DNA of 64,000 bases from Prorocentrum cordatum. Taxonomy: Eukaryota > Sar > Dinophyceae > Prorocentrales > Prorocentraceae. Position 1 is the stretch's first letter. Each line of letters begins with the position of its first letter. The stretch lies in the NCBI GenBank assembly GCA_963575745.1, contig CAUYUJ010000759.1, forward strand, positions 25,001 to 89,000, read 5' to 3'. Of the stretch, positions 1 through 64,000 are shown one piece after another. The notes beneath the pieces are model-generated. The model ran no database searches. It was not told the origin of the DNA and worked only from the letters and a program-made list of their open reading frames with translations. The position numbers and the translations under genes were made by a program.

Positions 1-1040
1 AGAATCATCGTCATTAGCAACATCGTCATCGTCATCAGCATCATCAGCAGGATCATCCGCATCAGCATCAGCATCATCATAAGCATCATCAACATACTCA
101 AAACCATCATCAGCATCATCAGCATCATCATCAGCATCGCCATCAACATCCTCAGCATCATCAGCAGCATCTCCATCATCGTCATCAGCAGCAGCATCAT
201 CACCAACATCAGCATCATCATCGTCAGCTACATCATCAGCATCTGCATCATCAGCATCAGCATCATCATCCTCAGCATCAGCGACATCATCATCAGCAGC
301 ATCAGCATCAGCATCATCGACCTTCGAATCGTCATGGTCGTCATCATCATGATAATCAGCAGCATCATCGGCATCAACATCAGCATCATCAGCATCATCA
401 GCATCATCAGCATCATCAGCATCATCAGCATCATCATCAGCATCATCATACTCATCATCATCAGCACCATCGTCACCAGCAGCATCAGCATCATCATCAT
501 GAGCGGCATCATCAGCATCATCAGATTCATCATTCCAATCATCAGCATCAGCATCATCAACAGCATCATTGTCCGCATCAGCATCAGCATCATCATCAGC
601 ATCATCAGCATCAGCTTCAGCATCACCAGCAGCAGCAGCATCATCAGCATTAGCATCAGCATCCTCATAATTATCATCGTCATCAGCATCATCAGCATCA
701 TCATCATCATGAGCGGCATCATCATCATCATCCACAACATCATCATCATCATCAGCAGCATCATCATTATCGTCGTCGTCGACGGCATCACCATCAGCAT
801 CAGCATCATCATCATCATCAGCATCGTCAGCAGCAGCATCACCATCAGCATCATCATCACCATCACCAGCAGCAGCATCGTCATCAGTGTCGTCATCACA
901 AGTAGCCTCAGCATCATCATCAGCAGCTGCATCAGCAACATCATCAGCATCAGCACTGCCATCCTCAGCAGCAGCATCATCACCATTAATCATCAACCTC
1001 AACATCATCATCAGCAGCATCATCATTAGCATCCACAATT
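1..1040. repeat. Imperfect CAT/TCA trinucleotide tract
   Basis: About 1 kb of imperfect CAT/CAG/CGT triplets, starting inside the tract at the window edge. Every frame on both strands stays open because the triplet unit lacks stops, so the long Ile/Ser/His or Met/Leu-rich frames here are not evidence of a gene. A similar tract recurs at 41.88-42.35 kb. The left boundary is unknown. Confidence 0.95.
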
Positions 1041-1360
1041 ACTCAATATGAATACTACTCTCCCTCTTCCCCTGATGGCGTGCTGGGAATATTCGCCCCC
1101 CCCCCCGCGTACTGTTTTCTTACACACAGGATTCCCGGGAGTTGGGTTTTCGCCTGCGTTTGTTTCAAAATGCTGCTCTCGCCGAGGCGCCGGCCTCATC
1201 TCTGCTCCCGAATCGTTCCGAATCGTGCTCCCGCTGCAGCGTGGGCCTCATTTTCGGATCGGTGTTTTTGCCTCCGTCGTTCAGGATGGCGTTCTCGCCC
1301 CAGCGCGGGCCTCTTTCTCGCGCGCCCATCCGCCCGCCACCACCGCGCCGCACCACGCCC
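1041..1360. other. Non-repetitive spacer, nothing recognised
   Basis: Mixed-composition sequence between the CAT tract and the CA tract, with a short C-run near 1097. No conserved domain, RNA gene or known repeat head is seen. Open frames crossing it derive from the adjoining microsatellites. Confidence 0.6.
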
Positions 1361-1870
<510 letters not shown>

Positions 1871-1979
1871 CCACAGGTCCGCTACGACACGCGTCCGCGG
1901 ATAGAGAAAATCAGCGCCATGGTAAGGGATGGGAGGGAGGGGTAGGATGTCAGATGTTGACGCGAGCGCACCTAACTTG

Positions 1980-2372
1980 CCCTTCTCTCCTCCTCGTCCT
2001 CCTCCTCCTCATCATCATCATCCCCCTTTTTGTTGTCCTCCTCCTCCTTGTTTTCCCCCCCGTCCACCGCCTCCTCCCTCCTCCTCCTCATCCTCCTCCT
2101 CCTCGTCCTCCTCCTCCTCCTCATCATCATCTTCCAGTTCCTCCTCCTCCTCATCATCATCCTCATCCTCCTTCTCCTCCTCTGCCTCATCCTCCTGCTT
2201 CTCCTCCGCCTCCTCCTCCTTCTCGTACGTGTCCTCCTCCTCCTCCTCATCCTGCTCCTCCTCCTCCTCCTCCTCCTCATCCGCCTCTTCCTCCTCCTTT
2301 TCCTCCTCCTCCTCCTCCTCCTCCTCCTCCTCCTCCTCCTCCTCCTCCTCCTCCTCCCCCTCCTCCTCCTAG
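1980..2372. repeat. TCC/CTC polypyrimidine microsatellite
   Basis: Long (TCC)n tract with occasional TCA triplets, becoming pure from about 2290 to 2370. All pyrimidines lie on the + strand, a composition prone to triplex formation. Poly-Ser, poly-Leu or poly-Pro frames on + and poly-Arg/Glu/Gly on - are by-products. Confidence 0.95.
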
Positions 2373-2373
2373 A

Positions 2374-2436
2374 CCACGTCCTCGACGACGACGACGACGA
2401 AGACGACGGCGACGGCGACGGCGACGGCGACAGGCG
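2374..2436. repeat. GAC/GGC triplet tract
   Basis: Immediately follows the TCC tract: a run of GAC triplets passing into GGCGAC units. It is a second, independent triplet expansion sharing a border with the first. Confidence 0.9.
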
Positions 2437-2569
2437 TCCGCCAGTCCTACGCGCTGCTTCACGAATCGGGCCCCCCGCTGAACGTTGCGCGGCACACGGC
2501 CGCGGCTGGGAGGGCGCGGGAGCCACGCAGGCGGCGGCGGCGGAGCTACGCTGCTGGAAGGGAGGATTC

Positions 2570-2830
2570 CAGGTTCGGAAAGTTTGGGCATTCGAAGACT
2601 CGAGGATTGGCAAGGGGTTCGAGGATTCTAGGCTCAATGCTCGATGAATCGAGAATTCCAGGACCTGAGGATTCGAGGTCTTGGGGACGAGGAATTCGAA
2701 GAGTCAACGATGAAGAATTCGAGGAATCGATACTTGAGCACAGAGGGTTCAAGCACTCGAAGGTTCGAGTCGGGGTTCAAGGATGTAAAGTTCGAGGGGG
2801 GATTCGGGGATCGAGTTTCGTTGATCGATG
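2570..2830. repeat. Degenerate short repeat with GATTC/GAATTC core
   Basis: Variants of TTCGAGGATTC and GAATTCGAGGA recur about every 10-25 bases, for example near 2590, 2620, 2650, 2665, 2690, 2715 and 2760. Spacing is irregular and units are diverged, so this looks like an old short-period array. No gene is supported. Confidence 0.7.
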
Positions 2831-3550
2831 TCCCCTCGCGTTCCTCGGAACTGCTGCAGGGCCCGTTCGGCGGGGCAGGCCAAGGACCCAGCAGAGTTAG
2901 AACAAAAACAACCAAACAATACATGTCAGAACAATGAGCATTACCCTGCGACGTAGTCATTTTGCACCAAGCGACCACAGAAGCTTGCCCGAATAAAATG
3001 TATAACGGCAGTGCCGGACGCGCGAATTCCTGTGCGCGCTGCACGAACGCCCGCGCGTGGCACGACTCACTGGACATCAGAGGAAGGACGACGAGTGAGG
3101 CCCCACGCCTGAGGAGAAAGGAAGCGGGAACGAGAGGCAGGAGGAGGGTAGAAGGGGGGCCGAAGAGTAAGCGCGGCAGCAGCAAAGCGACGCGGGAAGA
3201 GGGAAGAAGGCGGCAACGAGGGGGAGAGAGATGAGAAAGGAGGGTGGCGACTCTCGCCAGCGGCTCGCCAAAGAGCAGCGCAATCCGCGCCGCGCCGCCT
3301 GGGCGCCCCCCGGGGAGGAGCTGCTCGCAGCGAATGCAGGCAGCGCGCGAGGCCTGACTCGCCCGCTGGCCTCTCCGCGCACCTCCTGCCCCATGTTCAC
3401 CGCGGGGGCAAGAAACGCCGGCAGGGTCTGCGGGCAGCCCGCGGGAGGCAGCAGTGAGCCTGGGGTCGCGCATCCTCGGAGGGCTCTCGACCTGCGCGGC
3501 CCGGGAGAGCACCGCGCAGGGATGCAGCCAGAGGCCGCCCAGGTCCTCCG
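2831..3550. other. GC-rich spacer with purine-rich patch, no gene recognised
   Basis: A purine-rich patch at about 3100-3235 and GC-rich sequence to 3550. The 344-codon minus-strand frame spanning 2634-3668 crosses the degenerate GATTC repeat and the start of the ~100-bp array, and shows no recognisable domain. I treat it as chance. Confidence 0.5.
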
Positions 3551-3559
3551 CGTCCTCGC

Positions 3560-4356
3560 ACCCCCCAGCAGCCCTCGAAACTGGCGAGAGCTTCGCAGTT
3601 CGAGGCCCCCCATGGGTGCTGACGTCTAATCTGGATCTGCAGTAAGACGTCAATGCGCTGACCAGCACGCCCCCCTCGAAAGCGGCGACAGCTTCGGAGC
3701 CTGGAACCCGTCAGAGATGGCGAGGTCGAGTCTGCATGCTAAACCCCCCAAGCAAACCTCGAAAACGTCGACAAGTTCGCAATCCGCAGCCCACCATGGA
3801 TGGCGAGGTCTACTCTCCAATTGCAGTAAGACGCTACTCTGCTGGACCCCCGAGCAGCCCTCGAAAGTGGCGACAGTTTCGCAGTCCGCAGCCCCACAGG
3901 AATAGCGAGGTGTAACTTGAACCACCCAGTAAGCCTCGAAAGTGGCGGCGGTTTCGCATTTCGCGGCCCGACAGGGATGCCGAGGTCTACTATGGATCGT
4001 TGTTAGGGCGTCACTCTGATGGACCCCCACCAGCCCTCGAAAGTGGCGCCGTTTCGCAGTTCGCAGCACCCCAGGGACGGCGAGGTATCATCTGAATCCG
4101 CCATAGGATGTCACTCACCCCCCGGCAGTCCTCGAAAGTGGCGACACTCTTGCAGTTCGCATCACGCTGTGATAGCAAAGTCTACTCTGAATCTGCGGTA
4201 GGCCGACACTCTGCTGCACCCCCCCGGCAGCCCTCAAAGGTGGTAACAGCTTCGCACTTCGCAGCCCCCAGGGATGACGAGGTTTAATATGGGTCTGCGG
4301 TAGGGCGTCACTCTACTGGACCCCACAGACGCCCTCGAAATTGGCGACAGTTTTGC
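3560..4356 (+). repeat. ~100-bp tandem array, block 1
   Basis: About nine diverged units of roughly 75-105 bp. Each starts near CCCTCGAAAGTGGCGACAG, then has TTCGCAGTTCGCAGCCCC, a GGGATGGCGAGGTCTA-like segment and a CGTCACTCTGCTGGACCCCC-like end. Unit starts lie near 3568, 3675, 3757, 3859, 3934, 4036, 4131, 4233 and 4333. Units differ by many substitutions and indels that break any reading frame. A second block lies at 6.47-6.89 kb and two inverted units near 16.76-16.85 kb. Confidence 0.85.
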
Positions 4357-4359
4357 AGA

Positions 4360-4525
4360 GGTAGGCGGGAGGTAGAAGACAGGCAGAATGTAGGAGACAG
4401 GCGGCAAGAGAAGAGAGGGGCAGGAGGCAGTAAGAATTGAAGAGGAGAGAAGGGGAAGGAGCGAAGGGAGGGCGGGAGGAAGAGGAGGAGGAGGAGGAGG
4501 AGGAGGAGGAGGAGGAGGGGGAGCA
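4360..4525 (+). repeat. Purine-rich tract ending in (GGA)n
   Basis: Nearly all A/G on the + strand from the end of the ~100-bp array, ending in a clean (GGA)n run at about 4487-4516. The same arrangement, ~100-bp array then purine tract, recurs at 6885-7055. Confidence 0.9.
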
Positions 4526-4539
4526 AGGCTGGAGACCGC

Positions 4540-6090
4540 GACGCCCCAATTTAAAAACTATACTGGCGATGGGGCCCAACGATACGCAGCTGTGAGTACC
4601 GCGTTGTGGCCACCGCACTCGGTGGAACCCCCTAGAGGGCGGCGCTCCTCGTGGGGTGCGCACGTGCAAAAAACCTTGCCGCTGGGGCCTTCGGTGGAGC
4701 TCCCTGTGGGGCCACGATCCTCGTGTCGTGAGGGGTGCGCCTAAGTGGGCGGAGGGGACGCATGCAAACCCGGCCGCTGGGGCCTTCGGTGGACCTCCCT
4801 GATGGGGCCACGATCCTCGGGGGGGGAGTGCAGAAATCAGCAGGGGGGGGCGCATGCAAACCCTGTCGCGGGGGCCTTCGGTGAAGCTCCCTGCGGGGCC
4901 ACGATCCTCGTGAGGGGTGCACCTGAGTGGGCGGGGGGGCGCGTGCAAAACCTACCGATGGGGCCTGCGGTGGAGCTCCCTATGGGGCCGGGATCCTCGG
5001 GAGAGGCGTGCCGACGTGGGCGGGAGGGGCGCATGCAAACCCTGCCGCTAGGGCCTTCAGTGGAGCCCCCTGCGGGGCCACGACCCTCGCGATGGGCGCG
5101 CGGGCGCACGCAAACCCTGCCGCCGGGGCCTTCGGTGGACCTCCCTGATGGGGCCACGAAATCTACAGGGGGGCGCGTGCAAACCCTGCCGCTGGGGTCT
5201 TCGGTGGAGTTCCCTATGGGGCCACGATGCTCGGGAAGGGTGCAGAAATCGGCGGGGGGGCGCATGCAAGCCCTGCCGCTGGGGCTTTCGATGGAGCTAC
5301 CAGTGGGGCCACGATCCTCGGGAGGGGCGTGCCGACGGGGGCGGGGGCGACGCGTGCAAGCCCTGCCGCCAGGGCCTTCGGTGCAGCTCCCTATGGGGCC
5401 ACGATCCTCGTGAGGAGTGTGCAGAAATCAGCGGGGGGGCGCATGCAAACTCTGCCGCCGGGGCCTTCGGTGGACCTCCCTATGGGACCGCGATCCTCGT
5501 GAGGGGCGCGCCGAAATGGGCAGGGGGGCGCGCGCGCAAACCTTGCCGCCGGGGCCTTCGGGGGAGTTCCCTATGGGGCCACGATCCTCGTGAGGGGTAT
5601 TCGGACATCTACGGGGGGGCGCGTGCAAAACCTACCGCGGGGGCCTTCGGTAAAGCTCCAGCTCCCTGCGGGGCCACGATCCTCGCGAGGGGTGTGCCGA
5701 AATGAGCGGGGGGACGCATGCAAACCCTGCCGCTGGAGCCTTCGGTGGACATCCTTATGGGGCCACGATCCCCGTGAGGGGTGTGCAAAAATCAGCGGGG
5801 GGGGCGCATGCAAACTCTGCCGCCGGGGCCTTGGGTGAAGCTACCTATGGGGACTCGATCCTCGGGAGGGGCGCGCCGACGTGAGCGGGGGGGGGGGGGC
5901 GCATGCAAACACTGCCGCTAGAGCCTTCAGTGGAGCTACCCATGGGCGGCAAGCAGAAGCAGGAATGGGACTAGGGGGAGGGGGAGGAAGAAGGAGGCAG
6001 CGGGGGGGCGAGGTGAGACGCGGGGCGCTGTCTTTTCAACAGGAGGACCCAACACCACAGAATGGCTGGGGACAAGAACCCAACGGAGGG
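4540..6090 (+). mobile_element. Composite element with ~70-95-bp unit array, copy 1
   Basis: A leader (AAAAACTATACTGGCGA, then a GGGCCCAACGATACGCAG-like stretch to GAGTACCG at about 4600) is followed by some fifteen units. The unit core is GGGGCCTTCGGTGGAGCTCC then CTATGGGGCCACGATCCTCG. After a short purine-rich segment comes a trailer, GACGCGGGGCGCTGTCTTTT then GAGGACCCAACACCACAG, ending near 6080. Matching leader and trailer occur in reverse orientation at 38.34 and 36.33 kb. No coding capacity was found: unit lengths vary by non-multiples of three. Confidence 0.75.
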
Positions 6091-6465
6091 CTGGGAACCA
6101 CCGAATCATTCCCGTGGGATGTACCCAACCGCGGCTACAAGCAATGCGAAGTATATTGTCAGACAGCTCCATATCATAAAAATACATAGGCGAATCTGCA
6201 ACCCCAATGAATACGTCGCCAGAGAACGCCCGCCACGCCCAGCGCCCACCCACGCAGCATCTCTTGCGACCCGGATCGGACGCGGGGAAATGACGACGAA
6301 AGGCCGCGGGGCAGGAGGGCGGAGACAGAGACGAAGGAGGACAGAGGCTGGATGGGCAAACACAACCACGCGCTACGCACAGGCGCGAAGCGCTGGACAA
6401 CAGACGTGGGCGACGACAGATCCGCGAGGGCGAAGCCGCCTGATGCTGAGACGCGTCGGAGGCTA
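6091..6465. other. Spacer without recognised gene
   Basis: Mixed GC-rich sequence between the composite element and the second ~100-bp array. No head, tail, RNA gene or domain-bearing frame was seen. Confidence 0.5.
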
Positions 6466-6469
6466 CTTT

Positions 6470-6890
6470 TTTGGACCGCCCGAGAGCCCACGAAAACGGC
6501 AACGCTTGCGCAATTCGCAGCTCCCCGGAGAGCGCGAGGTCTAATTCTGACGCGCGCGTGGCACCACTCCGATGGAACGAGAGCTTCGACCATTGCGCAG
6601 TTGGCAGTCCCACACGGAAGACGAGGTGTAGTTCTGTTTGTCAGGTCCCCATTCCACTGAACCTCCCATTAGCCCAGAAGGCGGCGACTGTCGCGCAGTT
6701 CGCAGCCCCGCAGGGAAAACGAGGTCTAAATCCGATACCCGGAAAACCACGAAAGCGGCGACAGATGCGCCATGCGCAGCCGACAGTAAGGGCGAAGTCA
6801 AGCTCACATGCGCGTAGGACACCAGTCCGCTGGACATCACGGAAGCCCACGCGAGCGGACAGAGTTGCACGGGTGGCAGCGCCGCAAGGA
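6470..6890 (+). repeat. ~100-bp tandem array, block 2
   Basis: Four to five diverged units of the 3.56-4.36 kb family. Units carry AAGGCGGCGACTGTCGCGCA-like starts, TTCGCAGCCCCGCAGGGAAA-like middles and ACGAGGTCTAA. It is separated from block 1 by the composite element and followed by its own purine tract. Confidence 0.8.
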
Positions 6891-7055
6891 GGAGGCAGCA
6901 GGGAGGAGGCAGCAGGGAGGAGCAGGAGAAACAGGGGGACCAAGAAGGAGGAGGAGAAACAGGAGGAGCATGGCGAGAAGGAGGAGCAGGAGGAGAAGGA
7001 CGAGGAAAAGGGAGGAGGACGAGGAGGGTGAGGAGGAGAGAAAGGAGAAGCTGCT
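6885..7055 (+). repeat. Purine-rich (GGA/GCA) tract
   Basis: GGAGGAGGCAGCAG-type repeats, almost pure A/G on the + strand. It parallels the tract after block 1 of the ~100-bp array. Confidence 0.9.
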
Positions 7056-7593
7056 GGACACCACGCCTTTTCTTTCAAACCGAAAACCTGAGAAGCGAAC
7101 TCACGAATAATGCGTCATTGGCCCCCCCCACCAAGCCCTCCGCATGGATTCCCCAGCGCTTTCCGCACCGAAGATACGGGAAATAGGTCGGATGTTCCCG
7201 ACTTGGAAAACTCGAAGCAGGCAGAGTGGAAGGGGGCCAGAATAAGCATCTTCTCTTGAAATAAATCAGCGTACACATCGTTTTCTTCAATCAGAGCTCT
7301 GACAGCAGACCTATCTCAGACGTTCAGCACTGTAAACTGACGTTCCCACTCGTTTCCCTTCGAAGATGTGAATATGTAGCTTGCCTACAGCTCTACTTAA
7401 GTAGAAAGATGCCCATTGGTTATCCAAAAGTCCGGTGTAAATGCTTTTTGTTTGTCGCACTTCTGGTAAAGGACATATTTTAATAATTTCGATACTGCCG
7501 TTTTTGCCAATTAATGTGTCTATGCCCTTCAGCCCTGTAGCTCCAACTAATAATGAAAAGAACATCGCCTCGAGATAAACTATAGAGTACGAA

Positions 7594-7638
7594 CTGAATG
7601 GCGGCCGTAAACCGTCAACCGACCTCGTAGAGCTCCTT
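7594..7638 (+). repeat. Degenerate superfamily head (missing second arm)
   Basis: CTGAATGGCGGCCGTAAACC, then GTCAAC, runs directly into GACCTCGTAGAGCTCCTT. The second hairpin arm (TTACCGCCGG) is deleted. This is the leftmost recognisable head. The flanking 7.1-8.2 kb is AT-rich and holds type-C-like fragments but no gene. Confidence 0.7.
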
Positions 7639-8059
7639 ACACACATAACAGTGCTCTCAATGCGGACAGTAAGCTCCCTGGAATATAAATTTGGAAACTG
7701 GAGAAGAAAATTGTTGGGGGGTTCCAATGGATGACCAGTTGCACAAAGGTTTGTGTAATACAGCAGCTAGAGACATAAACATTGCAGGCGAACGCAACAG
7801 GAACTACTCCAGTTGCACAGAGACATACTTCGCCTAAAGAATTGTCAAATGTCTAATATTTTTTAGAAAACCTCCAGTTTCTTCAAAAGAACTGCTAAAT
7901 GTTGAGGTCGATCCCTCGAAATCAATCGACAGAAATAGCTACCCCTGAGGTTTTCACCCGCAAACGCAGCGCGATCCAATTCTCAGTGAAATAATCTTGG
8001 ATGTCATACCGAATTCTCAAATTTCACCCAATCTCCTGAAAACCGCAAAACGATCAATT

Positions 8060-8160
8060 CATGTCAACTGAAAGTCGGTTGCTCTACGTTTTTTGATAAT
8101 AATACTGCAGCTACGGATCAACCAAAAAAGTATCGGCTGACGCAGCATAACCTACTGCAA
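8060..8160 (+). repeat. Decayed type-C body fragment
   Basis: GTCGGTTGCTCTACG, TGATAATAATACTGCAGCTA then CGGATCAAC correspond to the type-C body motif seen repeatedly at 17.6-20.5 kb. The copy is diverged and bounded by the next degenerate head at 8196. Confidence 0.6.
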
Positions 8161-8195
8161 ATGGGTGAAATACGTCACCTTAAACCAAATAGTCA

Positions 8196-8254
8196 CTGGA
8201 GCCAGCGGTAAGCCGGCAAGCAGAGTTACCACCGGGGGGATGCGTAGAGCTTCT
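8196..8254 (+). repeat. Degenerate superfamily head
   Basis: CTGGAGCCAGCGGTAAGCCG, GTTACCACCGGGGGGATG and CGTAGAGCTTCT preserve the arm-spacer-arm-CGTAGAGCT order with several substitutions. The 650 bases that follow (8255-8900) show diverged superfamily-like text and no gene. Confidence 0.65.
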
Positions 8255-8904
8255 GTCCGAACACAGAAACCTCTACATAATAGCGCTGATTCGAAACGTC
8301 GAAGCTGTAGACTGTTGCGTCCAAGGCTGCCGTTCCAGGTGCTGCAATCGAGAGCTTCGCAGCTACTCTAAATCTCGAGAGTTGGCAGAAGTGCGGCGCA
8401 ACGCAGCAGAGCGGTAGCAGAGCGAGATTAGTTTCTTCGAGCATAGCTCAAATAGAAAACTGGGCTTAAGTGTCTAGGAGTAACAAAGAAAAACTATTGA
8501 ATTTGCCTGCGTGCTGAAGCAAGCTGAGCCCTGAAATCTGTCAACATGCCAAGATTTAGGCGAGAGGTATTTCGACGCAGCGGAAGTCGCTGCAGAGTGG
8601 AACTAGTTTTCATCCATAGCCTCAGCATGCAAACAAGCTCAGCTCCCTGGAAGTCGAAGCGAGCAGCTATTAGTCGTCACAACAGAATCGTACCAGCAGA
8701 GATGTGAACGCGCCTTGAATCTCGAGTTTTTCGCAATCGCAAAAGTCGACAGCGAGCAAGATTGCAGTGTGAAACTAGTTCATTCGAATACAGCTCGAGT
8801 AGCAAACAAAGTTTAGCTCTCTCTAAACTGTCCACATATTTCGAGGCTGCTAAATCGTTTCGTGGTCCGGAAAATGCATTCCGACGGGCGACGGTTCCCC
8901 CGAA

Positions 8905-9520
8905 CTGGGAGCTGGCGGTAATACGTCAGCCTCGGCTACCGCCGGGAACTCGCAGAGCTCCCTTGCGACATACATGAATGGCATGCGGGCGCGGCAATCT
9001 CGCATTCCGCGCGCGCAAAGGTGCGGTTTCATGAAGAGGACGTGGAGGAGGACACGGAGCGAGGAGAAGAAGAAGGTGCAGGAGGCCGGGGAGGAGAAGG
9101 AAGAGGAGAAGAAGGAGCAGGAGAAGGAGAAGGAGCGGGAGGAGGAGGAAGAGAGGATGACGAGCAGGAGGAGGGAAAGCTGGAGGGGGGGAAAGGGGAC
9201 GACCATGATGGCGAGGAAGAAGAGGAGGAGGGGGAAGAGAAGAGAAGGAGGAGGAGGAGGAGAAAGAGGAAAACGAGCAGATGGAGGCGGAAGAGGAGGA
9301 GGAGGAGGAGGAGGAGAAAGAGGAGCAGGAGGAGGACGAGGAGAAGGAGGAGGAGTAGGAGGAGGGGGAGGAAAGGGGAGAAGAAGAGAAGAAGGAGAAG
9401 GGAGGAAGGAAGAAGAGCAGAGGAGCAGGGGAAGTGGGAGGAGGAGAAGAAGGCAAAGGAGGAGAAAGAGGAGGGGGAGAAAAACGAGAAGACGTCTCGA
9501 TACCGTAGGCGAATGGACCT
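8905..9520 (+). mobile_element. Head with purine-tract interior, copy 1
   Basis: A head (8905-8964) is followed by CAATCTCGCATTCCGCGC and then about 500 bases of (GGA/GAA)n purine tract to about 9490, then AGACGTCTCGAT and CGTAGGCGAATG. The same four-part order recurs at 11.16-11.66 kb, and its first three parts at 16.17 kb. The Glu/Arg/Gly-rich frames inside are microsatellite products. Confidence 0.75.
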
Positions 9521-9599
9521 GGTGACCATCTGTTTCGGAAAATGTTTTTCGGCTCCATGGCCCAACCTACAGCTCCAATAAAGCAGAGAAAACTTCGAT

Positions 9600-10590
9600 C
9601 ATCTTCTTAAAACACTAGCAGCACGAATAGTTGTTTGGTTCCAGCTCTGGAAGAAGACCGAGTTCGGGCATCTAGATACTTGAGACCCAGCAATCCTGAT
9701 GATGTCATATCGATTGCTGTGCCGAACAGCTCTGTCGCTCATCTGCAGCTCGAGTTAAGTCAAGAAAATAAGCAGCATCTCAAAACAAATGCGGAGTACG
9801 GATATGTTTTGGTTCCAACTCTGGTAGCAGACCAAGTTCGGGCATCTAGATAGGTCAGACTAGCGATCATTGTGATTTCCATGTCGATTTCTGTGCCGAA
9901 CAGCTCCGTAGCTCATCTGCAGCTCGCGTTGAGCTAAGAAAGTCATGATTGCCTCACCAAAAAAACGCGCACGATGCGTTTTGTTGGTTCCAACACTGGT
10001 AGCAGACCAAGTTCGGCCATCCAGATACTTGAGACTGGCGCTACTGATGATTCTCTTTCGATTGCTGTGCCGAACAGCTCTGTAGCTCATCTGCACCTCG
10101 AGCTAAGTTAAGAAAATCATAACCATCTCGAGAAAATGCAGGAGTACGAATAGCTTGTTGCTCGGTAATAGACCGAGTTCGGCCATCTGGATACTTCGAA
10201 CTAGTTATCCTGGTGATTGTCCTTCGGTTGCTGCGCCAAACAGCTCTGTAGCTTCTCTGTAGCTCGAGTTAAATTAAGAAAACCGGCAGTACCTGCCAAG
10301 GTGACACCTAACAGCCAATCCCGCCTGAGTGCTTTTTTACAGTAATATCTACCCGATCGACCTGATATTGAGATGACGAGCATGGCTGAGATCGGATATG
10401 GGGGGGGAAGATATTAGAGCTCGAACGAGTTGTTGAATTTCGAGACAATAATTTTAAACCGACCAAAATGATGCATAACTTCCGTCGAGATTTTTCGGGC
10501 AAACTAGCCCCCCAGCGCGCCAGAATTAATCTCTAGCTTCGCCGCTTCGCTCTTAGGGAAGCTCTACGAGTACATCAGCATCATATCAAA
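9600..10590 (+). repeat. Diverged ~175-bp satellite block with tail
   Basis: Monomers of about 166-175 bp recur, marked by AGACCGAGTTCGGGCATCTA at 9655 and its variants at 9829 and 10005 and near 10170. They carry CTGTGCCGAACAGCTCTGT and CAGCTCGAGTTAAGT. From about 10300 the block passes into the superfamily tail (ACCCGATCGACCTGA, CCGTCGAGATTTTTCGGGC) and ends GGAAGCTCTACGAGTAC near 10573. These are an older branch of the ~178-bp satellite seen after 22 kb. Confidence 0.8.
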
Positions 10591-11163
10591 CAAATGCAGA
10601 GAACGAGTAGTCGTTTCATTCCAGCTCTGGTAGCAAACCGACTTCGGGCATCTAGATACGTCAGACCAGCGCTCCTGATGATTGTCTTTCGATCGCTGTG
10701 CCGAACAGCTCTGTAGCTCACCTGCAGCTCGAGTTAAGTTAAGAAAACAATCATTACCTCAAGAAAAAATAGCAGAGTACGAATAGCTGTCTGGTTCCAG
10801 CTCTGGTAGCAGACCGACTTCGGCCATCTAGATACTTCAGACTAGCGCTCCTGGCGATTCTCGTTCGATTGATGTGCCGAACAGCTATGTTGCTCATCTG
10901 CAGCTCGAGTTCAGGCATGAAAACCGGCAGCTCCTGCTAGGATGACTCTCAACAGACGATCCCGCCTGAGTGCTTTTTTGACAATAATATCTATCCGAAC
11001 GACCTGAGATTAAGATGCCGAGCGGGAATAGGATCGAATACGAAGGGAAAAATCCTAGAGCTCTAACGAATGTTCACATTTCGATGAAAAGATTTAAGAT
11101 CTGTCCAGAAGGAGGAAGAGATTTTTTAAAAACTTAAATATTATTTGAGAATTTTCGGGCCAA
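10591..11163 (+). repeat. Second diverged satellite block, tail truncated
   Basis: Two further ~175-bp monomers (pivots near 10630 and 10808) pass into the tail module (GATCCCGCCTGAGTGC, then AGATTTTTTAAAAACTTAAA). The tail stops at TTTTCGGGCCAACA, where the next head begins. Confidence 0.75.
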
Positions 11164-11660
11164 CAGGGAGCCCGCGGTAAAACGTCAACCTTGGTTACCG
11201 CCAGGGACTCGTAGAGCTTCCTTGCGATGCACACGGATGGCACGCAAGCGCGGAAATCTCGCATTCCGCGCGCGCGCGAGGGGCACGCAGCGCCATGCAG
11301 GAGGAGGAGGAGGCGAGGAGAAGAAGGAGTGAGACGGAGAAGAAGTGCAGGGGGCTGAGGAAGAAGAGAGGAGGAGGAGGAGGTGGATGAGAAGGAAGAG
11401 TAGGATGACGAACAGGAGGAGGGGGGAGAGCGGAGGGGGAAGAGGAGGAGGAGGATGACGAGAAAGAGCAGGATGTGCAGGAGACAGAGAGCAGGAGGAG
11501 AAGGTGGAGGACGCAGAGCAGGAGGAGGAGAGGAAGGAGTAGGGGGGAGGAGGAAGAGCAGAAGGAGAACGAGGAGGAGAAGGGTTTACAGTTCAAATAG
11601 TTTTTCAGTCGCAGCTTGCAGGCCGTATTAAGACGTCTCGATGTCGTAGGCGAATGCTCT
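11164..11660 (+). mobile_element. Head with purine-tract interior, copy 2
   Basis: Head 11164-11222, then AAATCTCGCATTCCGCGCGC, a (GGA)n-rich tract at about 11298-11582, then AGACGTCTCGAT and CGTAGGCGAATG near 11632-11656. It has the same order and flanks as the 8.9-9.5 kb copy, so this is a reproducible element type and not a chance neighbour of a microsatellite. Confidence 0.75.
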
Positions 11661-11890
11661 TATGACTGCATCTCGCACAGTGCTCAGCTGAATAGCCAGC
11701 CTCACCTCGAATGAAGTAAAGAACACAGAATACAAATAGTTGTTGGGTTTCGGTTCTGGTAGCAGACCGAGTCCAGATATCTGAATACTTGAGACTAGCG
11801 TTCCTGATGATATCCTTCCAATTGGTGTGCCACGCAGCTCTGTAGCTCATCTACAGCTCGAGTTAAGTCCAGGAAACCATCATCATCTCG
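11661..11890 (+). repeat. Single diverged satellite monomer
   Basis: Contains AGCAGACCGAGTCCAGATAT, CCACGCAGCTCTGTAGCTCA and CAGCTCGAGTTAAGTCCAGG, related to the 9.6 kb monomers. It is interrupted at about 11891 by the leader of the ~90-bp family. Confidence 0.7.
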
Positions 11891-12175
11891 TTCAAAAATT
11901 TGTCTGGTGAAGGACCCAATCATATGCAGCTGTGAGTACCGTCTTTGTGAGCAACGCATTCGGCGGGGCCCCCTATAGGGCCACGAAACGCTGCCCTGGG
12001 TGGGGGAACCGCATGCGAACACCCCCACTGGGGCCTTCGGTGGAGCTCCCCATGGGGCCACAAAGCGGTGCCCTGGGTGGGGGAGAGCATACGGGCACCC
12101 CCACTGGGGCCTTCGGTGGAGCTCCCTATGGGGCCATGAAACGCTGCCCTGGGTGGGGGAACCGCATGCGGGCTG
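11891..12175 (+). mobile_element. Composite ~90-bp-unit element, short copy 3
   Basis: Begins AAAAATTTGTCTGGTGA followed by GGACCCAATCATATGCAG and GAGTACCG. Three units follow with the core GGGGCCTTCGGTGGAGCTCC, CTATGGGGCCATGAAACGCT and GCCCTGGGTGGGGGAACCGC. No trailer was seen, so the copy looks truncated at about 12175. Confidence 0.75.
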
Positions 12176-15100
12176 TTGATGAAGAGGAGGTGCGAAAGCG
12201 AGGCAGGGGAAGAGGTTTCGATAATGTTTCTTTGTCACCAAGGAGGCGGGGTGCAGAAACAAATGACGATTTTTTTAACATTTTTTTTTGAAATTGAATG
12301 TTTTTGGAACGCGTCGAATGCGAAGGGCTGTCGTGCGTGACCAGCATCGCCTGTGCTGCGGTCTCCGCACTGCGCCACGCATATCTCACAAAAAGACAAC
12401 GCGCGAAATTCAAACGGCCGTCGGCGCATCGAGGAACTCATGAACCAATTCCAGGCAAGCGCGCGCGCCGCTGAAAACAAGCGCAACATACAAGAAACCG
12501 AACAACCATGACCGGAACAAATCGACGAATCCTGCATGTGCCAAAATTCGACCCAACGGGCCCGCGCCAGGAAAAAAAATGTGCAAAAGCGAGGCCGCAC
12601 GTGCGACCTCCCTCGCGATCATCGGGCGTTGCCCCTGGCAGCGCAGGGGCATTCCAACGACCGCGCGCGCGCGCGCAAGTTTGCTGCATGAGCTAAGACC
12701 GCCGAAAACGCCACGCAGAATCGTCGCATGGGCGAGCATCCGCGACTTGGCGCCCATCCCCGCACGCGAACTAAGCGGCCCCAGCGCGTCGCGAAAATCT
12801 ACTTTGGGATGCCCCAGCTGCCACTGCGGGCAAAAGTGCGACGTCCGCGGAAATGACCCACATGTCATGCTCAACTCATCAGAATCACGGAGGGGGGAGG
12901 GCGAAAACCACCGAGCACCTACTTCGCAAGAGCAAGAAGAAGCCAGAACAGAGGGACAAGAAGGAGGAAGGGGAGGAAGTGTTCATGACTGGTCGGGCGT
13001 AGATACGCTAGTATCCCAGGTTGCACCCTCGGCGGCGCACGCGCGAACGCAGGCGAAGAACGACGACTCGTGAGCGCTGAAAAGGCTCACCGCTTCTGTT
13101 CCCGAAACGCTCTTTCAAGAAGCGGCACCCCGAGAAACGCCAAGAACCCCCTATGATCATATTCACACAGACCTCGCAAGGCGATCAGTTCGCCTGGGAC
13201 TCGGGGCCAAAGTGCGGTGGCAACATGACCACCGATCAGTCGATCGAACCGAACAGGGAGGAACGGGGGCGACTGGCGAATGGATGGGAGGAGTCTGGAG
13301 CCTCTGCCGGCTGCCCAGCGCCCACGGGGTCGGACGGCGCCCAATGGGTTTCGGAGGCGCCCGAGCGCCCAAGGTCGAGGGCGGGCCACTCACACTAACA
13401 TCGACGTCGTCATCTGTCTCATGGGCCCTCCACGTCGCCATGATGCGCAAAGCCCAACTGGTATTTTTTTTAGATTTTGTTATTGCCCACCTTCATGATC
13501 CGTCGCCCTCCCTCCCCTGTCAAACCCAACCACGCTCAGCGGCACTCTATTGAACCAAACCGACGCAGGATGACTGCCAATTTCGCGCGGGACGCCCCTG
13601 GCAGCGGAATCTCGCTCCTTGCGTTCGATCAAACATTGGCGCGCCTGACCTAGCGGCGCCCTTGACCTCCGCGCCCCATCCCATGGGCCGCTGGCCCCGA
13701 CAAGTCAGTGGCAATGCGATTTTCATGCTGCTTCAAATAACTGCCACGCGCGCGCGCGACCACTCGTCTGCCGAACAGACTGCCACTTGCTTCTTGATCC
13801 CTGAGCGATTTGACCGAAGGGATTTTCTGGGCCCGCGGGGAGTGACGGTCGAATTTCGTTCGGCCCATCGGGGGCCGCGCAACCGCCCGCCACGCCAGCG
13901 GCCGATTTTTTTCGGCCAGGGCACCCCCTCCAAGGGCGTCGCGCCGAATTTTTTCTCTCGGAGCATTGGGCGCGCGGGGGCCGAATTTTGCGCCGAATTT
14001 TGGCGCCGAATTTTCTTCCAATGAAGTCTCAGGCAAAACCGCCAAAAAAAATCGGCCGAGAAATCCGGCCAGAAATCCGGCCGCTGCGCGACGCGAGAAT
14101 CCGGCCAGAAAGTCCGGCCTGGAATCTGGCCAGGAATCCGGCCAAAAATCCGGCCGAGAAATTCGGCCAGGAAGTCTGGCCAGGAATCCGGGCGCGAATG
14201 CGATCGAGCGACGAGAGAAGCAGAAGGAAAAGAGCGGCGTCGGCAAAAAAACGCAGGAGGAGGAGAAGGACGTGGAAGAGAACGATGGCGACGAGAATAA
14301 ACGCAGCACGGGCATCGCCCTGGGCAGCATGGTTCAGGTTATGTTGAATTCCGCGCCCGGGTTCAGGCACCAGGCGCGCCTGGCTTTAGCCCCCGCAGCC
14401 CCACCAATCGCTTACAAGCCCGCCGCGTGCCCCACCCAACCCCTGCCGCCCAAGAAATGAATGAACTTATGATGCTCCCGGCACCGAAAGACAACAACGC
14501 AAAAAAGAACGTCGTACCCCCAGCTGTTCCTCCAAAATTCGCCTGCGGCATGACATCTTGCGCGCCCATTGATTGGCAATGTGCGTCGCGCCCTCACTAG
14601 GTCATAAAGACGTGTTGAAACGACCCAATAGAACATGTGGCACCAGCGGCGCCATTGCGCCATCGGCGCTGGAATCTTTGCCCTCATGGATAATTCGACG
14701 CCGCCAACGCGCCGCCGCCGCGTTTTACGCACGCGTGCTGGCGTAGCATTTCAACTGTTGTAGCGCATCAGCGCAAGGCGGGCGGGCGCAGAAACCGCGA
14801 CGACGGACTCGCTATGTCACGCGAGAGGTGCGCGGTGGTTCCCGCCGGTCTGGCAATCGCGCGCGCGTCGCATCGGGCGCCGAACCCCCCGTCGGCGGGC
14901 CGTGCCGATCGGACTCCTCTCGGGCCCCATCGGCCTACAGTAGGCAGAGAGGCGGGCCGACGCAGGGAGTTTGGTCTCCTCTGATGATGAAGCGACACCT
15001 GAGCCGCGCCGACGGAAATACAGGGAGAGTCGAGGAAGTCGAGGGTGAGGACACGCAAGCGAACGCACATATTTTCACCGCCCCGGGGCGTCTTCTGGCA

Positions 15101-15842
15101 CATCTGCACGAAGCCGCATAACCACGCGAATCGAACTTCAACGCATGGAGGCCCGGGGGAGGGAAGATAGAGGAGGGGCAACATAATGGCTGAAGCACGC
15201 CCAGACAACTTCTCATGATCGAAAGACACCTCTTGGCAAACCAGAGCACCAGCAAGGCACAAAAAGCACAAATGGCACGGGAGAGAACACCATTCTACAC
15301 TCAAAACACGCCAGACTTCACGCAGCACAAGGTCCTGAACGGTGAGACTACGTCCGCCGTGATTCGACTGCGGCCGCTTGAAGCAAGAATGGATCGAACT
15401 TCCCTCTGATAAGGTATCGGGCCAAGCTGTGCTAGGTCGGGCCGGCTAAGGCTTCGCAGGACTGGTGCGCCGCTCGATGACAACGCAAAACCGAACTGGA
15501 CTGGGCTTCGCTGGGCTGCGATCTAAAGCGAGCTTGTTGCAACGCGCGGGGCTGCATTGACCTGGGCATCGTTGCGCTGGCCTGGGTCGCGTAGGTCGAA
15601 CACGTGCACGACGTGGCTTTCCTTGCGAGGGTTTATCGGAGCTGGCGCTACTTGTTTTACGTCGGGCCGCGCGGGCTTTCATGGGGCCTCATAAATTTTT
15701 TTCAAGCACGAGTCCCTATTTAACATGTTCTCCCATTTGCCGCGGCGATGCTGCGGCCGGCTCAACGACAAAAGGCGCGGAGGCCAGAAAAATCCGGCTC
15801 TTTGCTTCATAGCCAGCTTACAGCTCGAAGGAAGAATCAGGA
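12176..15842. other. GC-rich region without recognised gene
   Basis: About 3.6 kb with few of the superfamily signals. Several 80-230-codon frames exist on both strands, but none shows a domain I recognise, and many overlap each other or short repeats. Short (CG)n runs occur near 12661 and 13748. If a host exon exists in this window it could be hidden here, but I cannot support one. Confidence 0.5.
13938..14205 (+). repeat. Short-period GCGCCGAATTTT and AATCCGGCCAG repeats
   Basis: Four GCGCCGAATTTT-like copies lie between about 13938 and 14015. About ten variants of the 12-14-base unit AATCCGGCCAGA follow between 14060 and 14195. They share the GCCGAA/GGCCGA word, so the second array may have grown from the first. 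Confidence 0.75.
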
Positions 15843-16166
15843 CTGGGAGCCGGCGGCGAACCGTCCACCAGGTTACCGACAGGAGCCTCGTAGAGCTCTT
15901 AACACGTGTGAAGAAAAAGCTTTCTCGAAACTCAGCTCCGAAACTTGTAACACGGATTTTTCGGGTTTTGCTCAGCGTCGGTCGCTCCAAACGTTTTGAT
16001 GGTAATACTGCAGCTACGGACGGAGACTTTCTCTGGCAACAGCGGAATAACCCTACAGGTGCGAAGAATACCGGCTCTCCAAACGAATTGTCAAATCTCT
16101 CACCTCACAATCTTCGAAAAAACGACGCCAGGACATCACATTGTTCGCCCGGGCCGGGCGGGCCAA
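15843..16166 (+). mobile_element. Type-C element with degenerate head
   Basis: Head 15843-15900 (CCGGCGGCGAACCGTC, GGTTACCGACAGGAGCCTCG, TAGAGCTCTT). The type-C body motif (TTTTGATGGTAATACTGCAG, CTACGGAC) lies near 15995-16020. The element runs to a truncated tail, CGCCCGGGCCGGGCGGGCCA, at the next head. Confidence 0.7.
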
Positions 16167-16380
16167 CAGGAAGCCGGCGGCAAACCGTCAACCTTGGTCA
16201 CTGGCGGGCGCGGCAATCTCGCATTCCGCGCGCGCGACGGGCGAGGTTTCATGGAGAAGGACTGGGGAAGAAGAACGAGCGAGGAGAAAAGAGATGGAGG
16301 AGGGCGAGGAAGAGAAGGAGGAGAGGAAGAGGAGAAGCAGGAGCAGGAGAAGAAAGGGATGATCACGAAAGGCATCACCA
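16167..16380 (+). mobile_element. Head with purine-tract interior, copy 3
   Basis: Head arm CCGGCGGCAAACCGTCAACC with a degraded second arm at 16192-16210, then CAATCTCGCATTCCGCGC at about 16213, then a purine-rich tract at 16250-16360. It is the third instance of the 8.9 and 11.2 kb type, with a shorter tract. Confidence 0.65.
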
Positions 16381-16404
16381 TCTCTGAAAAAATCGAAACC
16401 AATT

Positions 16405-16610
16405 GCCCTAGCCAGCTCAACCTGCCAACCCGTCCAACCAGCCAGCCAGCCCACCCAGCCACCCCGCCACCTAGCCAACCCGTCAGCCAACCAGCCCAGC
16501 CGCCCACCCCGTCATCCCGCCAACCAGCCGATCCACTCTGCCTGCTCTCCGCGCCCGACCAGCCACCCTGCCAACCCGCTCTCCCCCGCCGCCTGCCCCG
16601 CCACCGCCGA
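16405..16610 (+). repeat. CCAGCCA/CCAACC low-complexity tract
   Basis: Irregular CCAGCCAGCCCACC units, pyrimidine-rich with regular G and A. Pro/Ser/Gln frames through it are by-products. Confidence 0.85.
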
Positions 16611-17640
16611 GAGAAGGGGGGGAGTGTTTCTTACCAGCGAAAACTAGGAAACTAGCCCTCCCGGGGGCCGGCGGGACAGCGGGGAGGGGGCAAATCGCAC
16701 CGTGCTATGCGGGACCGGGAATGGCGGTGGGGTGCCCTGCACGGTTTTGGGCCTCAAGTGTGTAACTGTCGTCATTTTTCAACGTCCACCGCGCCCTCTT
16801 TCTCAATGGGAAGGCTCCCATCCTTGAAACTGTCGCCAATTTTGAGGCCCCGCGCGTGGCTTCTTAGAGAGCCGCCAAGAGGCTCCAGGAGGTCTCAGAA
16901 GGCATCAGGAAGCTCCAGGAGGAGGTAGTGTGGATAAGTTTGCAGAATTGAAAGCATTTTTCGAGTTTCCTAATGGATTTTATGTTTAAGCAAAATTACA
17001 ATGTTTGTTTTTGGTCGTTGTGATTGGGTTATCGCAAAATCAAATAATTGAAAAGCTACATACGCGTCTCGTTCCTATGCGTGTTCATGTTAGCGTATCG
17101 GAAAGACGAAGAAGTTTACATTATGCCTGCTAATTTGGTTTTCGATATTTAGAAAGAGGTAGGCATGGGAATACGAGATGCATATTTTGATTATGTGTGT
17201 TTAATAGTATCGAGGAAATATAGAGCAAAGTTTATATTCACATCGATGTTCCTAGCATGTGTGCACTAATGAGAAAGTAGAAAGTAAGAAGAAAGATGAA
17301 AAAGTATATTTTTACGGTTCGTCAGCGGTTATTCCCGTATTTTAGCGCGTTTATTTTATCATTGGTATGAATGCCGAATGTTTAGAGTACGGAACATTCT
17401 GTAATCAGCATACAGAAATATTGCAGAGAAATTGTGGGGACCACGTGTTTTTTTATTTATCACAGGGAAGTGTATTACGAAGACACGACCACTCAAGATC
17501 TCGATATTGAACAGGCCGACGCGCCATGTGCAGAGAAATACTGGAGTAATGTATATTGCTTCAAGCTGTTGTGGAACGCAAGAGACCATTATGATTTGGG
17601 AAAATATTTCCAGACGGCCCACAGTTCCTCCACGTTTTTT
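16611..17640. other. Spacer: GC-rich, then AT-rich, no gene recognised
   Basis: 16620-16920 is GC-rich and contains two inverted fragments of the ~100-bp array (AACTGTCGCCAATTTTGAGG near 16829, and a weaker one near 16757). 16921-17640 is AT-rich and the least repetitive stretch of the window. Frames of 70-87 codons there have no recognisable domain. Confidence 0.55.
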
Positions 17641-18122
17641 ACAATAATTTTGCAGCTACGGACCTGAGAATTCGACAGGCGAACGCGGCACAACCCACTC
17701 CACGTTACAAAAAAGTTGCTTCCGGAACAAATTTTAAATCTCTCGCAATCTTCGAACTGGCGCCGGCGGTAAACCGTCAACCTGGTCACCGCCGGGAACC
17801 TCGAAGAGCTCCTTGCATGCGAAACAGTGCTCAGGATCGAAGCAGGGAGATTCTCGGAAAAACGTCAAATTGACATTTTTCGGTGCCAACATGAGGTCGG
17901 CTCCGGGAAGTGAACTAATACTAAAACTGGCTCTAGAGAGCTGAGCTGCTCGCGTAAAAATCTGCTTTCTCAAAATGAATAATCAAATATCTTTGAATTT
18001 TTCGCAAAACCGACCAAAAGTTACCACATTGTCCGTTCTGGCCGGGTCGACCAACTAGCTCCACCCCGCGCCGGAATTCCTCTAGCTCATCGATAACGAA
18101 CAGCTCTACGAGGTACTTAGAA
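17641..18122 (+). mobile_element. Type-C elements (headless fragment plus one headed copy)
   Basis: A body fragment at 17641-17756 (AATTTTGCAGCTACGGACCT) leads to a head at 17757-17814 and a body ending in a full tail. The tail reads CGGGTCGACCAACTAGCTCC, GCGCCGGAATTCCTCTAGCT and CAGCTCTACGAGGTAC near 18100-18118. Confidence 0.8.
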
Positions 18123-18451
18123 CTGGCGGTAAACCGTCAACCAGGTTACCGCCGGGGCCCTCGTAGAGCTCTTTTCTCGCACGGCGCTCCTCGGCACACA
18201 TAAAAGCTCGAAAAATCACGTTTTTATGTTTTTATCCAGAGACGGTTCCTTCAAGTGTTTTGATAATAATGCTGCACCTACGGACCTGAGAATTTGACTG
18301 GCAGACGCGACATAAGCCACTACAGGTGCGAAAAATCTGGTTTCTCAAAATCAATTGTCAAATATCTTTCAAATCTTAGGAAAACCGACCCAAAGCTATC
18401 ACATTGTCTCTTCTCGTCGGGTCGACCAACTAGCTCCACCCCGCGCTGGAA
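18123..18451 (+). mobile_element. Type-C element, tail truncated
   Basis: Head 18123-18174 (shortened start CTGGCGGTAAACC), then TCTCGCACGGCGCTCCTCGG, the body motif TTTTGATAATAATGCTGCAC and the tail to GCGCTGGAA, where the next head replaces the missing ATTCCTCTAGCT part. Confidence 0.85.
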
Positions 18452-18763
18452 CTTGGAACCAGCGGTAAACCGTCAACCAGGTTACCGCTGGGGCCCTTGT
18501 AGAGCTCTTTTCTCGCACGGCGCTCCTCGGTACAAACAAAGGAAGCGTCTGGAGCAAGACCTGAAAAACTAGAAAAATCACGTTTTCCTGTTTTTATCCA
18601 AAGACGGTTCCTTCAAGTGTTTTGATAGTAATACTGCACCTACGGACCTGAAAATTTGACTGGCAGACGCGACATAAGCCACTACAGATGCGAAAAATCT
18701 GGTTTCTCAGACTGAAGTGTCAAATATCTTTCAAATCTCAGGAAAACCGAGCCAAAGTTATCA
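18452..18763 (+). mobile_element. Type-C element, tail truncated
   Basis: Head 18452-18509 starting CTTGGAACCAGCGGTAAACC. The body is near-identical to the previous copy (GTGTTTTGATAGTAATACTG, CACCTACGGACC). It is truncated at AAAGTTATCA just before the next head. Confidence 0.85.
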
Positions 18764-19291
18764 CTGGCGCCGGCGGTGAAACGTCAACCTGGTCACCGCC
18801 GGGAACCTCGTAGAGCTCTTTGCACGCGTAAGAGTGCTTAGATTCAAAGCAGACAGCTTATTGGAGCATTTCTAGAAAAAAATAGAATTTTCATTTTTGG
18901 TTGTCAATTTCTTGTCGGTTGCTCCAAATTTTTCCGATAGTAAAACTGGCTCTAGAGAGCTGAGCTGCTCTGGGAACAAATTTTGCATTCCAATGCTCGG
19001 CGTAAAAATCTGCCTTCTCAAAATGAATGGTCAAATATCTTTCAAATATTAGCAAAACCGACCCAAAGTTGTCATATTGTCTCTTCTGGTCGGGTCGGCC
19101 AACTAGCTCCACCCCGCGCCAGAATTCCTCTAGCTCATCGATGACGAAGAGCTTTACGAGGTACATTGTCTCTTCTCGTCGGGTCGACCAACTAGCTCCA
19201 TCCCGCGCCGGAATTCCTCTAGCTCATCGATGCCGAAGAGCTCTACGAGGTATTCCTCTAGCTCATCGATGCCGAAGAGCTCTACGAGGTA
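18764..19291 (+). mobile_element. Type-C element with triplicated tail
   Basis: Head 18764-18820. The tail GAGCTCTACGAGGTA (first copy GAGCTTTACGAGGTA) occurs three times, ending near 19162, 19245 and 19293. The repeats have 83- and 48-base spacing and share TTCCTCTAGCTCATCGATG. Tail multiplication without a head is also seen inverted at 39.22-39.40 kb. Confidence 0.85.
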
Positions 19292-19861
19292 CTGGGAACC
19301 GGCGGTAAACCGTCAACCAGGTTACTGCCGGGCACCTCGTAGAGCTCTTTTCTTGCACAGCGCTCCTCGAAACACATGAAGGAAGCTTCTGAAGCGAGAG
19401 CCGAAAAACTCGAAAAATCACCATTTTTCGGTTTTCATCTAAAGTCGGTTCCTCCAAGTGTTTTGATAGTAATACTGCACCTACGGACCTGAGAATTTGA
19501 CTGGCAGACGCGGCATAACCCACTCCCCTCCCTCCCTCCCTCCCTGCCTGCTCACCGAATAAGTTTATCAGATGACTCAGAAAGACGCATTTTTTGATGT
19601 CGATGCAAAGTCGGTTCCTCCAAGTGATTTGATAGTAATACCGCCGCCTCCTCCTCCCCCTCCTCCTCCTCCTCCTCCTCCTCCTCCTCCTCCTCCTCCT
19701 CCCTCTCCTCCCTCTCCTCCCTCTCCTCCCTCTCCTCCCTCTCCTCCCTCTCCTCCCTAGAGCCATGAAAAATTAACCAGCAGGTGCGCCATAGCTTACT
19801 ACAGGGAATGAAAATCTCACTCCTGAAAAAAAAACTTCAAAATTTGGGTCGGGCCGGCCAA
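19292..19861 (+). mobile_element. Type-C element expanded by pyrimidine microsatellites
   Basis: Head 19292-19349 and a normal type-C body to about 19525. Then follow (CCCT)n at about 19525-19545, a second body fragment, (CCT)n at 19640-19700 and a 9-base CCCTCTCCT repeat to 19758. The microsatellite sits inside the GATAGTAATACTGCACC motif. The tail is truncated at GGGCCGGCCAA. Confidence 0.8.
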
Positions 19862-19932
19862 CTGGGAACCGGCGGTAAGCCGTCAACCTGGTTACCGCCG
19901 GGAACATCGATGAAGAAAGCTTCTGGAGCGCG

Positions 19933-19990
<58 letters not shown>

Positions 19991-20255
19991 GTTTTTCGGT
20001 TTTTATCCAACGTCGGTTCCTCCAAGTGTTTTGATAGTAATACTGCACCTACGGACCTAAGAATATGACTGGCAGACGCGGCATAACCCCCTACAGGTGC
20101 GAAAAATCTGGTTTCTCAAGATGAATGGTCGAATATCTTTCAAATCTTAGCAGAACCGACCCAAATGTGACACGTTGTCTCTGTTGGTCGGGTCGGCCAA
20201 CTAGCTCCACCCCGCGCCGGAATTGCTGTGGCTCATCTTCCACCCTGCGGCCGAA
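19862..20255 (+). mobile_element. Type-C element with poly-A expansion
   Basis: Head 19862-19895 with its CTCGTAGAGCT part altered to CATCGATGAAG. After TTCTGGAGCGCG an uninterrupted run of about 57 A (19933-19989) replaces the A-rich stretch present at this spot in sister copies. The body continues normally to a tail ending GCCGGAATTGCTGTGGCTCA. The A run is therefore internal expansion, not a retroposon tail. Confidence 0.8.
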
Positions 20256-20548
20256 CGGGAACCGGCGGTAAACCGTCCGCCGGGAACCTCGTAGAGCTCT
20301 TTTCTAGCACGGCGATCGTCGGAACTGATGAAGAAAGCTTCTGGAGCGAGAAACGAAAAACTCGAAAAATCACGTTTTCCTGTTTTCATCCAACGTCGGT
20401 TCCTCCAAGTGTTTTGATAGTAATACTGCGCCTACAGACCTAAGAATTTGACTGGCAGACGAGGCATAACCCACTACAGGTGCGAAAAATCTGGTTTCTC
20501 AAAATGAATGGTCAAACTTGGAACCGGCGGTAAACCTTCAACCAGGTT
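20256..20548 (+). mobile_element. Type-C element followed by an incomplete head
   Basis: Head 20256-20301 lacks the spacer between the arms. The type-C body runs to AATGGTCAAA, where a new head starts (20517-20548: CTTGGAACCGGCGGTAAACC, TTCAACCAGG) and then breaks off into unrelated sequence instead of the second arm. Confidence 0.8.
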
Positions 20549-20838
20549 TTTGAGTTTGAGTCAGGGCGCGGACAGCTGTGACAACTAAGCCCTAAGACTC
20601 CCAAACGGAGCACAGGGTAGCTAGAGAAGGCATCTCTTATCATCACACTGCCGAGCCACTGAGGCATAGGCATCGGAATAGGATGCAGGAACAAGGAAAA
20701 GGATGCAGCACAACATGTGAGAATTCAAAGGTGTTGGAACAGGTTAGAGAATGGTGTAAGAGCTGGTTGGAACGCTACACAAAACGTGTTCCACGGCCAT
20801 ACAATGCCGTTTTATGCATTGATCAAAGCAACAGCCGA

Positions 20839-21984
20839 TCAGCAGCATATCCTTCCAACCGTCGAGCACCACTTGAGTAGAATGTCAAGCACCGCCAATG
20901 TCCGAAGCACCACCCTGCAATACATCCTTATCTTGTCCAACCGACACAGACCCCCATCACGGCGCAAAGCCTCACAGAAACGTTGCAGAGCAGCCTGCTT
21001 CATGTAAAAATTTGCCCTTACTCGCGGTGGCCATATTATCCCATGCGTGGGAGGCTGCATCCGAATCAGCGTCCTCATCGCACTCTGATTGATAGTTATG
21101 CAACTCATCCACCTCCGTCTCCTTGTCGCCTTCGGGCAACAAGGGCACAATTGGGGCGGGTAGAGCGGAAGAAACTGAATCGTGAAAGAGGACGGAGGTT
21201 GGGGAGGATCGCAAGTAGATTGATGGGCCGACTTTGACATAGAAGAGCCAGTTAGAACTGCCTGAGCCTTCGCCCTTGCCCGCCTCCTGTTTCTGCGGTG
21301 CCTCTGGCCTTTCCCACGGCCAGCATCCTCCTCAGGAGTCGGCGCCTCCTCGGGACTCTCAATTCCCATTCGAAGTTTGTATGCCTTGAGCACCTCGATC
21401 CGAGCATGAAACTCACCTTTCGGGAGCCGTTCGAATTCCCGCCAAAGAGCAACTGCATCGTCATTGGCACGGGCCCAGTCCCTGGCAGCCTGACACTCAG
21501 ATCGATTGCTCTGCAACTCATCTGAACAGAGCCAGAAAGAAGATGCACAGTTATCTTTACGCTGGTCAACTTCGCACTCTGCGTGGGTTTTCGAGGATGC
21601 CAACGGCAGCGCCTCGGGGCCTCCACCTTCCCTTTGCACTCGCGAATAATCCAGAGGAACTGAGTGCAGAGAATAATCCAGAGGAGCTGAGTGCAGAGAA
21701 TAATCCAAAGGAACTGAGCGCAGTACATCATCATTTGATTGAGAAGCAAGCGACGCTTCTTCAGCAGCAAGTCTGGGTCCTACATCCTGGAATCCTGAAG
21801 CGGCCGTATGGATCTCTGCACAATACGGATTCGCAGCAACTTTGGCAACCTGCGTATCCTCCATCGCCTCCTTCTCCTCAAACGTCCCCTCATTCTGAAC
21901 ACCAGAAACAGAGCCCAGTCTCGACTGCAGCCCACCATCTGGAGACTGCACCACATCTGGAGAATACGCAACCGATTGAGACAA
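20839..21984 (-). CDS. Unrecognised 381-codon frame, possible gene fragment
   Basis: I do not recognise the product. The frame opens with TTG after an in-frame stop; the first ATG is at codon 41. It contains an in-frame 27-bp triplicate (nine-residue unit around VPLDYS), a predicted-helical segment near residues 166-206 (ARDWARANDDAVALWREFER), and a basic stretch near 222-240 (GKGQRHRRNRRRARAKAQ) resembling a nuclear-localisation or nucleic-acid-binding patch. Downstream, a different frame (20972-21214) reads as acidic, coding-like sequence (GDKETEVDELHNYQSE), suggesting a frameshift. It may be a decayed gene or a piece of a captured transcript. It could also be non-coding. Confidence 0.35.
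   Translation of the reverse strand: MSQSVAYSPDVVQSPDGGLQSRLGSVSGVQNEGTFEEKEAMEDTQVAKVAANPYCAEIHTAASGFQDVGPRLAAEEASLASQSNDDVLRSVPLDYSLHSAPLDYSLHSVPLDYSRVQREGGGPEALPLASSKTHAECEVDQRKDNCASSFWLCSDELQSNRSECQAARDWARANDDAVALWREFERLPKGEFHARIEVLKAYKLRMGIESPEEAPTPEEDAGRGKGQRHRRNRRRARAKAQAVLTGSSMSKSAHQSTCDPPQPPSSFTIQFLPLYPPQLCPCCPKATRRRRWMSCITINQSAMRTLIRMQPPTHGIIWPPRVRANFYMKQAALQRFCEALRRDGGLCRLDKIRMYCRVVLRTLAVLDILLKWCSTVGRICC
21644..21724 (+). repeat. 27-bp tandem triplicate
   Basis: Three copies beginning GAATAATCCAGAGGAACTGA at 21644, 21671 and 21698. The length is a multiple of three and it encodes a nine-residue repeat in the minus-strand frame. Confidence 0.9.
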
Positions 21985-22130
21985 GAAAGTTTATCAACGA
22001 TCAAACTGATCTGCTCCTTCGAGTTCCCCTGAAACGGGCATGGGCTTCGCGCACAATCATCGAGGCTATCAAACGAGCCAAATGCGGGGAAAGTATTCGC
22101 ATCAGCCACAAAATATGATCTAGCATTAAA
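21985..22130 (-). pseudogene. Possible upstream coding fragment cut by a head
   Basis: On the minus strand a frame is open from the head junction at 22130 downward and reads FNARSYFVADANTFPAFGSF then DSLDDCARSPCPFQGNS. It has no ATG and lies in a different frame from the 381-codon frame it runs into near 21985. The most economical reading is one coding sequence broken by a frameshift and truncated at its 5' end by the repeat head. Only sequence plausibility supports this. Confidence 0.3.
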
Positions 22131-23157
22131 CTGGGCGCCGGCGGTAAACCGTCAACCTTGGTTACCGCCGGGAGACTCGTAGAACTTCCTAGCTAGACTT
22201 AAGTTGATAAAACCGACAGGGATTTTTTTTACCTCTGAATGCGACAGGCGGACGTGTCTGATGTCTGCGAATCAACTCCTGTCATTACCAGCCCTGTAGC
22301 CCCGCTACGCCCGAGTTAAGTGGAGAAAACCGACAGCACCTCTCAGGATGACTCGAACAATACAGTAGTTTCGCAGACCTAATTCGGGCAGCAGACCGAG
22401 TTCTGAGCTCTGGATTCGACAGGCGGACGAGCCTGATGTCTTCAAATCGATTCCTGAGACAACCAGCACTGTAGCCACCCTAGCGCGAGTTGGGTGAAGA
22501 AAACCAAGAGCACTTCTTAAGATTACTCGACCAATACGAATAGTTTCGTGATTCTAGATCGGGCAGCAGACCGAGTTCAGAGCTCTGGATTCAACAAACA
22601 AACGCAACTGATGGTTCGGAATCGGTTTCTGTGAATATCAGCTCTGTGGCTGTCCTACAGCTCGAGTTAAGTACAGGAAACCGAGAGTTCCTGTCAAGAT
22701 GACTCGAATACTACGAATAGGTTTGCGGACCTAGCTCGGCTAACAGACCGAGTTCAGACCTCTGGATTCAACAGGCGAACGCGCCTAATCATTCTACATC
22801 GATTAGCTGTGCTCACCAGCTGCGTAGCTGTCCTGAAGCTCTAGTTATGTTCAGAAAACCGTCAGCGCGTATCAAGATGACTCAAAACGGCCGATCCTGC
22901 CACAGTGCTTTTCGATAGTAATATTCACCCGATCGAGCTGAGATCGAGATGGCGAGCGGGAATAAGATCGAATATCACGGGAAAAAATACTAGAGCTCAA
23001 ACGAATTGTTGAATTTCGAGAACATAATTTTCAACCGACCAAAAGTCACCAAAAGTTCCGTCGAGATTTTTCTTGCCAACTAGCTCTCCAGCGCGCCGGA
23101 ATTACTCTTAAGCTTACAGCAACTAGCTTAGGAAAGCTCTACGAGTCACTCCGTAAC
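22131..23157 (+). mobile_element. Satellite-type unit (head, monomers, tail)
   Basis: Head 22131-22190 (CTGGGCGCCGGCGGTAAACC start), a short unique leader, then four ~178-bp monomers with pivots like AGACCGAGTTCAGACCTCTG. The tail module is ACCCGATCGAGCTGAGATCG, AAATACTAGAGCTC, AACTAGCTCTCCAGCGCGCC and AAAGCTCTACGAGTCAC. This is a complete example of the satellite type. Confidence 0.85.
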
Positions 23158-23177
23158 ATCAAATACAGCTCCTCTAC

Positions 23178-23454
23178 ACTTGGTAGCGTCCAAAACCCGG
23201 AGAGCAAAGAGACACACACCGGAAAACTTCCTGGCAAGCCCACGGAAGCTCGCGTGAAGCTCTTCTGGGGCTCTGGGGGCTCCCCGGCAGCGCTTCCGAG
23301 GCGCTGCCAGAAACGCGTGCTTCCACGCGTGCCTGCACGCGTGCGGGCACGCGTGGAAGCTTGCCGGAAGCTCGCCCGGACACGCTGCCGGGTCGAACGA
23401 ACCGCTGCGGAGATTCTGGACCGGCGAAGATGGGCTGCTGGCGGGCACCACCAA
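23178..23454 (+). mobile_element. Family D element, right end replaced by a head
   Basis: Starts GCGTCCAAAACCCGGAGAGC and has the family-D GC-rich middle: CGCTTCCGAGGCGCTGCCAG, then repeated CACGCGTGCCTGCACGCGTG-type stem sequences near 23321-23362. It is cut before its terminal CCGGCTTCTTATC segment, where a type-C head begins at 23455. Confidence 0.75.
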
Positions 23455-23852
23455 CTGGGAACCAGCGGTAAACCGTCAACCAGGTTACCGCCGGGACCCT
23501 CGTAGAGCTCTGCATAGACCAGGTCGGTTCCGAGATAGCAGAAAAAAGCTTCTGCATACTAGCTTCAAACATAAAGACATCTTTTTTCGGTCGTACACAA
23601 TGGTGGTTCCCCCTAGTCTTTCAATTGGAATAATGCAGCTAGGGCCCTGAGAACTGCACCATCGAAAGCGCCATGATTCACTGCATAGAATAAAAATTCG
23701 AATTTGCAAAACGAATTTCAAAATCTCTCGCCATCTTCGAAAAACCGACCCAGGTCATCACATTGTCCGCCCGGGCCGGTTTGGCCAACTAGCTGCACCC
23801 CGCGCCGGAATTCCTCTAGCTCATCGATGCCGAAGAGCTCTACGAGGTACGA
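23455..23852 (+). mobile_element. Type-C-like element, complete
   Basis: Head 23455-23512, a diverged body (AATGCAGCTAGGGCCCTGAG near 23631) and a full tail (GGCCAACTAGCTGCACCCCG, GAATTCCTCTAGCTCATCGA, GAAGAGCTCTACGAGGTAC). Confidence 0.8.
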
Positions 23853-23950
23853 CCGGCTTCTTATCTTAAACCCTCTAGCTCTGAGCGAGCTCTCCGGGAA
23901 AATTCCCGGAGAGCTCTCTGAGAGCTAGAGGGCTTGAGATTAGAAGCCGG
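23853..23950. repeat. 98-bp near-perfect palindrome of family D ends
   Basis: Two 48-bp arms separated by 2 bp. The left arm begins CCGGCTTCTTATCTTAAACC and ends GAGCTCTCCGGGAA; the right arm is its reverse complement with about five mismatches. Each arm is the family-D right terminus, so two ends are joined tail-to-tail. Extrusion as a cruciform is plausible. Confidence 0.9.
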
Positions 23951-24364
23951 GCGGTGGTGGCGCCCGCCAGCAGCCCACTGTCCAAAACAGAGCAGAGAGA
24001 CCCTTTGGAAACGGGAAATCTTTCCTGGAGAGCTCTGGGAAGCTCCCCTGCAGCGCTGCCGAAGCGCTACCAGAAACGCTTCCACGCGTGCCTGCACGCG
24101 CGCAGGCTCGCGTGGGAGCTCGCGGGAAGCTCTCCCGGACCCGTTGCCAGTTCAGGCGAGTCGCTGCGTGGCCTGTGGAGCGACGGAAAGAAGATCCTGG
24201 GGGGCACCACCACCGTCCGGCTTCTAATCTTAAACCCTTTAGCTCTCAACGAGCTCTCCGGGAATCTCCGCCGCTCCACGATCCTCGCAGCACCTCGCCT
24301 GAGCCGGCAGCTGGTCCGGGAGTGCTTCCGGCAAGCGTCCACGCGTGCCTGCACGCGTGCAGGC
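23951..24364 (+). mobile_element. Family D elements, variant with CACGCGTG stems
   Basis: From the palindrome the sequence runs through CACTGTCCAAAACAGAGCAG, GCGCTGCCGAAGCGCTACC and CACGCGTGCCTGCACGCGCG to a family-D right end (CCGGCTTCTAATCTTAAACC, CGAGCTCTCCGGGAA at 24253). A further inverted partial copy then ends in CACGCGTGCAGGCACCCG, where satellite monomers resume. Confidence 0.7.
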
Positions 24365-24714
24365 ACCCGAGTTCAGACCTCTGCATGCGACAGGCGCACG
24401 CGGCTGATGTCTCTGAATCGATTCCTGTGATTACCAGCCCTGCAGCCCCCCTACAGCCCGAGTCAAGTGCAGGAAACCGATAGCACCTCTCAGAATGACT
24501 CGAACAATACGAACAGCTTGGCGGACCTAGTTCGGGCAGCAGACAGAGTTCGGAGCTCGTGATTCGGAAGGCACATGCGCCCGATGTCTCCGAATCGATT
24601 CCACTGATTACGAGCCATACAGCCACCCAAAAGCCCGAGTGAAGTGCAGAGAACGGACAGCATCTCTCAAGATGACTCAAGCAATACGAATAGTTTCGCG
24701 ATTCTAGGTCTGAA
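24365..24714 (+). repeat. ~178-bp satellite monomers without head
   Basis: Two monomers (AGTTCAGACCTCTGCATGCG, then AGAGTTCGGAGCTCGTGATT) join the family-D fragment directly and stop at the 24715 head. Confidence 0.8.
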
Positions 24715-27700
24715 CTGGGCGCCGGCGGTAAACCGTCAACCTTTCTTACCGCCGGGGGACTCGTAGAGCTTCCTGAAAATACATGATGTGGATAAAAATC
24801 CAGAGAACGAATAGTTTTTCAGCCCAAGCGATTTCAGACCTCTCAAGATGACTCTAACAAAAGAACGAACAGTTTGGCAACCCAGCTCGAGTATCAAACT
24901 GAGTTCAGACCTCTGAATGCGATAGGCGGACGCGTCTGATGTCTGCGGAACGACTCCTGTGATTACCAGCCCTGCAGCCCCCTACAGCCCGAGTTAAGTG
25001 CAGAAAACCGACAGCACCTCTCAGGATGACTCGAATAATACAATAGTTGTGCAGACCTAGTTCGAGCAGCAGACCGAGTTCCGAGCTCTCGGTTCGACAG
25101 ACGGGCGCGCCTGATGTCTCCGAATCGATTTCTGTGACCAGCAGCTCTGTAGCCCTTCCCCGGCACGAGTTAAGTGCGGAAAACCGAGAGCACTTCTCAA
25201 GATGACTCGAACAATACGAATAGTTTCGCGAACCTAGCTCGGGCAGCAGCCCGAGTTCAGGGCTCTGGATTCAACAGACGAACGCGCCTGATGATTCCCA
25301 ATTGATTTCTATGACTATAAGCTCTGTAGCTGCCCTGTAGCTCGAGTTAAGTACAGAAAATCGAGAACGTCTGTCGAGATGACTCGAATAATACGAATAA
25401 GTTTGCGGAGCTAGCTCGGCTAGCAGACCGAGTTCAGACCTCTGGATTGAACAGGCGAACGCGCCTGATCATTCTGAATCGATTAGCTGTGCTTACCAGC
25501 TCTGTAGCTGTCCTGAAGCTCGAGTTATGTTCAGAAAACCATCATCGCGTGTCAAGATGACTCGAAACGGCCGATCCCGCCTGCCTGCTTTTTGGCAGTA
25601 AAAGGTACCCGATCGAGCTGAGATTAAGATGGCGAGCGGGAATAAGATCGAATATCATGGGAAAAATACTAGAGCTCTAACGAATGTTAAAATTTTAAGA
25701 ACAAAACTTTCAACCGACCAAAAGTCAGCAAAAGGTCCGTCGAGATTTTTCTTGCCAACTAGCTCTCCAGCGCCCCGGAATTACTCTTAAGCTTCCAGCA
25801 ATAACTTGCTAAGGGAAGCTCTACGAGTTACTTGGTCTGCTAGCCGAGCAAGGTCTGCCAACCTATTTGTACTATTTGAGGCATCTTCACAGATGCTTCC
25901 GGTTTTCTGTACTGGGCGCCGGCGGTAAACCGTCAACCTTTCTTACCGCCGGGGGACTCGTAGAGCTTCCTGAAAATAAATGATGTGGATAAAAATCCAG
26001 AGAACGAAAAGTTTTTCAGCCCAAGCGATTTCAGACCTCTCAAGATGACTCTAACAAAAGAACGAACAGTTTGGCAACCCAGCTCGAGTATCAAACCGAG
26101 TTCAGACCTCTGAATGCGATAGGCGGACGCGTCTGATGTCTGCGGAACGACTCCTGTGATTACCAGCCCTGCAGCCCCCTACAGCCCGAGTTAAGTGCAG
26201 AAAACCGACAGCACCTCTCAGGATGACTCGAATAATACAATAGTTGTGCAGACCTAGTTCGAGCAGCAGACCGAGTTCCAAGCTCTCGGTTCGACAGACG
26301 GGCGCGTCTGATGTCTCCGAATCGATTTCTGTGACCAGCAGCTCTGTAGCCCTTCCCCGGCACGAGTTAAGTGCAGAAAAACCGAGAGCACTTCTCAAGA
26401 TGACTCGAACAATACGAATAGTTTCGCGAACCTAGCTCGGGCAGCAGCCCGAGTTCAGGGCTCTGGATTCAACAGACGAACGCGCCTGATGATTCCCAAC
26501 TGATTTCTATGACTATAAGCTCTGTAGCTGCCCTGTAGCTCGAGTTAAGTACAGAAAATCGAGAACGTCTGTCGAGATGACTCGAATAATACGAATAAGT
26601 TTGCGGAGCTAGCTCGGCTAGCAGACCGAGTTCAGACCTCTGGATTCAACAGGCGCGCGCCTGATCATTCTGAACCGATTGGCTGTGCTCACCAGCTTTG
26701 TAGCTGTCCTGCAGCTCGAGTTATGTTCAGAAAACCATCATCGCGTGTCAAGATGACTCGAAACGGCCGATCCCGCCTGCCTGCTTTTTGGCAGTAAAAG
26801 GTACACGATCGAGCTGAGATTGAGATGGCGAGCGGGAATAAGATCGAATATCATGGGAAAAAATACTAGAGCTCTAACGAATGTTCAAATTTTAAAAACA
26901 AAATTTTCAACCGACCAAAAGTCAGCAAAAGGTCCGTCGAGATTTTTCTTGCCAACTAGCTCTCCAGCGCCCCGGAATTACTCTTAAGCTTCCAGCAATA
27001 ACTTGCTAAGGGAAGCTCTACGAGTTACTTGGTCTGCTAGCCGAGCAAGGTCTGCCAACCTATTTGTACTATTTGAGGCATCTTCACAGATGCTTCCGGT
27101 TTTCTGTACTGGGCGCCGGCGGTAAACCGTCAACCTTTCTTACCGCCGGGGGACTCGTAGAGCTTCCTGAAAATAAATGATGTGGATAAAAATCCAGAGA
27201 ACGAAAAGTTTTTCAGCCCAAGCGATTTCAGACCTCTCAAGATGACTCTAACAAAAGAACGAACAGTTTGGCAACCCAGCTCGAGTATCAAACCGAGTTC
27301 AGACCTCTGAATGCGATAGGCGGACGCGTCTGATGTCTGCGGAACGACTCCTGTGATTACCAGCCCTGCAGCCCCCTACAGCCCGAGTTAAGTGCAGAAA
27401 ACCGACAGCACCTCTCAGGATGACTCGAATAATACAATAGTTGTGCAGACCTAGTTCGAGCAGCAGACCGAGTTCCAAGCTCTCGGTTCGACAGACGGGC
27501 GCGTCTGATGTCTCCGAATCGATTTCTGTGACCAGCAGCTCTGTAGCCCTTCCCCGGCACGAGTTAAGTGCAGAAAAACCGAGAGCACTTCTCAAGATGA
27601 CTCGAACAATACGAATAGCTTCGCGAACCTAGCTCGGGCAGCAGCCCGAGTTCAGGGCTCTGGATTCAACAGACGAACGCGCCTGATGATTCCCAATTGA

Positions 27701-28177
27701 TTTCTATGACTATAAGCTCTGTAGCTGCCCTGTAGCTCGAGTTAAGTACAGAAAATCGAGAACGTCTGTCGAGATGACTCGAATAATACGAAAAAGTTTG
27801 CGGAGCTAGCTCGGCTAGCAGACCGAGTTCAGACCTCTGGATTCAACAGGCGCGCGCCTGATCATTCTGAACCGATTGGCTGTGCTTACCAGCTCTGTAG
27901 CTGTCCTGCAGCTCGAGTTATGTTCAGAAAACCATCATCGCGTGTCAAGATGACTCGAAACGGCCGATCCCGCCTGCCTGCTTTTTGGCAGTAAAAGGTA
28001 CACGATCGAGCTGAGATTGAGATGGCGAGCGGGAATAAGATCGAATATCATGGGAAAAAAAACTAGAGCTCTAACGAATATTTAAACTTTAAGAACAAAA
28101 TTTTCAAACGACCAAAAGTCAGCAAAAGGTCCGTCGAGATTTGTCTTGCCAACTAGCTCTCCAGCGCCCCGGAATTA
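24715..28177 (+). repeat. 1197-bp higher-order tandem repeat of satellite-type units
   Basis: Three head-to-tail copies start at 24715, 25912 and 27109, exactly 1197 bp apart. The third is cut at 28177 by a type-C head. Each copy has the variant head (spacer CTTTCTTACC), a leader with ATCCAGAGAACGAA, about five monomers in fixed order, a tail, and an added stretch ending AGATGCTTCCGGTTTTCTGT. Copies differ by only scattered substitutions and 1-2-base indels over a kilobase, so the duplication is recent. Confidence 0.92.
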
Positions 28178-28405
28178 TGGGGCCGGCGGTAAACCGTCAA
28201 CCTGGTTACCGCCGGGAACCTCGTAGAGCTCTTTTCTTGCACGGCGATCGTCGTCGGAACACATGAAGAAGTTTCTAGAGCGAGAAACAAAAAACTCGAA
28301 AAATCAATTTGTTCTGTTTTTATTCAACGTCGGTTCCCCCAAGTGTTTTGATAGTAATACTGCACCTACAGAATCGAAAATTTTACTGGCAGGCGCGGCA
28401 TCACC
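28178..28405 (+). mobile_element. Type-C element, truncated
   Basis: Head 28178-28235, body with AAGTGTTTTGATAGTAATAC, then cut at GGCGCGGCATCACC by the next head. It sits on a truncated satellite tail (GCCCCGGAATTA). Confidence 0.85.
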
Positions 28406-28684
28406 CTGGCGCCGGCGATGAACCGCCAACCTCGTCACCGCCGGGAACCTCGTAGAGCTCTTAGCACGCGTAAGAGTGCTCAGCATCAAAAGAGAGGGCT
28501 TCTGGAAGCATTTCTAGGAAAAGAGCAAACATCATTTTTTCATGTCGACATAAAGATGGTTCCTCCAAGTGTTTTTATAGTCAAAGTGCATCTAGAGAGC
28601 TCATATCAAGACGCAGAGGCCCTCGAAGTCGTTTACAGGTGCGAAATCTGCTTTCTCAAAATAAATGGTCAAATATCTTTCAAA
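28406..28684 (+). mobile_element. Type-C element, truncated
   Basis: Head 28406-28462 with GCGATGAACC in the first arm. The body has GTGTTTTTATAGTCAAAGTG. It is cut at AATGGTCAAATATCTTTCAA by the next head. Confidence 0.85.
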
Positions 28685-29572
28685 CTGGGCGCCGGCGGTA
28701 AACCGTCAACCTTGGTTACCGCCGGGGGACTCGTAGAGCTTCCTAGATCGCCTTAAGTTGAGAAAACCGACAGCACCTACCAAGATTCTGACTTGAAGTG
28801 AAAATTTGTTGACCTCTGAATGCGACAGGCGGACGCGTATGATGTCTACGAATCGACTTCTGTCATTACCAGCCCTGCAGCCCCCCTAGAGCCCGAGTTA
28901 TGTGCAGAGAACCGACAGCACCTCTGAGAACGACTCGAACAATACGAATAGTTTTGCGGACCTAGTTCGGGCAGCAGACCGAGTTCAGAGCTCTGGACTC
29001 GACAGGCAGACGCGCCTGATGTCTTCAAATCGATTCCTGTGACCACCGGCGCTTTAGCCCGCCTCAGCGCAAGTTGAGTAAAGAAAACCGAGAGCACTTC
29101 TCAAGCTGACTCGGCCAATACGAATAGTTTCGTGATTGTAGATCGGGCAGCAGACCGAGTTCAGAGCTCTGAATTCGACAGACAGACGCCACTGATGATT
29201 CTGAATCGGTTTCCGTTATCAGATCTGTAGCTGTCCTACAGCTCGAGTTAAGTACAGAAAACCGAGAGTTCCTGTCAAGATGACTTGAATAATACGAATA
29301 GGTTTGCGGACCTTGCTCGGCTAGCAGACCGAGTTCAGGCCTCTGGATTCAACAGGCAACCGCGCCTGTTTATTCTACATCGATTAGCTGTGCTTACCAG
29401 CTCTGTAGCTGTCCTAGAGATCGAGTTATGTTCAGAAAACCGCCAGCGCGCATCAAGATGACTCAAAACGAACGATCCCGCCACAGTGCTTTTCGACAGT
29501 AATATTCATCCGATCGAGCTGAGATCAAGATGGCGAGCGGGAATAAGATCGAATATCACGGGAAAAAATATA
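28685..29572 (+). mobile_element. Satellite-type unit, tail truncated
   Basis: Head 28685-28743, leader (TTAAGTTGAGAAAACCGACA), four monomers, and the tail to GGGAAAAAATA, interrupted by a head lacking its first four bases at 29573. Confidence 0.85.
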
Positions 29573-29744
29573 GGCGCCGGCGGTAAACCGTCAACCTTTC
29601 TTACCGCCGGGACTCGTAGAGCTTCCTGACAACATATAATGTAAATACACTGAAAAGATGGCTTTTCCAGCCCAAGCAATTTCAAATCTCTCGGATGCAA
29701 CAGCCGAAGGCCTTATATGCTTCTGGAATGTTCACAGATAGCCT
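29573..29744 (+). mobile_element. Satellite-type head and leader only
   Basis: Head 29573-29628, leader AACATATAATGTAAATACAC and AATTTCAAATCTC, then an abrupt change to family-D-like sequence. No monomers are present. Confidence 0.75.
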
Positions 29745-30296
29745 CGTGGGCTACGTAGGGTTGTTAGAGAAGGAGCCGGCTGGTGCGCGTACGCCGCCGC
29801 ACCCTTCCGTCTACCGCTCCACGTGACCTTCCGTGAGGGTTCGGGTTCCGCAGCGTGTCCCGGGGCGTCTGTTTCAATACGTTCCCGTAGAACGTGCACC
29901 AGAGGCCTCGCGAACGTGCCCAGAGGCCTCGCGAAGCTTCCCCGGCAACGAGCGCCCACGCGTGCAGGCACGCGTGGAAGCGTCGCTCTCTGCCCTTCAG
30001 GGGCGCTTCAGGTGAGCTCTCCACCGCCACCACGCACGTTTGCTGCGCTTCAGGAGCGCTTCAGGCGAGCTGTCCACCGCCACCACGCACGTTTGCAAGT
30101 AGCTTTTGCAGCGCTTCAGAAGCTGGCACCTCTGCGCACGTCCAAGACGTGCACCCGGCCATGCGCACGCAGCGTGTGGGGCAGGCGAGCCCAGAGGCAC
30201 GCGCGGCGCCAGGGGCACGGTCCAGGCCGCTGGCGCGACGAGACCCGTGCGCGCGCGTCTCTCACTTGGCTATCCGGGCTTTGGAGAACATCAGGT
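29745..30296 (-). mobile_element. Inverted family D variant
   Basis: In reverse orientation the right end reads CTATCCGGGCTTTGGAG and the left part contains GGGTTGTTAGAG then GGTGCGCGTACGCCGCCGCA. Together these match the variant near 55.18-55.35 kb. It includes a ~52-bp direct duplication (30003-30105) around CCACCGCCACCACGCACGTT. The 182-, 140- and 106-codon frames here have no recognisable domain. Confidence 0.65.
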
Positions 30297-31170
30297 CTTC
30301 TGCACGAGCTCTGTAGCTCTCCTATAGCAGCCCGAGTTTCGTGCGTAAATCGACAGCACCTCTCAAGATGACTCGAACAATACAAACAGTTTCGCAAACC
30401 TAGTTCGAGTATCGCGCCGAGATCAGACCTCTGCATGCCACAGGCGGACGCGTCTAATGTCTGTCAATCGATTCCTGTGATTACCAGCCCTGCAGCCCCC
30501 CTACAGCCCGAGTTTCGTGCAGGAAACCAACAGCACCTCTCAACATTACTTGAACCATGCGAATAGTTTTGCGGACCTAGTTCGTGCAGCGGACAGAGGT
30601 CGGAGCTCTGGATTCGGAAGACGGGCGCGTCTGATGTTTCAATCGAGTCCAGTGATTGGCAGCCATGCAGCCCCTACAACCGAGTCAAGTGCAGAGAACT
30701 GACAGCATCTTTCAAGATCACTCGAACGATACGAATAATTTGGCGATTCTAGATTAGGCAGCAGATCGATTTCAGAGCTCTGGATTCAACAGACAACGGC
30801 CACTGATGATTCGGAATCATATTCTGTACATATCAGCTATGTAGCTGTCCTGCAGCTCGAGTTAGGTACAGAAAACGGAGAGCGTCTGTCAAGATGACTC
30901 GAATAATACGAATAGGTTTGCGGACCTAGCTCGGCTAGCAGACCGAGTTCAGACCTCTGGGTTCAACAGGCGAACGCGCCTGATCATTCTGAATCCATGA
31001 ACTGTGCTGACCAGCTCTGTAGCTGCCTAACGAATTGTTGAATTTTGAGAACAAAATTTTCAAGCGACCGAAAGGCACCAGAAGGTCCGTCGAGATTTTT
31101 CTTGCGAACTAGCTCTCCAGCGCCCCGGAATTACTCGTAGCGTCCAGCAATAACTTCTTAGTGGAAGCTA
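30297..31170 (+). repeat. Satellite monomers and tail without head
   Basis: Four monomers in the usual order, then a tail whose ACCCGATCGAGCTG part is missing (GTAGCTGCCTAACGAATTG join near 31023), ending GGAAGCTATGCGAGTTAT. An internal deletion between monomer and tail is the simplest explanation. Confidence 0.8.
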
Positions 31171-31614
31171 TGCGAGTTATATTCGCAAAAGCATCCAAAA
31201 GTTATCATATTGTCCGGCCGGGTCGGCAAACTAGCTCCACCCCGCGCCAGAATTCCTCTAGCTCATCGGCGTCGAAGAGCTCCACGAGGTAAACCGACCC
31301 CAAGTCGTCACCTTGTCTCTGACGGTCGGGTCGGCCAACTAGCTCCACCCTGCGCCCGAATTTCTCTAAGCTCATCTTGCCGACGAGCTCTACGAAGTAC
31401 TCTTACACTTTCAGCAATAACCTGCTAAAGGAAGCTCTACGAGTTACTTGACTCGAGCTACAGGGCGGCAACAGAGCTGATAAGCACTGAATCGAATTAA
31501 AAATAATGTTTGACTGTTCGTTCCCGGATAGCTCCTTGGAGAGCTGAGGGTTTGAGAGAAGAAGCCGGCGATCGTCCAAAACCCGGAAAGCGAAGCCAAG
31601 CGCGGAACGCCGCA
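31171..31614 (+). repeat. Stack of tails and family D termini
   Basis: Two type-C tails (ending near 31290 and 31400) and one satellite-type tail (GGAAGCTCTACGAGTTAC near 31431), then unrelated AT-rich bases. Then come an inverted family-D right end (TTCCCGGATAGCTCCTTGGA, near 31524) and a family-D left end (GTCCAAAACCCGGAAAGC) cut by the 31615 head. Confidence 0.75.
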
Positions 31615-32627
31615 CTGGGCGCCGGCGGTAAACCGTCAACCCTTGTTACCGCCGGGGGACTCGTAGAGCTTCCTGACAACATATACTGTCGGAAAAAATT
31701 GCAGAGAACTAATAGTTTTTCAGCCCAGCTCGAGTATCAGACCGAGTTCAAACCTCTGAATGCGACAGACGGACGCGTCTGATGTCGCCGAATCGATTAC
31801 TGTGATTACCCTCCCTGCAGCCTCCCTACAGCCCGAATTGAGCGCAGAACGCCAAGAGTAGCTCTCAAGATGACTGGAAGAATACGAACAGTTTCGTGAT
31901 TCTGGATCGCGCAACAGACCGAGTTCAGAGCTCTGGATTCAACAGGCGAACGCGCCTGATGATTCTGAGTGCGGTAGGCGTGCTTACCAGCACTGTAGCT
32001 GCCCTACAGCTCGAGTTAAGTAGAAAATACCGACAACGCGTATCAAGTTGACTCGAATAATACGAATAGGTTTGCGGACCTAGCTCGGCTAGTAGACCGA
32101 GTTTAGACCTATGGATTCAACAGGCGAACGCGTCTGCTCATTCTGAGTGCGATAGGAGTGCTTACCAGCACTGTGGCTGTCCTACAGCTCGAGTTAAGTA
32201 GAAAATGCCGACAACGCGTATAAAGTTGACTCGAATAATACAAACAGGTTTGCGGACCTAGCTCGGCTGACAGACCGAGTTCAGACCTCTGGGTTCAACA
32301 GGCGAACGCGCCTGATCATTCTGCATGCGTTAGCTGTGCTTACCAGCTCTGTAGCTGCCCTAGAGCTCGAGTTACGTTCAGAAAACCGTAAGCGCATATC
32401 AAGATGACTCGAAACGGCCGATCCCGCCAGAGTGCTTTTTGCCTTCAAAGTTACCCGATCGAGCTGAGATCAAGATGAAGAGCGGGAATAAGATCGAATA
32501 TCACGGGAAAAAATACTAGAGCTCTAACGAATGTTCAAATTTCGAGAACGAAATTTTCAACTGAGCAAAAGTCACCAAAAGTTCCGTCGAGATTTTTCTT
32601 GCCAACTAGCTCTCCAGCGCGCCGGAA
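31615..32627 (+). mobile_element. Satellite-type unit, tail truncated
   Basis: Head 31615-31674, leader with AACATATACTGTCGGAAAAA, about four monomers, tail to CCAGCGCGCCGGAA, then the next head. Confidence 0.85.
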
Positions 32628-33899
32628 CTGGACGCCGGCGGTAAACCGTCAACCTTAGTTACCGCCGGGAGACTCGTAGAGCTTCCAGCTCGACTGAAGT
32701 TGAGAACACCGAGGACCTACCAACATTCCGACTCTTGGTAAATATTTTGTGTCCTCTCAATGCGACAGGCGGACGCGTCTGATGTCTGCGAGTCGATTTC
32801 TATCATCACCAGCCCTGCAGCCCCCCTACAGCCCGAGTTCAGTGCAGAAAACTGACAGCACCTCTCAGGATGACTCCAACAATACAGTAGTTTCGCAGAC
32901 CTAATTCGGGCAGCAGACGAGTTCCGAGCTCTGGTCTCCGCAGGCGGATGCGCCTGATGTCTCTAAATCGATTGCTGTCCCCAGCAGCACTGTAGCCTCC
33001 CCCCAGCACGAAATACCGACAGCACTTCTCAGGATGATTCGAACAATACGAATAGTTTTCCGAACCTAGCTCGGACAGCAGACCAAGTTCAGTGCTCTCG
33101 AGTCAACGAACAAAGGCGTCTGGTGATTTCCAATAGATTTCTGTGACTACGAGCTCCGTAGCTGCCCTACGGCTCGAGTTAATTAAATACAGAAAACCGA
33201 GTGCGCCTATCAAGATGGCCCAAATAATACGAATAGGTTTGCGGACCTAGCTCGGCTAGCAGACCGACTTCAGACCTCTAGATTTAATAGGCGAACGCGC
33301 CTAATGATTCTGACTGCGATAGGTGTGTTTGCCAGCTCTGTAGCTGTCTTACAGCTCGAGTTAAGACCAGAAAACCGAGAGTTTCTGTCAAGATGACTTC
33401 GATAGTACGAACAGGTTTGCGGACCTAGCTCGGCTCACAGACCGAGTTCAGACCTCTGGGTTGAACAGGCGAACGCGCCTGATCATTCTGAATGCATTAG
33501 CTGTGCTTACCAGCTCTGTAGCTGCCCTAGAGCTCGAGTTATGTTCAGAAAACCGGCAGCGCGTATCAAGATGACTCGAAACGGGCGGGCGTTCCCGCCA
33601 CAGTGCTTTTTAGCCTTCAAAGTTACCCGATCGAGCTGAGATCAAGATGGCGAGCGGGAATAAGATCGAATATCACGGGAAAAAATACTAGAGCTCTAAC
33701 GAATGGTCAAATTTCGAGAACAAAATTTTCAACCGAGCAAAAGTCAGCAAAAGTTCCGTCGAGATTTTTCTTGCCAACTAGCTCTCCAGCGCTTCGGAAA
33801 TTACTCTAAAGCTTCCAGCAATAACTTGCTAGGGGAAGCTCTACGAGTTATTACTCTTAGCTTCCAGTTATAACTAGCTAAGGGAAGCTCTACGAGTTA
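32628..33899 (+). mobile_element. Satellite-type unit with doubled tail
   Basis: Head 32628-32687 (CTGGACGCC start), about five monomers, and a complete tail ending GGAAGCTCTACGAGTTAT at about 33852. A second copy of only the last ~50 bp (TTACTCTTAGCTTCCAGTTA) ends at 33899. Confidence 0.85.
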
Positions 33900-35338
33900 C
33901 TGGGCGCCGGCGGTAAACCGTCAACCTTGGTTACCGCCGGGGAACTCGTAGAGCTTCCAAGCTGAGAAAACCGAGAGCACCTACCAACATTCTGACTGAT
34001 AGTGAATATTGTTGAACCTCTGAATGCGACAAGCGGACGCGTCTCATCAGACCGAGTTCAGACCTCTGAATGCGACAGGCGGGCGCGTCTGATATCTGCG
34101 AATCCACTCATGTGATTACCAGCCCTGCAGCCCCCCTACAGCCCGAGTTAAGTGCAGGAAACCGACAGCATCTCTCAGGATAACTCGAATAATATAATAG
34201 TTTCGCAGACCTGTTTCCAGCAGTAGACCAAGTTCTGAGCTCGCGAATCGACCAACGAACGCGCCTGATGTGTGCAAAAATTGATTTCTATGACCCGCAG
34301 CACTGTAGCCCTCCCGCAGCACGAGTTCAGTGCAGAAAATTGAGAGTAATGTTCACGATGATTCGACGAATAGTTTCGCGAACCAAGCTCGCACAGCAGG
34401 CCGAGTTCAGAGCTCTCGATACAACAGACAAAAGCGCCCGATAATTCTCAATCGATTTATGTGGCTCTAGGCTCTCTAGCTGCCTACAGCTCGAGTAAAG
34501 TACAGAAAATACCGAGAGCGTTTGTGAAGATGACTCGAATAATAAGAATAGATTTGCGGACCTAGCTCGGCTAGCAGACCGAGTTCAGACCTCTGGAGTC
34601 AAAAGGCGAACGCGTCTGATGATTCTGAGTGCGATAGCTGTGCTTACCAGCACTGTAGCTGCCCTGTAGCTCGGATTAAGTACAAAATACCCACCACGCG
34701 TATCAAGTTGAATCGAATAATACGAATAGGTTTGCGGACCTAGCTCGGCTAGCAGACCGAATTGGGATCTATGGATTCAACAGGCAAACGCGCCTAATGA
34801 TTCTGAGTGCAATAGGTGTGCTTACTAGCACTGTAGCTGCCCCACAGCTCGAGCTAAGTAGAAAATACCGACAACGCGTATTAAGTTGACTCGAATAATA
34901 CGAATAGGTTTGCGGACCTAGCTCGGCTAGCAGAGCGAGTTCAGACCTCTGGATTCAACAGGCGAACGCGCCTGATGATTCTGAGTGCGATAGCTGTGCT
35001 TACCAGCTCTCTAGCTGTCCTACAGCTGGAGTTAAGTACAAAATAACGACAACGCGTATTAAGATGACTCGAAACGGCCGTTCCCGCCAGTGTGCTTTTT
35101 GGCAGTAAAAGGTACCCGATCGAGCTGAGATCAAGATGGCGAGCGGGAATAAGATCGAATATCACGGGAAAAAATACTAGAGCTCAAACGAATTGTTGAA
35201 TTTCGAGAACATAATTTTCAACCGACCAAAAGTTGTGAAAAGTTCAGTTTTTTTTTTCGAGCCAACTAGCTCTGCGGCGAGCCGGAATTACTCTTAGCTT
35301 CCAGCTATAAATAGCTAAGGGAAGCTCTACGAGTTACG
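33900..35338 (+). mobile_element. Satellite-type unit, complete
   Basis: Head 33900-33959, about seven monomers including near-identical consecutive copies (34750-35030 region), and a complete tail ending GGAAGCTCTACGAGTTAC. Family-D sequence follows directly. Confidence 0.85.
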
Positions 35339-35689
35339 GGGACCTCTGCCAGGCCGCCTGAAACGATGCGCGGGACGCTGGAAACCTCGCAGGAGACGCT
35401 TGCAGGGGCGCCGTTTACGTTGCGTGGGGCCCTGCAAAGCGCGCAAGGAAGATCTTCCTAGGAGCCTGGCTGAACTGCCGAAGCTCTTCCGAAGCTCTGC
35501 CGAAGCGCTTCGCGCACCCTTGAGCCACGCGTACTGGGAAACGCTAGGAAGCCACGCTCCTGGACCCTTTGCAAGCTCCGGCAGGGCGCTGCGAGAATCG
35601 TGGACCGGCGGAGGTGGGCGTGTGCTCCTCACCACCCACTGCCGGCTTCTTATCTGAAACCCTCAGCTCTCCAAGGAGCTAGATCTGAA
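35339..35689 (+). mobile_element. Family D element, 5'-truncated
   Basis: Joins the satellite tail at GGGGACCTCTGCCAGGCCGC, lacking the CCAAAACCCGGATAGC start. It has the middle GCCGAAGCGCTTCGCGCACC and the right end CCGGCTTCTTATCTGAAACC, CTCAGCTCTCCAAGGAGCTA, and then passes into inverted satellite. Confidence 0.8.
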
Positions 35690-36324
35690 CTCGGTCTGCT
35701 AGCCGAGCTAGGTTCGCAAACCTATTCGTATTATTCGAGTTATCTTGATAAACGCTCTCGTTTTCTGTACTTAACTCGAGCTGTAGGGCAGCTGCAGGGC
35801 TCATCGTGACATACATCGATGGGAAATCATCAGTCGCGTTCGTCTATTGAACAAAGAGCTCTGAACTCGGCCTGCTGCTCGAGCTAGGTTCGCGAAACTG
35901 TTCGTATTGTCCGAATGATCTTGAGACGTGCTCTGAATTTTCTGCACTCAAATCGTGCTGGGGGAGGGCTACAATGCTGCGGGTCACAGAACTCGATTTG
36001 CACACATGAGGCGCGTCTTTCGGTCGATTCCAGAGCTCGGAACTCGGTCTGCTGCTCGAACTAGGTCCGCGAAACTATTATATTATTCGAGTCGATACTG
36101 TCGGTTTTCTGCACTTAACTCGCGCTGTAAGGGAGCTGCAGGGCTGGGAATCACATGAGTGGATTCGCAGACATCAGACGCGCCCGCCTGTCGCATGCAG
36201 AGGTCTGAACTCGGTTCGATACTCGAACTGGGTTGCGAAACTGTTTCGTTTTTTGGTTAGAGACATCTTGAGCGGTCTGAAATCGCTTGGGCTGAAACAC
36301 TAGTCGTTCTCTGGATTTTTTCCC
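35690..36324 (-). mobile_element. Inverted satellite-type unit, outer part
   Basis: Monomers run in reverse (CTGAACTCGGTCTGCTAGCC and ACTTAACTCGAGCTGTAGGG). The segment reaches the reversed leader (CGTTCTCTGGATTTTTTCCC), where a ~2-kb composite element intervenes. The remaining leader and the head resume at 38345-38420. Confidence 0.85.
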
Positions 36325-36403
36325 AACCATCCTGTGGTGTTGGGTCCTCGTTTTGAAGAGACGTCGCCCCGCGTTCCTTCCTTCCTTCCCGCTGCCCCCT
36401 CCC

Positions 36404-36485
36404 TCCTCCCATCTTCATCATCATCGTCATCATCCCCATCATCGTCATCGTCATCATCATCTGTCGTCATCATCATTATCACCAC
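36404..36485. repeat. CAT/CGT triplet tract inside composite element
   Basis: Imperfect TCATCATCGTCATC triplets between the trailer and the 90-bp array. Copy 1 at 5.95-6.0 kb carries a GGA-type purine segment at the same position, so the microsatellite type is exchangeable. Confidence 0.85.
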
Positions 36486-37570
36486 CCATGTCGGCACACC
36501 CCTCACACGTTTCGTGACCCCATAGGGAGCTCCACCGAAGGTCCCAGTGCGTGTGCCCGCATGCGTCCCGCACACTCATTTCGGCACACCCCTCACACGC
36601 TTCGTGGCCCCATAGGGAGCTCCACCGAAGGTCCCAGTGGGTGTGCCCGCATGCGTCCCGCACACCCATTTCGGCACACCCCTCATACGTTTCGTGGCCC
36701 CATAGGGACAAGGTCCCACCGCATGCAGGCACACCCTCACACGTTTCGTGGCCCCATAGGGAGCTCCACCGAAGGTCCCAGTGGGTGTGCCCGCATGCGT
36801 CCCGCACACCCATTTCGGCACACCCTCACACGTTTCGTGGCCCCATAGGGAGCTCCACCGAAGGTCCCAGTGGGTGTGCCCGCATGCGTCCCGCACACCC
36901 ATTTCGGCACACCCCTCACACGTTTCGTGGCCCCATAGGGAGCTCCACCGAAGGTCCCAGTGGGTGTGCCCGCATGCGTCCCGCACACCCATTTCGGCAC
37001 ACCCCTCACACGTTCGTGGCCCCATAGGGAGCTCCACCGAAGGTCCCAGTGGGTGTGCCCGCATGCGTCCCGCACACCCATTTCGGCACACCCCTCACAC
37101 GTTTCGTGGCCCCATAGGGAGCTCCACCGAAGGTCCCCAGTGGGTGTGCCCGCATGCGTCCCGCACACCCATTTCGGCACACCCCTCACACGTTTCGTGG
37201 CCCCATAGGGAGCTCCACCGAAGGTCCCAGTGGGTGTGCCCGCATGCGTCCCGCACACCCATTTCGGCACACCCCTCACACGTTTCGTGGCCCCATAGGG
37301 AGCTCCACCGAAGGTCCCAGTGGGTGTGCCCGCATGCGTCCCGCACACCCATTTCGGCACACCCCTCACACGTTTCGTGGCCCCATAGGGAGCTCCATAA
37401 GGTCTCAGTGGGTGTGAAGGTCCCCCGCATGCGTCCCGCACACCCATTCCGGCACATCCCTCACACGTTTCGTGGCCCCATAGGGAGCTCCACCGAAGGT
37501 CCCCGTGGCGCAGTCCACATGCGTCTCCTTTGCCCAGTACAGCGTTACGTGGCCCCATATGGAGCCCCAC
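36486..37570 (-). repeat. 90-bp tandem array
   Basis: Unit starts near 36901, 36991, 37080, 37171, 37261 and 37351 give periods of 90, 89, 91, 90 and 90. Units are nearly identical (GTTTCGTGGCCCCATAGGGA, GCTCCACCGAAGGTCCCAGT on +). Single-base indels switch frames, and both strands stay open through the array (frames up to 346 codons with a 30-residue repeat). The openness follows from a stop-free unit whose length is a multiple of three. Confidence 0.92.
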
Positions 37571-37576
37571 CGCAGG

Positions 37577-37860
37577 TCCCAGCCAGCCAGCTAGCTCTCT
37601 TTGCTCCGCGCAGCGGGCGACCCGCGCGCGTCGCTGGGACTCCTCCGGGGCGACCTGCGCGCGTCGCGGGGGCTCCGTGCTGCGTTCCGCCCAGCGCCTC
37701 GCTCGCCCGTCGTCGCTCTGCCCAGCGGCAAGAGCCTTGCCCGCTATCAGCCAGCCAGCTAGCTCTCTTCGCTCCGCGCAGTGGACGACCCGCGCGCGTC
37801 GCTGGGACCCCTCCGGGGTGACCTGCGCGCGTCGCGGGGGCTCCGCGCTGCGCTGCTCCC
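37577..37860. repeat. 171-bp direct duplication
   Basis: CAGCCAGCCAGCTAGCTCTC starts at 37577 and again at 37748. The second copy continues for about 110 bp (CGCGCGTCGCTGGGAC, CTCCGGGG) before diverging. Confidence 0.85.
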
Positions 37861-38344
37861 GCAGCCTTGGACTTTTGAGTGCGCGGGCAAAGAGGGAGTA
37901 AAGGAAGGGGAGGAAGCGGGCGCGATCCTCGCGGGGGGGCGCGCCGACATTGGCGTCGCGGCGCGCGGGCGATGCCGTCGGGGAGTCCCGGGGAAGCTCC
38001 TTGCGGCGGCCACGCCCAGCGTCACGAGTATTCAGAGGCAGTCGTTGTCAAACTATTGGCATTCATACACATTTGCACCACGCTTTGTCATATTCGCATT
38101 CATGCACGTAGACTCGCTCGCACGCAGATCATTCACAGTCAGACGCACGCGCGCAGATTCACCCGCGCTCAGTCTCCCTACGTACTCAGATCAATCGTTT
38201 TCGTTCACTTTGTGTACCACGCCACTCATGTCGGCACGCCCCTAGCACGGTTCGTTGCCTCATAGGGATCGCCACCGAAAAAATGAATCACTATTGCGGT
38301 ACTCGCACCTGCATATGGTTGGGTCCCTCGTCAGGCTAATTTTT

Positions 38345-38420
38345 CACACTATATACTGTCAGGAAGCTCTACGAGTCCCCCGGCGGTAAGAAAGGTTGAC
38401 GGTTTACCGCCGGCGCCCAG
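38345..38420 (-). mobile_element. Inverted satellite-type unit, leader end and head
   Basis: Reversed head (GGAAGCTCTACGAGTCCCCC, GGCGGTAAGAAAGG, TTTACCGCCGGCGCCCAG) ending at 38420, plus the start of the leader. It belongs with 35690-36324. It is one of only two heads in this orientation. Confidence 0.9.
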
Positions 38421-38712
38421 TCTGAAACCCTCAGCTCTCCAAGGAGCTATCCGGGAATGGGTGGTGAGCAGCACACGCCCACCCCCGCCGGTCCACGATT
38501 CTCGCAGGAACTTGCTGGAACCGGCAGCGGGTCCGGGGGCGTGGCTTCCTAGCGTTTCCCAATACGCGTGGCTCAAGGGTGCGCGAAGCGCTTCGGCAGA
38601 GCTTCGGAAGATCTTCGGCAGTTCGTCCAGGCTCCTAGGCAGATCTTCCTTGCGTGTTTGCAGGGCCCCACGCATCGTAAACGGCGCCCCTGCAAGCGTC
38701 TCCTTGCTTACA
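38421..38712 (-). mobile_element. Inverted family D element with flipped terminus
   Basis: Reversed family-D middle (GGTGCGCGAAGCGCTTCGGC). Its terminal ~40 bp (CTGAAACCCTCAGCTCTCCA, AGGAGCTATCCGGGAA at 38421-38458) lies in the opposite orientation to the rest, as in half of the 23.85 kb palindrome. The left end reaches CTTACAAGT near 38706. Confidence 0.8.
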
Positions 38713-39175
38713 AGTCAGTTGAGTCGGCGCTCTGAACTCGATCTGCTGCCCAATCTAGAATGGAACTATTCGTATTGTTCGAGTCGTCTTGAGAGGTGCT
38801 GGTGTTCCCTGCACTTAACTCGGGCTGTCGGGGGGGCTGCATGGCTAGTAATTAGTGAAATCGATTCGGAGAGATCAGGCGCGTGTGCCTTTCGAATCGA
38901 GAGCTCCGAACTCTACCTGCTGCCCGAACTGGGTCCGCCAAACTGTTTGCATTCTTTGAGTGATCCTGAGAGGTGCTGTCGGTTTCCTGCACTTTTGACT
39001 CAGGCTGAAGGGGAGGTGCAGGGCTGGTAATCGGAGGAATCGATTCAGAGACATCAGACGCGTGCGCCTGTCGCCTGCAGAGGTCGGAACTCGGTCTGGC
39101 ACTCGATCGAGCTAGATTTACCAAACCATTCGAATTGTTCGAATCATCTTGAGAGGTGCTGAAGGAAGGCTACAG
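38713..39175 (-). repeat. Inverted satellite monomers
   Basis: Two to three reversed ~178-bp monomers (GCTCTGAACTCGATCTGCTG, CACTTAACTCGGGCTGTC). They continue the inverted block and end near a diverged junction at 39175. Confidence 0.8.
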
Positions 39176-39220
39176 AGCTCGTACAGAAGACAATCCAGAA
39201 GCATCGCGAGCGTTCGGCTG

Positions 39221-39406
39221 TACCTCGCACAGCTCTTCGGCGTCGATGAGCTAGGGGAATTCCGGCGCGGGGTGGGGCTAGTACCTTGTACAGCTTCCCT
39301 TAGCAAGTCATACCTCGTTTAGCTCTTCGGCATCGATGAGCTAGAGGAATTCCAGCGCGGCGTAGCTAGTACCTCGTAGAGCTCTTCGGCATCGATGAGC
39401 TAGAGA
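39221..39406 (-). repeat. Three inverted type-C tails
   Basis: Reversed tails begin TACCTCGCACAGCTCTTCGG (39221), TACCTCGTTTAGCTCTTCGG (39310) and TACCTCGTAGAGCTCTTCGG (39370). Each is followed by a CATCGATGAGCTAGAGGAAT-like segment. They mark the right limit of the inverted block; a forward head begins at 39409. Confidence 0.85.
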
Positions 39407-39408
39407 AA

Positions 39409-40906
39409 CTGGGCGCCGGCGGTAAACCGCCAACCTTGGTTACCGCCGGGGAACACGTAGAGCTTCCAAGCTCGACTTAAGATGAGAAAACCGAGAGCAC
39501 CTACCAACATTCTGACTTATAGTGAATATGTTTTGACCTCTCAATGCGACAAGCGGACGCGTCTGATCAGACCGAGTTCAGACCTCTCAATGCGACAGAC
39601 GGACGCGTCTGATGTCTGCGAATCGACTCATGTGATTACCAGCCCTGCAGCCCCCCTACAGCCCGAGTTAAGTCCGACAGCATCTCTCAGGATAACTCGA
39701 ATAATATAATAGCGCAGACCTGTTTCGAGCAGCAGACCAAGTTCTGAGCTCGCCTGGTGTGCACATCGATTTCTATGACCCGCAGCACCAGCACCAGAAA
39801 ATTGAGAGCACTTTTCACGATGATTCGGACAATACGAATAGTTTCGCGAACCTAGCTCGGGCAGCAGGCCGAGTTCAGAGCTCTAGACAGACAAACGCGC
39901 CCGATAATTCTCAATCGGTTTCTGTGACTGTAGGCTCTGTAGCTGCCTACAGCTCGAGTTAAGTACAGAAAATACCGAGAGCGTTTGTCAAGATGACTCG
40001 AATAATACGAATAGGTTTGCGGACCTAGCTCGGCTAGCCGACCGAGTTCAGACCTATGGATTCAACAGGCGAACGCGCCTGATGATTCTGAGTGCCATAG
40101 GTGTGCTTACTAAAACTGTAGCTGCCCTGCAGATCGAGTTAAGTAGAAAATACCGACGACGCGTATAAAGTTGACTCGAATAATACGGATAGGTTTGCGG
40201 ACCTAGCTCGGCTAGCAGACCGAGTTCAGACCTATGGATTCAACAGGCGAACGCGCCTGATGATTCTGAGTGCGATAGGTGCGCTTACCCGCACTGTAGC
40301 TGCCCTACAGCTCGAGTTAAGTAGGAAATACCGACAACGCGTACCAAGTTGACTCGAATAATACGAATAGGTTTGCAGACCTAGCTCGGCTAGCAGACCG
40401 AGTTCAGACCTATGGATTCAACAGCAAACGCGCCTGATAATTCTGAGTGCGATAGGTGTGCTTACCCGCACTGTAGCTGCCCTACAGCTCGAGTTAAGTA
40501 GGAAATACCGACAACGCGTATCAAGTTCACTCGAATAATACGAATAGGTTCGCGAAGCTAGCTCGGCTAGCAGACCGAGTTCAGATCTATGTATTGAACA
40601 GGCGAACGCGCCTGATGATTCTGAGTGCGATAGCTGTGCTTACCAGCTCTTTAGCTGTCCTAGAGCTCGAGTTAAGTACAAAATACCGACAACGTGTATC
40701 AAGATGACTCGAAACGGCCGATCCCGCCAGTGTGCTTTTTGGCAGTAAAAGGTACCCGATCGAGCTGAGCTCAAGATGGCGAGCGGGAATAAGATCGAAT
40801 ATCACGGGAAAAAATACTAGAGCTCCAACGAATGGTCAAATTTCGAGAACATAATTTTCAACCGACAAAAAGTTGTGAAAAATTCAGTTCTTTTTTTTCG
40901 AGCCAA
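39409..40906 (+). mobile_element. Satellite-type unit, tail truncated
   Basis: Head 39409-39469, leader, about seven monomers (several near-identical ~178-bp copies between 40000 and 40680), and the tail to TTTTCGAGCCAA. The next head sits in place of CTAGCTCT. Confidence 0.85.
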
Positions 40907-41092
40907 CTGGGCGCCGGCGGTAAACCGTCAACCTTGGTTACCGCCGGGAGACTCGTAGAGCTTCCTTACCAGATACATATTTATATGTATATATACATAC
41001 ATATATATATATATATGACTCGCATGCATGTGCAGAACCATTCTTCATTGCCATCTAGAGATAACACTATGACAGGGCACAGGAGGAGAGAG

Positions 41093-41127
<35 letters not shown>

Positions 41128-41166
41128 GAGAGAGAGGAAGAAAAAAGAAGAAGAAGAAAGAAGGAG

Positions 41167-41221
<55 letters not shown>

Positions 41222-41265
41222 GAACGGGAAATAGCAAAATAAGGACATCGGACGCCAGAAAGGAG

Positions 41266-41314
<49 letters not shown>

Positions 41315-41406
41315 GGGAGAGAGAGAAAGGAAGAGAATGAGAGATAGGGAAACATGGAGAAATAAAAAAAAAATGAAGTAAAAAAAAACAAGAGAAGGAG
41401 CGACAG

Positions 41407-41449
<43 letters not shown>

Positions 41450-41480
41450 GAGAGAACCAAAAAGAGAAATATAAACAATT
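40907..41480 (+). mobile_element. Head followed by TA, poly-A and GA microsatellites
   Basis: A canonical head (40907-40965) is followed by (TA)n at about 40975-41016 and 41098-41124, a purine segment, about 50 consecutive A (41169-41220), and two (GA)n runs (41267-41330, 41409-41455). No satellite monomer or tail follows, so only the head identifies this as a superfamily member. Confidence 0.8.
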
Positions 41481-41875
41481 CCATATGCATACCAACTGGG
41501 CCCCCGCGCTTCTCGCCCTAAAGAACGAGCTTCTCGGCGCGGAGTGGGCTAATGACCAGCCCCTGGAGGCAAGAGAGAATGAAACAGAGAGGGGGGGAGA
41601 AAGAAATCTGAAACGGAGCAAAACAATTCCATGCGCATATCAAGTGCGCCCCCCTGCTTCTGGGCACAGAATCAACGTGTTCTCAGGTCCTCGAGCCTCG
41701 CTGCTCACTCCCGACCCGTCTTTAAGAGCCCAGGCCCGAAATGACCAGGTCCTCCTCGCCTCCCCTTCATCCTCCTCACCCTTTTCCTCCTACTCGTGCA
41801 ACTTACGCGTGAAGGTGACCCCGCATGGTTCGTCGCCCAGCTCGTCCGCGCGGCGGGGCGGCAAGCTGGGGCAGC
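41481..41875. other. Spacer with internal ~135-bp near-duplication, no gene recognised
   Basis: TTCCATATGCATACCAACTG with GGGCCCCCGCGCTTCT near 41480 is echoed by TTCCATGCGCATATCAAGTG with CGCCCCCCTGCTTCT near 41627. This indicates a diverged local duplication. The 410-codon + strand frame starting at 41485 owes its length to the CAT tract that follows. Confidence 0.55.
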
Positions 41876-42350
41876 ATCACCATCATCACCAACATCATCA
41901 TTATCATTATCATCATCGGGGCACCATCATCCTCAACATCATAATTATCATCAACATCATCATCATCACCATCATCATCGGAACACCATCATCATCATCC
42001 TCATCATCATCGTCATCATCATCATCGGGACACCATCAACATAATCATCATCATCACCATCGTCATCATCATCATCGGCGCGACATCAGCATCGTTATCA
42101 TCATCATCAACAGAACCATCATGATCATCATCGTCCTCGTCATCGGGACACCATCATCATCATCATCGACATCACCATCAACAGCAGCATCATCATCGGG
42201 ACACCATCCTCAACATCCTATCAGCATCATGATCATCATCATCATCATCAACATCATCATCATCACCAACATCAACATCACCATCATCATCCCCACCATC
42301 ACCATCATCATCACCGTCATCATCATCATCATCGGGACACCGACGGGAAT
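41876..42350. repeat. CAT/CATCGGGACAC-type triplet tract
   Basis: CAT triplets interspersed with TCATCATCGGGACACCATC units. GGGACACC recurs at about 42027, 42146 and 42198, then as CGGGACACCGGCGGGACACC near 42400. It ends in short GACACCGGCGG repeats near 42420. Confidence 0.9.
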
Positions 42351-42506
42351 CCACATCATCATCGGGACACGAACGGAACACCGACGGAACACCGGCGGGA
42401 CACCGGCGGGACACCGCGCGGCACCGGCTGCCCTGTCAAGATTTTTTCCCTCCGGCCGCGCCTCAGCCACACGGGACGCCAGCGGGACACCGGCGGGAAA
42501 CCGCGC

Positions 42507-42900
42507 TCTTTCTATGCAACCGTCGTATGGTGCGCTCTTTCTGCGTATTTACGCATTTCCCTTTAATACGGTCGCATTAGCGACGTCCGAAAGGTCCGGT
42601 CGGCGCGCGCGCCGGCCACCTGCGAAGACAAGTCTTGGCCTTGAGAACGGGTTTTTGTTTTCCCTAGGCCTGCGCTTGGAAAGCCCGCTTTGGGTAGATT
42701 GCACGGCGGTTCGCTAGGGCAGCGCTAGAGGTATTTCGCACGACGGTCCACATGCACCAGTCGCCATAGAAACACATCGGAATCGCAAAAACCAGTTCTC
42801 AAGGCCAGCCTTTTTCGCTTCTCTAAACCGTCGTGTGGTGCGGTTTCCCTGCGTCTTCACGCAGTTTCCATGGGGCACGTTCGCATTAGCGACGTCTCGT
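42507..42900. repeat. ~85-bp direct duplication enclosing an inverted repeat
   Basis: CCGTCGTATGGTGCG, TTTACGCA and GCATTAGCGACGTC (42520-42590) recur as CCGTCGTGTGGTGCG, TTCACGCA and GCATTAGCGACGTC (42827-42897). Between them GGCCTTGAGAACGGGTTTTT (42630) faces its near-exact reverse complement AAAAACCAGTTCTCAAGGCC (42789), a ~20-bp stem with one mismatch and a ~140-base loop. Confidence 0.8.
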
Positions 42901-43090
42901 CGCCGCGGGTAGCAGCAGGATGAGTGGGGGGAGGTGGAGGAGGGATAGGAACTTCAATAGCAGCGAGAGCGCGGGGGAGAGCGAGAGGGGGGGGGGAACA
43001 AGACGCGCGGCGAGAGAGAGCGGGCGGGGCAATAAAATGTTGCGTGTACACTTGACACGCGTGAACCCTAACAAGCGGATCCGGTCGGGT
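42901..43090. other. Purine-rich spacer, nothing recognised
   Basis: GGAGGTGGAGGAGGGATAGG and GAGCGAGAGGGGGGGGGGAA purine runs, then mixed sequence to the 128-bp repeat. No gene is seen. Confidence 0.5.
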
Positions 43091-43094
43091 CGGG

Positions 43095-43520
43095 CGGACT
43101 CTAGGTTTCGCGGCCGCCGCGCGCGTGTACCCTTTGTCGTATTTTTCTGCTGAGGAATATGAGCATGCACACATCTTGCAAGAGGAGAATGTTAAGTTTA
43201 CAAAAAAAATACAATATGAAGCCCAGGTTTACATACGCGGCCGCCGCGCGCGCGTGCACTTTGTCGTAGTTTTTTGCAATGGAATATGAGCATAGACACA
43301 TCTTGCAAGAACAGGATGTTAAGTTTGTACTACTTTCTACCATAGAATACTCCGGTTTACATACCCGGTCGCAACCGGGGCCGGACACTTTGCATTTTAA
43401 AACAATGTTTTCTGATCGCATGAACCAGGATATACTATTTTTTTTGCAAGGGATGAGCCATGGACGCGACCGGAACCGGGCAAAATGTATTATAAAAAAA
43501 CAGCTATATTTGAGCCCGGG
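43095..43520 (+). repeat. ~128-bp diverging tandem repeat
   Basis: CGGCCGCCGCGCGCGTGTAC at 43110, CGGCCGCCGCGCGCGCGTGC at 43238 and CGGTCGCAACCGGGGCCGGA at 43366 head three units. Each is followed by a TTTGTCGTA/TTTGCATTT-like motif, GGAATATGAGCATAGACACA and CATCTTGCAAGA (third unit weaker). A fourth fragment lies near 43466. The family was not seen elsewhere in the window. Confidence 0.8.
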
Positions 43521-43645
43521 ATGCATAGCGACCGATTTAACCAGCTTCAGGGTTTATTAATTATAAGGATTAGAGATTTAAGGCTTCACTTAGCGCAGCG
43601 GCCGACAGTCCAGGCAGTGCTGCCCCCCTTCGGCAAGCTCATAGT

Positions 43646-45604
43646 TTCGCGGACCTAGCTCGAGCAGCAGACCGAGTTCAGATCTCTGGATGCAACAGAC
43701 AAACACGCCTGATGATTCTGAATCAGTTTCTGTGAACATCAGCTCTATAGCTATCCTAGAGTTCGAATTATGTACAGAAAGCCGTCACCGCGCGTCAAGA
43801 TGACCCGAAACCGCCGATCCCGCCTGTGTGCTTTTGGGGCGATCGACCTGAGATACGGCGAGCGGGAATAAAATCAAATACCATATCAAGTTCAGGCCAC
43901 TCGATGCAACAGATAAACGCTTCTGATGCGTCTGGATGAGTTTCTGTGCGTAGCAGCTCTGTAGCTCTCCTGACGTGCGAAAACCAACAGCACCTCTCAA
44001 GATGACTCGAACGATACGCATAGCTTCGCGGACCTAGCTCAAATAGAAGACCGAGTTCAAACCTCTGGATATAACTGCCTGTCTATGATGATTACGAGCC
44101 ATATAGCCCACCTGAAGCCCAAGTTAAGTACAGAAGACCGACAGCACCTAGTAGCTCTCCTATACCTCGAGCTAAGGCAGAAAAACGAGACAACGTCTCT
44201 GAACAATAGCTCGAACAATACAAATAGTTTGGCGGATCTACTTCGAATATCAGACCGAGTTCACCCCTCTGAATGCGACAGGCAGACGCGTCTGATGTCT
44301 ACGAATCAGTTTCCGTGACTACCGGCCCTGTAGCCCCCTCTACAGCCCGAGTTAAGTGCAGAAAACCGATAGCACCTCTCAAGATGACTCGAACGATACG
44401 AATATTTTTGCGAACCTAGCTCACAGATCATTCTGCAATGGTTCCTTCGCATATCAGCTCTGTATCTCCCCCAGAGCGAGTTGACTCAGACAGTCCCTGT
44501 CGAGCTGACTCGATACTAACAGTTTGCCAGACCTAGTTCGAGTACCAGACCGAGTTCACCTCTACGTGCGAGAGGCAGACGTGCCTGAGTCTACCAATTA
44601 GTTTCTCTCATTAACAGCCATATACTCCACTTGAAGCCCGAGTTAAGTACAGAAAACCGACAGCATCTGTCAAGATGACTCGAACAATATGAATAGTTAT
44701 GCGCACCTCCTCGCTCGAGCAGCAGACTGAGTTCAGACCTCTCGATGCAAGAGGCAAATACGACTGATAATTCCACGTCGATGCCCGTAAGTACTAGCTC
44801 TGGCGCTGTCCTATGGCCCGAATATCCAGAGAACGACTAGGTGTTTAGCCGAAGTGATTGCAGACCTCTCCAGACTACCCAGAAAAATGAACAATTTGGC
44901 AACCCAGCTCGAGTATCAAACCGAGTTGAGACCTCTGACTGCGACAGGCGGACGCGTCTCATGTCTGCGGATCGACTCCATTAATTACCAGCCCTGCAGC
45001 CACCCTACAGCGCGAGTGAAGTGCAGAAAAGCGAGAGCAGCTCTCAGGATAACTCAAATAATACAACAGTTTTGCAGATCTAGTTTGAGTATACAGACCG
45101 ACAGACGGACGCGCATGATGTTCCCGAATCCATTTCTGCAACCAGCAGCACTGTAGCGCTCCCCAGCACAAGTTCAGCGAAGGAAGCCGACAGCACTTGT
45201 CAAGATGATTCTAACAATACGAATAGTTTCGCAAACCTAGCTCGGGCAGCAGGCCGAGTTCAGAGCTCTGCATCGGACATACGAACGTGCCTGGTAATTT
45301 TCAACTGATTTTGTGATTATGAGCTCTGTAACTGCCCTGCAGCTCGAGGTAAGTACAGAAAACCGAGAGCATCTATCACGATGAGTCGAATAATACGAAT
45401 AGGTTTGTGACCATAGCTCAGCTAGCAGACCGAGTTCAGACCTCTGGATTCAACAGGCGAACGCGTCTGATCATTCTGACTGCATTAGCTGTGCTGACCA
45501 GCTCTGTAGTTGTCCTGAAGCTCGAGATATCTTGAGAAAACAAACAGCACGTATCAAGATGACTCGAAACGGTCGTTCCCGCCTGCCTGCTTTTTGGCCT
45601 TCAA
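43646..45604 (+). repeat. Diverged satellite monomers without head
   Basis: About ten monomers, more diverged than neighbours and several shortened. A truncated tail (GATCCCGCCTGTGTGC, GCGAGCGGGAATAAAATC) lies near 43810-43890. The block ends within the tail at CTGCTTTTTGGCCTTCAA, where the 45605 head begins. It is probably an older layer. Confidence 0.75.
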
Positions 45605-47014
45605 CTGGGCGCCGGCGGTAAACCGTCAACCTTTCTTACCGCCGGGGGACTCGTAGAGCTTCCTGAAAGTATATAGTGTGGGAAAAAATCCAGAGAACGA
45701 CTAGTTTTCAGCCTAATTTCAGACCTCTCAAGATGACTCTAACAAAGAAACAAACAGTTTCGCAACCAAAATCGAGTATCAGGCGGACGTGTCTGATGTC
45801 TGCGAATCGACTCATGTGATTACCAGCCCTGCAGGCCCCTCCACAGCCCGAGTTGAGTGCAGAAAACCGACAGCACCTCTCAGGATGCCTCGAATAATAC
45901 AATAGTTTCGCGGACCTGATTCGAGCAGCAGACCAAGTTCTGAGCTCTCGAATCGACCAACGAACGCGCATGATGTGTACAAATCGATATCTATGACCCG
46001 CAGCACAGTAGCCCTCCCCAGCACGAGTTGAGTGCAGAAAATTCAGAACGCTTTTCACGATGATTCGGACAATACGAATAATTTCGCGAACCTAGCTCGG
46101 GCTGCAGGCCGAGTTCAGAGCTCTCGATACAACAGACAAACACCCGATAATTCCCAATCGATTTCTGCAGCTGCCCTACAGCTGCCCTACAGCTCAAGTT
46201 GAGCTGCCCTACAGCTCGAGTTAAGTACAGAAAACCGAGAGCGTTTATAAAGCTGACTCGAATAATACGAATAGATGTGCGGAGCTAGCTCGGCTAGCAG
46301 ACCGAGTTCAGGCCTCTGTAGTCGAGAGACGAACACGCCTGATGATTCTGAATGCGATGAATGTGCTTACCAGCTCTGTAGCTGCCCTGCAGCTCGAATT
46401 GAATACAAAATACCCACCATGCGTATCAAGTTGACTCGAATAATACGAATCGGTTTGCGGACCTAGCTCGGCTAGCAGACCGAGTTCAGACCTATGGATT
46501 CAACAAGCGAACGCGCCTGATGATTCTGAGTGCGATAGGTGTGTTTACCAGCACTGTAGCTGCCCTACAGCTCGAGATAAGTACAAAATACCGACAACGT
46601 GTATCAAGTTGACTCCAATAATACGAATAGGTTTGCGGACCTAGCTCGGCTAGCAGACCGAGTTCAGACCTATGGATTGAACAGGCGAACGCGCCTGATG
46701 ATTCTGAGTGCGATAGCTGTGCTCACCAGCTCTGTAGCTGCCCTACAGCTCGAGTTAAGTAGAAAATACCGACAGCGTGTGTCAAGATGACTCGAAACGG
46801 CCGTTCCCGCCGGGACGCTTTTTGGCCTTCAAAGTTACCCGATCGAGCTGAGATCAAGATGGTGAGCGGGAATAAGATCGAATATCATGGGAAAAGATAC
46901 TAGAGCTCTAACGAATGGTCAAATTTTGAGAAGAAAATTTTCAACCGACCAAAAGTCAGCAAAAGGTCCGTCGAGATTTTTCTTGCCAACTAGCTCTCCA
47001 GCGCCCCGGAATTA
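45605..47014 (+). mobile_element. Satellite-type unit, tail truncated
   Basis: Head 45605-45664 (CTTTCTTACC spacer variant), leader GTATATAGTGTGGGAAAAAA then TCCAGAGAACGACTAG, about six monomers, tail to GCGCCCCGGAATTA, then the next head. Confidence 0.85.
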
Positions 47015-49000
47015 CTGGGCGCCGGCGGTAAACAGTCAACCTTGGTTACCGCCGGGGGACTCGTGGAGCTTCCTAACTCGACTTAAGTTGAGAAAACAGA
47101 CAGCACTTACCAAAAATCTCACTTATAGTGAATAATTTTTGACCTCTAAATGCGACAGACGGACGCGTCTGATGTCTGCGAATCGACTCCTGTCATTACC
47201 AGCCCTGCAGCCACCCTACAGCCCGAATTAAGTGCAGAAACCCGACAGCACCTCTCAGAATGACTCGAACAATAGGAATAGTTTCGCGGACCTAGTTCGG
47301 GCAGCAGACATGCGGACGCGCCTGATGTCTTCAAATCGATCCAGTGATTACCAGCCATGCAGCCCCCCTACAGCCCGAGTTAAGTCCAGATAACCGACAT
47401 CATCTCGCAAGCGACTCGAACGATACGAATAGTTTCGCGATTCTACATCAGGCAGCAGGCCGAGTTCAGAGCTCTGGAGTCGACAAACAAACGTAACTGC
47501 TGATTCTGAATTGGTGTCTCTGAATATCAGCTCTGTAGCTGTCCTACAGCTCGAGTTAAGTGCAGAAAACCGAGCGTTTCTGTCAAAATGACTCGAATAA
47601 TACGAACAGGTTTGTGACCCTAGCTCGGCTAGCAGACCGAGTTCAGACCTCTGGATTCAACCGGCGAACGCGCCTGATCAGTCTGCATACATTAGCTGTG
47701 CTTATCAGCTCTGTAGCCGTCCTGAAGCTCGAGTTATGTTCAAAAAACCGACAGCGTGTGTCAAGATGACTCAAAACGGCAAATCCGGTCACAGTGCTTT
47801 TCGATAGTAATATTCACCCGATCGAGCTGAGATCAAGATGGCGAGCGGGAATAAGATCGAATATCACGGGAAAAAATACTAGAGCTCTAACGAATGGTCA
47901 AATTTTGAGAACAAAATTTTCAACCGAGCAAAAGTTGTCAAAAGTTCAGTCGAGATTTTTCGAGCCAACTAGCTGTGGGGCGCGCCGGAATTACTCTTAG
48001 CTTCCAGCAATAACTTGCTCAGGGAAGCTCTACGAGTCACTCTTAAGCTTCCAGCAATAACTTGCTAAGGGAAGCTCTACGAGTTATGAGCTCTACGACT
48101 GGGCGCCGGCGGTAAACCGTCAACCTTGGTTACCGCCGGGGGACTCGTAGAGCTTCCTAACTCGACTTAAGTTGAGAAAACAGACAGCACTTACCAAAAA
48201 TCTCACTTATAGTGAATATTTTTTGACCTCTAAATGCGACAGACGGACGCGTCTGATGTCTGCGAATCGACTCCTGTCATTACCAGCCCTGCAGCCACCC
48301 TACAGCCCGAATTAAGTGCAGAAACCCGACAGCACCTCTCAGAATGACTCGAACAATAGGAATAGTTTCGCGGACCTAGTTCGGGCAGCAGACATGCGGA
48401 CGCGCCTGATGTCTTCAAATCGATCCAGTGATTACGAGCCATGCAGCCCCCCTACAGCCCGAGTTAAGTCCAGATAACCGACATCATCTCGCAAGCGACT
48501 CGAACGATACGAATAGTTTCGCGATTCTACATCAGGCAGCAGGCCGAGTTCAGAGCTCTGGAGTCGACAAACAAACGTAACTGCTGATTCTGAACTGGTG
48601 TCTCTGAATATCAGCTCTGTAGCTGTTCTACAGCTCGAGTTAAGTGCAGAAAACCGAGCGTTTCTGTCAAAATGACTCGAATAATACGAACAGGTTTGTG
48701 ACCCGAGCTCGGCTAGCAGACCGAGTTCAGACCTCTGGATTCAACCGGCGAACGCGCCTGATCAGTCTGCATACATTAGCTGTGCTTATCAGCTCTGTAG
48801 CCGTCCTGAAGCTCGAGTTATGTTCAAAAAACCGTCAACGCAGATCAAGATGACTCAAAACGGCAAATCCGGTCACAGTGCTTTTCGATAGTAATATTCA
48901 CCCGATCGAGCTGAGATCGAGATGGCGAGCGGGAATAAGATCGAATATCACGGGAAAAAATACTAGAGCTCTAACGAATGGTGAAATTTTGAGAACAAAA
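47015..49000 (+). repeat. 1084-bp tandem duplication of a satellite-type unit
   Basis: Heads at 47015 and 48099 are 1084 bp apart and the copies are nearly identical. Both leaders read ACTCGACTTAAGTTGAGAAA then ACAGACAGCACTTACC, and their internal substitutions match. The first copy carries a doubled tail ending near 48087. The second is cut at GAGAACAAAA by the 49001 head. Confidence 0.92.
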
Positions 49001-50391
49001 CTGGGCGCCGGCGGTAAACCGTCAACCTTTCTTACCGCCGGGGGACTCGTAGAGCTTCCTGAAAATACAAGAAGTGTGGGAAAAAACTCCAAAGAACGAC
49101 TAGTTTTTCAGCCCAAGCGATTTCAGATCTCTCAAGATAACGCTAATAAAAACCAACCGGTTTCGCAACCCAGTTCGAGTATCAAACCGAGTTCAGACCT
49201 CTGAATGCGACAGGCGGCCGCGTCTGATGTCTGCGAATCCAGTCATGTGATTCCCAGCGCTGCAGCCCCCCTACAGCCCGAGTTAAGTGCAGAAAACCGA
49301 CAGTATCGACTCGAATAATAGAATAGTTTTGCGGACCTAGTTCGAGCAGCAGACCGAGTTCCGAGCTCTGGAATCGACCGACAAACGCGCCTGATGTGTT
49401 CAAATCGATATGTGTGACCCGCAGCACTGTAGCCGGCCCCAAACACGAGTTAAGTGCAGAAAACCGAGAGCACTTCTCAAGATGACTCGCACAATACGAA
49501 TAGTTTCGCGAACCTAGCTCGGGCAGCAGACCGAGTTCAGAGCTCTTGGTTCAGTAGACGAACGCGGCTGATGATTTCCCATCGATGTCTGTGACAATGA
49601 GCCCTGTAGCTGCCCTACAGCTCGAGTTAAGTACAGAAAATCGAGAGCGTCTGTCAAGATGACTAGAATAATACGAATAGGTTTCCGGAGCTAGCTCGGC
49701 TAGCAGACCGAGTTCAGACCTATGGATTCAACAGACGAATGCGCCTGATGATTCTGAGGACGATAGATGTGCTTACCAGCACTGTGGCTGCCCTAAAGCT
49801 CGAGTTGAGTAGAGAATACCGACAAGACGTATGAAGTTCACTCGAATAATAGGAATAGGTTTGCGGACCTAGCTCGGCTAGCAGACCGAGTTGAGACCTC
49901 TGGATTCAACAGGCGAACGCGCCTGATGATTCTGAGTGCAATAGCTGTGCTTACCAGCACTGTAGCTGCCCTACAGCTCGAGTTAAGTATAAAATAAAAT
50001 ACCGACAACGCGTATCAAGATGACTCGAAACAGCCGTTCCCGCCTGCCTGCTTTTTGGCCTTCAAAGTTACCCGATCGAGCTGAGATCAAGATGGCGAGC
50101 GGGAATAAGATCGAATATCATAAGAAAAAATACTAGAGCTCAAACGAATTGTCAAATTTCGAGAACAAAATTTTCCACCGACCACAAGTCACCAAAAGGT
50201 CCGTCGAGATTTTTGTTGCCAACTAGCTCTCCAGCTCCCCGGAATTACTCTTAAGCTTCCAGCAATAACTTGCTAAGGGAAGCTCTACGAGTTATTTTCA
50301 ACCGAGCAAAAGTTGTCAAAAGTTCAGTCGAGATTTTTCGAGCCAACTAGCTGTGGGGCGCGCCGGAATTACTCTTAGCTTCCAGCAATAA
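49001..50391 (+). mobile_element. Satellite-type unit, complete, with extra partial tail
   Basis: Head 49001-49060, leader, about six monomers, and a complete tail ending GGAAGCTCTACGAGTTAT near 50295. A second tail fragment (TTTTCAACCGAGCAAAAGTT onward) runs to GCAATAA, where the next head begins. Confidence 0.85.
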
Positions 50392-51465
50392 CTGGGCGCC
50401 GGCGGTAAACCGTCAACCTTTGTTACCGCCGGGGGACTCGTAGAGCTTCCTGACAACATATACTGTCGAAAAAAAATTGCAGAGAACGAATAGTTTTTCA
50501 GCCCGAGTCGAGTATCAGACTCAGTGCAGACCTCTGAATGCAACAGACGCACGCGTCTGATGTTTTTCCATCGATTCCTGTGATTACCCGCTGCAGCCTC
50601 TCTACAGCCCGAATGAAGTGCAGAACGCCGACAGTAGCTCTCAAGATGACTAGAAGAATACGAACAGTTTCGTGATTCTGGATCGCGCAACAGACCGAGT
50701 TCAGAGCTCTCGATTCAAAAGGCAAGCGCGCCTGATGATTCCGAGTGCGGTAGCTGTGCTTACCAGCACTGTAGCTGCCCTACAGCTCGAGTTAAGTGGA
50801 AAATATCGACAACGCGCATCAAGTTGACTCGAATAATACGAATAGGTTTGCGGACCTAGCTCGGCTAGCAGACCGAGTTCAGACCTATGGATTCAACGGG
50901 CGAACGCGTCTGATGATTCTGAGTGCGATGGGAGTGCTTACCAACACTGGAGCTGTCCTACAGCTCGAGTTAAGTAGAAATTACCGACAACGCGTATCAA
51001 GTTGACTCGAATAATACGAATAGGTTTGCGGACCTAGCTCGGCTAGCAGACCGAGTTCAGACCTCTGGGTTGAACAGGCGAACGCGCCTGATCATTCTGC
51101 ATGGATTAGCTGTGTTCGCCAGCTCTGTAGCTGCCCTAGAGCTCGAGTTATGTTCAGAAAACCGTCAGCGCATATCAAGATGACTCAAAACGGCCGATCC
51201 CGCCACTGTGCTTTTCGATAGTAATATTCACCCGATCGAGCTGAGATCAAGATGGAGAGCGGGAATAAGATCGAATATCACGGGAAAAAATACTAGAGCT
51301 CTAACGAATTGTCAAATTTTGAGAACCAAATTTTCAACCGAGCAAAAGTCACCAAAAGTTCCGTCGAGATTTTTCTTGCCGACTAGCTCTCCAGCGCGCC
51401 GGAATTACTCTTAGCTTCCAGCTATAACTAGCTAAGGGAAGCTCTACGAGTTACTTGCTCAGGGA
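50392..51465 (+). mobile_element. Satellite-type unit, complete
   Basis: Head 50392-50451, leader AACATATACTGTCGAAAAAA, about four monomers, complete tail ending GGAAGCTCTACGAGTTAC near 51451, plus a few bases of a second tail (TTGCTCAGGGAAGCTC). Confidence 0.85.
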
Positions 51466-51584
51466 AGCTCTACGAGTCAAGTTCCCGGCGGTAACCAGGT
51501 TGACGGTTCACCGCCGGCGCCAGTACTGGGCGCCGGCGGTAAACCGTCAACCTTTCTTACCGCCGGGGGACTCGTAGAGCTTCC
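51466..51584. repeat. Two heads back to back (inverted and direct)
   Basis: An inverted head (CCCGGCGGTAACCAGGTTGA to CACCGCCGGCGCCAG, ending 51523) abuts a direct head (CTGGGCGCCGGCGGTAAACC, from 51526) with only TA between CAG and CTG. This is the only such arrangement seen in the window and forms a ~120-bp imperfect palindrome. Confidence 0.9.
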
Positions 51585-53325
51585 TGACAGTATATAGAGT
51601 GGGAAATAATCCAGAGAACGACTAGTTTCCATGACTCTAACAAAAAAACAAACAGTTTCGCAATCCAGTTCGTATCAGACCGAGTTCAGACCTCGCAATG
51701 CGACAGGCGGACGCGTCTGATGTCTGCGAATCGACTCATGTGATTACCAGCCCTGCAGCCCCCGACAGCCCGAGTTAAGTGCAGAAACCGAGAGCATCTC
51801 TCAGAATGACTCGAATAATACAATTGTTTCGCGAATCTGTTTCGAGCAGCAAATCAAGTTCTGAGCTTTCGAATCGTCCAACGAACGCGTCTGATGTGTG
51901 CAAATCGATTTCTATGACCCGCAGCACTGTAGCCCTCCCCCAGCACGAGTTGAGTGCAGAAAATTGAGAGCACGTTGCACGATGATTCGGAGAATACGAA
52001 TAGTTTCGCGAAGCTAGCTCGGGCAGCAGGCCGAGTTCAGAGCTCTCGATACAACAGACAAACGCGCCCGATGATTCCCAATCGATTTATGTGACTATAG
52101 GCTCTGTAACTGCCCTAAAGCTCGAGTTAAGTACAGAAAACCGAGAGCGTTTGTCAAGATGACTCGAATAATACGAATAGGTTTGCGGACCTAGCCCAGC
52201 TAGCAGACCGAGTTTAGACCTATGGATTTAACAGGCGAACGCGCCTGACGATTCTGAGTGCGATAGGTGTGCTTACCAGCACTGTAGCTGCCCTAGACCT
52301 CGAGTTAAGCAGAAAATACCGACAACGCGTATCAAGTTGACTCGAATAATACGAATAGGTTTGCGGACCTAGCTCGGCTAGCAGACCGAGTTCAGACCTC
52401 TGGATTCAACAGGCGAACGCGCCTGATGATTCTGAGTGCGATAGGTGTGCTTACCAGCACTGTAGCTGCCCTAGACCTCGAGTTAAGCAGAAAATACCGA
52501 CAACGCGTATCAAGTTGACTCGAATAATACGAATAGGTTTGCGGACCTAGCTCGGCTAGCAGACCGAGTTCAGACCTCTGGATTCAACAGGCGAACGCGC
52601 CTGATGATTCTGAGTGCGATAGGTGTGCTTACCAGCACTGTAGCTGCCCTACAGCTCGAGTTAAGTAGAAAATACCGACAACGCGTATCAAGTTGACTCG
52701 AATAATACGAATAGATTTGCGGACCTAGCTCGGGTAGCAGACCGAGTTCAGACCTCTGGATTGAACAGGCGAACGCGCCTGATGATTCTGAGTGCGATAG
52801 CTGTGCTTACAGGCACTGTAGCTGCCCTACAGCTCGAGTTAAGTTGAAAATACCGACAGCCCGTAGCAAGATGACTCGAAACGGCCGTTCCCGCCACCGT
52901 GCTTTTTGGCCTTCAAAGTTACCCGATCGAGCTGAGATCAAGATGGCGAGCGGGAATAAGATCGAATATCACGGGAAAAAATACTAGAGCTCTAACGAAT
53001 GTCAAATTTCGAGAACAAAATTTTCAACCGAGCAAAAGTCACCAAAAGTTCCGTCGAGATTTTTCTTGCCAACTAGCTCTCCAGCGCGCCGGAATTACTC
53101 TTAGCTTCCAGCTATAACTAGCTAAGGGAAGCTCTACGAGTTAAGTTACCCGATCGAGCTGAGATCAAGATGGCGAGCGGGAATAAGATCGAATATCATA
53201 GGAAAAAATACTAGAGCTCTAACGAATGGTCAAATTTTGAGAACAAAATTTTCAACCGAGCAAAAGTCACCAAAAGGTCCGTCGAGATTTTTCTTGCCAA
53301 CTAGCTCTCCAGCGCCCCGGAATTA
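51526..53325 (+). mobile_element. Satellite-type unit with near-identical monomers and extra tail
   Basis: Direct head to 51584, leader, about seven monomers, and a complete tail ending near 53143. A further tail module (ACCCGATCGAGCTGAGATCA onward) runs to the next head at 53326. Consecutive monomer pivots at 52363, 52541 and 52719 give a 178-bp period with almost no differences. Confidence 0.88.
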
Positions 53326-54719
53326 CTGGGCGCCGGCGGTAAACCGTCAACCTTTGTCACCGCCGGGGGACTCGTAGAGCTTCCTGACAACATATACTGT
53401 CGGAAAAAATGCAGAGAACGAATAGTTTTGCAGCCCAACTCGAGTATCAGACCGAGTTCAGACCTCTGAATGCGACAGACGGACGCGTCTGATGACTCCG
53501 AATCGATTCCTGTGATTACCCGCACTGCAGCCTCCCTACAGCCCGAATTAAGTGTCAAGATGACTGGAAGAATACGAACAGTTTCGTGATTCTGGATCGC
53601 GCAACAGACCGAGTTCAGATCTGTATTCAACGGGCGAACGCGGCTGATGATTCTGAGTGCGGTAGGTGTGCTTACCAGCACTGTAGCTGCCCTAAAGCTC
53701 GAGTTAAGTAGAAAATACGAAAACCCGTCAAGTTGACTCGAATAATATGAATAGGTTTGCGGACCTAGCTCGGCTAGCAGACCGAGTTTAGACCTATGGA
53801 TTCAACAAGCGAACGCATCTGATCATTCTGAGTGCGATAGAAGTGCTTACCAGCACTCTAGCTGCCATACAGCTCGAATGAAGTAGTGAAAACCGACAAC
53901 ACGTATCAAGTTGACTCGAATAATGCAAACAGGTTTGCGGACCTAGCTCGGCTGACAGACCGAGTTCAGACCTCTGGGTTCAACAGGCGAGCGCCCCTGA
54001 TCATTCTGCATGCATTAGCTGTGCTTACCAGCTCTGTAGCTGCCCTAGAGCTCGAGTCATGTTCAGAAAACCGTCAGCGCATATCAAGATGACTCGAAAC
54101 GGCCGATCCCGCCACTGTGCTTTTTGGCCTTCAAAGTTACCCGATCGAGCTGAGATCAAGATGGCGAGCGGGAATAAGATCGAATATCACGGGGAAATAT
54201 ACTAGAGCTCTAACGAATTGTGACATTTTGAGGACAAAATTTTCAACCGAGCAAAAGTCGTCACTTGTAAGCGTCCAAAACCCGGATAGCGAAGCCAAGC
54301 GCGGAACGCCGCACAGGGACCTCTGCCAGGCCGCCTGAAATGATGCGCGGGATGCTGGAAACCTCGCAGGAGACGCTTGTAGGGGGACCGTTTACGATGC
54401 GTGCGGTCCTGCAAAGCGCGCAAGGAAAATCTACCTAGGTGCCTGGAGGAACTGCCGAAGCTCTTTCGAAGCTCTGCCGAAGCGCTTCGCGCACCCTGGA
54501 GCCACGCGTATTGGGAAACGCCAGGAAGCCACGCTCCCGGACCCGCTGCAAGTTCCGACAACCTGCTGCGGGGATCGTGGACCGGCGGAGATGGGCGTGT
54601 CCTCCTCACCACCCACAGCCGGCTTCTTCTCTGAAACCCTCAGCTCTCCAAGGAGCTATCCGGGAAAAAGTTCCGTCGAGATTTTTCTTGCCAACTAGCT
54701 CTCCAGCGCGCCGGAATTA
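53326..54719 (+). mobile_element. Satellite-type unit interrupted by family D
   Basis: Head 53326-53385, leader, about four monomers and tail. The tail is split at CAAAAGTCGTCA by a family-D element (54264-54665), resumes at AAAAGTTCCGTCGAG and ends GCGCCGGAATTA, where a type-C head begins. Confidence 0.88.
54264..54665 (+). mobile_element. Complete family D insertion (~400 bp)
   Basis: Starts CTTGTAAGCGTCC, AAAACCCGGATAGC and ends AAGGAGCTATCCGGGA, giving a 10-bp terminal inverted repeat CCCGGATAGC. The middle holds GAAGCTCTTTCGAAGCTCTG and GAAGCGCTTCGCGCACC stem-like words. The flanks rejoin to a known satellite tail, proving insertion. No clear target duplication beyond an ambiguous A. 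No coding capacity, so it is non-autonomous. Confidence 0.85.
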
Positions 54720-55110
54720 CTGGCGCCGGCGGTGAACCGTCAACCTGGTCACCGCCGGGAACCTCGTAGAGCTCCTCTCACTCGTATGAGTGTAGATTCG
54801 ACATAGAGTGAAAAAATAGAGATTTTTCGAAAATCATGAAATTCGATTTTTTCGATGTTCATATTCGCTCAGATTCTGGAAGTCAACTCATGCAAAAATG
54901 CATCAAGAGTGCTGAGCTGCTGTCAGATAGCAGTTCATACCCCAGTGCTCGGCGTAAAAATCTGCTTTCTCAAAATGAATGGTAAAATTTCTTTCAAATT
55001 TTCGCAAAACCACCCAAAAGTTGTCACATTGTCCGCCTCGGCCGGCTGGGCCAACTAGCTCCAGCCCGCGCCGGAATCCTTCTAGCTCATTGATGTCGAA
55101 GGACTCTACG
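54720..55110 (+). mobile_element. Type-C-like element, complete
   Basis: Head 54720-54776, a diverged interior with AAATCTGCTTTCTCAAAATG, and a full tail (GGGCCAACTAGCTCCAGCCC, GCGCCGGAATCCTTCTAGCT, GGACTCTACGAGGTATT). Confidence 0.8.
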
Positions 55111-55857
55111 AGGTATTACTCTTAGCTTCCAGGTAACAAGCCAAGGAAAGCTCTACGAGTTATGTCCAAAACCCGGACTTGCTATGTCCAAAACCCGGAT
55201 AGCATTGGGCGCTCGAAACGTCCCAGCTGGTCGCAGCGGGGATCGTCGAGCGCAGGGCGTGGGAGTGCGGCGATGCACGCGCACCCGCTGGCTTCTCCTC
55301 TAACAACCCTCTGCAGCCCAACAAAAGGGCTATCCGGGAATAACAAGCTCAGGGAAGCTTTACGAGTTATGTCCAAAACCCGGATAGTTAGGCGCTCGAA
55401 ACGTCGTCGAAGACGCCTGGAACGGCGCCGTGGACGATGCCTGGGGCGCTGCGCGAGGACCGCGCAAGCGCTGCGTAGGAGCTTGCGAGCGCCGTGACGG
55501 TGACTGCCTGGGAGCTTCCAAAGCTTTTCTGAAGCTCTGCCGAAGCGCTTCGCGCACCCTGGAGCCACGCGTATTGGGACACGCTAGGAAGCCACGCTCC
55601 CGGACACGCTGCGAATTCCGGCAGGGCGCTGCGAGAATCGTGAACCGGCGGATGTGGGCGTGTGCTCCTCACCACCCACAGCCGGCTTCTTATCTGAAAC
55701 CCTCAGCTCTCCAAGGAGCTATCCGGGAATTGGTAGCGTCCACTTGTAAGCGTCCAAAACCCGGATAGCGAAGCCAGGCGCGGAGCGCGAAGCGTTCCAA
55801 AACGCCGCACGGGGACCTCTGTCGTTCCGCTTGAAACGATGCGCGGGACGCTGGAAA
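55111..55857 (+). mobile_element. Cluster of three family D copies and tail fragments
   Basis: Left ends GTCCAAAACCCGGATAGC occur near 55183 and 55754, and GTCCAAAACCCGGATAGTTA near 55372. A further orphan start lies near 55165. Right ends GGGCTATCCGGGAA and GGAGCTATCCGGGAA lie near 55340 and 55730. Short satellite tails (GCTCTACGAGTTATG) separate them. The last copy is cut after GGGACGCTGGAAA by a head. Confidence 0.8.
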
Positions 55858-55915
55858 CTGGGCGCCGGCGGTAAACCGTCAACCTGGTTACCGCCGGGGA
55901 CCTCGTAGAGCTCCT
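55858..55915 (+). repeat. Rightmost superfamily head
   Basis: Canonical head CTGGGCGCCGGCGGTAAACC, GTCAACCTGGTTACCGCCGG, then CCTCGTAGAGCTCCT. It is followed by unrelated sequence leading into the CA-rich domain, so the superfamily domain ends here. Confidence 0.9.
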
Positions 55916-56099
55916 AGCCCCGTGTCATAAGTCCACGCGTATCTCTGGAGTGCGCACGGTGAAAATTTCCAATAATAAAAAGGACACACACATGCATGAG
56001 TTTTAGCGCGTCTTTCAGCGCACGAGAGCGATGCTGCCGCGACAGCGAACATGTATGTAGACATGTACAGATGGACAAGTATGCGAAAAAACGATCGAC

Positions 56100-56246
56100 G
56101 TCAGCAGGCGCGGCAACGCACCGGGCACGAGCGCGCGCACGCACATGCGCGCGCACGCGAATACATACACAATCTCACGCGCGCACACACCCACAACCAC
56201 GCGCGCTCACTCGCGCGCGGGCACCCCCTCACGCACACACACACAC

Positions 56247-56283
<37 letters not shown>

Positions 56284-56308
56284 AGCACACACACACACAC
56301 ACGCACCA

Positions 56309-56339
<31 letters not shown>

Positions 56340-56489
56340 GCGCGCGCATACAGACACGAACACAAACACAGACACAGACACACCCGCACGCACACGCACA
56401 CACACACAAACACGACGACGCGGCCACACACACGCACACATACACACACCTGCCTGCCAGACAAACACACACAAACGCAAACATCTACA
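56100..56489. repeat. CA/CACG microsatellite
   Basis: CA dinucleotides with frequent CG steps (CACGCGCG) and short CACAGACACAGA runs. His/Thr-rich (+) and Cys/Val-rich (-) frames of several hundred codons here are artefacts of the dinucleotide. Confidence 0.95.
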
Positions 56490-56748
56490 GATACAGACGG
56501 ACCGACGCCTTCGCACTCACAAACCGATCCCCCGCTGCTCAGCGCTCTCGTTCCCCCGCGAAATCCTCGCGCCCCCGCGCACCCCGCCCCCCCCCCCCTT
56601 CCCGCCGGCGCTCCGGAGGGGGGAGGCACCGCCCCATGTCGGGGCCGGCCCTCCCTCCACTCCAACCACTCCGCCCTCGCGGAGCGCTGAGGGGGGGGGG
56701 GTGGAGAGGGGGGGGGGGGGCGCGGGCGGCGCCTGCACCGCGCGCGCA
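56490..56748 (+). repeat. GC-rich unit, copy 1
   Basis: Starts CCGACGCCTTCGCACTCACA, has CTCAGCGCTCTCG, a C-run, CCGGCGCTCCGGAGGGGGGA, GGCACCGCCCCATGTCGGGG, CCACTCCGCCCTCGCGGAGC, G-runs, and ends GCGGCGCCTGCACCGCGCGC. The stem CTCCG/CGGAG and long G-runs suggest secondary structure. It is the intact reference for the retrotransposon target. Confidence 0.85.
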
Positions 56749-56939
56749 CACGCACACAAACGCAGACACACACACACACACACACACAGTCACACACACA
56801 CACACACACGCACGCACACACACACACACACACACACAAACAAACGCAGGCACAGCCACACACACACACACGCACACGCGCGCCCACACACACCACCTGC
56901 CAGACACGCACACGCACACGCACACACGCACACACACAC

Positions 56940-56988
<49 letters not shown>

Positions 56989-57000
56989 ATCCACAGACAC
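56749..57000. repeat. CA/CACG microsatellite
   Basis: CA-rich tract between the first and second GC-rich units, with pure (CA)n near 56940-56985. Confidence 0.95.
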
Positions 57001-57262
57001 GGACACACTGACGACGTCGCACTTACACACCCATCCCCACACTGGTCAGCGCCCTCCGCCCCCGCAACCCCCCTGCCGCCCCTGCGCGCCCCGCCCCCCC
57101 TGCTCTTCCCGCCGGCGCTCCGGAGGGGGGAGGCGCCGCCCCATGTCGGGGCCGGCCCTCCAACCACTCCACCCACTCCGCCCTCGCGGAGCGCCGGGGG
57201 AAAGGGCGGAGGGGGAGGAGAGGAGGCGGGCGCAGGCGGCGCCAGCACCGCGCGCGCGCGCA
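57001..57262 (+). repeat. GC-rich unit, copy 2
   Basis: Same order as copy 1: ACACTGACGACGTCGCAC, GGTCAGCGCCCTCCGCCCCC, CGGCGCTCCGGAGGGGGGAG, GCGCCGCCCCATGTCGGGGC, CACTCCGCCCTCGCGGAGCG, ending GCGGCGCCAGCACCGCGCGC. It is intact across the position where copy 3 is split. Confidence 0.88.
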
Positions 57263-58153
57263 CACACACACACACGCACACCCACGCACACACAAGCACA
57301 CACACACACACACACGCACACACACACACATACACACACACACGCGCACACGCACCCGATCACGCACAAACACACACGCACACGCAAGCAAGCACATGCG
57401 CATACACGCGCACGTAAACACGCACACACACACACACATATGCACACACACGCAAACATAAACACACCCGCACACACACAGACGCGCACAAACACACACA
57501 CACCCACATACACACACGCACAAACACACGCACACACACATATACGCACACACACGCACACAGACGCACACATACACACGCACACCCACGCACGCACACA
57601 CACACACGCACACACGCACACACACACGCACACGCACCCGAACACGCACACACACACACACACACACGCAAGCACATGCGCATACACGCACGCGTAAACA
57701 AGCACAGACACACATGCACAGACATGCAAACATAAACACACACGCACACACACAGACGCGCACAAGCACACACACACACACACGCGCAGACACACGCTCT
57801 CACACACACACATACACACACGCACACACACGCACTCACACGCGCACATGCACACGCAGACACACACACACACAGCGCGCGCACACACAAAACACACATA
57901 CACACATACACACGCACACACACATGCACATCAACGCACACAAAGACAAGCACACACACACACATACGCACGCGCACACACACACACGCACGCACACAAA
58001 CGCACACACACACACATACACGCACGCACACACACACATACACACGGACAAAGACAGACACAGACACACACACACACGCACACACACACGAGCACACAAA
58101 CACCAGACGCACAACACACACACAGACACACACAGACACACACACACAACAAG

Positions 58154-58194
<41 letters not shown>

Positions 58195-58197
58195 CCA
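57263..58197. repeat. CA/CACG microsatellite with terminal (AAC)n
   Basis: About 0.9 kb of CA-rich repeats, ending in an (AAC)n run at about 58147-58194 that abuts the third GC-rich unit. Confidence 0.95.
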
Positions 58198-58336
58198 CGG
58201 ACACGGACACACTGATGACGTCGCACCTACGAACCGATCCCCACGCTGGTCAGCGCTCTCCGCCCCCGCGCCCCTCTGCCGACTCTGCGCGCCCCGCCCC
58301 ACCGCCCTCCCTGCCGGCGCTCCGGAGGGGGGAGGC
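58198..58336 (+). repeat. GC-rich unit, copy 3, left half
   Basis: ACACTGATGACGTCGCAC, GGTCAGCGCTCTCCGCCCCC and CGGCGCTCCGGAGGGGGGAG, then GC at 58336. The expected continuation (CCGCCCCATGTCGGGGCC) is missing here and resumes, slightly altered, at 62504. Confidence 0.88.
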
Positions 58337-58350
58337 TGGCTGGCTGGCTA

Positions 58351-58379
58351 CGACTCTCACGGGCCTGACGGCCCAGTCG
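58351..58379 (-). other. 3'-terminal stem-loop of the retrotransposon
   Basis: On the minus strand CGACT, GGGCC, GTCA, GGCCC, GTGA, GAGTCG forms an inner 5-bp stem with a four-base loop and an outer CGACT/AGTCG stem, immediately before the AGCC tail. LINE-type reverse transcriptases often recognise such 3' structures; that role here is inference. Confidence 0.6.
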
Positions 58380-58560
58380 CAGTGTCCGTCTCGGCAGAGA
58401 CTCTTATTTGCATGATCATGCGAGTCAAAACCGTGCCAAGCACACGGACAGATGACAAGAGCGAAGCTCATGAGATATCATCCGCGTCAAACACGCGGGC
58501 AGTACACGAGAAACCAAACTCTTATTCATCCGTGTGAGCACAATCTTTCACAATCCACGA

Positions 58561-61500
58561 TCAAGTAAAGTAAGACTCAAACTCACCAAGCAAACGAACG
58601 ATGTTGTGTACCGTACACTCTGCTGCGGATAATTCAGCCTGTGTGACTGTGCTCTCCGACGGAATCAACCATGCTTTTTCCCAGACGAGTTGCCAGGACA
58701 CGGTCGAAAACTTTCCTTCGATCCTGTCGGACCTGGATATGAACGCCGCCTCGAGCCATGCACCACATCCTACTCCATCCTCAGATTTACCGCCATCGAA
58801 GGACCCCCTCAATGCGATAGGTGTTATATGTCCATGTGTGTGTGTCATGCAAAAAGAGCGCTTCCATTCGTGTGATCTGCCCTCGCGGGCATCATGTGTG
58901 AGTCGATCCGCATGCTCATTTACTTCCCGAAACTCATGCTTAAAAGGATCCCTGCCATTCGAAGGTGCCCGAACTCCATAGATCTCCGTCAGACCGCTCA
59001 TGATGTCAATGATATAGCCTATTCTTTTTCGATACGTGTAGTCAGTTATCGCCCACCTCCCTAGGAGCCAAGATATGACAAGAAGAGAATCCCCACAGAT
59101 CTCCACTCCAAAACCATGTGTTTTGAAATCCCATTCTGTTGCTTTCATGTTTGTTATTGCTAAACGTCTGGCGATGATTTCATTCTGGACCTCCTCCTCC
59201 TTCCTCCTTCGTTTACGTGTTGCCTCATTTCCACCCTCCTCTTCCATATCATACGCAGTACGTCTCCCTCCTGATCCTTTAACATTTGATTGGAACAAGC
59301 TGAACTTCTCCTCACCCACCGTAGATATTGCAAACTCTCTCCAGCTATCAGGCTGGAAATCTCTCCACCACTGATCACCCCAATATTTTTCGAAAGGATA
59401 GTGCCATGTATGTAGACCCGTCGCGTCAATCCCTCTTTTCCTTTTGCGGTAGCTTCCCTCCTCTGACCGTTTTCTTTTTGAGTTATATCTGTGCATGATA
59501 TCCCCAAAATTCTGCCGCCATTCATCATATCGGATTCCGTATGCAAGCATTGCCAACCTTGAGTCCCTCCATGCTCTGTCACTCTGCGGCATGTCATGAG
59601 GTAGATATTTTGCAAACGACACCACATCCAGTGCAAGCAACCACTGACGATACAAGAATTTTTGCACCAGCGACTGATACCCATGATCATGAAAAGCTTT
59701 CCTACATCGGCTGTACTTCCGATGTGTATACTCGTCCCACGGCTCATCAGGAAGATGTCTCGTTCTCAATATTCTGAGCAAGCACTCTCCCTCAAACACA
59801 TGAAGTCTCTCAATCGAACTTTCATCTGCTGCTACTCCATCTAATCCATACAATACTGTCGACTGAACAAGCTGTTGATATCTAGAATACTTTTCCCCCA
59901 ATGGTATACATCTGCTGGTATAGAACTTGATGTCAACATAGAAGGCCTGTCTTCCTTTGTCCAATCTGTACGCTACATCCGCATGATATCGAGGAAATAT
60001 AGCCGGAATACAGACTCCTAGGAGATGAACCTCAGCCCTTCTGCGAAATCTCAATTCACGTTCTGGGTCCTGAAATCCTTTGATCACCAGGTCCATGGTC
60101 GGAACGATGTGTTCATTCTCATCATACTCTAGAGGTTCACCGAAAACTAAATACTCCAGAGACGCCTCTTTCCATCGCATACTGTATTTCTCAAGTGAGT
60201 GTGTCATTGCCAGCATCATCTGAGCCAAATCCGACGCCGAGTTCGCCAGGACAACGATGTTATCAGCCCATAAGGCATGATTCAAGTAAATCGACACCGT
60301 TTCGACGCTCCCGTTTTCGTCCCTCGCACTCGCTCGAAACTCGACCCTATACCCCAACTTCTGTTCATCCCATTTCTCGAACAGTTCCCCCCACATCGCC
60401 ACGGCAATACAATTAAAGGCAAACGGTCCTTCAGGTCCACCCGTACGTATACAGCGATCCCAGGACACCTTTGAGAACCGCTCGAAGTCGAGATTCTCAC
60501 ACGAGATCTCCACATCACTATAGACCAGGGACTCAATCATCGCATGTTGGATAACATATGGTATACTACAATATGCCATGGCAGAACTGAAGTTAGCAAC
60601 CGTACAATGATCAAAAGCTTGATAAACATCTGCGAGAGCAACATGTAATTGATCATCTGCGTGCTGATATTTGCTAGCATGTTGACCTAAGTGTTTCAAT
60701 GCAGTCGTAATCTCATATGGCCTCCGTCCTTTCACAAATCCATACACACCAAATCTCCGAAACATCCCCACCTCCTCCATATAATCCTCCGCTAACTTGA
60801 CCACACACATAGAATAAAGTTTAGATAACGCGTTTTGAATACACAGTAGTCTCGTTTCCTTTGCATCCGTGGTGTTTTGACTTTTAGGCATCACACTCAC
60901 TATGATCTCCCTCCAGCAATCAGGGTACGGAATCTGTCTATGAAATACAGCCTCGAATATCCTTCGCACCTCTCTCAACGTTTTCCACGACAATCGAAGG
61001 AGCATCTCTGCAGGCACTCCATCAGTCCCCGTCGCGCGGTTACGCTGCATTCTTCCCCTGCAGCAAAGCATATTCGCCAGCGTGATGGTGCATGGTGGAG
61101 CCTCCAGCTCCGCAGCCTGTCTGAGAGACTGCAGCACCTCTAGATTGGCAACACGAGTCTGGGCACACGACACCTTATTCTTGAGCATCTGCCAGATAAC
61201 TTTGTTCCATATCTCTCTATCCTCCACTCCTTCCAGGTTATAGAGACGGTTTCTCTTCCTTTTCCTTGACGGTGGTAATTCATACTCCAAACGAAGACGG
61301 CGGTATAGACGGCGATAGCCATTCAAAACTTTTGTGATCTGTTTTCTTTCTGGCCCAGGTGGGGTTCCCCTACGGAGTTCAATCAACCTCTGGAGTCTAT
61401 AAGGGCGCACAGGCTGTTTAATACCATTGTCATCTCTTGTCTTATATTCCACCTCATCCCGAGTAAAGCTCGATTTGATCTGTCGTGACAAACAGCTGGC

Positions 61501-62502
61501 CCCCAGAGGATTACCACTTACTGAGGAACACCTGGCATTGTCAACAAACGAGTCCATCGAAGCTCTCGCGATCATCTCATCCGTGAACGTGTTTGGCTCA
61601 TATCCCACATAGCTTTTATCACGGGGTTTAGCGGAGAAACGGGGACAATGGACGACAGGGGAACGAACACAAACTTCCAAGAGTTTATGATCACTCAGAC
61701 GGGATCGCTGAGTCTTCCCTCCTCTATGCAAACGAAAGGATGCCTTACATTCAATAATTTCCCAACCATGAGGGACCAGAACATAATCTAATACTCGTGG
61801 CCGCAGCTCTGGTGCTCTAGCAAGGCGACAGTGTGCTCGCGCGTAGCTCTCCCACGTCACTGCACGGTCGCCGAAAGTGTTGGCAGCACAGAGCCCGTAC
61901 GATTGCATAAAGCATTCCAGCGCATGCCTCATCCTCCATCTGTCGTTCTCCCTCCTCCTCTCCGCCGTGCTGTCGCCTCCTTCCTCCTTTCCATCCACAC
62001 CACTTCCTGTCATAATATATTCAACTCCTCGATGAACTCCCGTACTCCTCCCCACCAATTCCACATTAGCATCCACGCAAACAATGATGCAGGCACCTGG
62101 CAGCTTCGTGGCAACCATCTCCCTGAGGACCATATTGAGGTTGGTCAGGGTTTGCTGCCACATATCAAAAGCATTCGGGATCGAAACATCTGGAAGGTAC
62201 ATGCTGGTGATCACCAGCCTCGAAGTAGCAGTCTTGAAGCCTCCTACGACGAAACGAGGATACGAGCATACGAATTCTTTGATACAACATTTCCATGCAT
62301 TGTCGAACACTAGGGCAGCTTTCCCACATGATGAAACTCTCTGGTCCCATCCTAGACGTGCAATCTCGGCTCTGGGAAGAAAATCACTCTCTTGCAATGC
62401 GAACAAGCCTCCGTGACAGCTACGAAGTTGTCCCAAAATCTCAGCTCCTCTACAGTTTCTCACTCCTGCCTTCTGGATATTCCAAGAAATGATAGTCACG
62501 GC
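58561..62502 (-). CDS. Endonuclease-reverse transcriptase-RNase H polyprotein
   Basis: 1313 codons, no stop or frameshift, to TGA at 58561; the frame stays open upstream to 63009 through GC/CA repeats (1482 codons; numbering below uses that frame). Endonuclease, about 171-450: SWN (N177), QE (E207), CVDAN (D313, N315), LDY (D408), SDH (439-441). Reverse transcriptase, about 600-1080: TDGVPAEM, motif A ADVYQAFD (D794), motif B TGGPEGPF, motif C WADN (D916; usual second Asp is Asn), LLGV. RNase H is in permuted order: CGDS (D1307), NEHAD (D1368), then FDGG (D1405), AELSAAE (E1459). No Met precedes the endonuclease within the element, so the start is probably lost by slight 5' truncation. Role: target-primed copying of its own RNA. 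Confidence 0.93.
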
Positions 62503-62503
62503 T

Positions 62504-62615
62504 CCATTTCGGGGCCGGCCCTCCCTCCACTCCAACCACTCCGCCCTCGCGGAGCGCCAAGGAGAAGGGCGGAAGGGGAGGGGGGGGGGGGGCGCGGGCG
62601 GCGCCAGCGCCGCGA

Positions 62616-62622
<7 letters not shown>
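62504..62622 (+). repeat. GC-rich unit, copy 3, right half
   Basis: Resumes CCATTTCGGGGCCGGCCCTC, CCACTCCGCCCTCGCGGAGC and GCGGCGCCAGCGCCGCGAGC, matching copies 1 and 2. Together with 58198-58336 it reconstitutes one unit. Confidence 0.88.
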
Positions 62623-62679
<57 letters not shown>

Positions 62680-62723
62680 CCACAGACACACACACACACA
62701 CACACACCGCCCACACACACACA

Positions 62724-62761
<38 letters not shown>

Positions 62762-62830
62762 CACACACACACAACACACACACGCACACGCACACACACA
62801 CAACACAAACACACACATACACACACACAC
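62623..62830. repeat. (CA)n microsatellite
   Basis: Long, nearly pure CA run with a few CG and CC steps. The retrotransposon frame remains open through it in antisense (Cys/Val repeats), which is fortuitous. Confidence 0.95.
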
Positions 62831-62957
62831 CCTTCATTCCCTCTTCGAAACCCAAAACCCCTGCCCAGCCCTGTCCTATCGGCCCGAATGCCAGGCGGAC
62901 CCCGCCGACCGATCCAGCTCATTCCCCTGCATGTCCACAGCCAACCCCCGGCCCGAT
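62831..62957. other. Short unique spacer
   Basis: CCTTCATTCCCTCTTCGAAA onward to CCCGATGTCCACTG: non-repetitive, no gene recognised. Confidence 0.6.
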
Positions 62958-64000
62958 GTCCACTGACACACAGACACACAGACACACAGACACACAGACA
63001 CACAGACACACAGACACACAGTCACATACACACACAGACACACTAACACACTGACACACTGACACACAGAAACACAGACACACAGACACACTCACACACG
63101 GACACACAGACACACAGGCAACCGGACACACAGATACACAGACACACAGACACACGGACACAAAGAAGACAGAAAAAAACATACACACAAGCACAGGGAC
63201 ACACAGACACACAGACACGCAGACGCACAGACACAGCGACCCACAGACACACAGACACACAGGCACACAGACACACGGACACTCAGACACACAGACACAC
63301 AGACATACAGACACACAGACACAAGGAAAGACAGAAAGACAGAAAACCAGGCTCAAAGACACACAGACACAGACACACATACACACAGACACACAGACAC
63401 AGCGACCCACAGACACAGCGACCCACAGACACAGCGACCCACAGACACACAGACACACAGGCACACAGACACACAGACACAGACACACATACACACAGAC
63501 ACACAGACGAACGGACACACAGACACACAAACACACAGACACACAGACACACACAGACTCATAGACACACAGACACGCAGACAAACAAACACACAGACAT
63601 ACAGACATGCAAATACACAAACACACAGACACACAGACACTCAGGCACACTGACACACACAGCACCAGGCACACAGACACACAGCCACTCAGACACACAG
63701 ACGCACAGGCACACAGACACACAGACACACAGGCACACGCAGACACGCAGAAACACCAACACACAGACACGCAGACACAAGGGAACACAGACACGCAGGC
63801 ACAAAGCCACACAGACACACAGACACACAGACAAACAGATACACAGACACACTGACACACTGACACACAGACACACAGACGCAACCCAAAAAAAAAAAAA
63901 ACTGACACACAGACACTCAGACACACAGACACACAGACACACAGACACACGGACACCCAGACACCCAGACACACAGACACGCAGACACACAGACACACAG
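62958..64000. repeat. ACACAGAC octamer satellite running off the window
   Basis: (ACACAGAC)n with occasional variants (ACACTGAC, ACACGGAC, AGCGACCC, GGCACACAG) for more than 1 kb to the window end. A run of 13 A near 63889 is the main interruption. Cys/Val/Ser frames on the minus strand reflect the octamer. Confidence 0.95.

Follow-up and report, generated by a model that had tools for sequence, protein, structure and literature searches.

The window analysed here, a stretch of 64,000 nucleotides from a contig of the dinoflagellate Prorocentrum cordatum, carries a series of repeated elements sharing a conserved end of about 60 bp, termed the “head” in a first-pass annotation that listed 39 copies of it. 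These copies are real: a head profile matches all 39 listed starts at E ≤ 6.3e-5 and scores at least 25 bits at 37. The test is partly circular because the 16 strict window heads on which the profile was trained are among the 39 scored, but the profile has no match at E ≤ 1 in ten copies of the 84.7-kb region simulated with a first-order Markov model. The two weakest are the degenerate head at 7594 (21.7 bits) and the head at 20517 (19.1 bits), of which the first half alone is present; a strict head pattern has 17 matches. The listed starts do mark heads, but the exact boundary has to be moved, for most copies by one base, to an earlier start at ACTGG. As annotated, the inner repeat of the heads comes in two forms, A (ACTCGTAGAGCTTCC) and B (CCTCGTAGAGCTCTT), and the tails match in class. 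The tails also close with the reverse complement of the head end, but they are longer than the 15 bp given for them, since their last ~50 bp can fold into a hairpin of their own.

Most copies run canonically along the window's minus strand, as do all elements, heads and tails given below with both start and end coordinates, so that the “head” is in fact the canonical 3′ end, consisting of the 3′ ATIR, which is the copy of the inverted repeat at the 5′ end, followed by a second hairpin. Read canonically, the elements run from AACTCG to CCCAGT. At the 5′ end, a host T is followed by A-ACTCGTAGAGCTTCC, the 5′ ATIR, which pairs with GGAAGCT-AA-GAGT to give the 5′ hairpin, whereas the 3′ end consists, in order, of GGAAGCTCTACGAGT (the 3′ ATIR), CCCC, a stem-loop GGCGGTAA..TTTACCGCC, GGCGCCCAGT and then host DNA. 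In classes A and B alike, 1 nt separates the 5′ ATIR from its terminus and ~45 nt separate the 3′ ATIR from the 3′ end. Typical examples are the A head at 24714..24773, with its stem-loop CCGGCGGTAA..TTACCGCCGG and terminal ACTGG on the plus strand, the A tail at 53083..53142, with the 5′ hairpin ACTC..AGCTTCC / GGAAGCT..GAGT, and the B tail at 19192..19251 (CCTC..AGCTC / GAGCT..GAGG). The 5′ hairpin forms in five of five A tails, with energies of -19.8 to -23.3 kcal/mol (RNA energies, 52 nt), and in one of three B tails, a competing minimum-energy fold being found in the other two. The stem-loop between the 3′ ATIR and the 3′ end not only folds but covaries: across 47 heads, including that at 24714, 94.2% of 364 cells are paired, and both sides have changed in 33 cells, compared with a maximum of 3 in six slid controls. 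Counted by stem pairs, those with a double change number three, which is not above shuffles (439 of 500 reach it).

The interior lies between the 5′ and 3′ ATIRs and contains ~178-bp monomers in A elements. The interiors had been described as unrelated and interchangeable; instead, they fall into families. All nine A elements compared, two of which are units of one triplication, align with each other over at least 90% of the interior, B elements mostly differ from them in interior, and bodies with a purine tract form a third kind. At 8904..10572, a purine microsatellite comes after an A-like head and gives way to monomer-like DNA and then to an A tail, which ends at 10571 and probably belongs to this head.

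Insertion sites can be read by comparing filled with empty copies of the same sequence. The complete A element of 1294 bp at 49000..50293, built of ~178-bp monomers, is flanked by ACAAA|ATTTT and has 23 empty-site matches, the best at 47876-47955. Three further complete A elements sit inside other elements. One of 1062 bp (50391..51452; CAATA|ACTTGC, empty at 47973-48039) is inserted within the 5′-hairpin loop of another element, one of 1025 bp (47014..48038; GGAATT|ACTC) lies in another tail, with both flanks identical to the empty site at 26940-27019, and one of 1223 bp (32627..33849; CCGGA|ATTACT, empty at 53054-53133) lies in the tail of the element starting at 31614. The latter belongs to a single insertion of two head-to-tail units at 31614..35335 (CCGC|ACAGGG, empty at 54273-54352), in which unit 31614-33898, holding the element just described, and unit 33899-35335 abut exactly at GAGTT|ACTGGG. 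An outer A insertion spans 7.5 kb (45604..53142; TTCA|AAGTT, 16 empty-site matches) and contains six further heads, at 47014, 48098, 49000, 50391, 51524 (reverse) and 51525, while a B element span of 801 bp (18451..19251; GGA|ATTCC, 18 empty-site matches) has a second B head at 18763.

In 12 of 12 selected filled/empty pairs the insertion is exact, N|A on the plus strand, and leaves no target duplication beyond one ambiguous base. On the canonical strand the target therefore reads T|N, and a strict TT is not required. The base at -1 of the left flanks (n = 68) is A in 38 cases, T in 14, G in 9 and C in 7, and in the empty sites the next base is the only fixed one. A family of cut-and-paste (DDE) transposons or MITEs, their inverted repeats offset by the 45-bp head by chance, would account for 15-bp inverted repeats in two matched classes, and a one-base target duplication (A) could not be distinguished from none. 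The repeats, however, are not at both termini, the 12 selected pairs hold no longer duplication, and tail-to-head units abut exactly; the combination of terminal inverted repeats and a target duplication of fixed length is thus absent, save for a possible single base, and this origin is very improbable.

The elements extend far beyond the window. The exact 20-mer head core has 28,581 copies in the 4.13-Gb dinoflagellate genome, where the reversed pattern has none, and the copies form dense nests that mostly run one way (84 of 94 neighbouring pairs less than 10 kb apart, among the first 100 places), with exceptions such as a nest (C23) of 24 minus and 8 plus heads. Exact tail-to-head junctions number 989, a count that includes segmental duplicates, and at one site in the elements' own tails there are 1,553 same-direction insertions against 18 in the opposite direction. 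On one contig of ~85 kb, self-insertion predominates. Such one-way nests, the tandem triplication of an A element with its flank at 24714..28177 (period 1197 bp; heads 24714, 25911 and 27108, tails 25828 and 27025) and near-identical loci such as the segmental duplicates L062 and L063 are what would be expected of a satellite-like repeat spreading solely by unequal crossing-over and segmental duplication, with the heads as passengers of a larger repeat. As sole explanation this is refuted because empty sites exist, and filled and empty copies match exactly at several different sites; a 3.56-Mb contig with a lone copy amid GAC-rich DNA and metagenome contigs with relatives whose stems covary also speak against it, and it is the least probable of the readings weighed here. 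Duplication of the satellite type remains as a contributor to array growth. The empty sites and the genome-wide copies, the lone one included, bear out the original view of transposable elements with common termini, and a single fixed parent repeat devoid of empty sites was not observed.

Of four genome-contig matches to the head, one (L002) is a true relative, although its contig is assigned to a bacterial bin. The other three have no stem and are due to chance, as is the single match in a phage-like contig (L005). Viral contigs gave no match to the head with three patterns, plasmids none to one 71-base query, and Rfam none at gathering scores.

Transposons of the IS200/IS605 type, which move as single strands by a Y1 enzyme, have subterminal hairpins at both ends, a short fixed target adjoining the element and an orientation set by replication direction. 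Hairpins at both ends, the lack of a longer target duplication and the strong direction bias are all in keeping with such a system. The left end of these transposons, however, adjoins a fixed tetra- or pentanucleotide, while the target here is one base only, and the two ends are linked by asymmetric inverted repeats, which in the published descriptions drawn on below are the trait of Helitron2. A transposon of this type is therefore highly unlikely.

The best explanation, with a probability of roughly 0.87, is that the elements are rolling-circle transposons of the Helitron2/Helentron type, non-autonomous and HINE-like, residing in the nuclear genome of a dinoflagellate. Points that weigh against it are the failure to find an autonomous element with these termini, the differing 5′ ends of two resident autonomous families, a one-base target that is less strict than TT or TTTT|T, the competing folds of two B tails, the number of stem pairs with a double change, the exceptions to one-way nesting and the segmental duplicates among the junctions. 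A canonical Helitron (Helitron1) would have 5′-TC, 3′-CTRR, insertion at A|T and a hairpin at the 3′ end only; against this stand the ends AACTCG...CCCAGT, hairpins at both ends and the target T|N. The first-pass annotation knew of no described family with exactly this head, but the termini, once reverse-complemented, follow the layout published for Helitron2/Helentron elements. In the account of Helitron2 by Bao and Jurka (2013, PMC3627910), as far as it is drawn on here, the 5′ ATIR lies 0-2 bp from the 5′ end as part of a 5′ hairpin, a subterminal 3′ ATIR directly precedes the 3′ stem-loop, and Helitron-1N1_CRe has no target duplication, all of which the present elements share. They differ from that account in a target of a single T rather than TTTT|T/C, in a distance of ~45 bp rather than 20-30 bp from the 3′ ATIR to the end and in their mostly one-way self-insertion nests. 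The sections considered on Helentrons and HINE/DINE-1 (PMC4067079) describe palindromic subTIRs, the 3′ one 38-60 bp from the 3′ end, a 3′ stem-loop, a preference for T targets, internal tandem repeats or microsatellites in some copies, and tandem arrays in bat and silkworm. Here too subTIRs, 3′ stem-loop, internal repeats, microsatellites, tandem arrays and T targets are found, but in a dinoflagellate host, without a strict TT target and with one-way insertion at a defined site of the elements' own 5′ region. FoHeli of Fusarium oxysporum, in the parts of PMC5148889 considered, has ATIRs, terminal hairpins at both ends (FoHeli1/2), self-insertion and one adjacent pair, with pre-insertion sites reconstructed in the same way as here; these traits recur in the present elements, except that self-insertion is occasional in FoHeli and dominant over the ~85-kb contig. 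Within the open-licence PMC library searched, no paper matches three strings of the termini, none contains both “Prorocentrum” and “Helitron”, and none of the titles listed describes such elements.

For these Helitron2-type elements, a mechanism can be proposed in which the Rep-helicase of a resident autonomous Helitron would nick after the 3′ stem-loop, peel off one strand and join it to a target T, with Ts in or beside the 5′-end hairpin of resident copies as favoured targets; tail-to-head arrays would result from read-through or repeated boundary insertion. More tentatively, and with the odds leaning against it, this may be a self-targeting Helitron2 lineage in which the strand-exposed 5′ hairpin is the preferred landing site, leading to one-way satellite-like domains of many tens of kb. 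With the hairpin exposed in only one of the two strands, as it might be in one template of a replication fork, nearly all insertions would take the same direction. In that case the orientation of the elements would reflect the direction of replication, and the nests would form a compartment of the chromosome that transposons have built and that contains few expressed genes.

Dinoflagellates have very large genomes with poor annotation. In one such genome, a visible share is accounted for by a single Helitron2-type group, with at least 28,581 exact head cores, and the head profile can be used for annotating it. The direction bias at the tail site, 1,553 against 18, offers a testable lead on target choice by rolling-circle transposons, suggesting guidance by strand-specific hairpins or by replication.

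In the search for an autonomous partner, proposed in the first-pass annotation, Helitron Rep proved to be present in the genome, with at least 151 matches to Helitron_like_N against none in 14 control genomes, but a partner with these termini was not found. No head occurs in 30 Rep loci of ~3.5 kb or in 10 upstream pieces, and the Helitron domain is absent from the 90 ORFs examined of 130 candidates, in which BCCIP (1.5e-4), Sec62 (0.009) and MCM_lid (0.0091) match one ORF each. Two resident autonomous Helitron families, with two copies each that are 99.8% and 99.3% alike over the upstream stretch compared, the second family beginning with a hairpin, have 5′ ends that differ from those of the elements. 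In the 1099-aa family the 5′ boundary is approximate because it falls within a TA repeat, and the 3′ end lies beyond the 3 kb examined, since both copies are still alike to the end of it. For an RT ORF (residues 560-1060), one homologue was found.

The elements headed by the hairpin unit of about 60 bp show, on structure, the Helitron2 features that were tested. Rolling-circle transposition by a Rep-helicase of Helitron2 type agrees with their anatomy, with their target and with their arrays, a reading to which we assign a probability of 0.87 and in which the enzyme involved, circle formation and the cause of one-way insertion are the parts that we infer. The first-pass annotation had counted 39 heads in the window, and a profile built from 16 strict heads recovers all 39 starts (37 of them at 25 bits or more), whereas ten sequences simulated from the region with a Markov model contain no head by the same profile. 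The contig comprises 109,743 bases and extends past the window (25,001-89,000); over the 84.7 kb from window start to contig end, 51 heads on the plus strand and 3 on the minus strand reach 25 bits. Two forms of the 15-bp inner repeat, A and B, are confirmed, and a matching tail goes with each.

When the elements are read on the canonical (minus) strand, their 5' end is formed by the tail, where ACTCGTAGAGCTTCC starts one base in and pairs with a downstream GGAAGCT..GAGT. This hairpin forms in all five folded A tails, at -19.8 to -23.3 kcal/mol (RNA energies), and in one of three folded B tails; in the remaining two another fold competes. The 3' end is formed by the head, which consists of the second repeat copy followed by the CCGGCGGTAA/TTACCGCCGG stem-loop. 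Relatives of the head are found in three metagenome contigs, where many of these relatives have another stem (CGAGCGGT..CCGCTCG) and an inverted repeat of their own. In an alignment of 47 heads (28 window heads and, out of 24 core matches from these contigs, 19), the stem is paired in 94.2% of 364 cells; both sides have changed in 33 cells, whereas none of six slid controls exceeds 3, and the covariation score is attained by none of 500 shuffles. Speaking against covariation, three pairs show a double change, which is not above shuffles (439/500 reach it), because 30 of the 33 cells fall in two pairs, mostly separating the two sources. The three contigs are C80 (DUZG01000080.1), C84 and C99 of one assembly, C80 coming from a bin that is catalogued as a Nitrospinota bacterium. 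Since relatives of these eukaryotic transposons occur on contigs of the bin, contamination of the bin by eukaryotic DNA is probable.

The boundaries were defined by empty sites, for which the flanks of head/tail pairs were joined and the unbroken sequence sought elsewhere in the region. Spanning matches were obtained for 27 pairs, of which 12 with ends of one class and well-matching flanks were kept, 11 at 0.90 identity or more on both sides and 25911-31445 at 0.84/0.94 with 30 matches. Of the 15 left out, eight are tail-to-head neighbours, for which the outcome is trivial, one repeats a duplicated flank, and six have flanks that match poorly, ends of mixed classes or a head start that was set wrongly. 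Insertion is exact in all 12, with an element that reads ACTGG (or ACTTGG)...GAG(T/G) followed by one more base; for 47014-48038 the empty site is identical to both 40-bp flanks. In 12 of 12 the junction is followed by an A, and a one-base duplication is possible because the element itself also starts with A. A lone copy of 1,595 bp lies in GAC-rich sequence at 1,718,976-1,720,570 of contig C1 (3,562,531 bases), flanked by ..GACGACG on the left and ACGGGG.. on the right; a 3-bp duplication (ACG) is inseparable from chance there, since the site is itself a GAC-rich repeat.

The elements insert into one another. Similarity to A or B tails is seen in 28 of 68 distinct left flanks of heads, drawn from the region and from eight loci of 3 kb; at random plus-strand positions the figure is 157 of 4,000. 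Landing points recur at GCCA^ACTAGC, at CCGGA^ATT, at GGAATT^ACTC, within the hairpin loop at GCAATA^ACTTGC, and at the very end. At GGAATT^ACT, 740 exact same-direction insertions exist genome-wide (control 0), and the exact opposite-direction form occurs nowhere in the genome. When 0-4 bases of play are allowed, the counts are 1,553 (reversed control 1) and 18 (control 0), with 16 of the 18 at AAT^AACTCG, which agrees with the T rule as well. The two patterns use element ends of differing abundance (26 vs 13 in the region, about two-fold), and the direction ratio is therefore corrected to roughly 40 to 1. The genome has 989 exact tail-to-head junctions (control 0), and among 100 matches listed some are 1.05-1.3 kb apart, about one element (C34, C869, C870, C1347). 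Segmental duplication adds to these insertion and junction counts, which are thus not independent events. Two heads also stand head to head at 51463-51585 (minus copy 51524, plus copy 51525), the exact palindromic junction being found at one place in the genome. Helitrons that insert into one another, lie side by side or form tandem arrays are already known from earlier work (PMC5148889; PMC4067079). In the excerpts and listings of the Helitron literature examined, no strict preference for one direction is reported at a fixed position of the element's own 5' end.

The assembly has 21,875 contigs and 4,128,499,153 bases. Exact copies of the 20-mer CCGGCGGTAAACCGTCAACC total 13,995 on the plus and 14,586 on the minus strand (reversed control 0), and heads must outnumber this exact count, as the 84.7-kb region holds 31 exact 20-mers vs 54 heads. 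An average spacing of 144 kb would follow from 28,581 copies, whereas the median gap among the first 100 matches listed is 1.4 kb, with the same orientation in 84 of 94 neighbouring pairs less than 10 kb apart. These 100 fall on C1 (one), C6, C19, C20, C23 and C27, and one-way heads among the matches listed make up 17/18 on C6, 36/38 on C19, 7/7 on C20 and only 24/32 on C23. A 21-mer that we take to be the dinoflagellate spliced leader has 14,218 exact copies (reversed pattern 0), and its first 100 places share only C1 with the contigs of the first 100 heads. Raw contig occurrences among the first 100 matches listed of each hint at separate compartments for the two. Most of the window lies below the G+C content of 59.7% given for the CCMP1329 assembly in an excerpt of its publication (PMC10666404); locus L016 is close to it at 60.2%.

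Interchangeable interiors had also been proposed. In the interior alignments the interiors form a few families and are not freely swapped, and the elements are therefore better described as a small number of families that have related ends. All nine A interiors compared, including two units of the triplication, are mutually alignable over at least 90% and contain monomers of about 178 bp. B18763 and B79294 have one interior in common, other than that of A, with which B23454 aligns in part; the interior of B83555 is about half A-like, and this element is probably nested or recombinant. The purine-tract stretches 8904 and 11163 align mutually, 8904 partly with A too, and 40906 with none (the ends of 11163 and 40906 were placed by hand). 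For HINE/DINE elements, PMC4067079 reports tandem repeats in the interior as well as microsatellites.

A search for an autonomous partner with these termini had been suggested; none was pinpointed among the contig ORFs scanned or the two resident families compared, though one is likely to be present in the genome. No Helitron domain was found in 90 scanned of the contig's 130 candidate ORFs, where introns could hide one. Genome-wide, 150 of 1,615 candidate stretches were scored for Helitron_like_N and gave at least 151 matches, with none in 14 control genomes. In two resident Helitron families, two copies each were compared; their upstream stretches are 99.8% identical along 1,873 bp in the first family and 99.3% identical along 1,356 bp in the second, and this near-identity marks them as recent. 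A 5' hairpin opens the second family (99.3%); the 5' ends of both differ from those of the hairpin-headed elements. Very many Helitron Rep matches lie on many contigs of the assembly, with open frames of up to 3,573 aa and, in some families, copies that are nearly identical. Recently active autonomous Helitrons appear to be abundant in this dinoflagellate.

The window also holds an open frame of 1486 aa on the minus strand (58564-63021) in which a reverse transcriptase domain (RVT_1) is matched at 8.9e-06, short of the curated cut-off; the frame is flanked by long CA repeats and has one homologue, 47% identical. A second tandem repeat with units of about 75-90 bp (GGGGCC..GGTGGAGCTCCC) occupies 4671-5946, 11959-12160 and 36483-37508 and is seemingly without relation to the hairpin elements.
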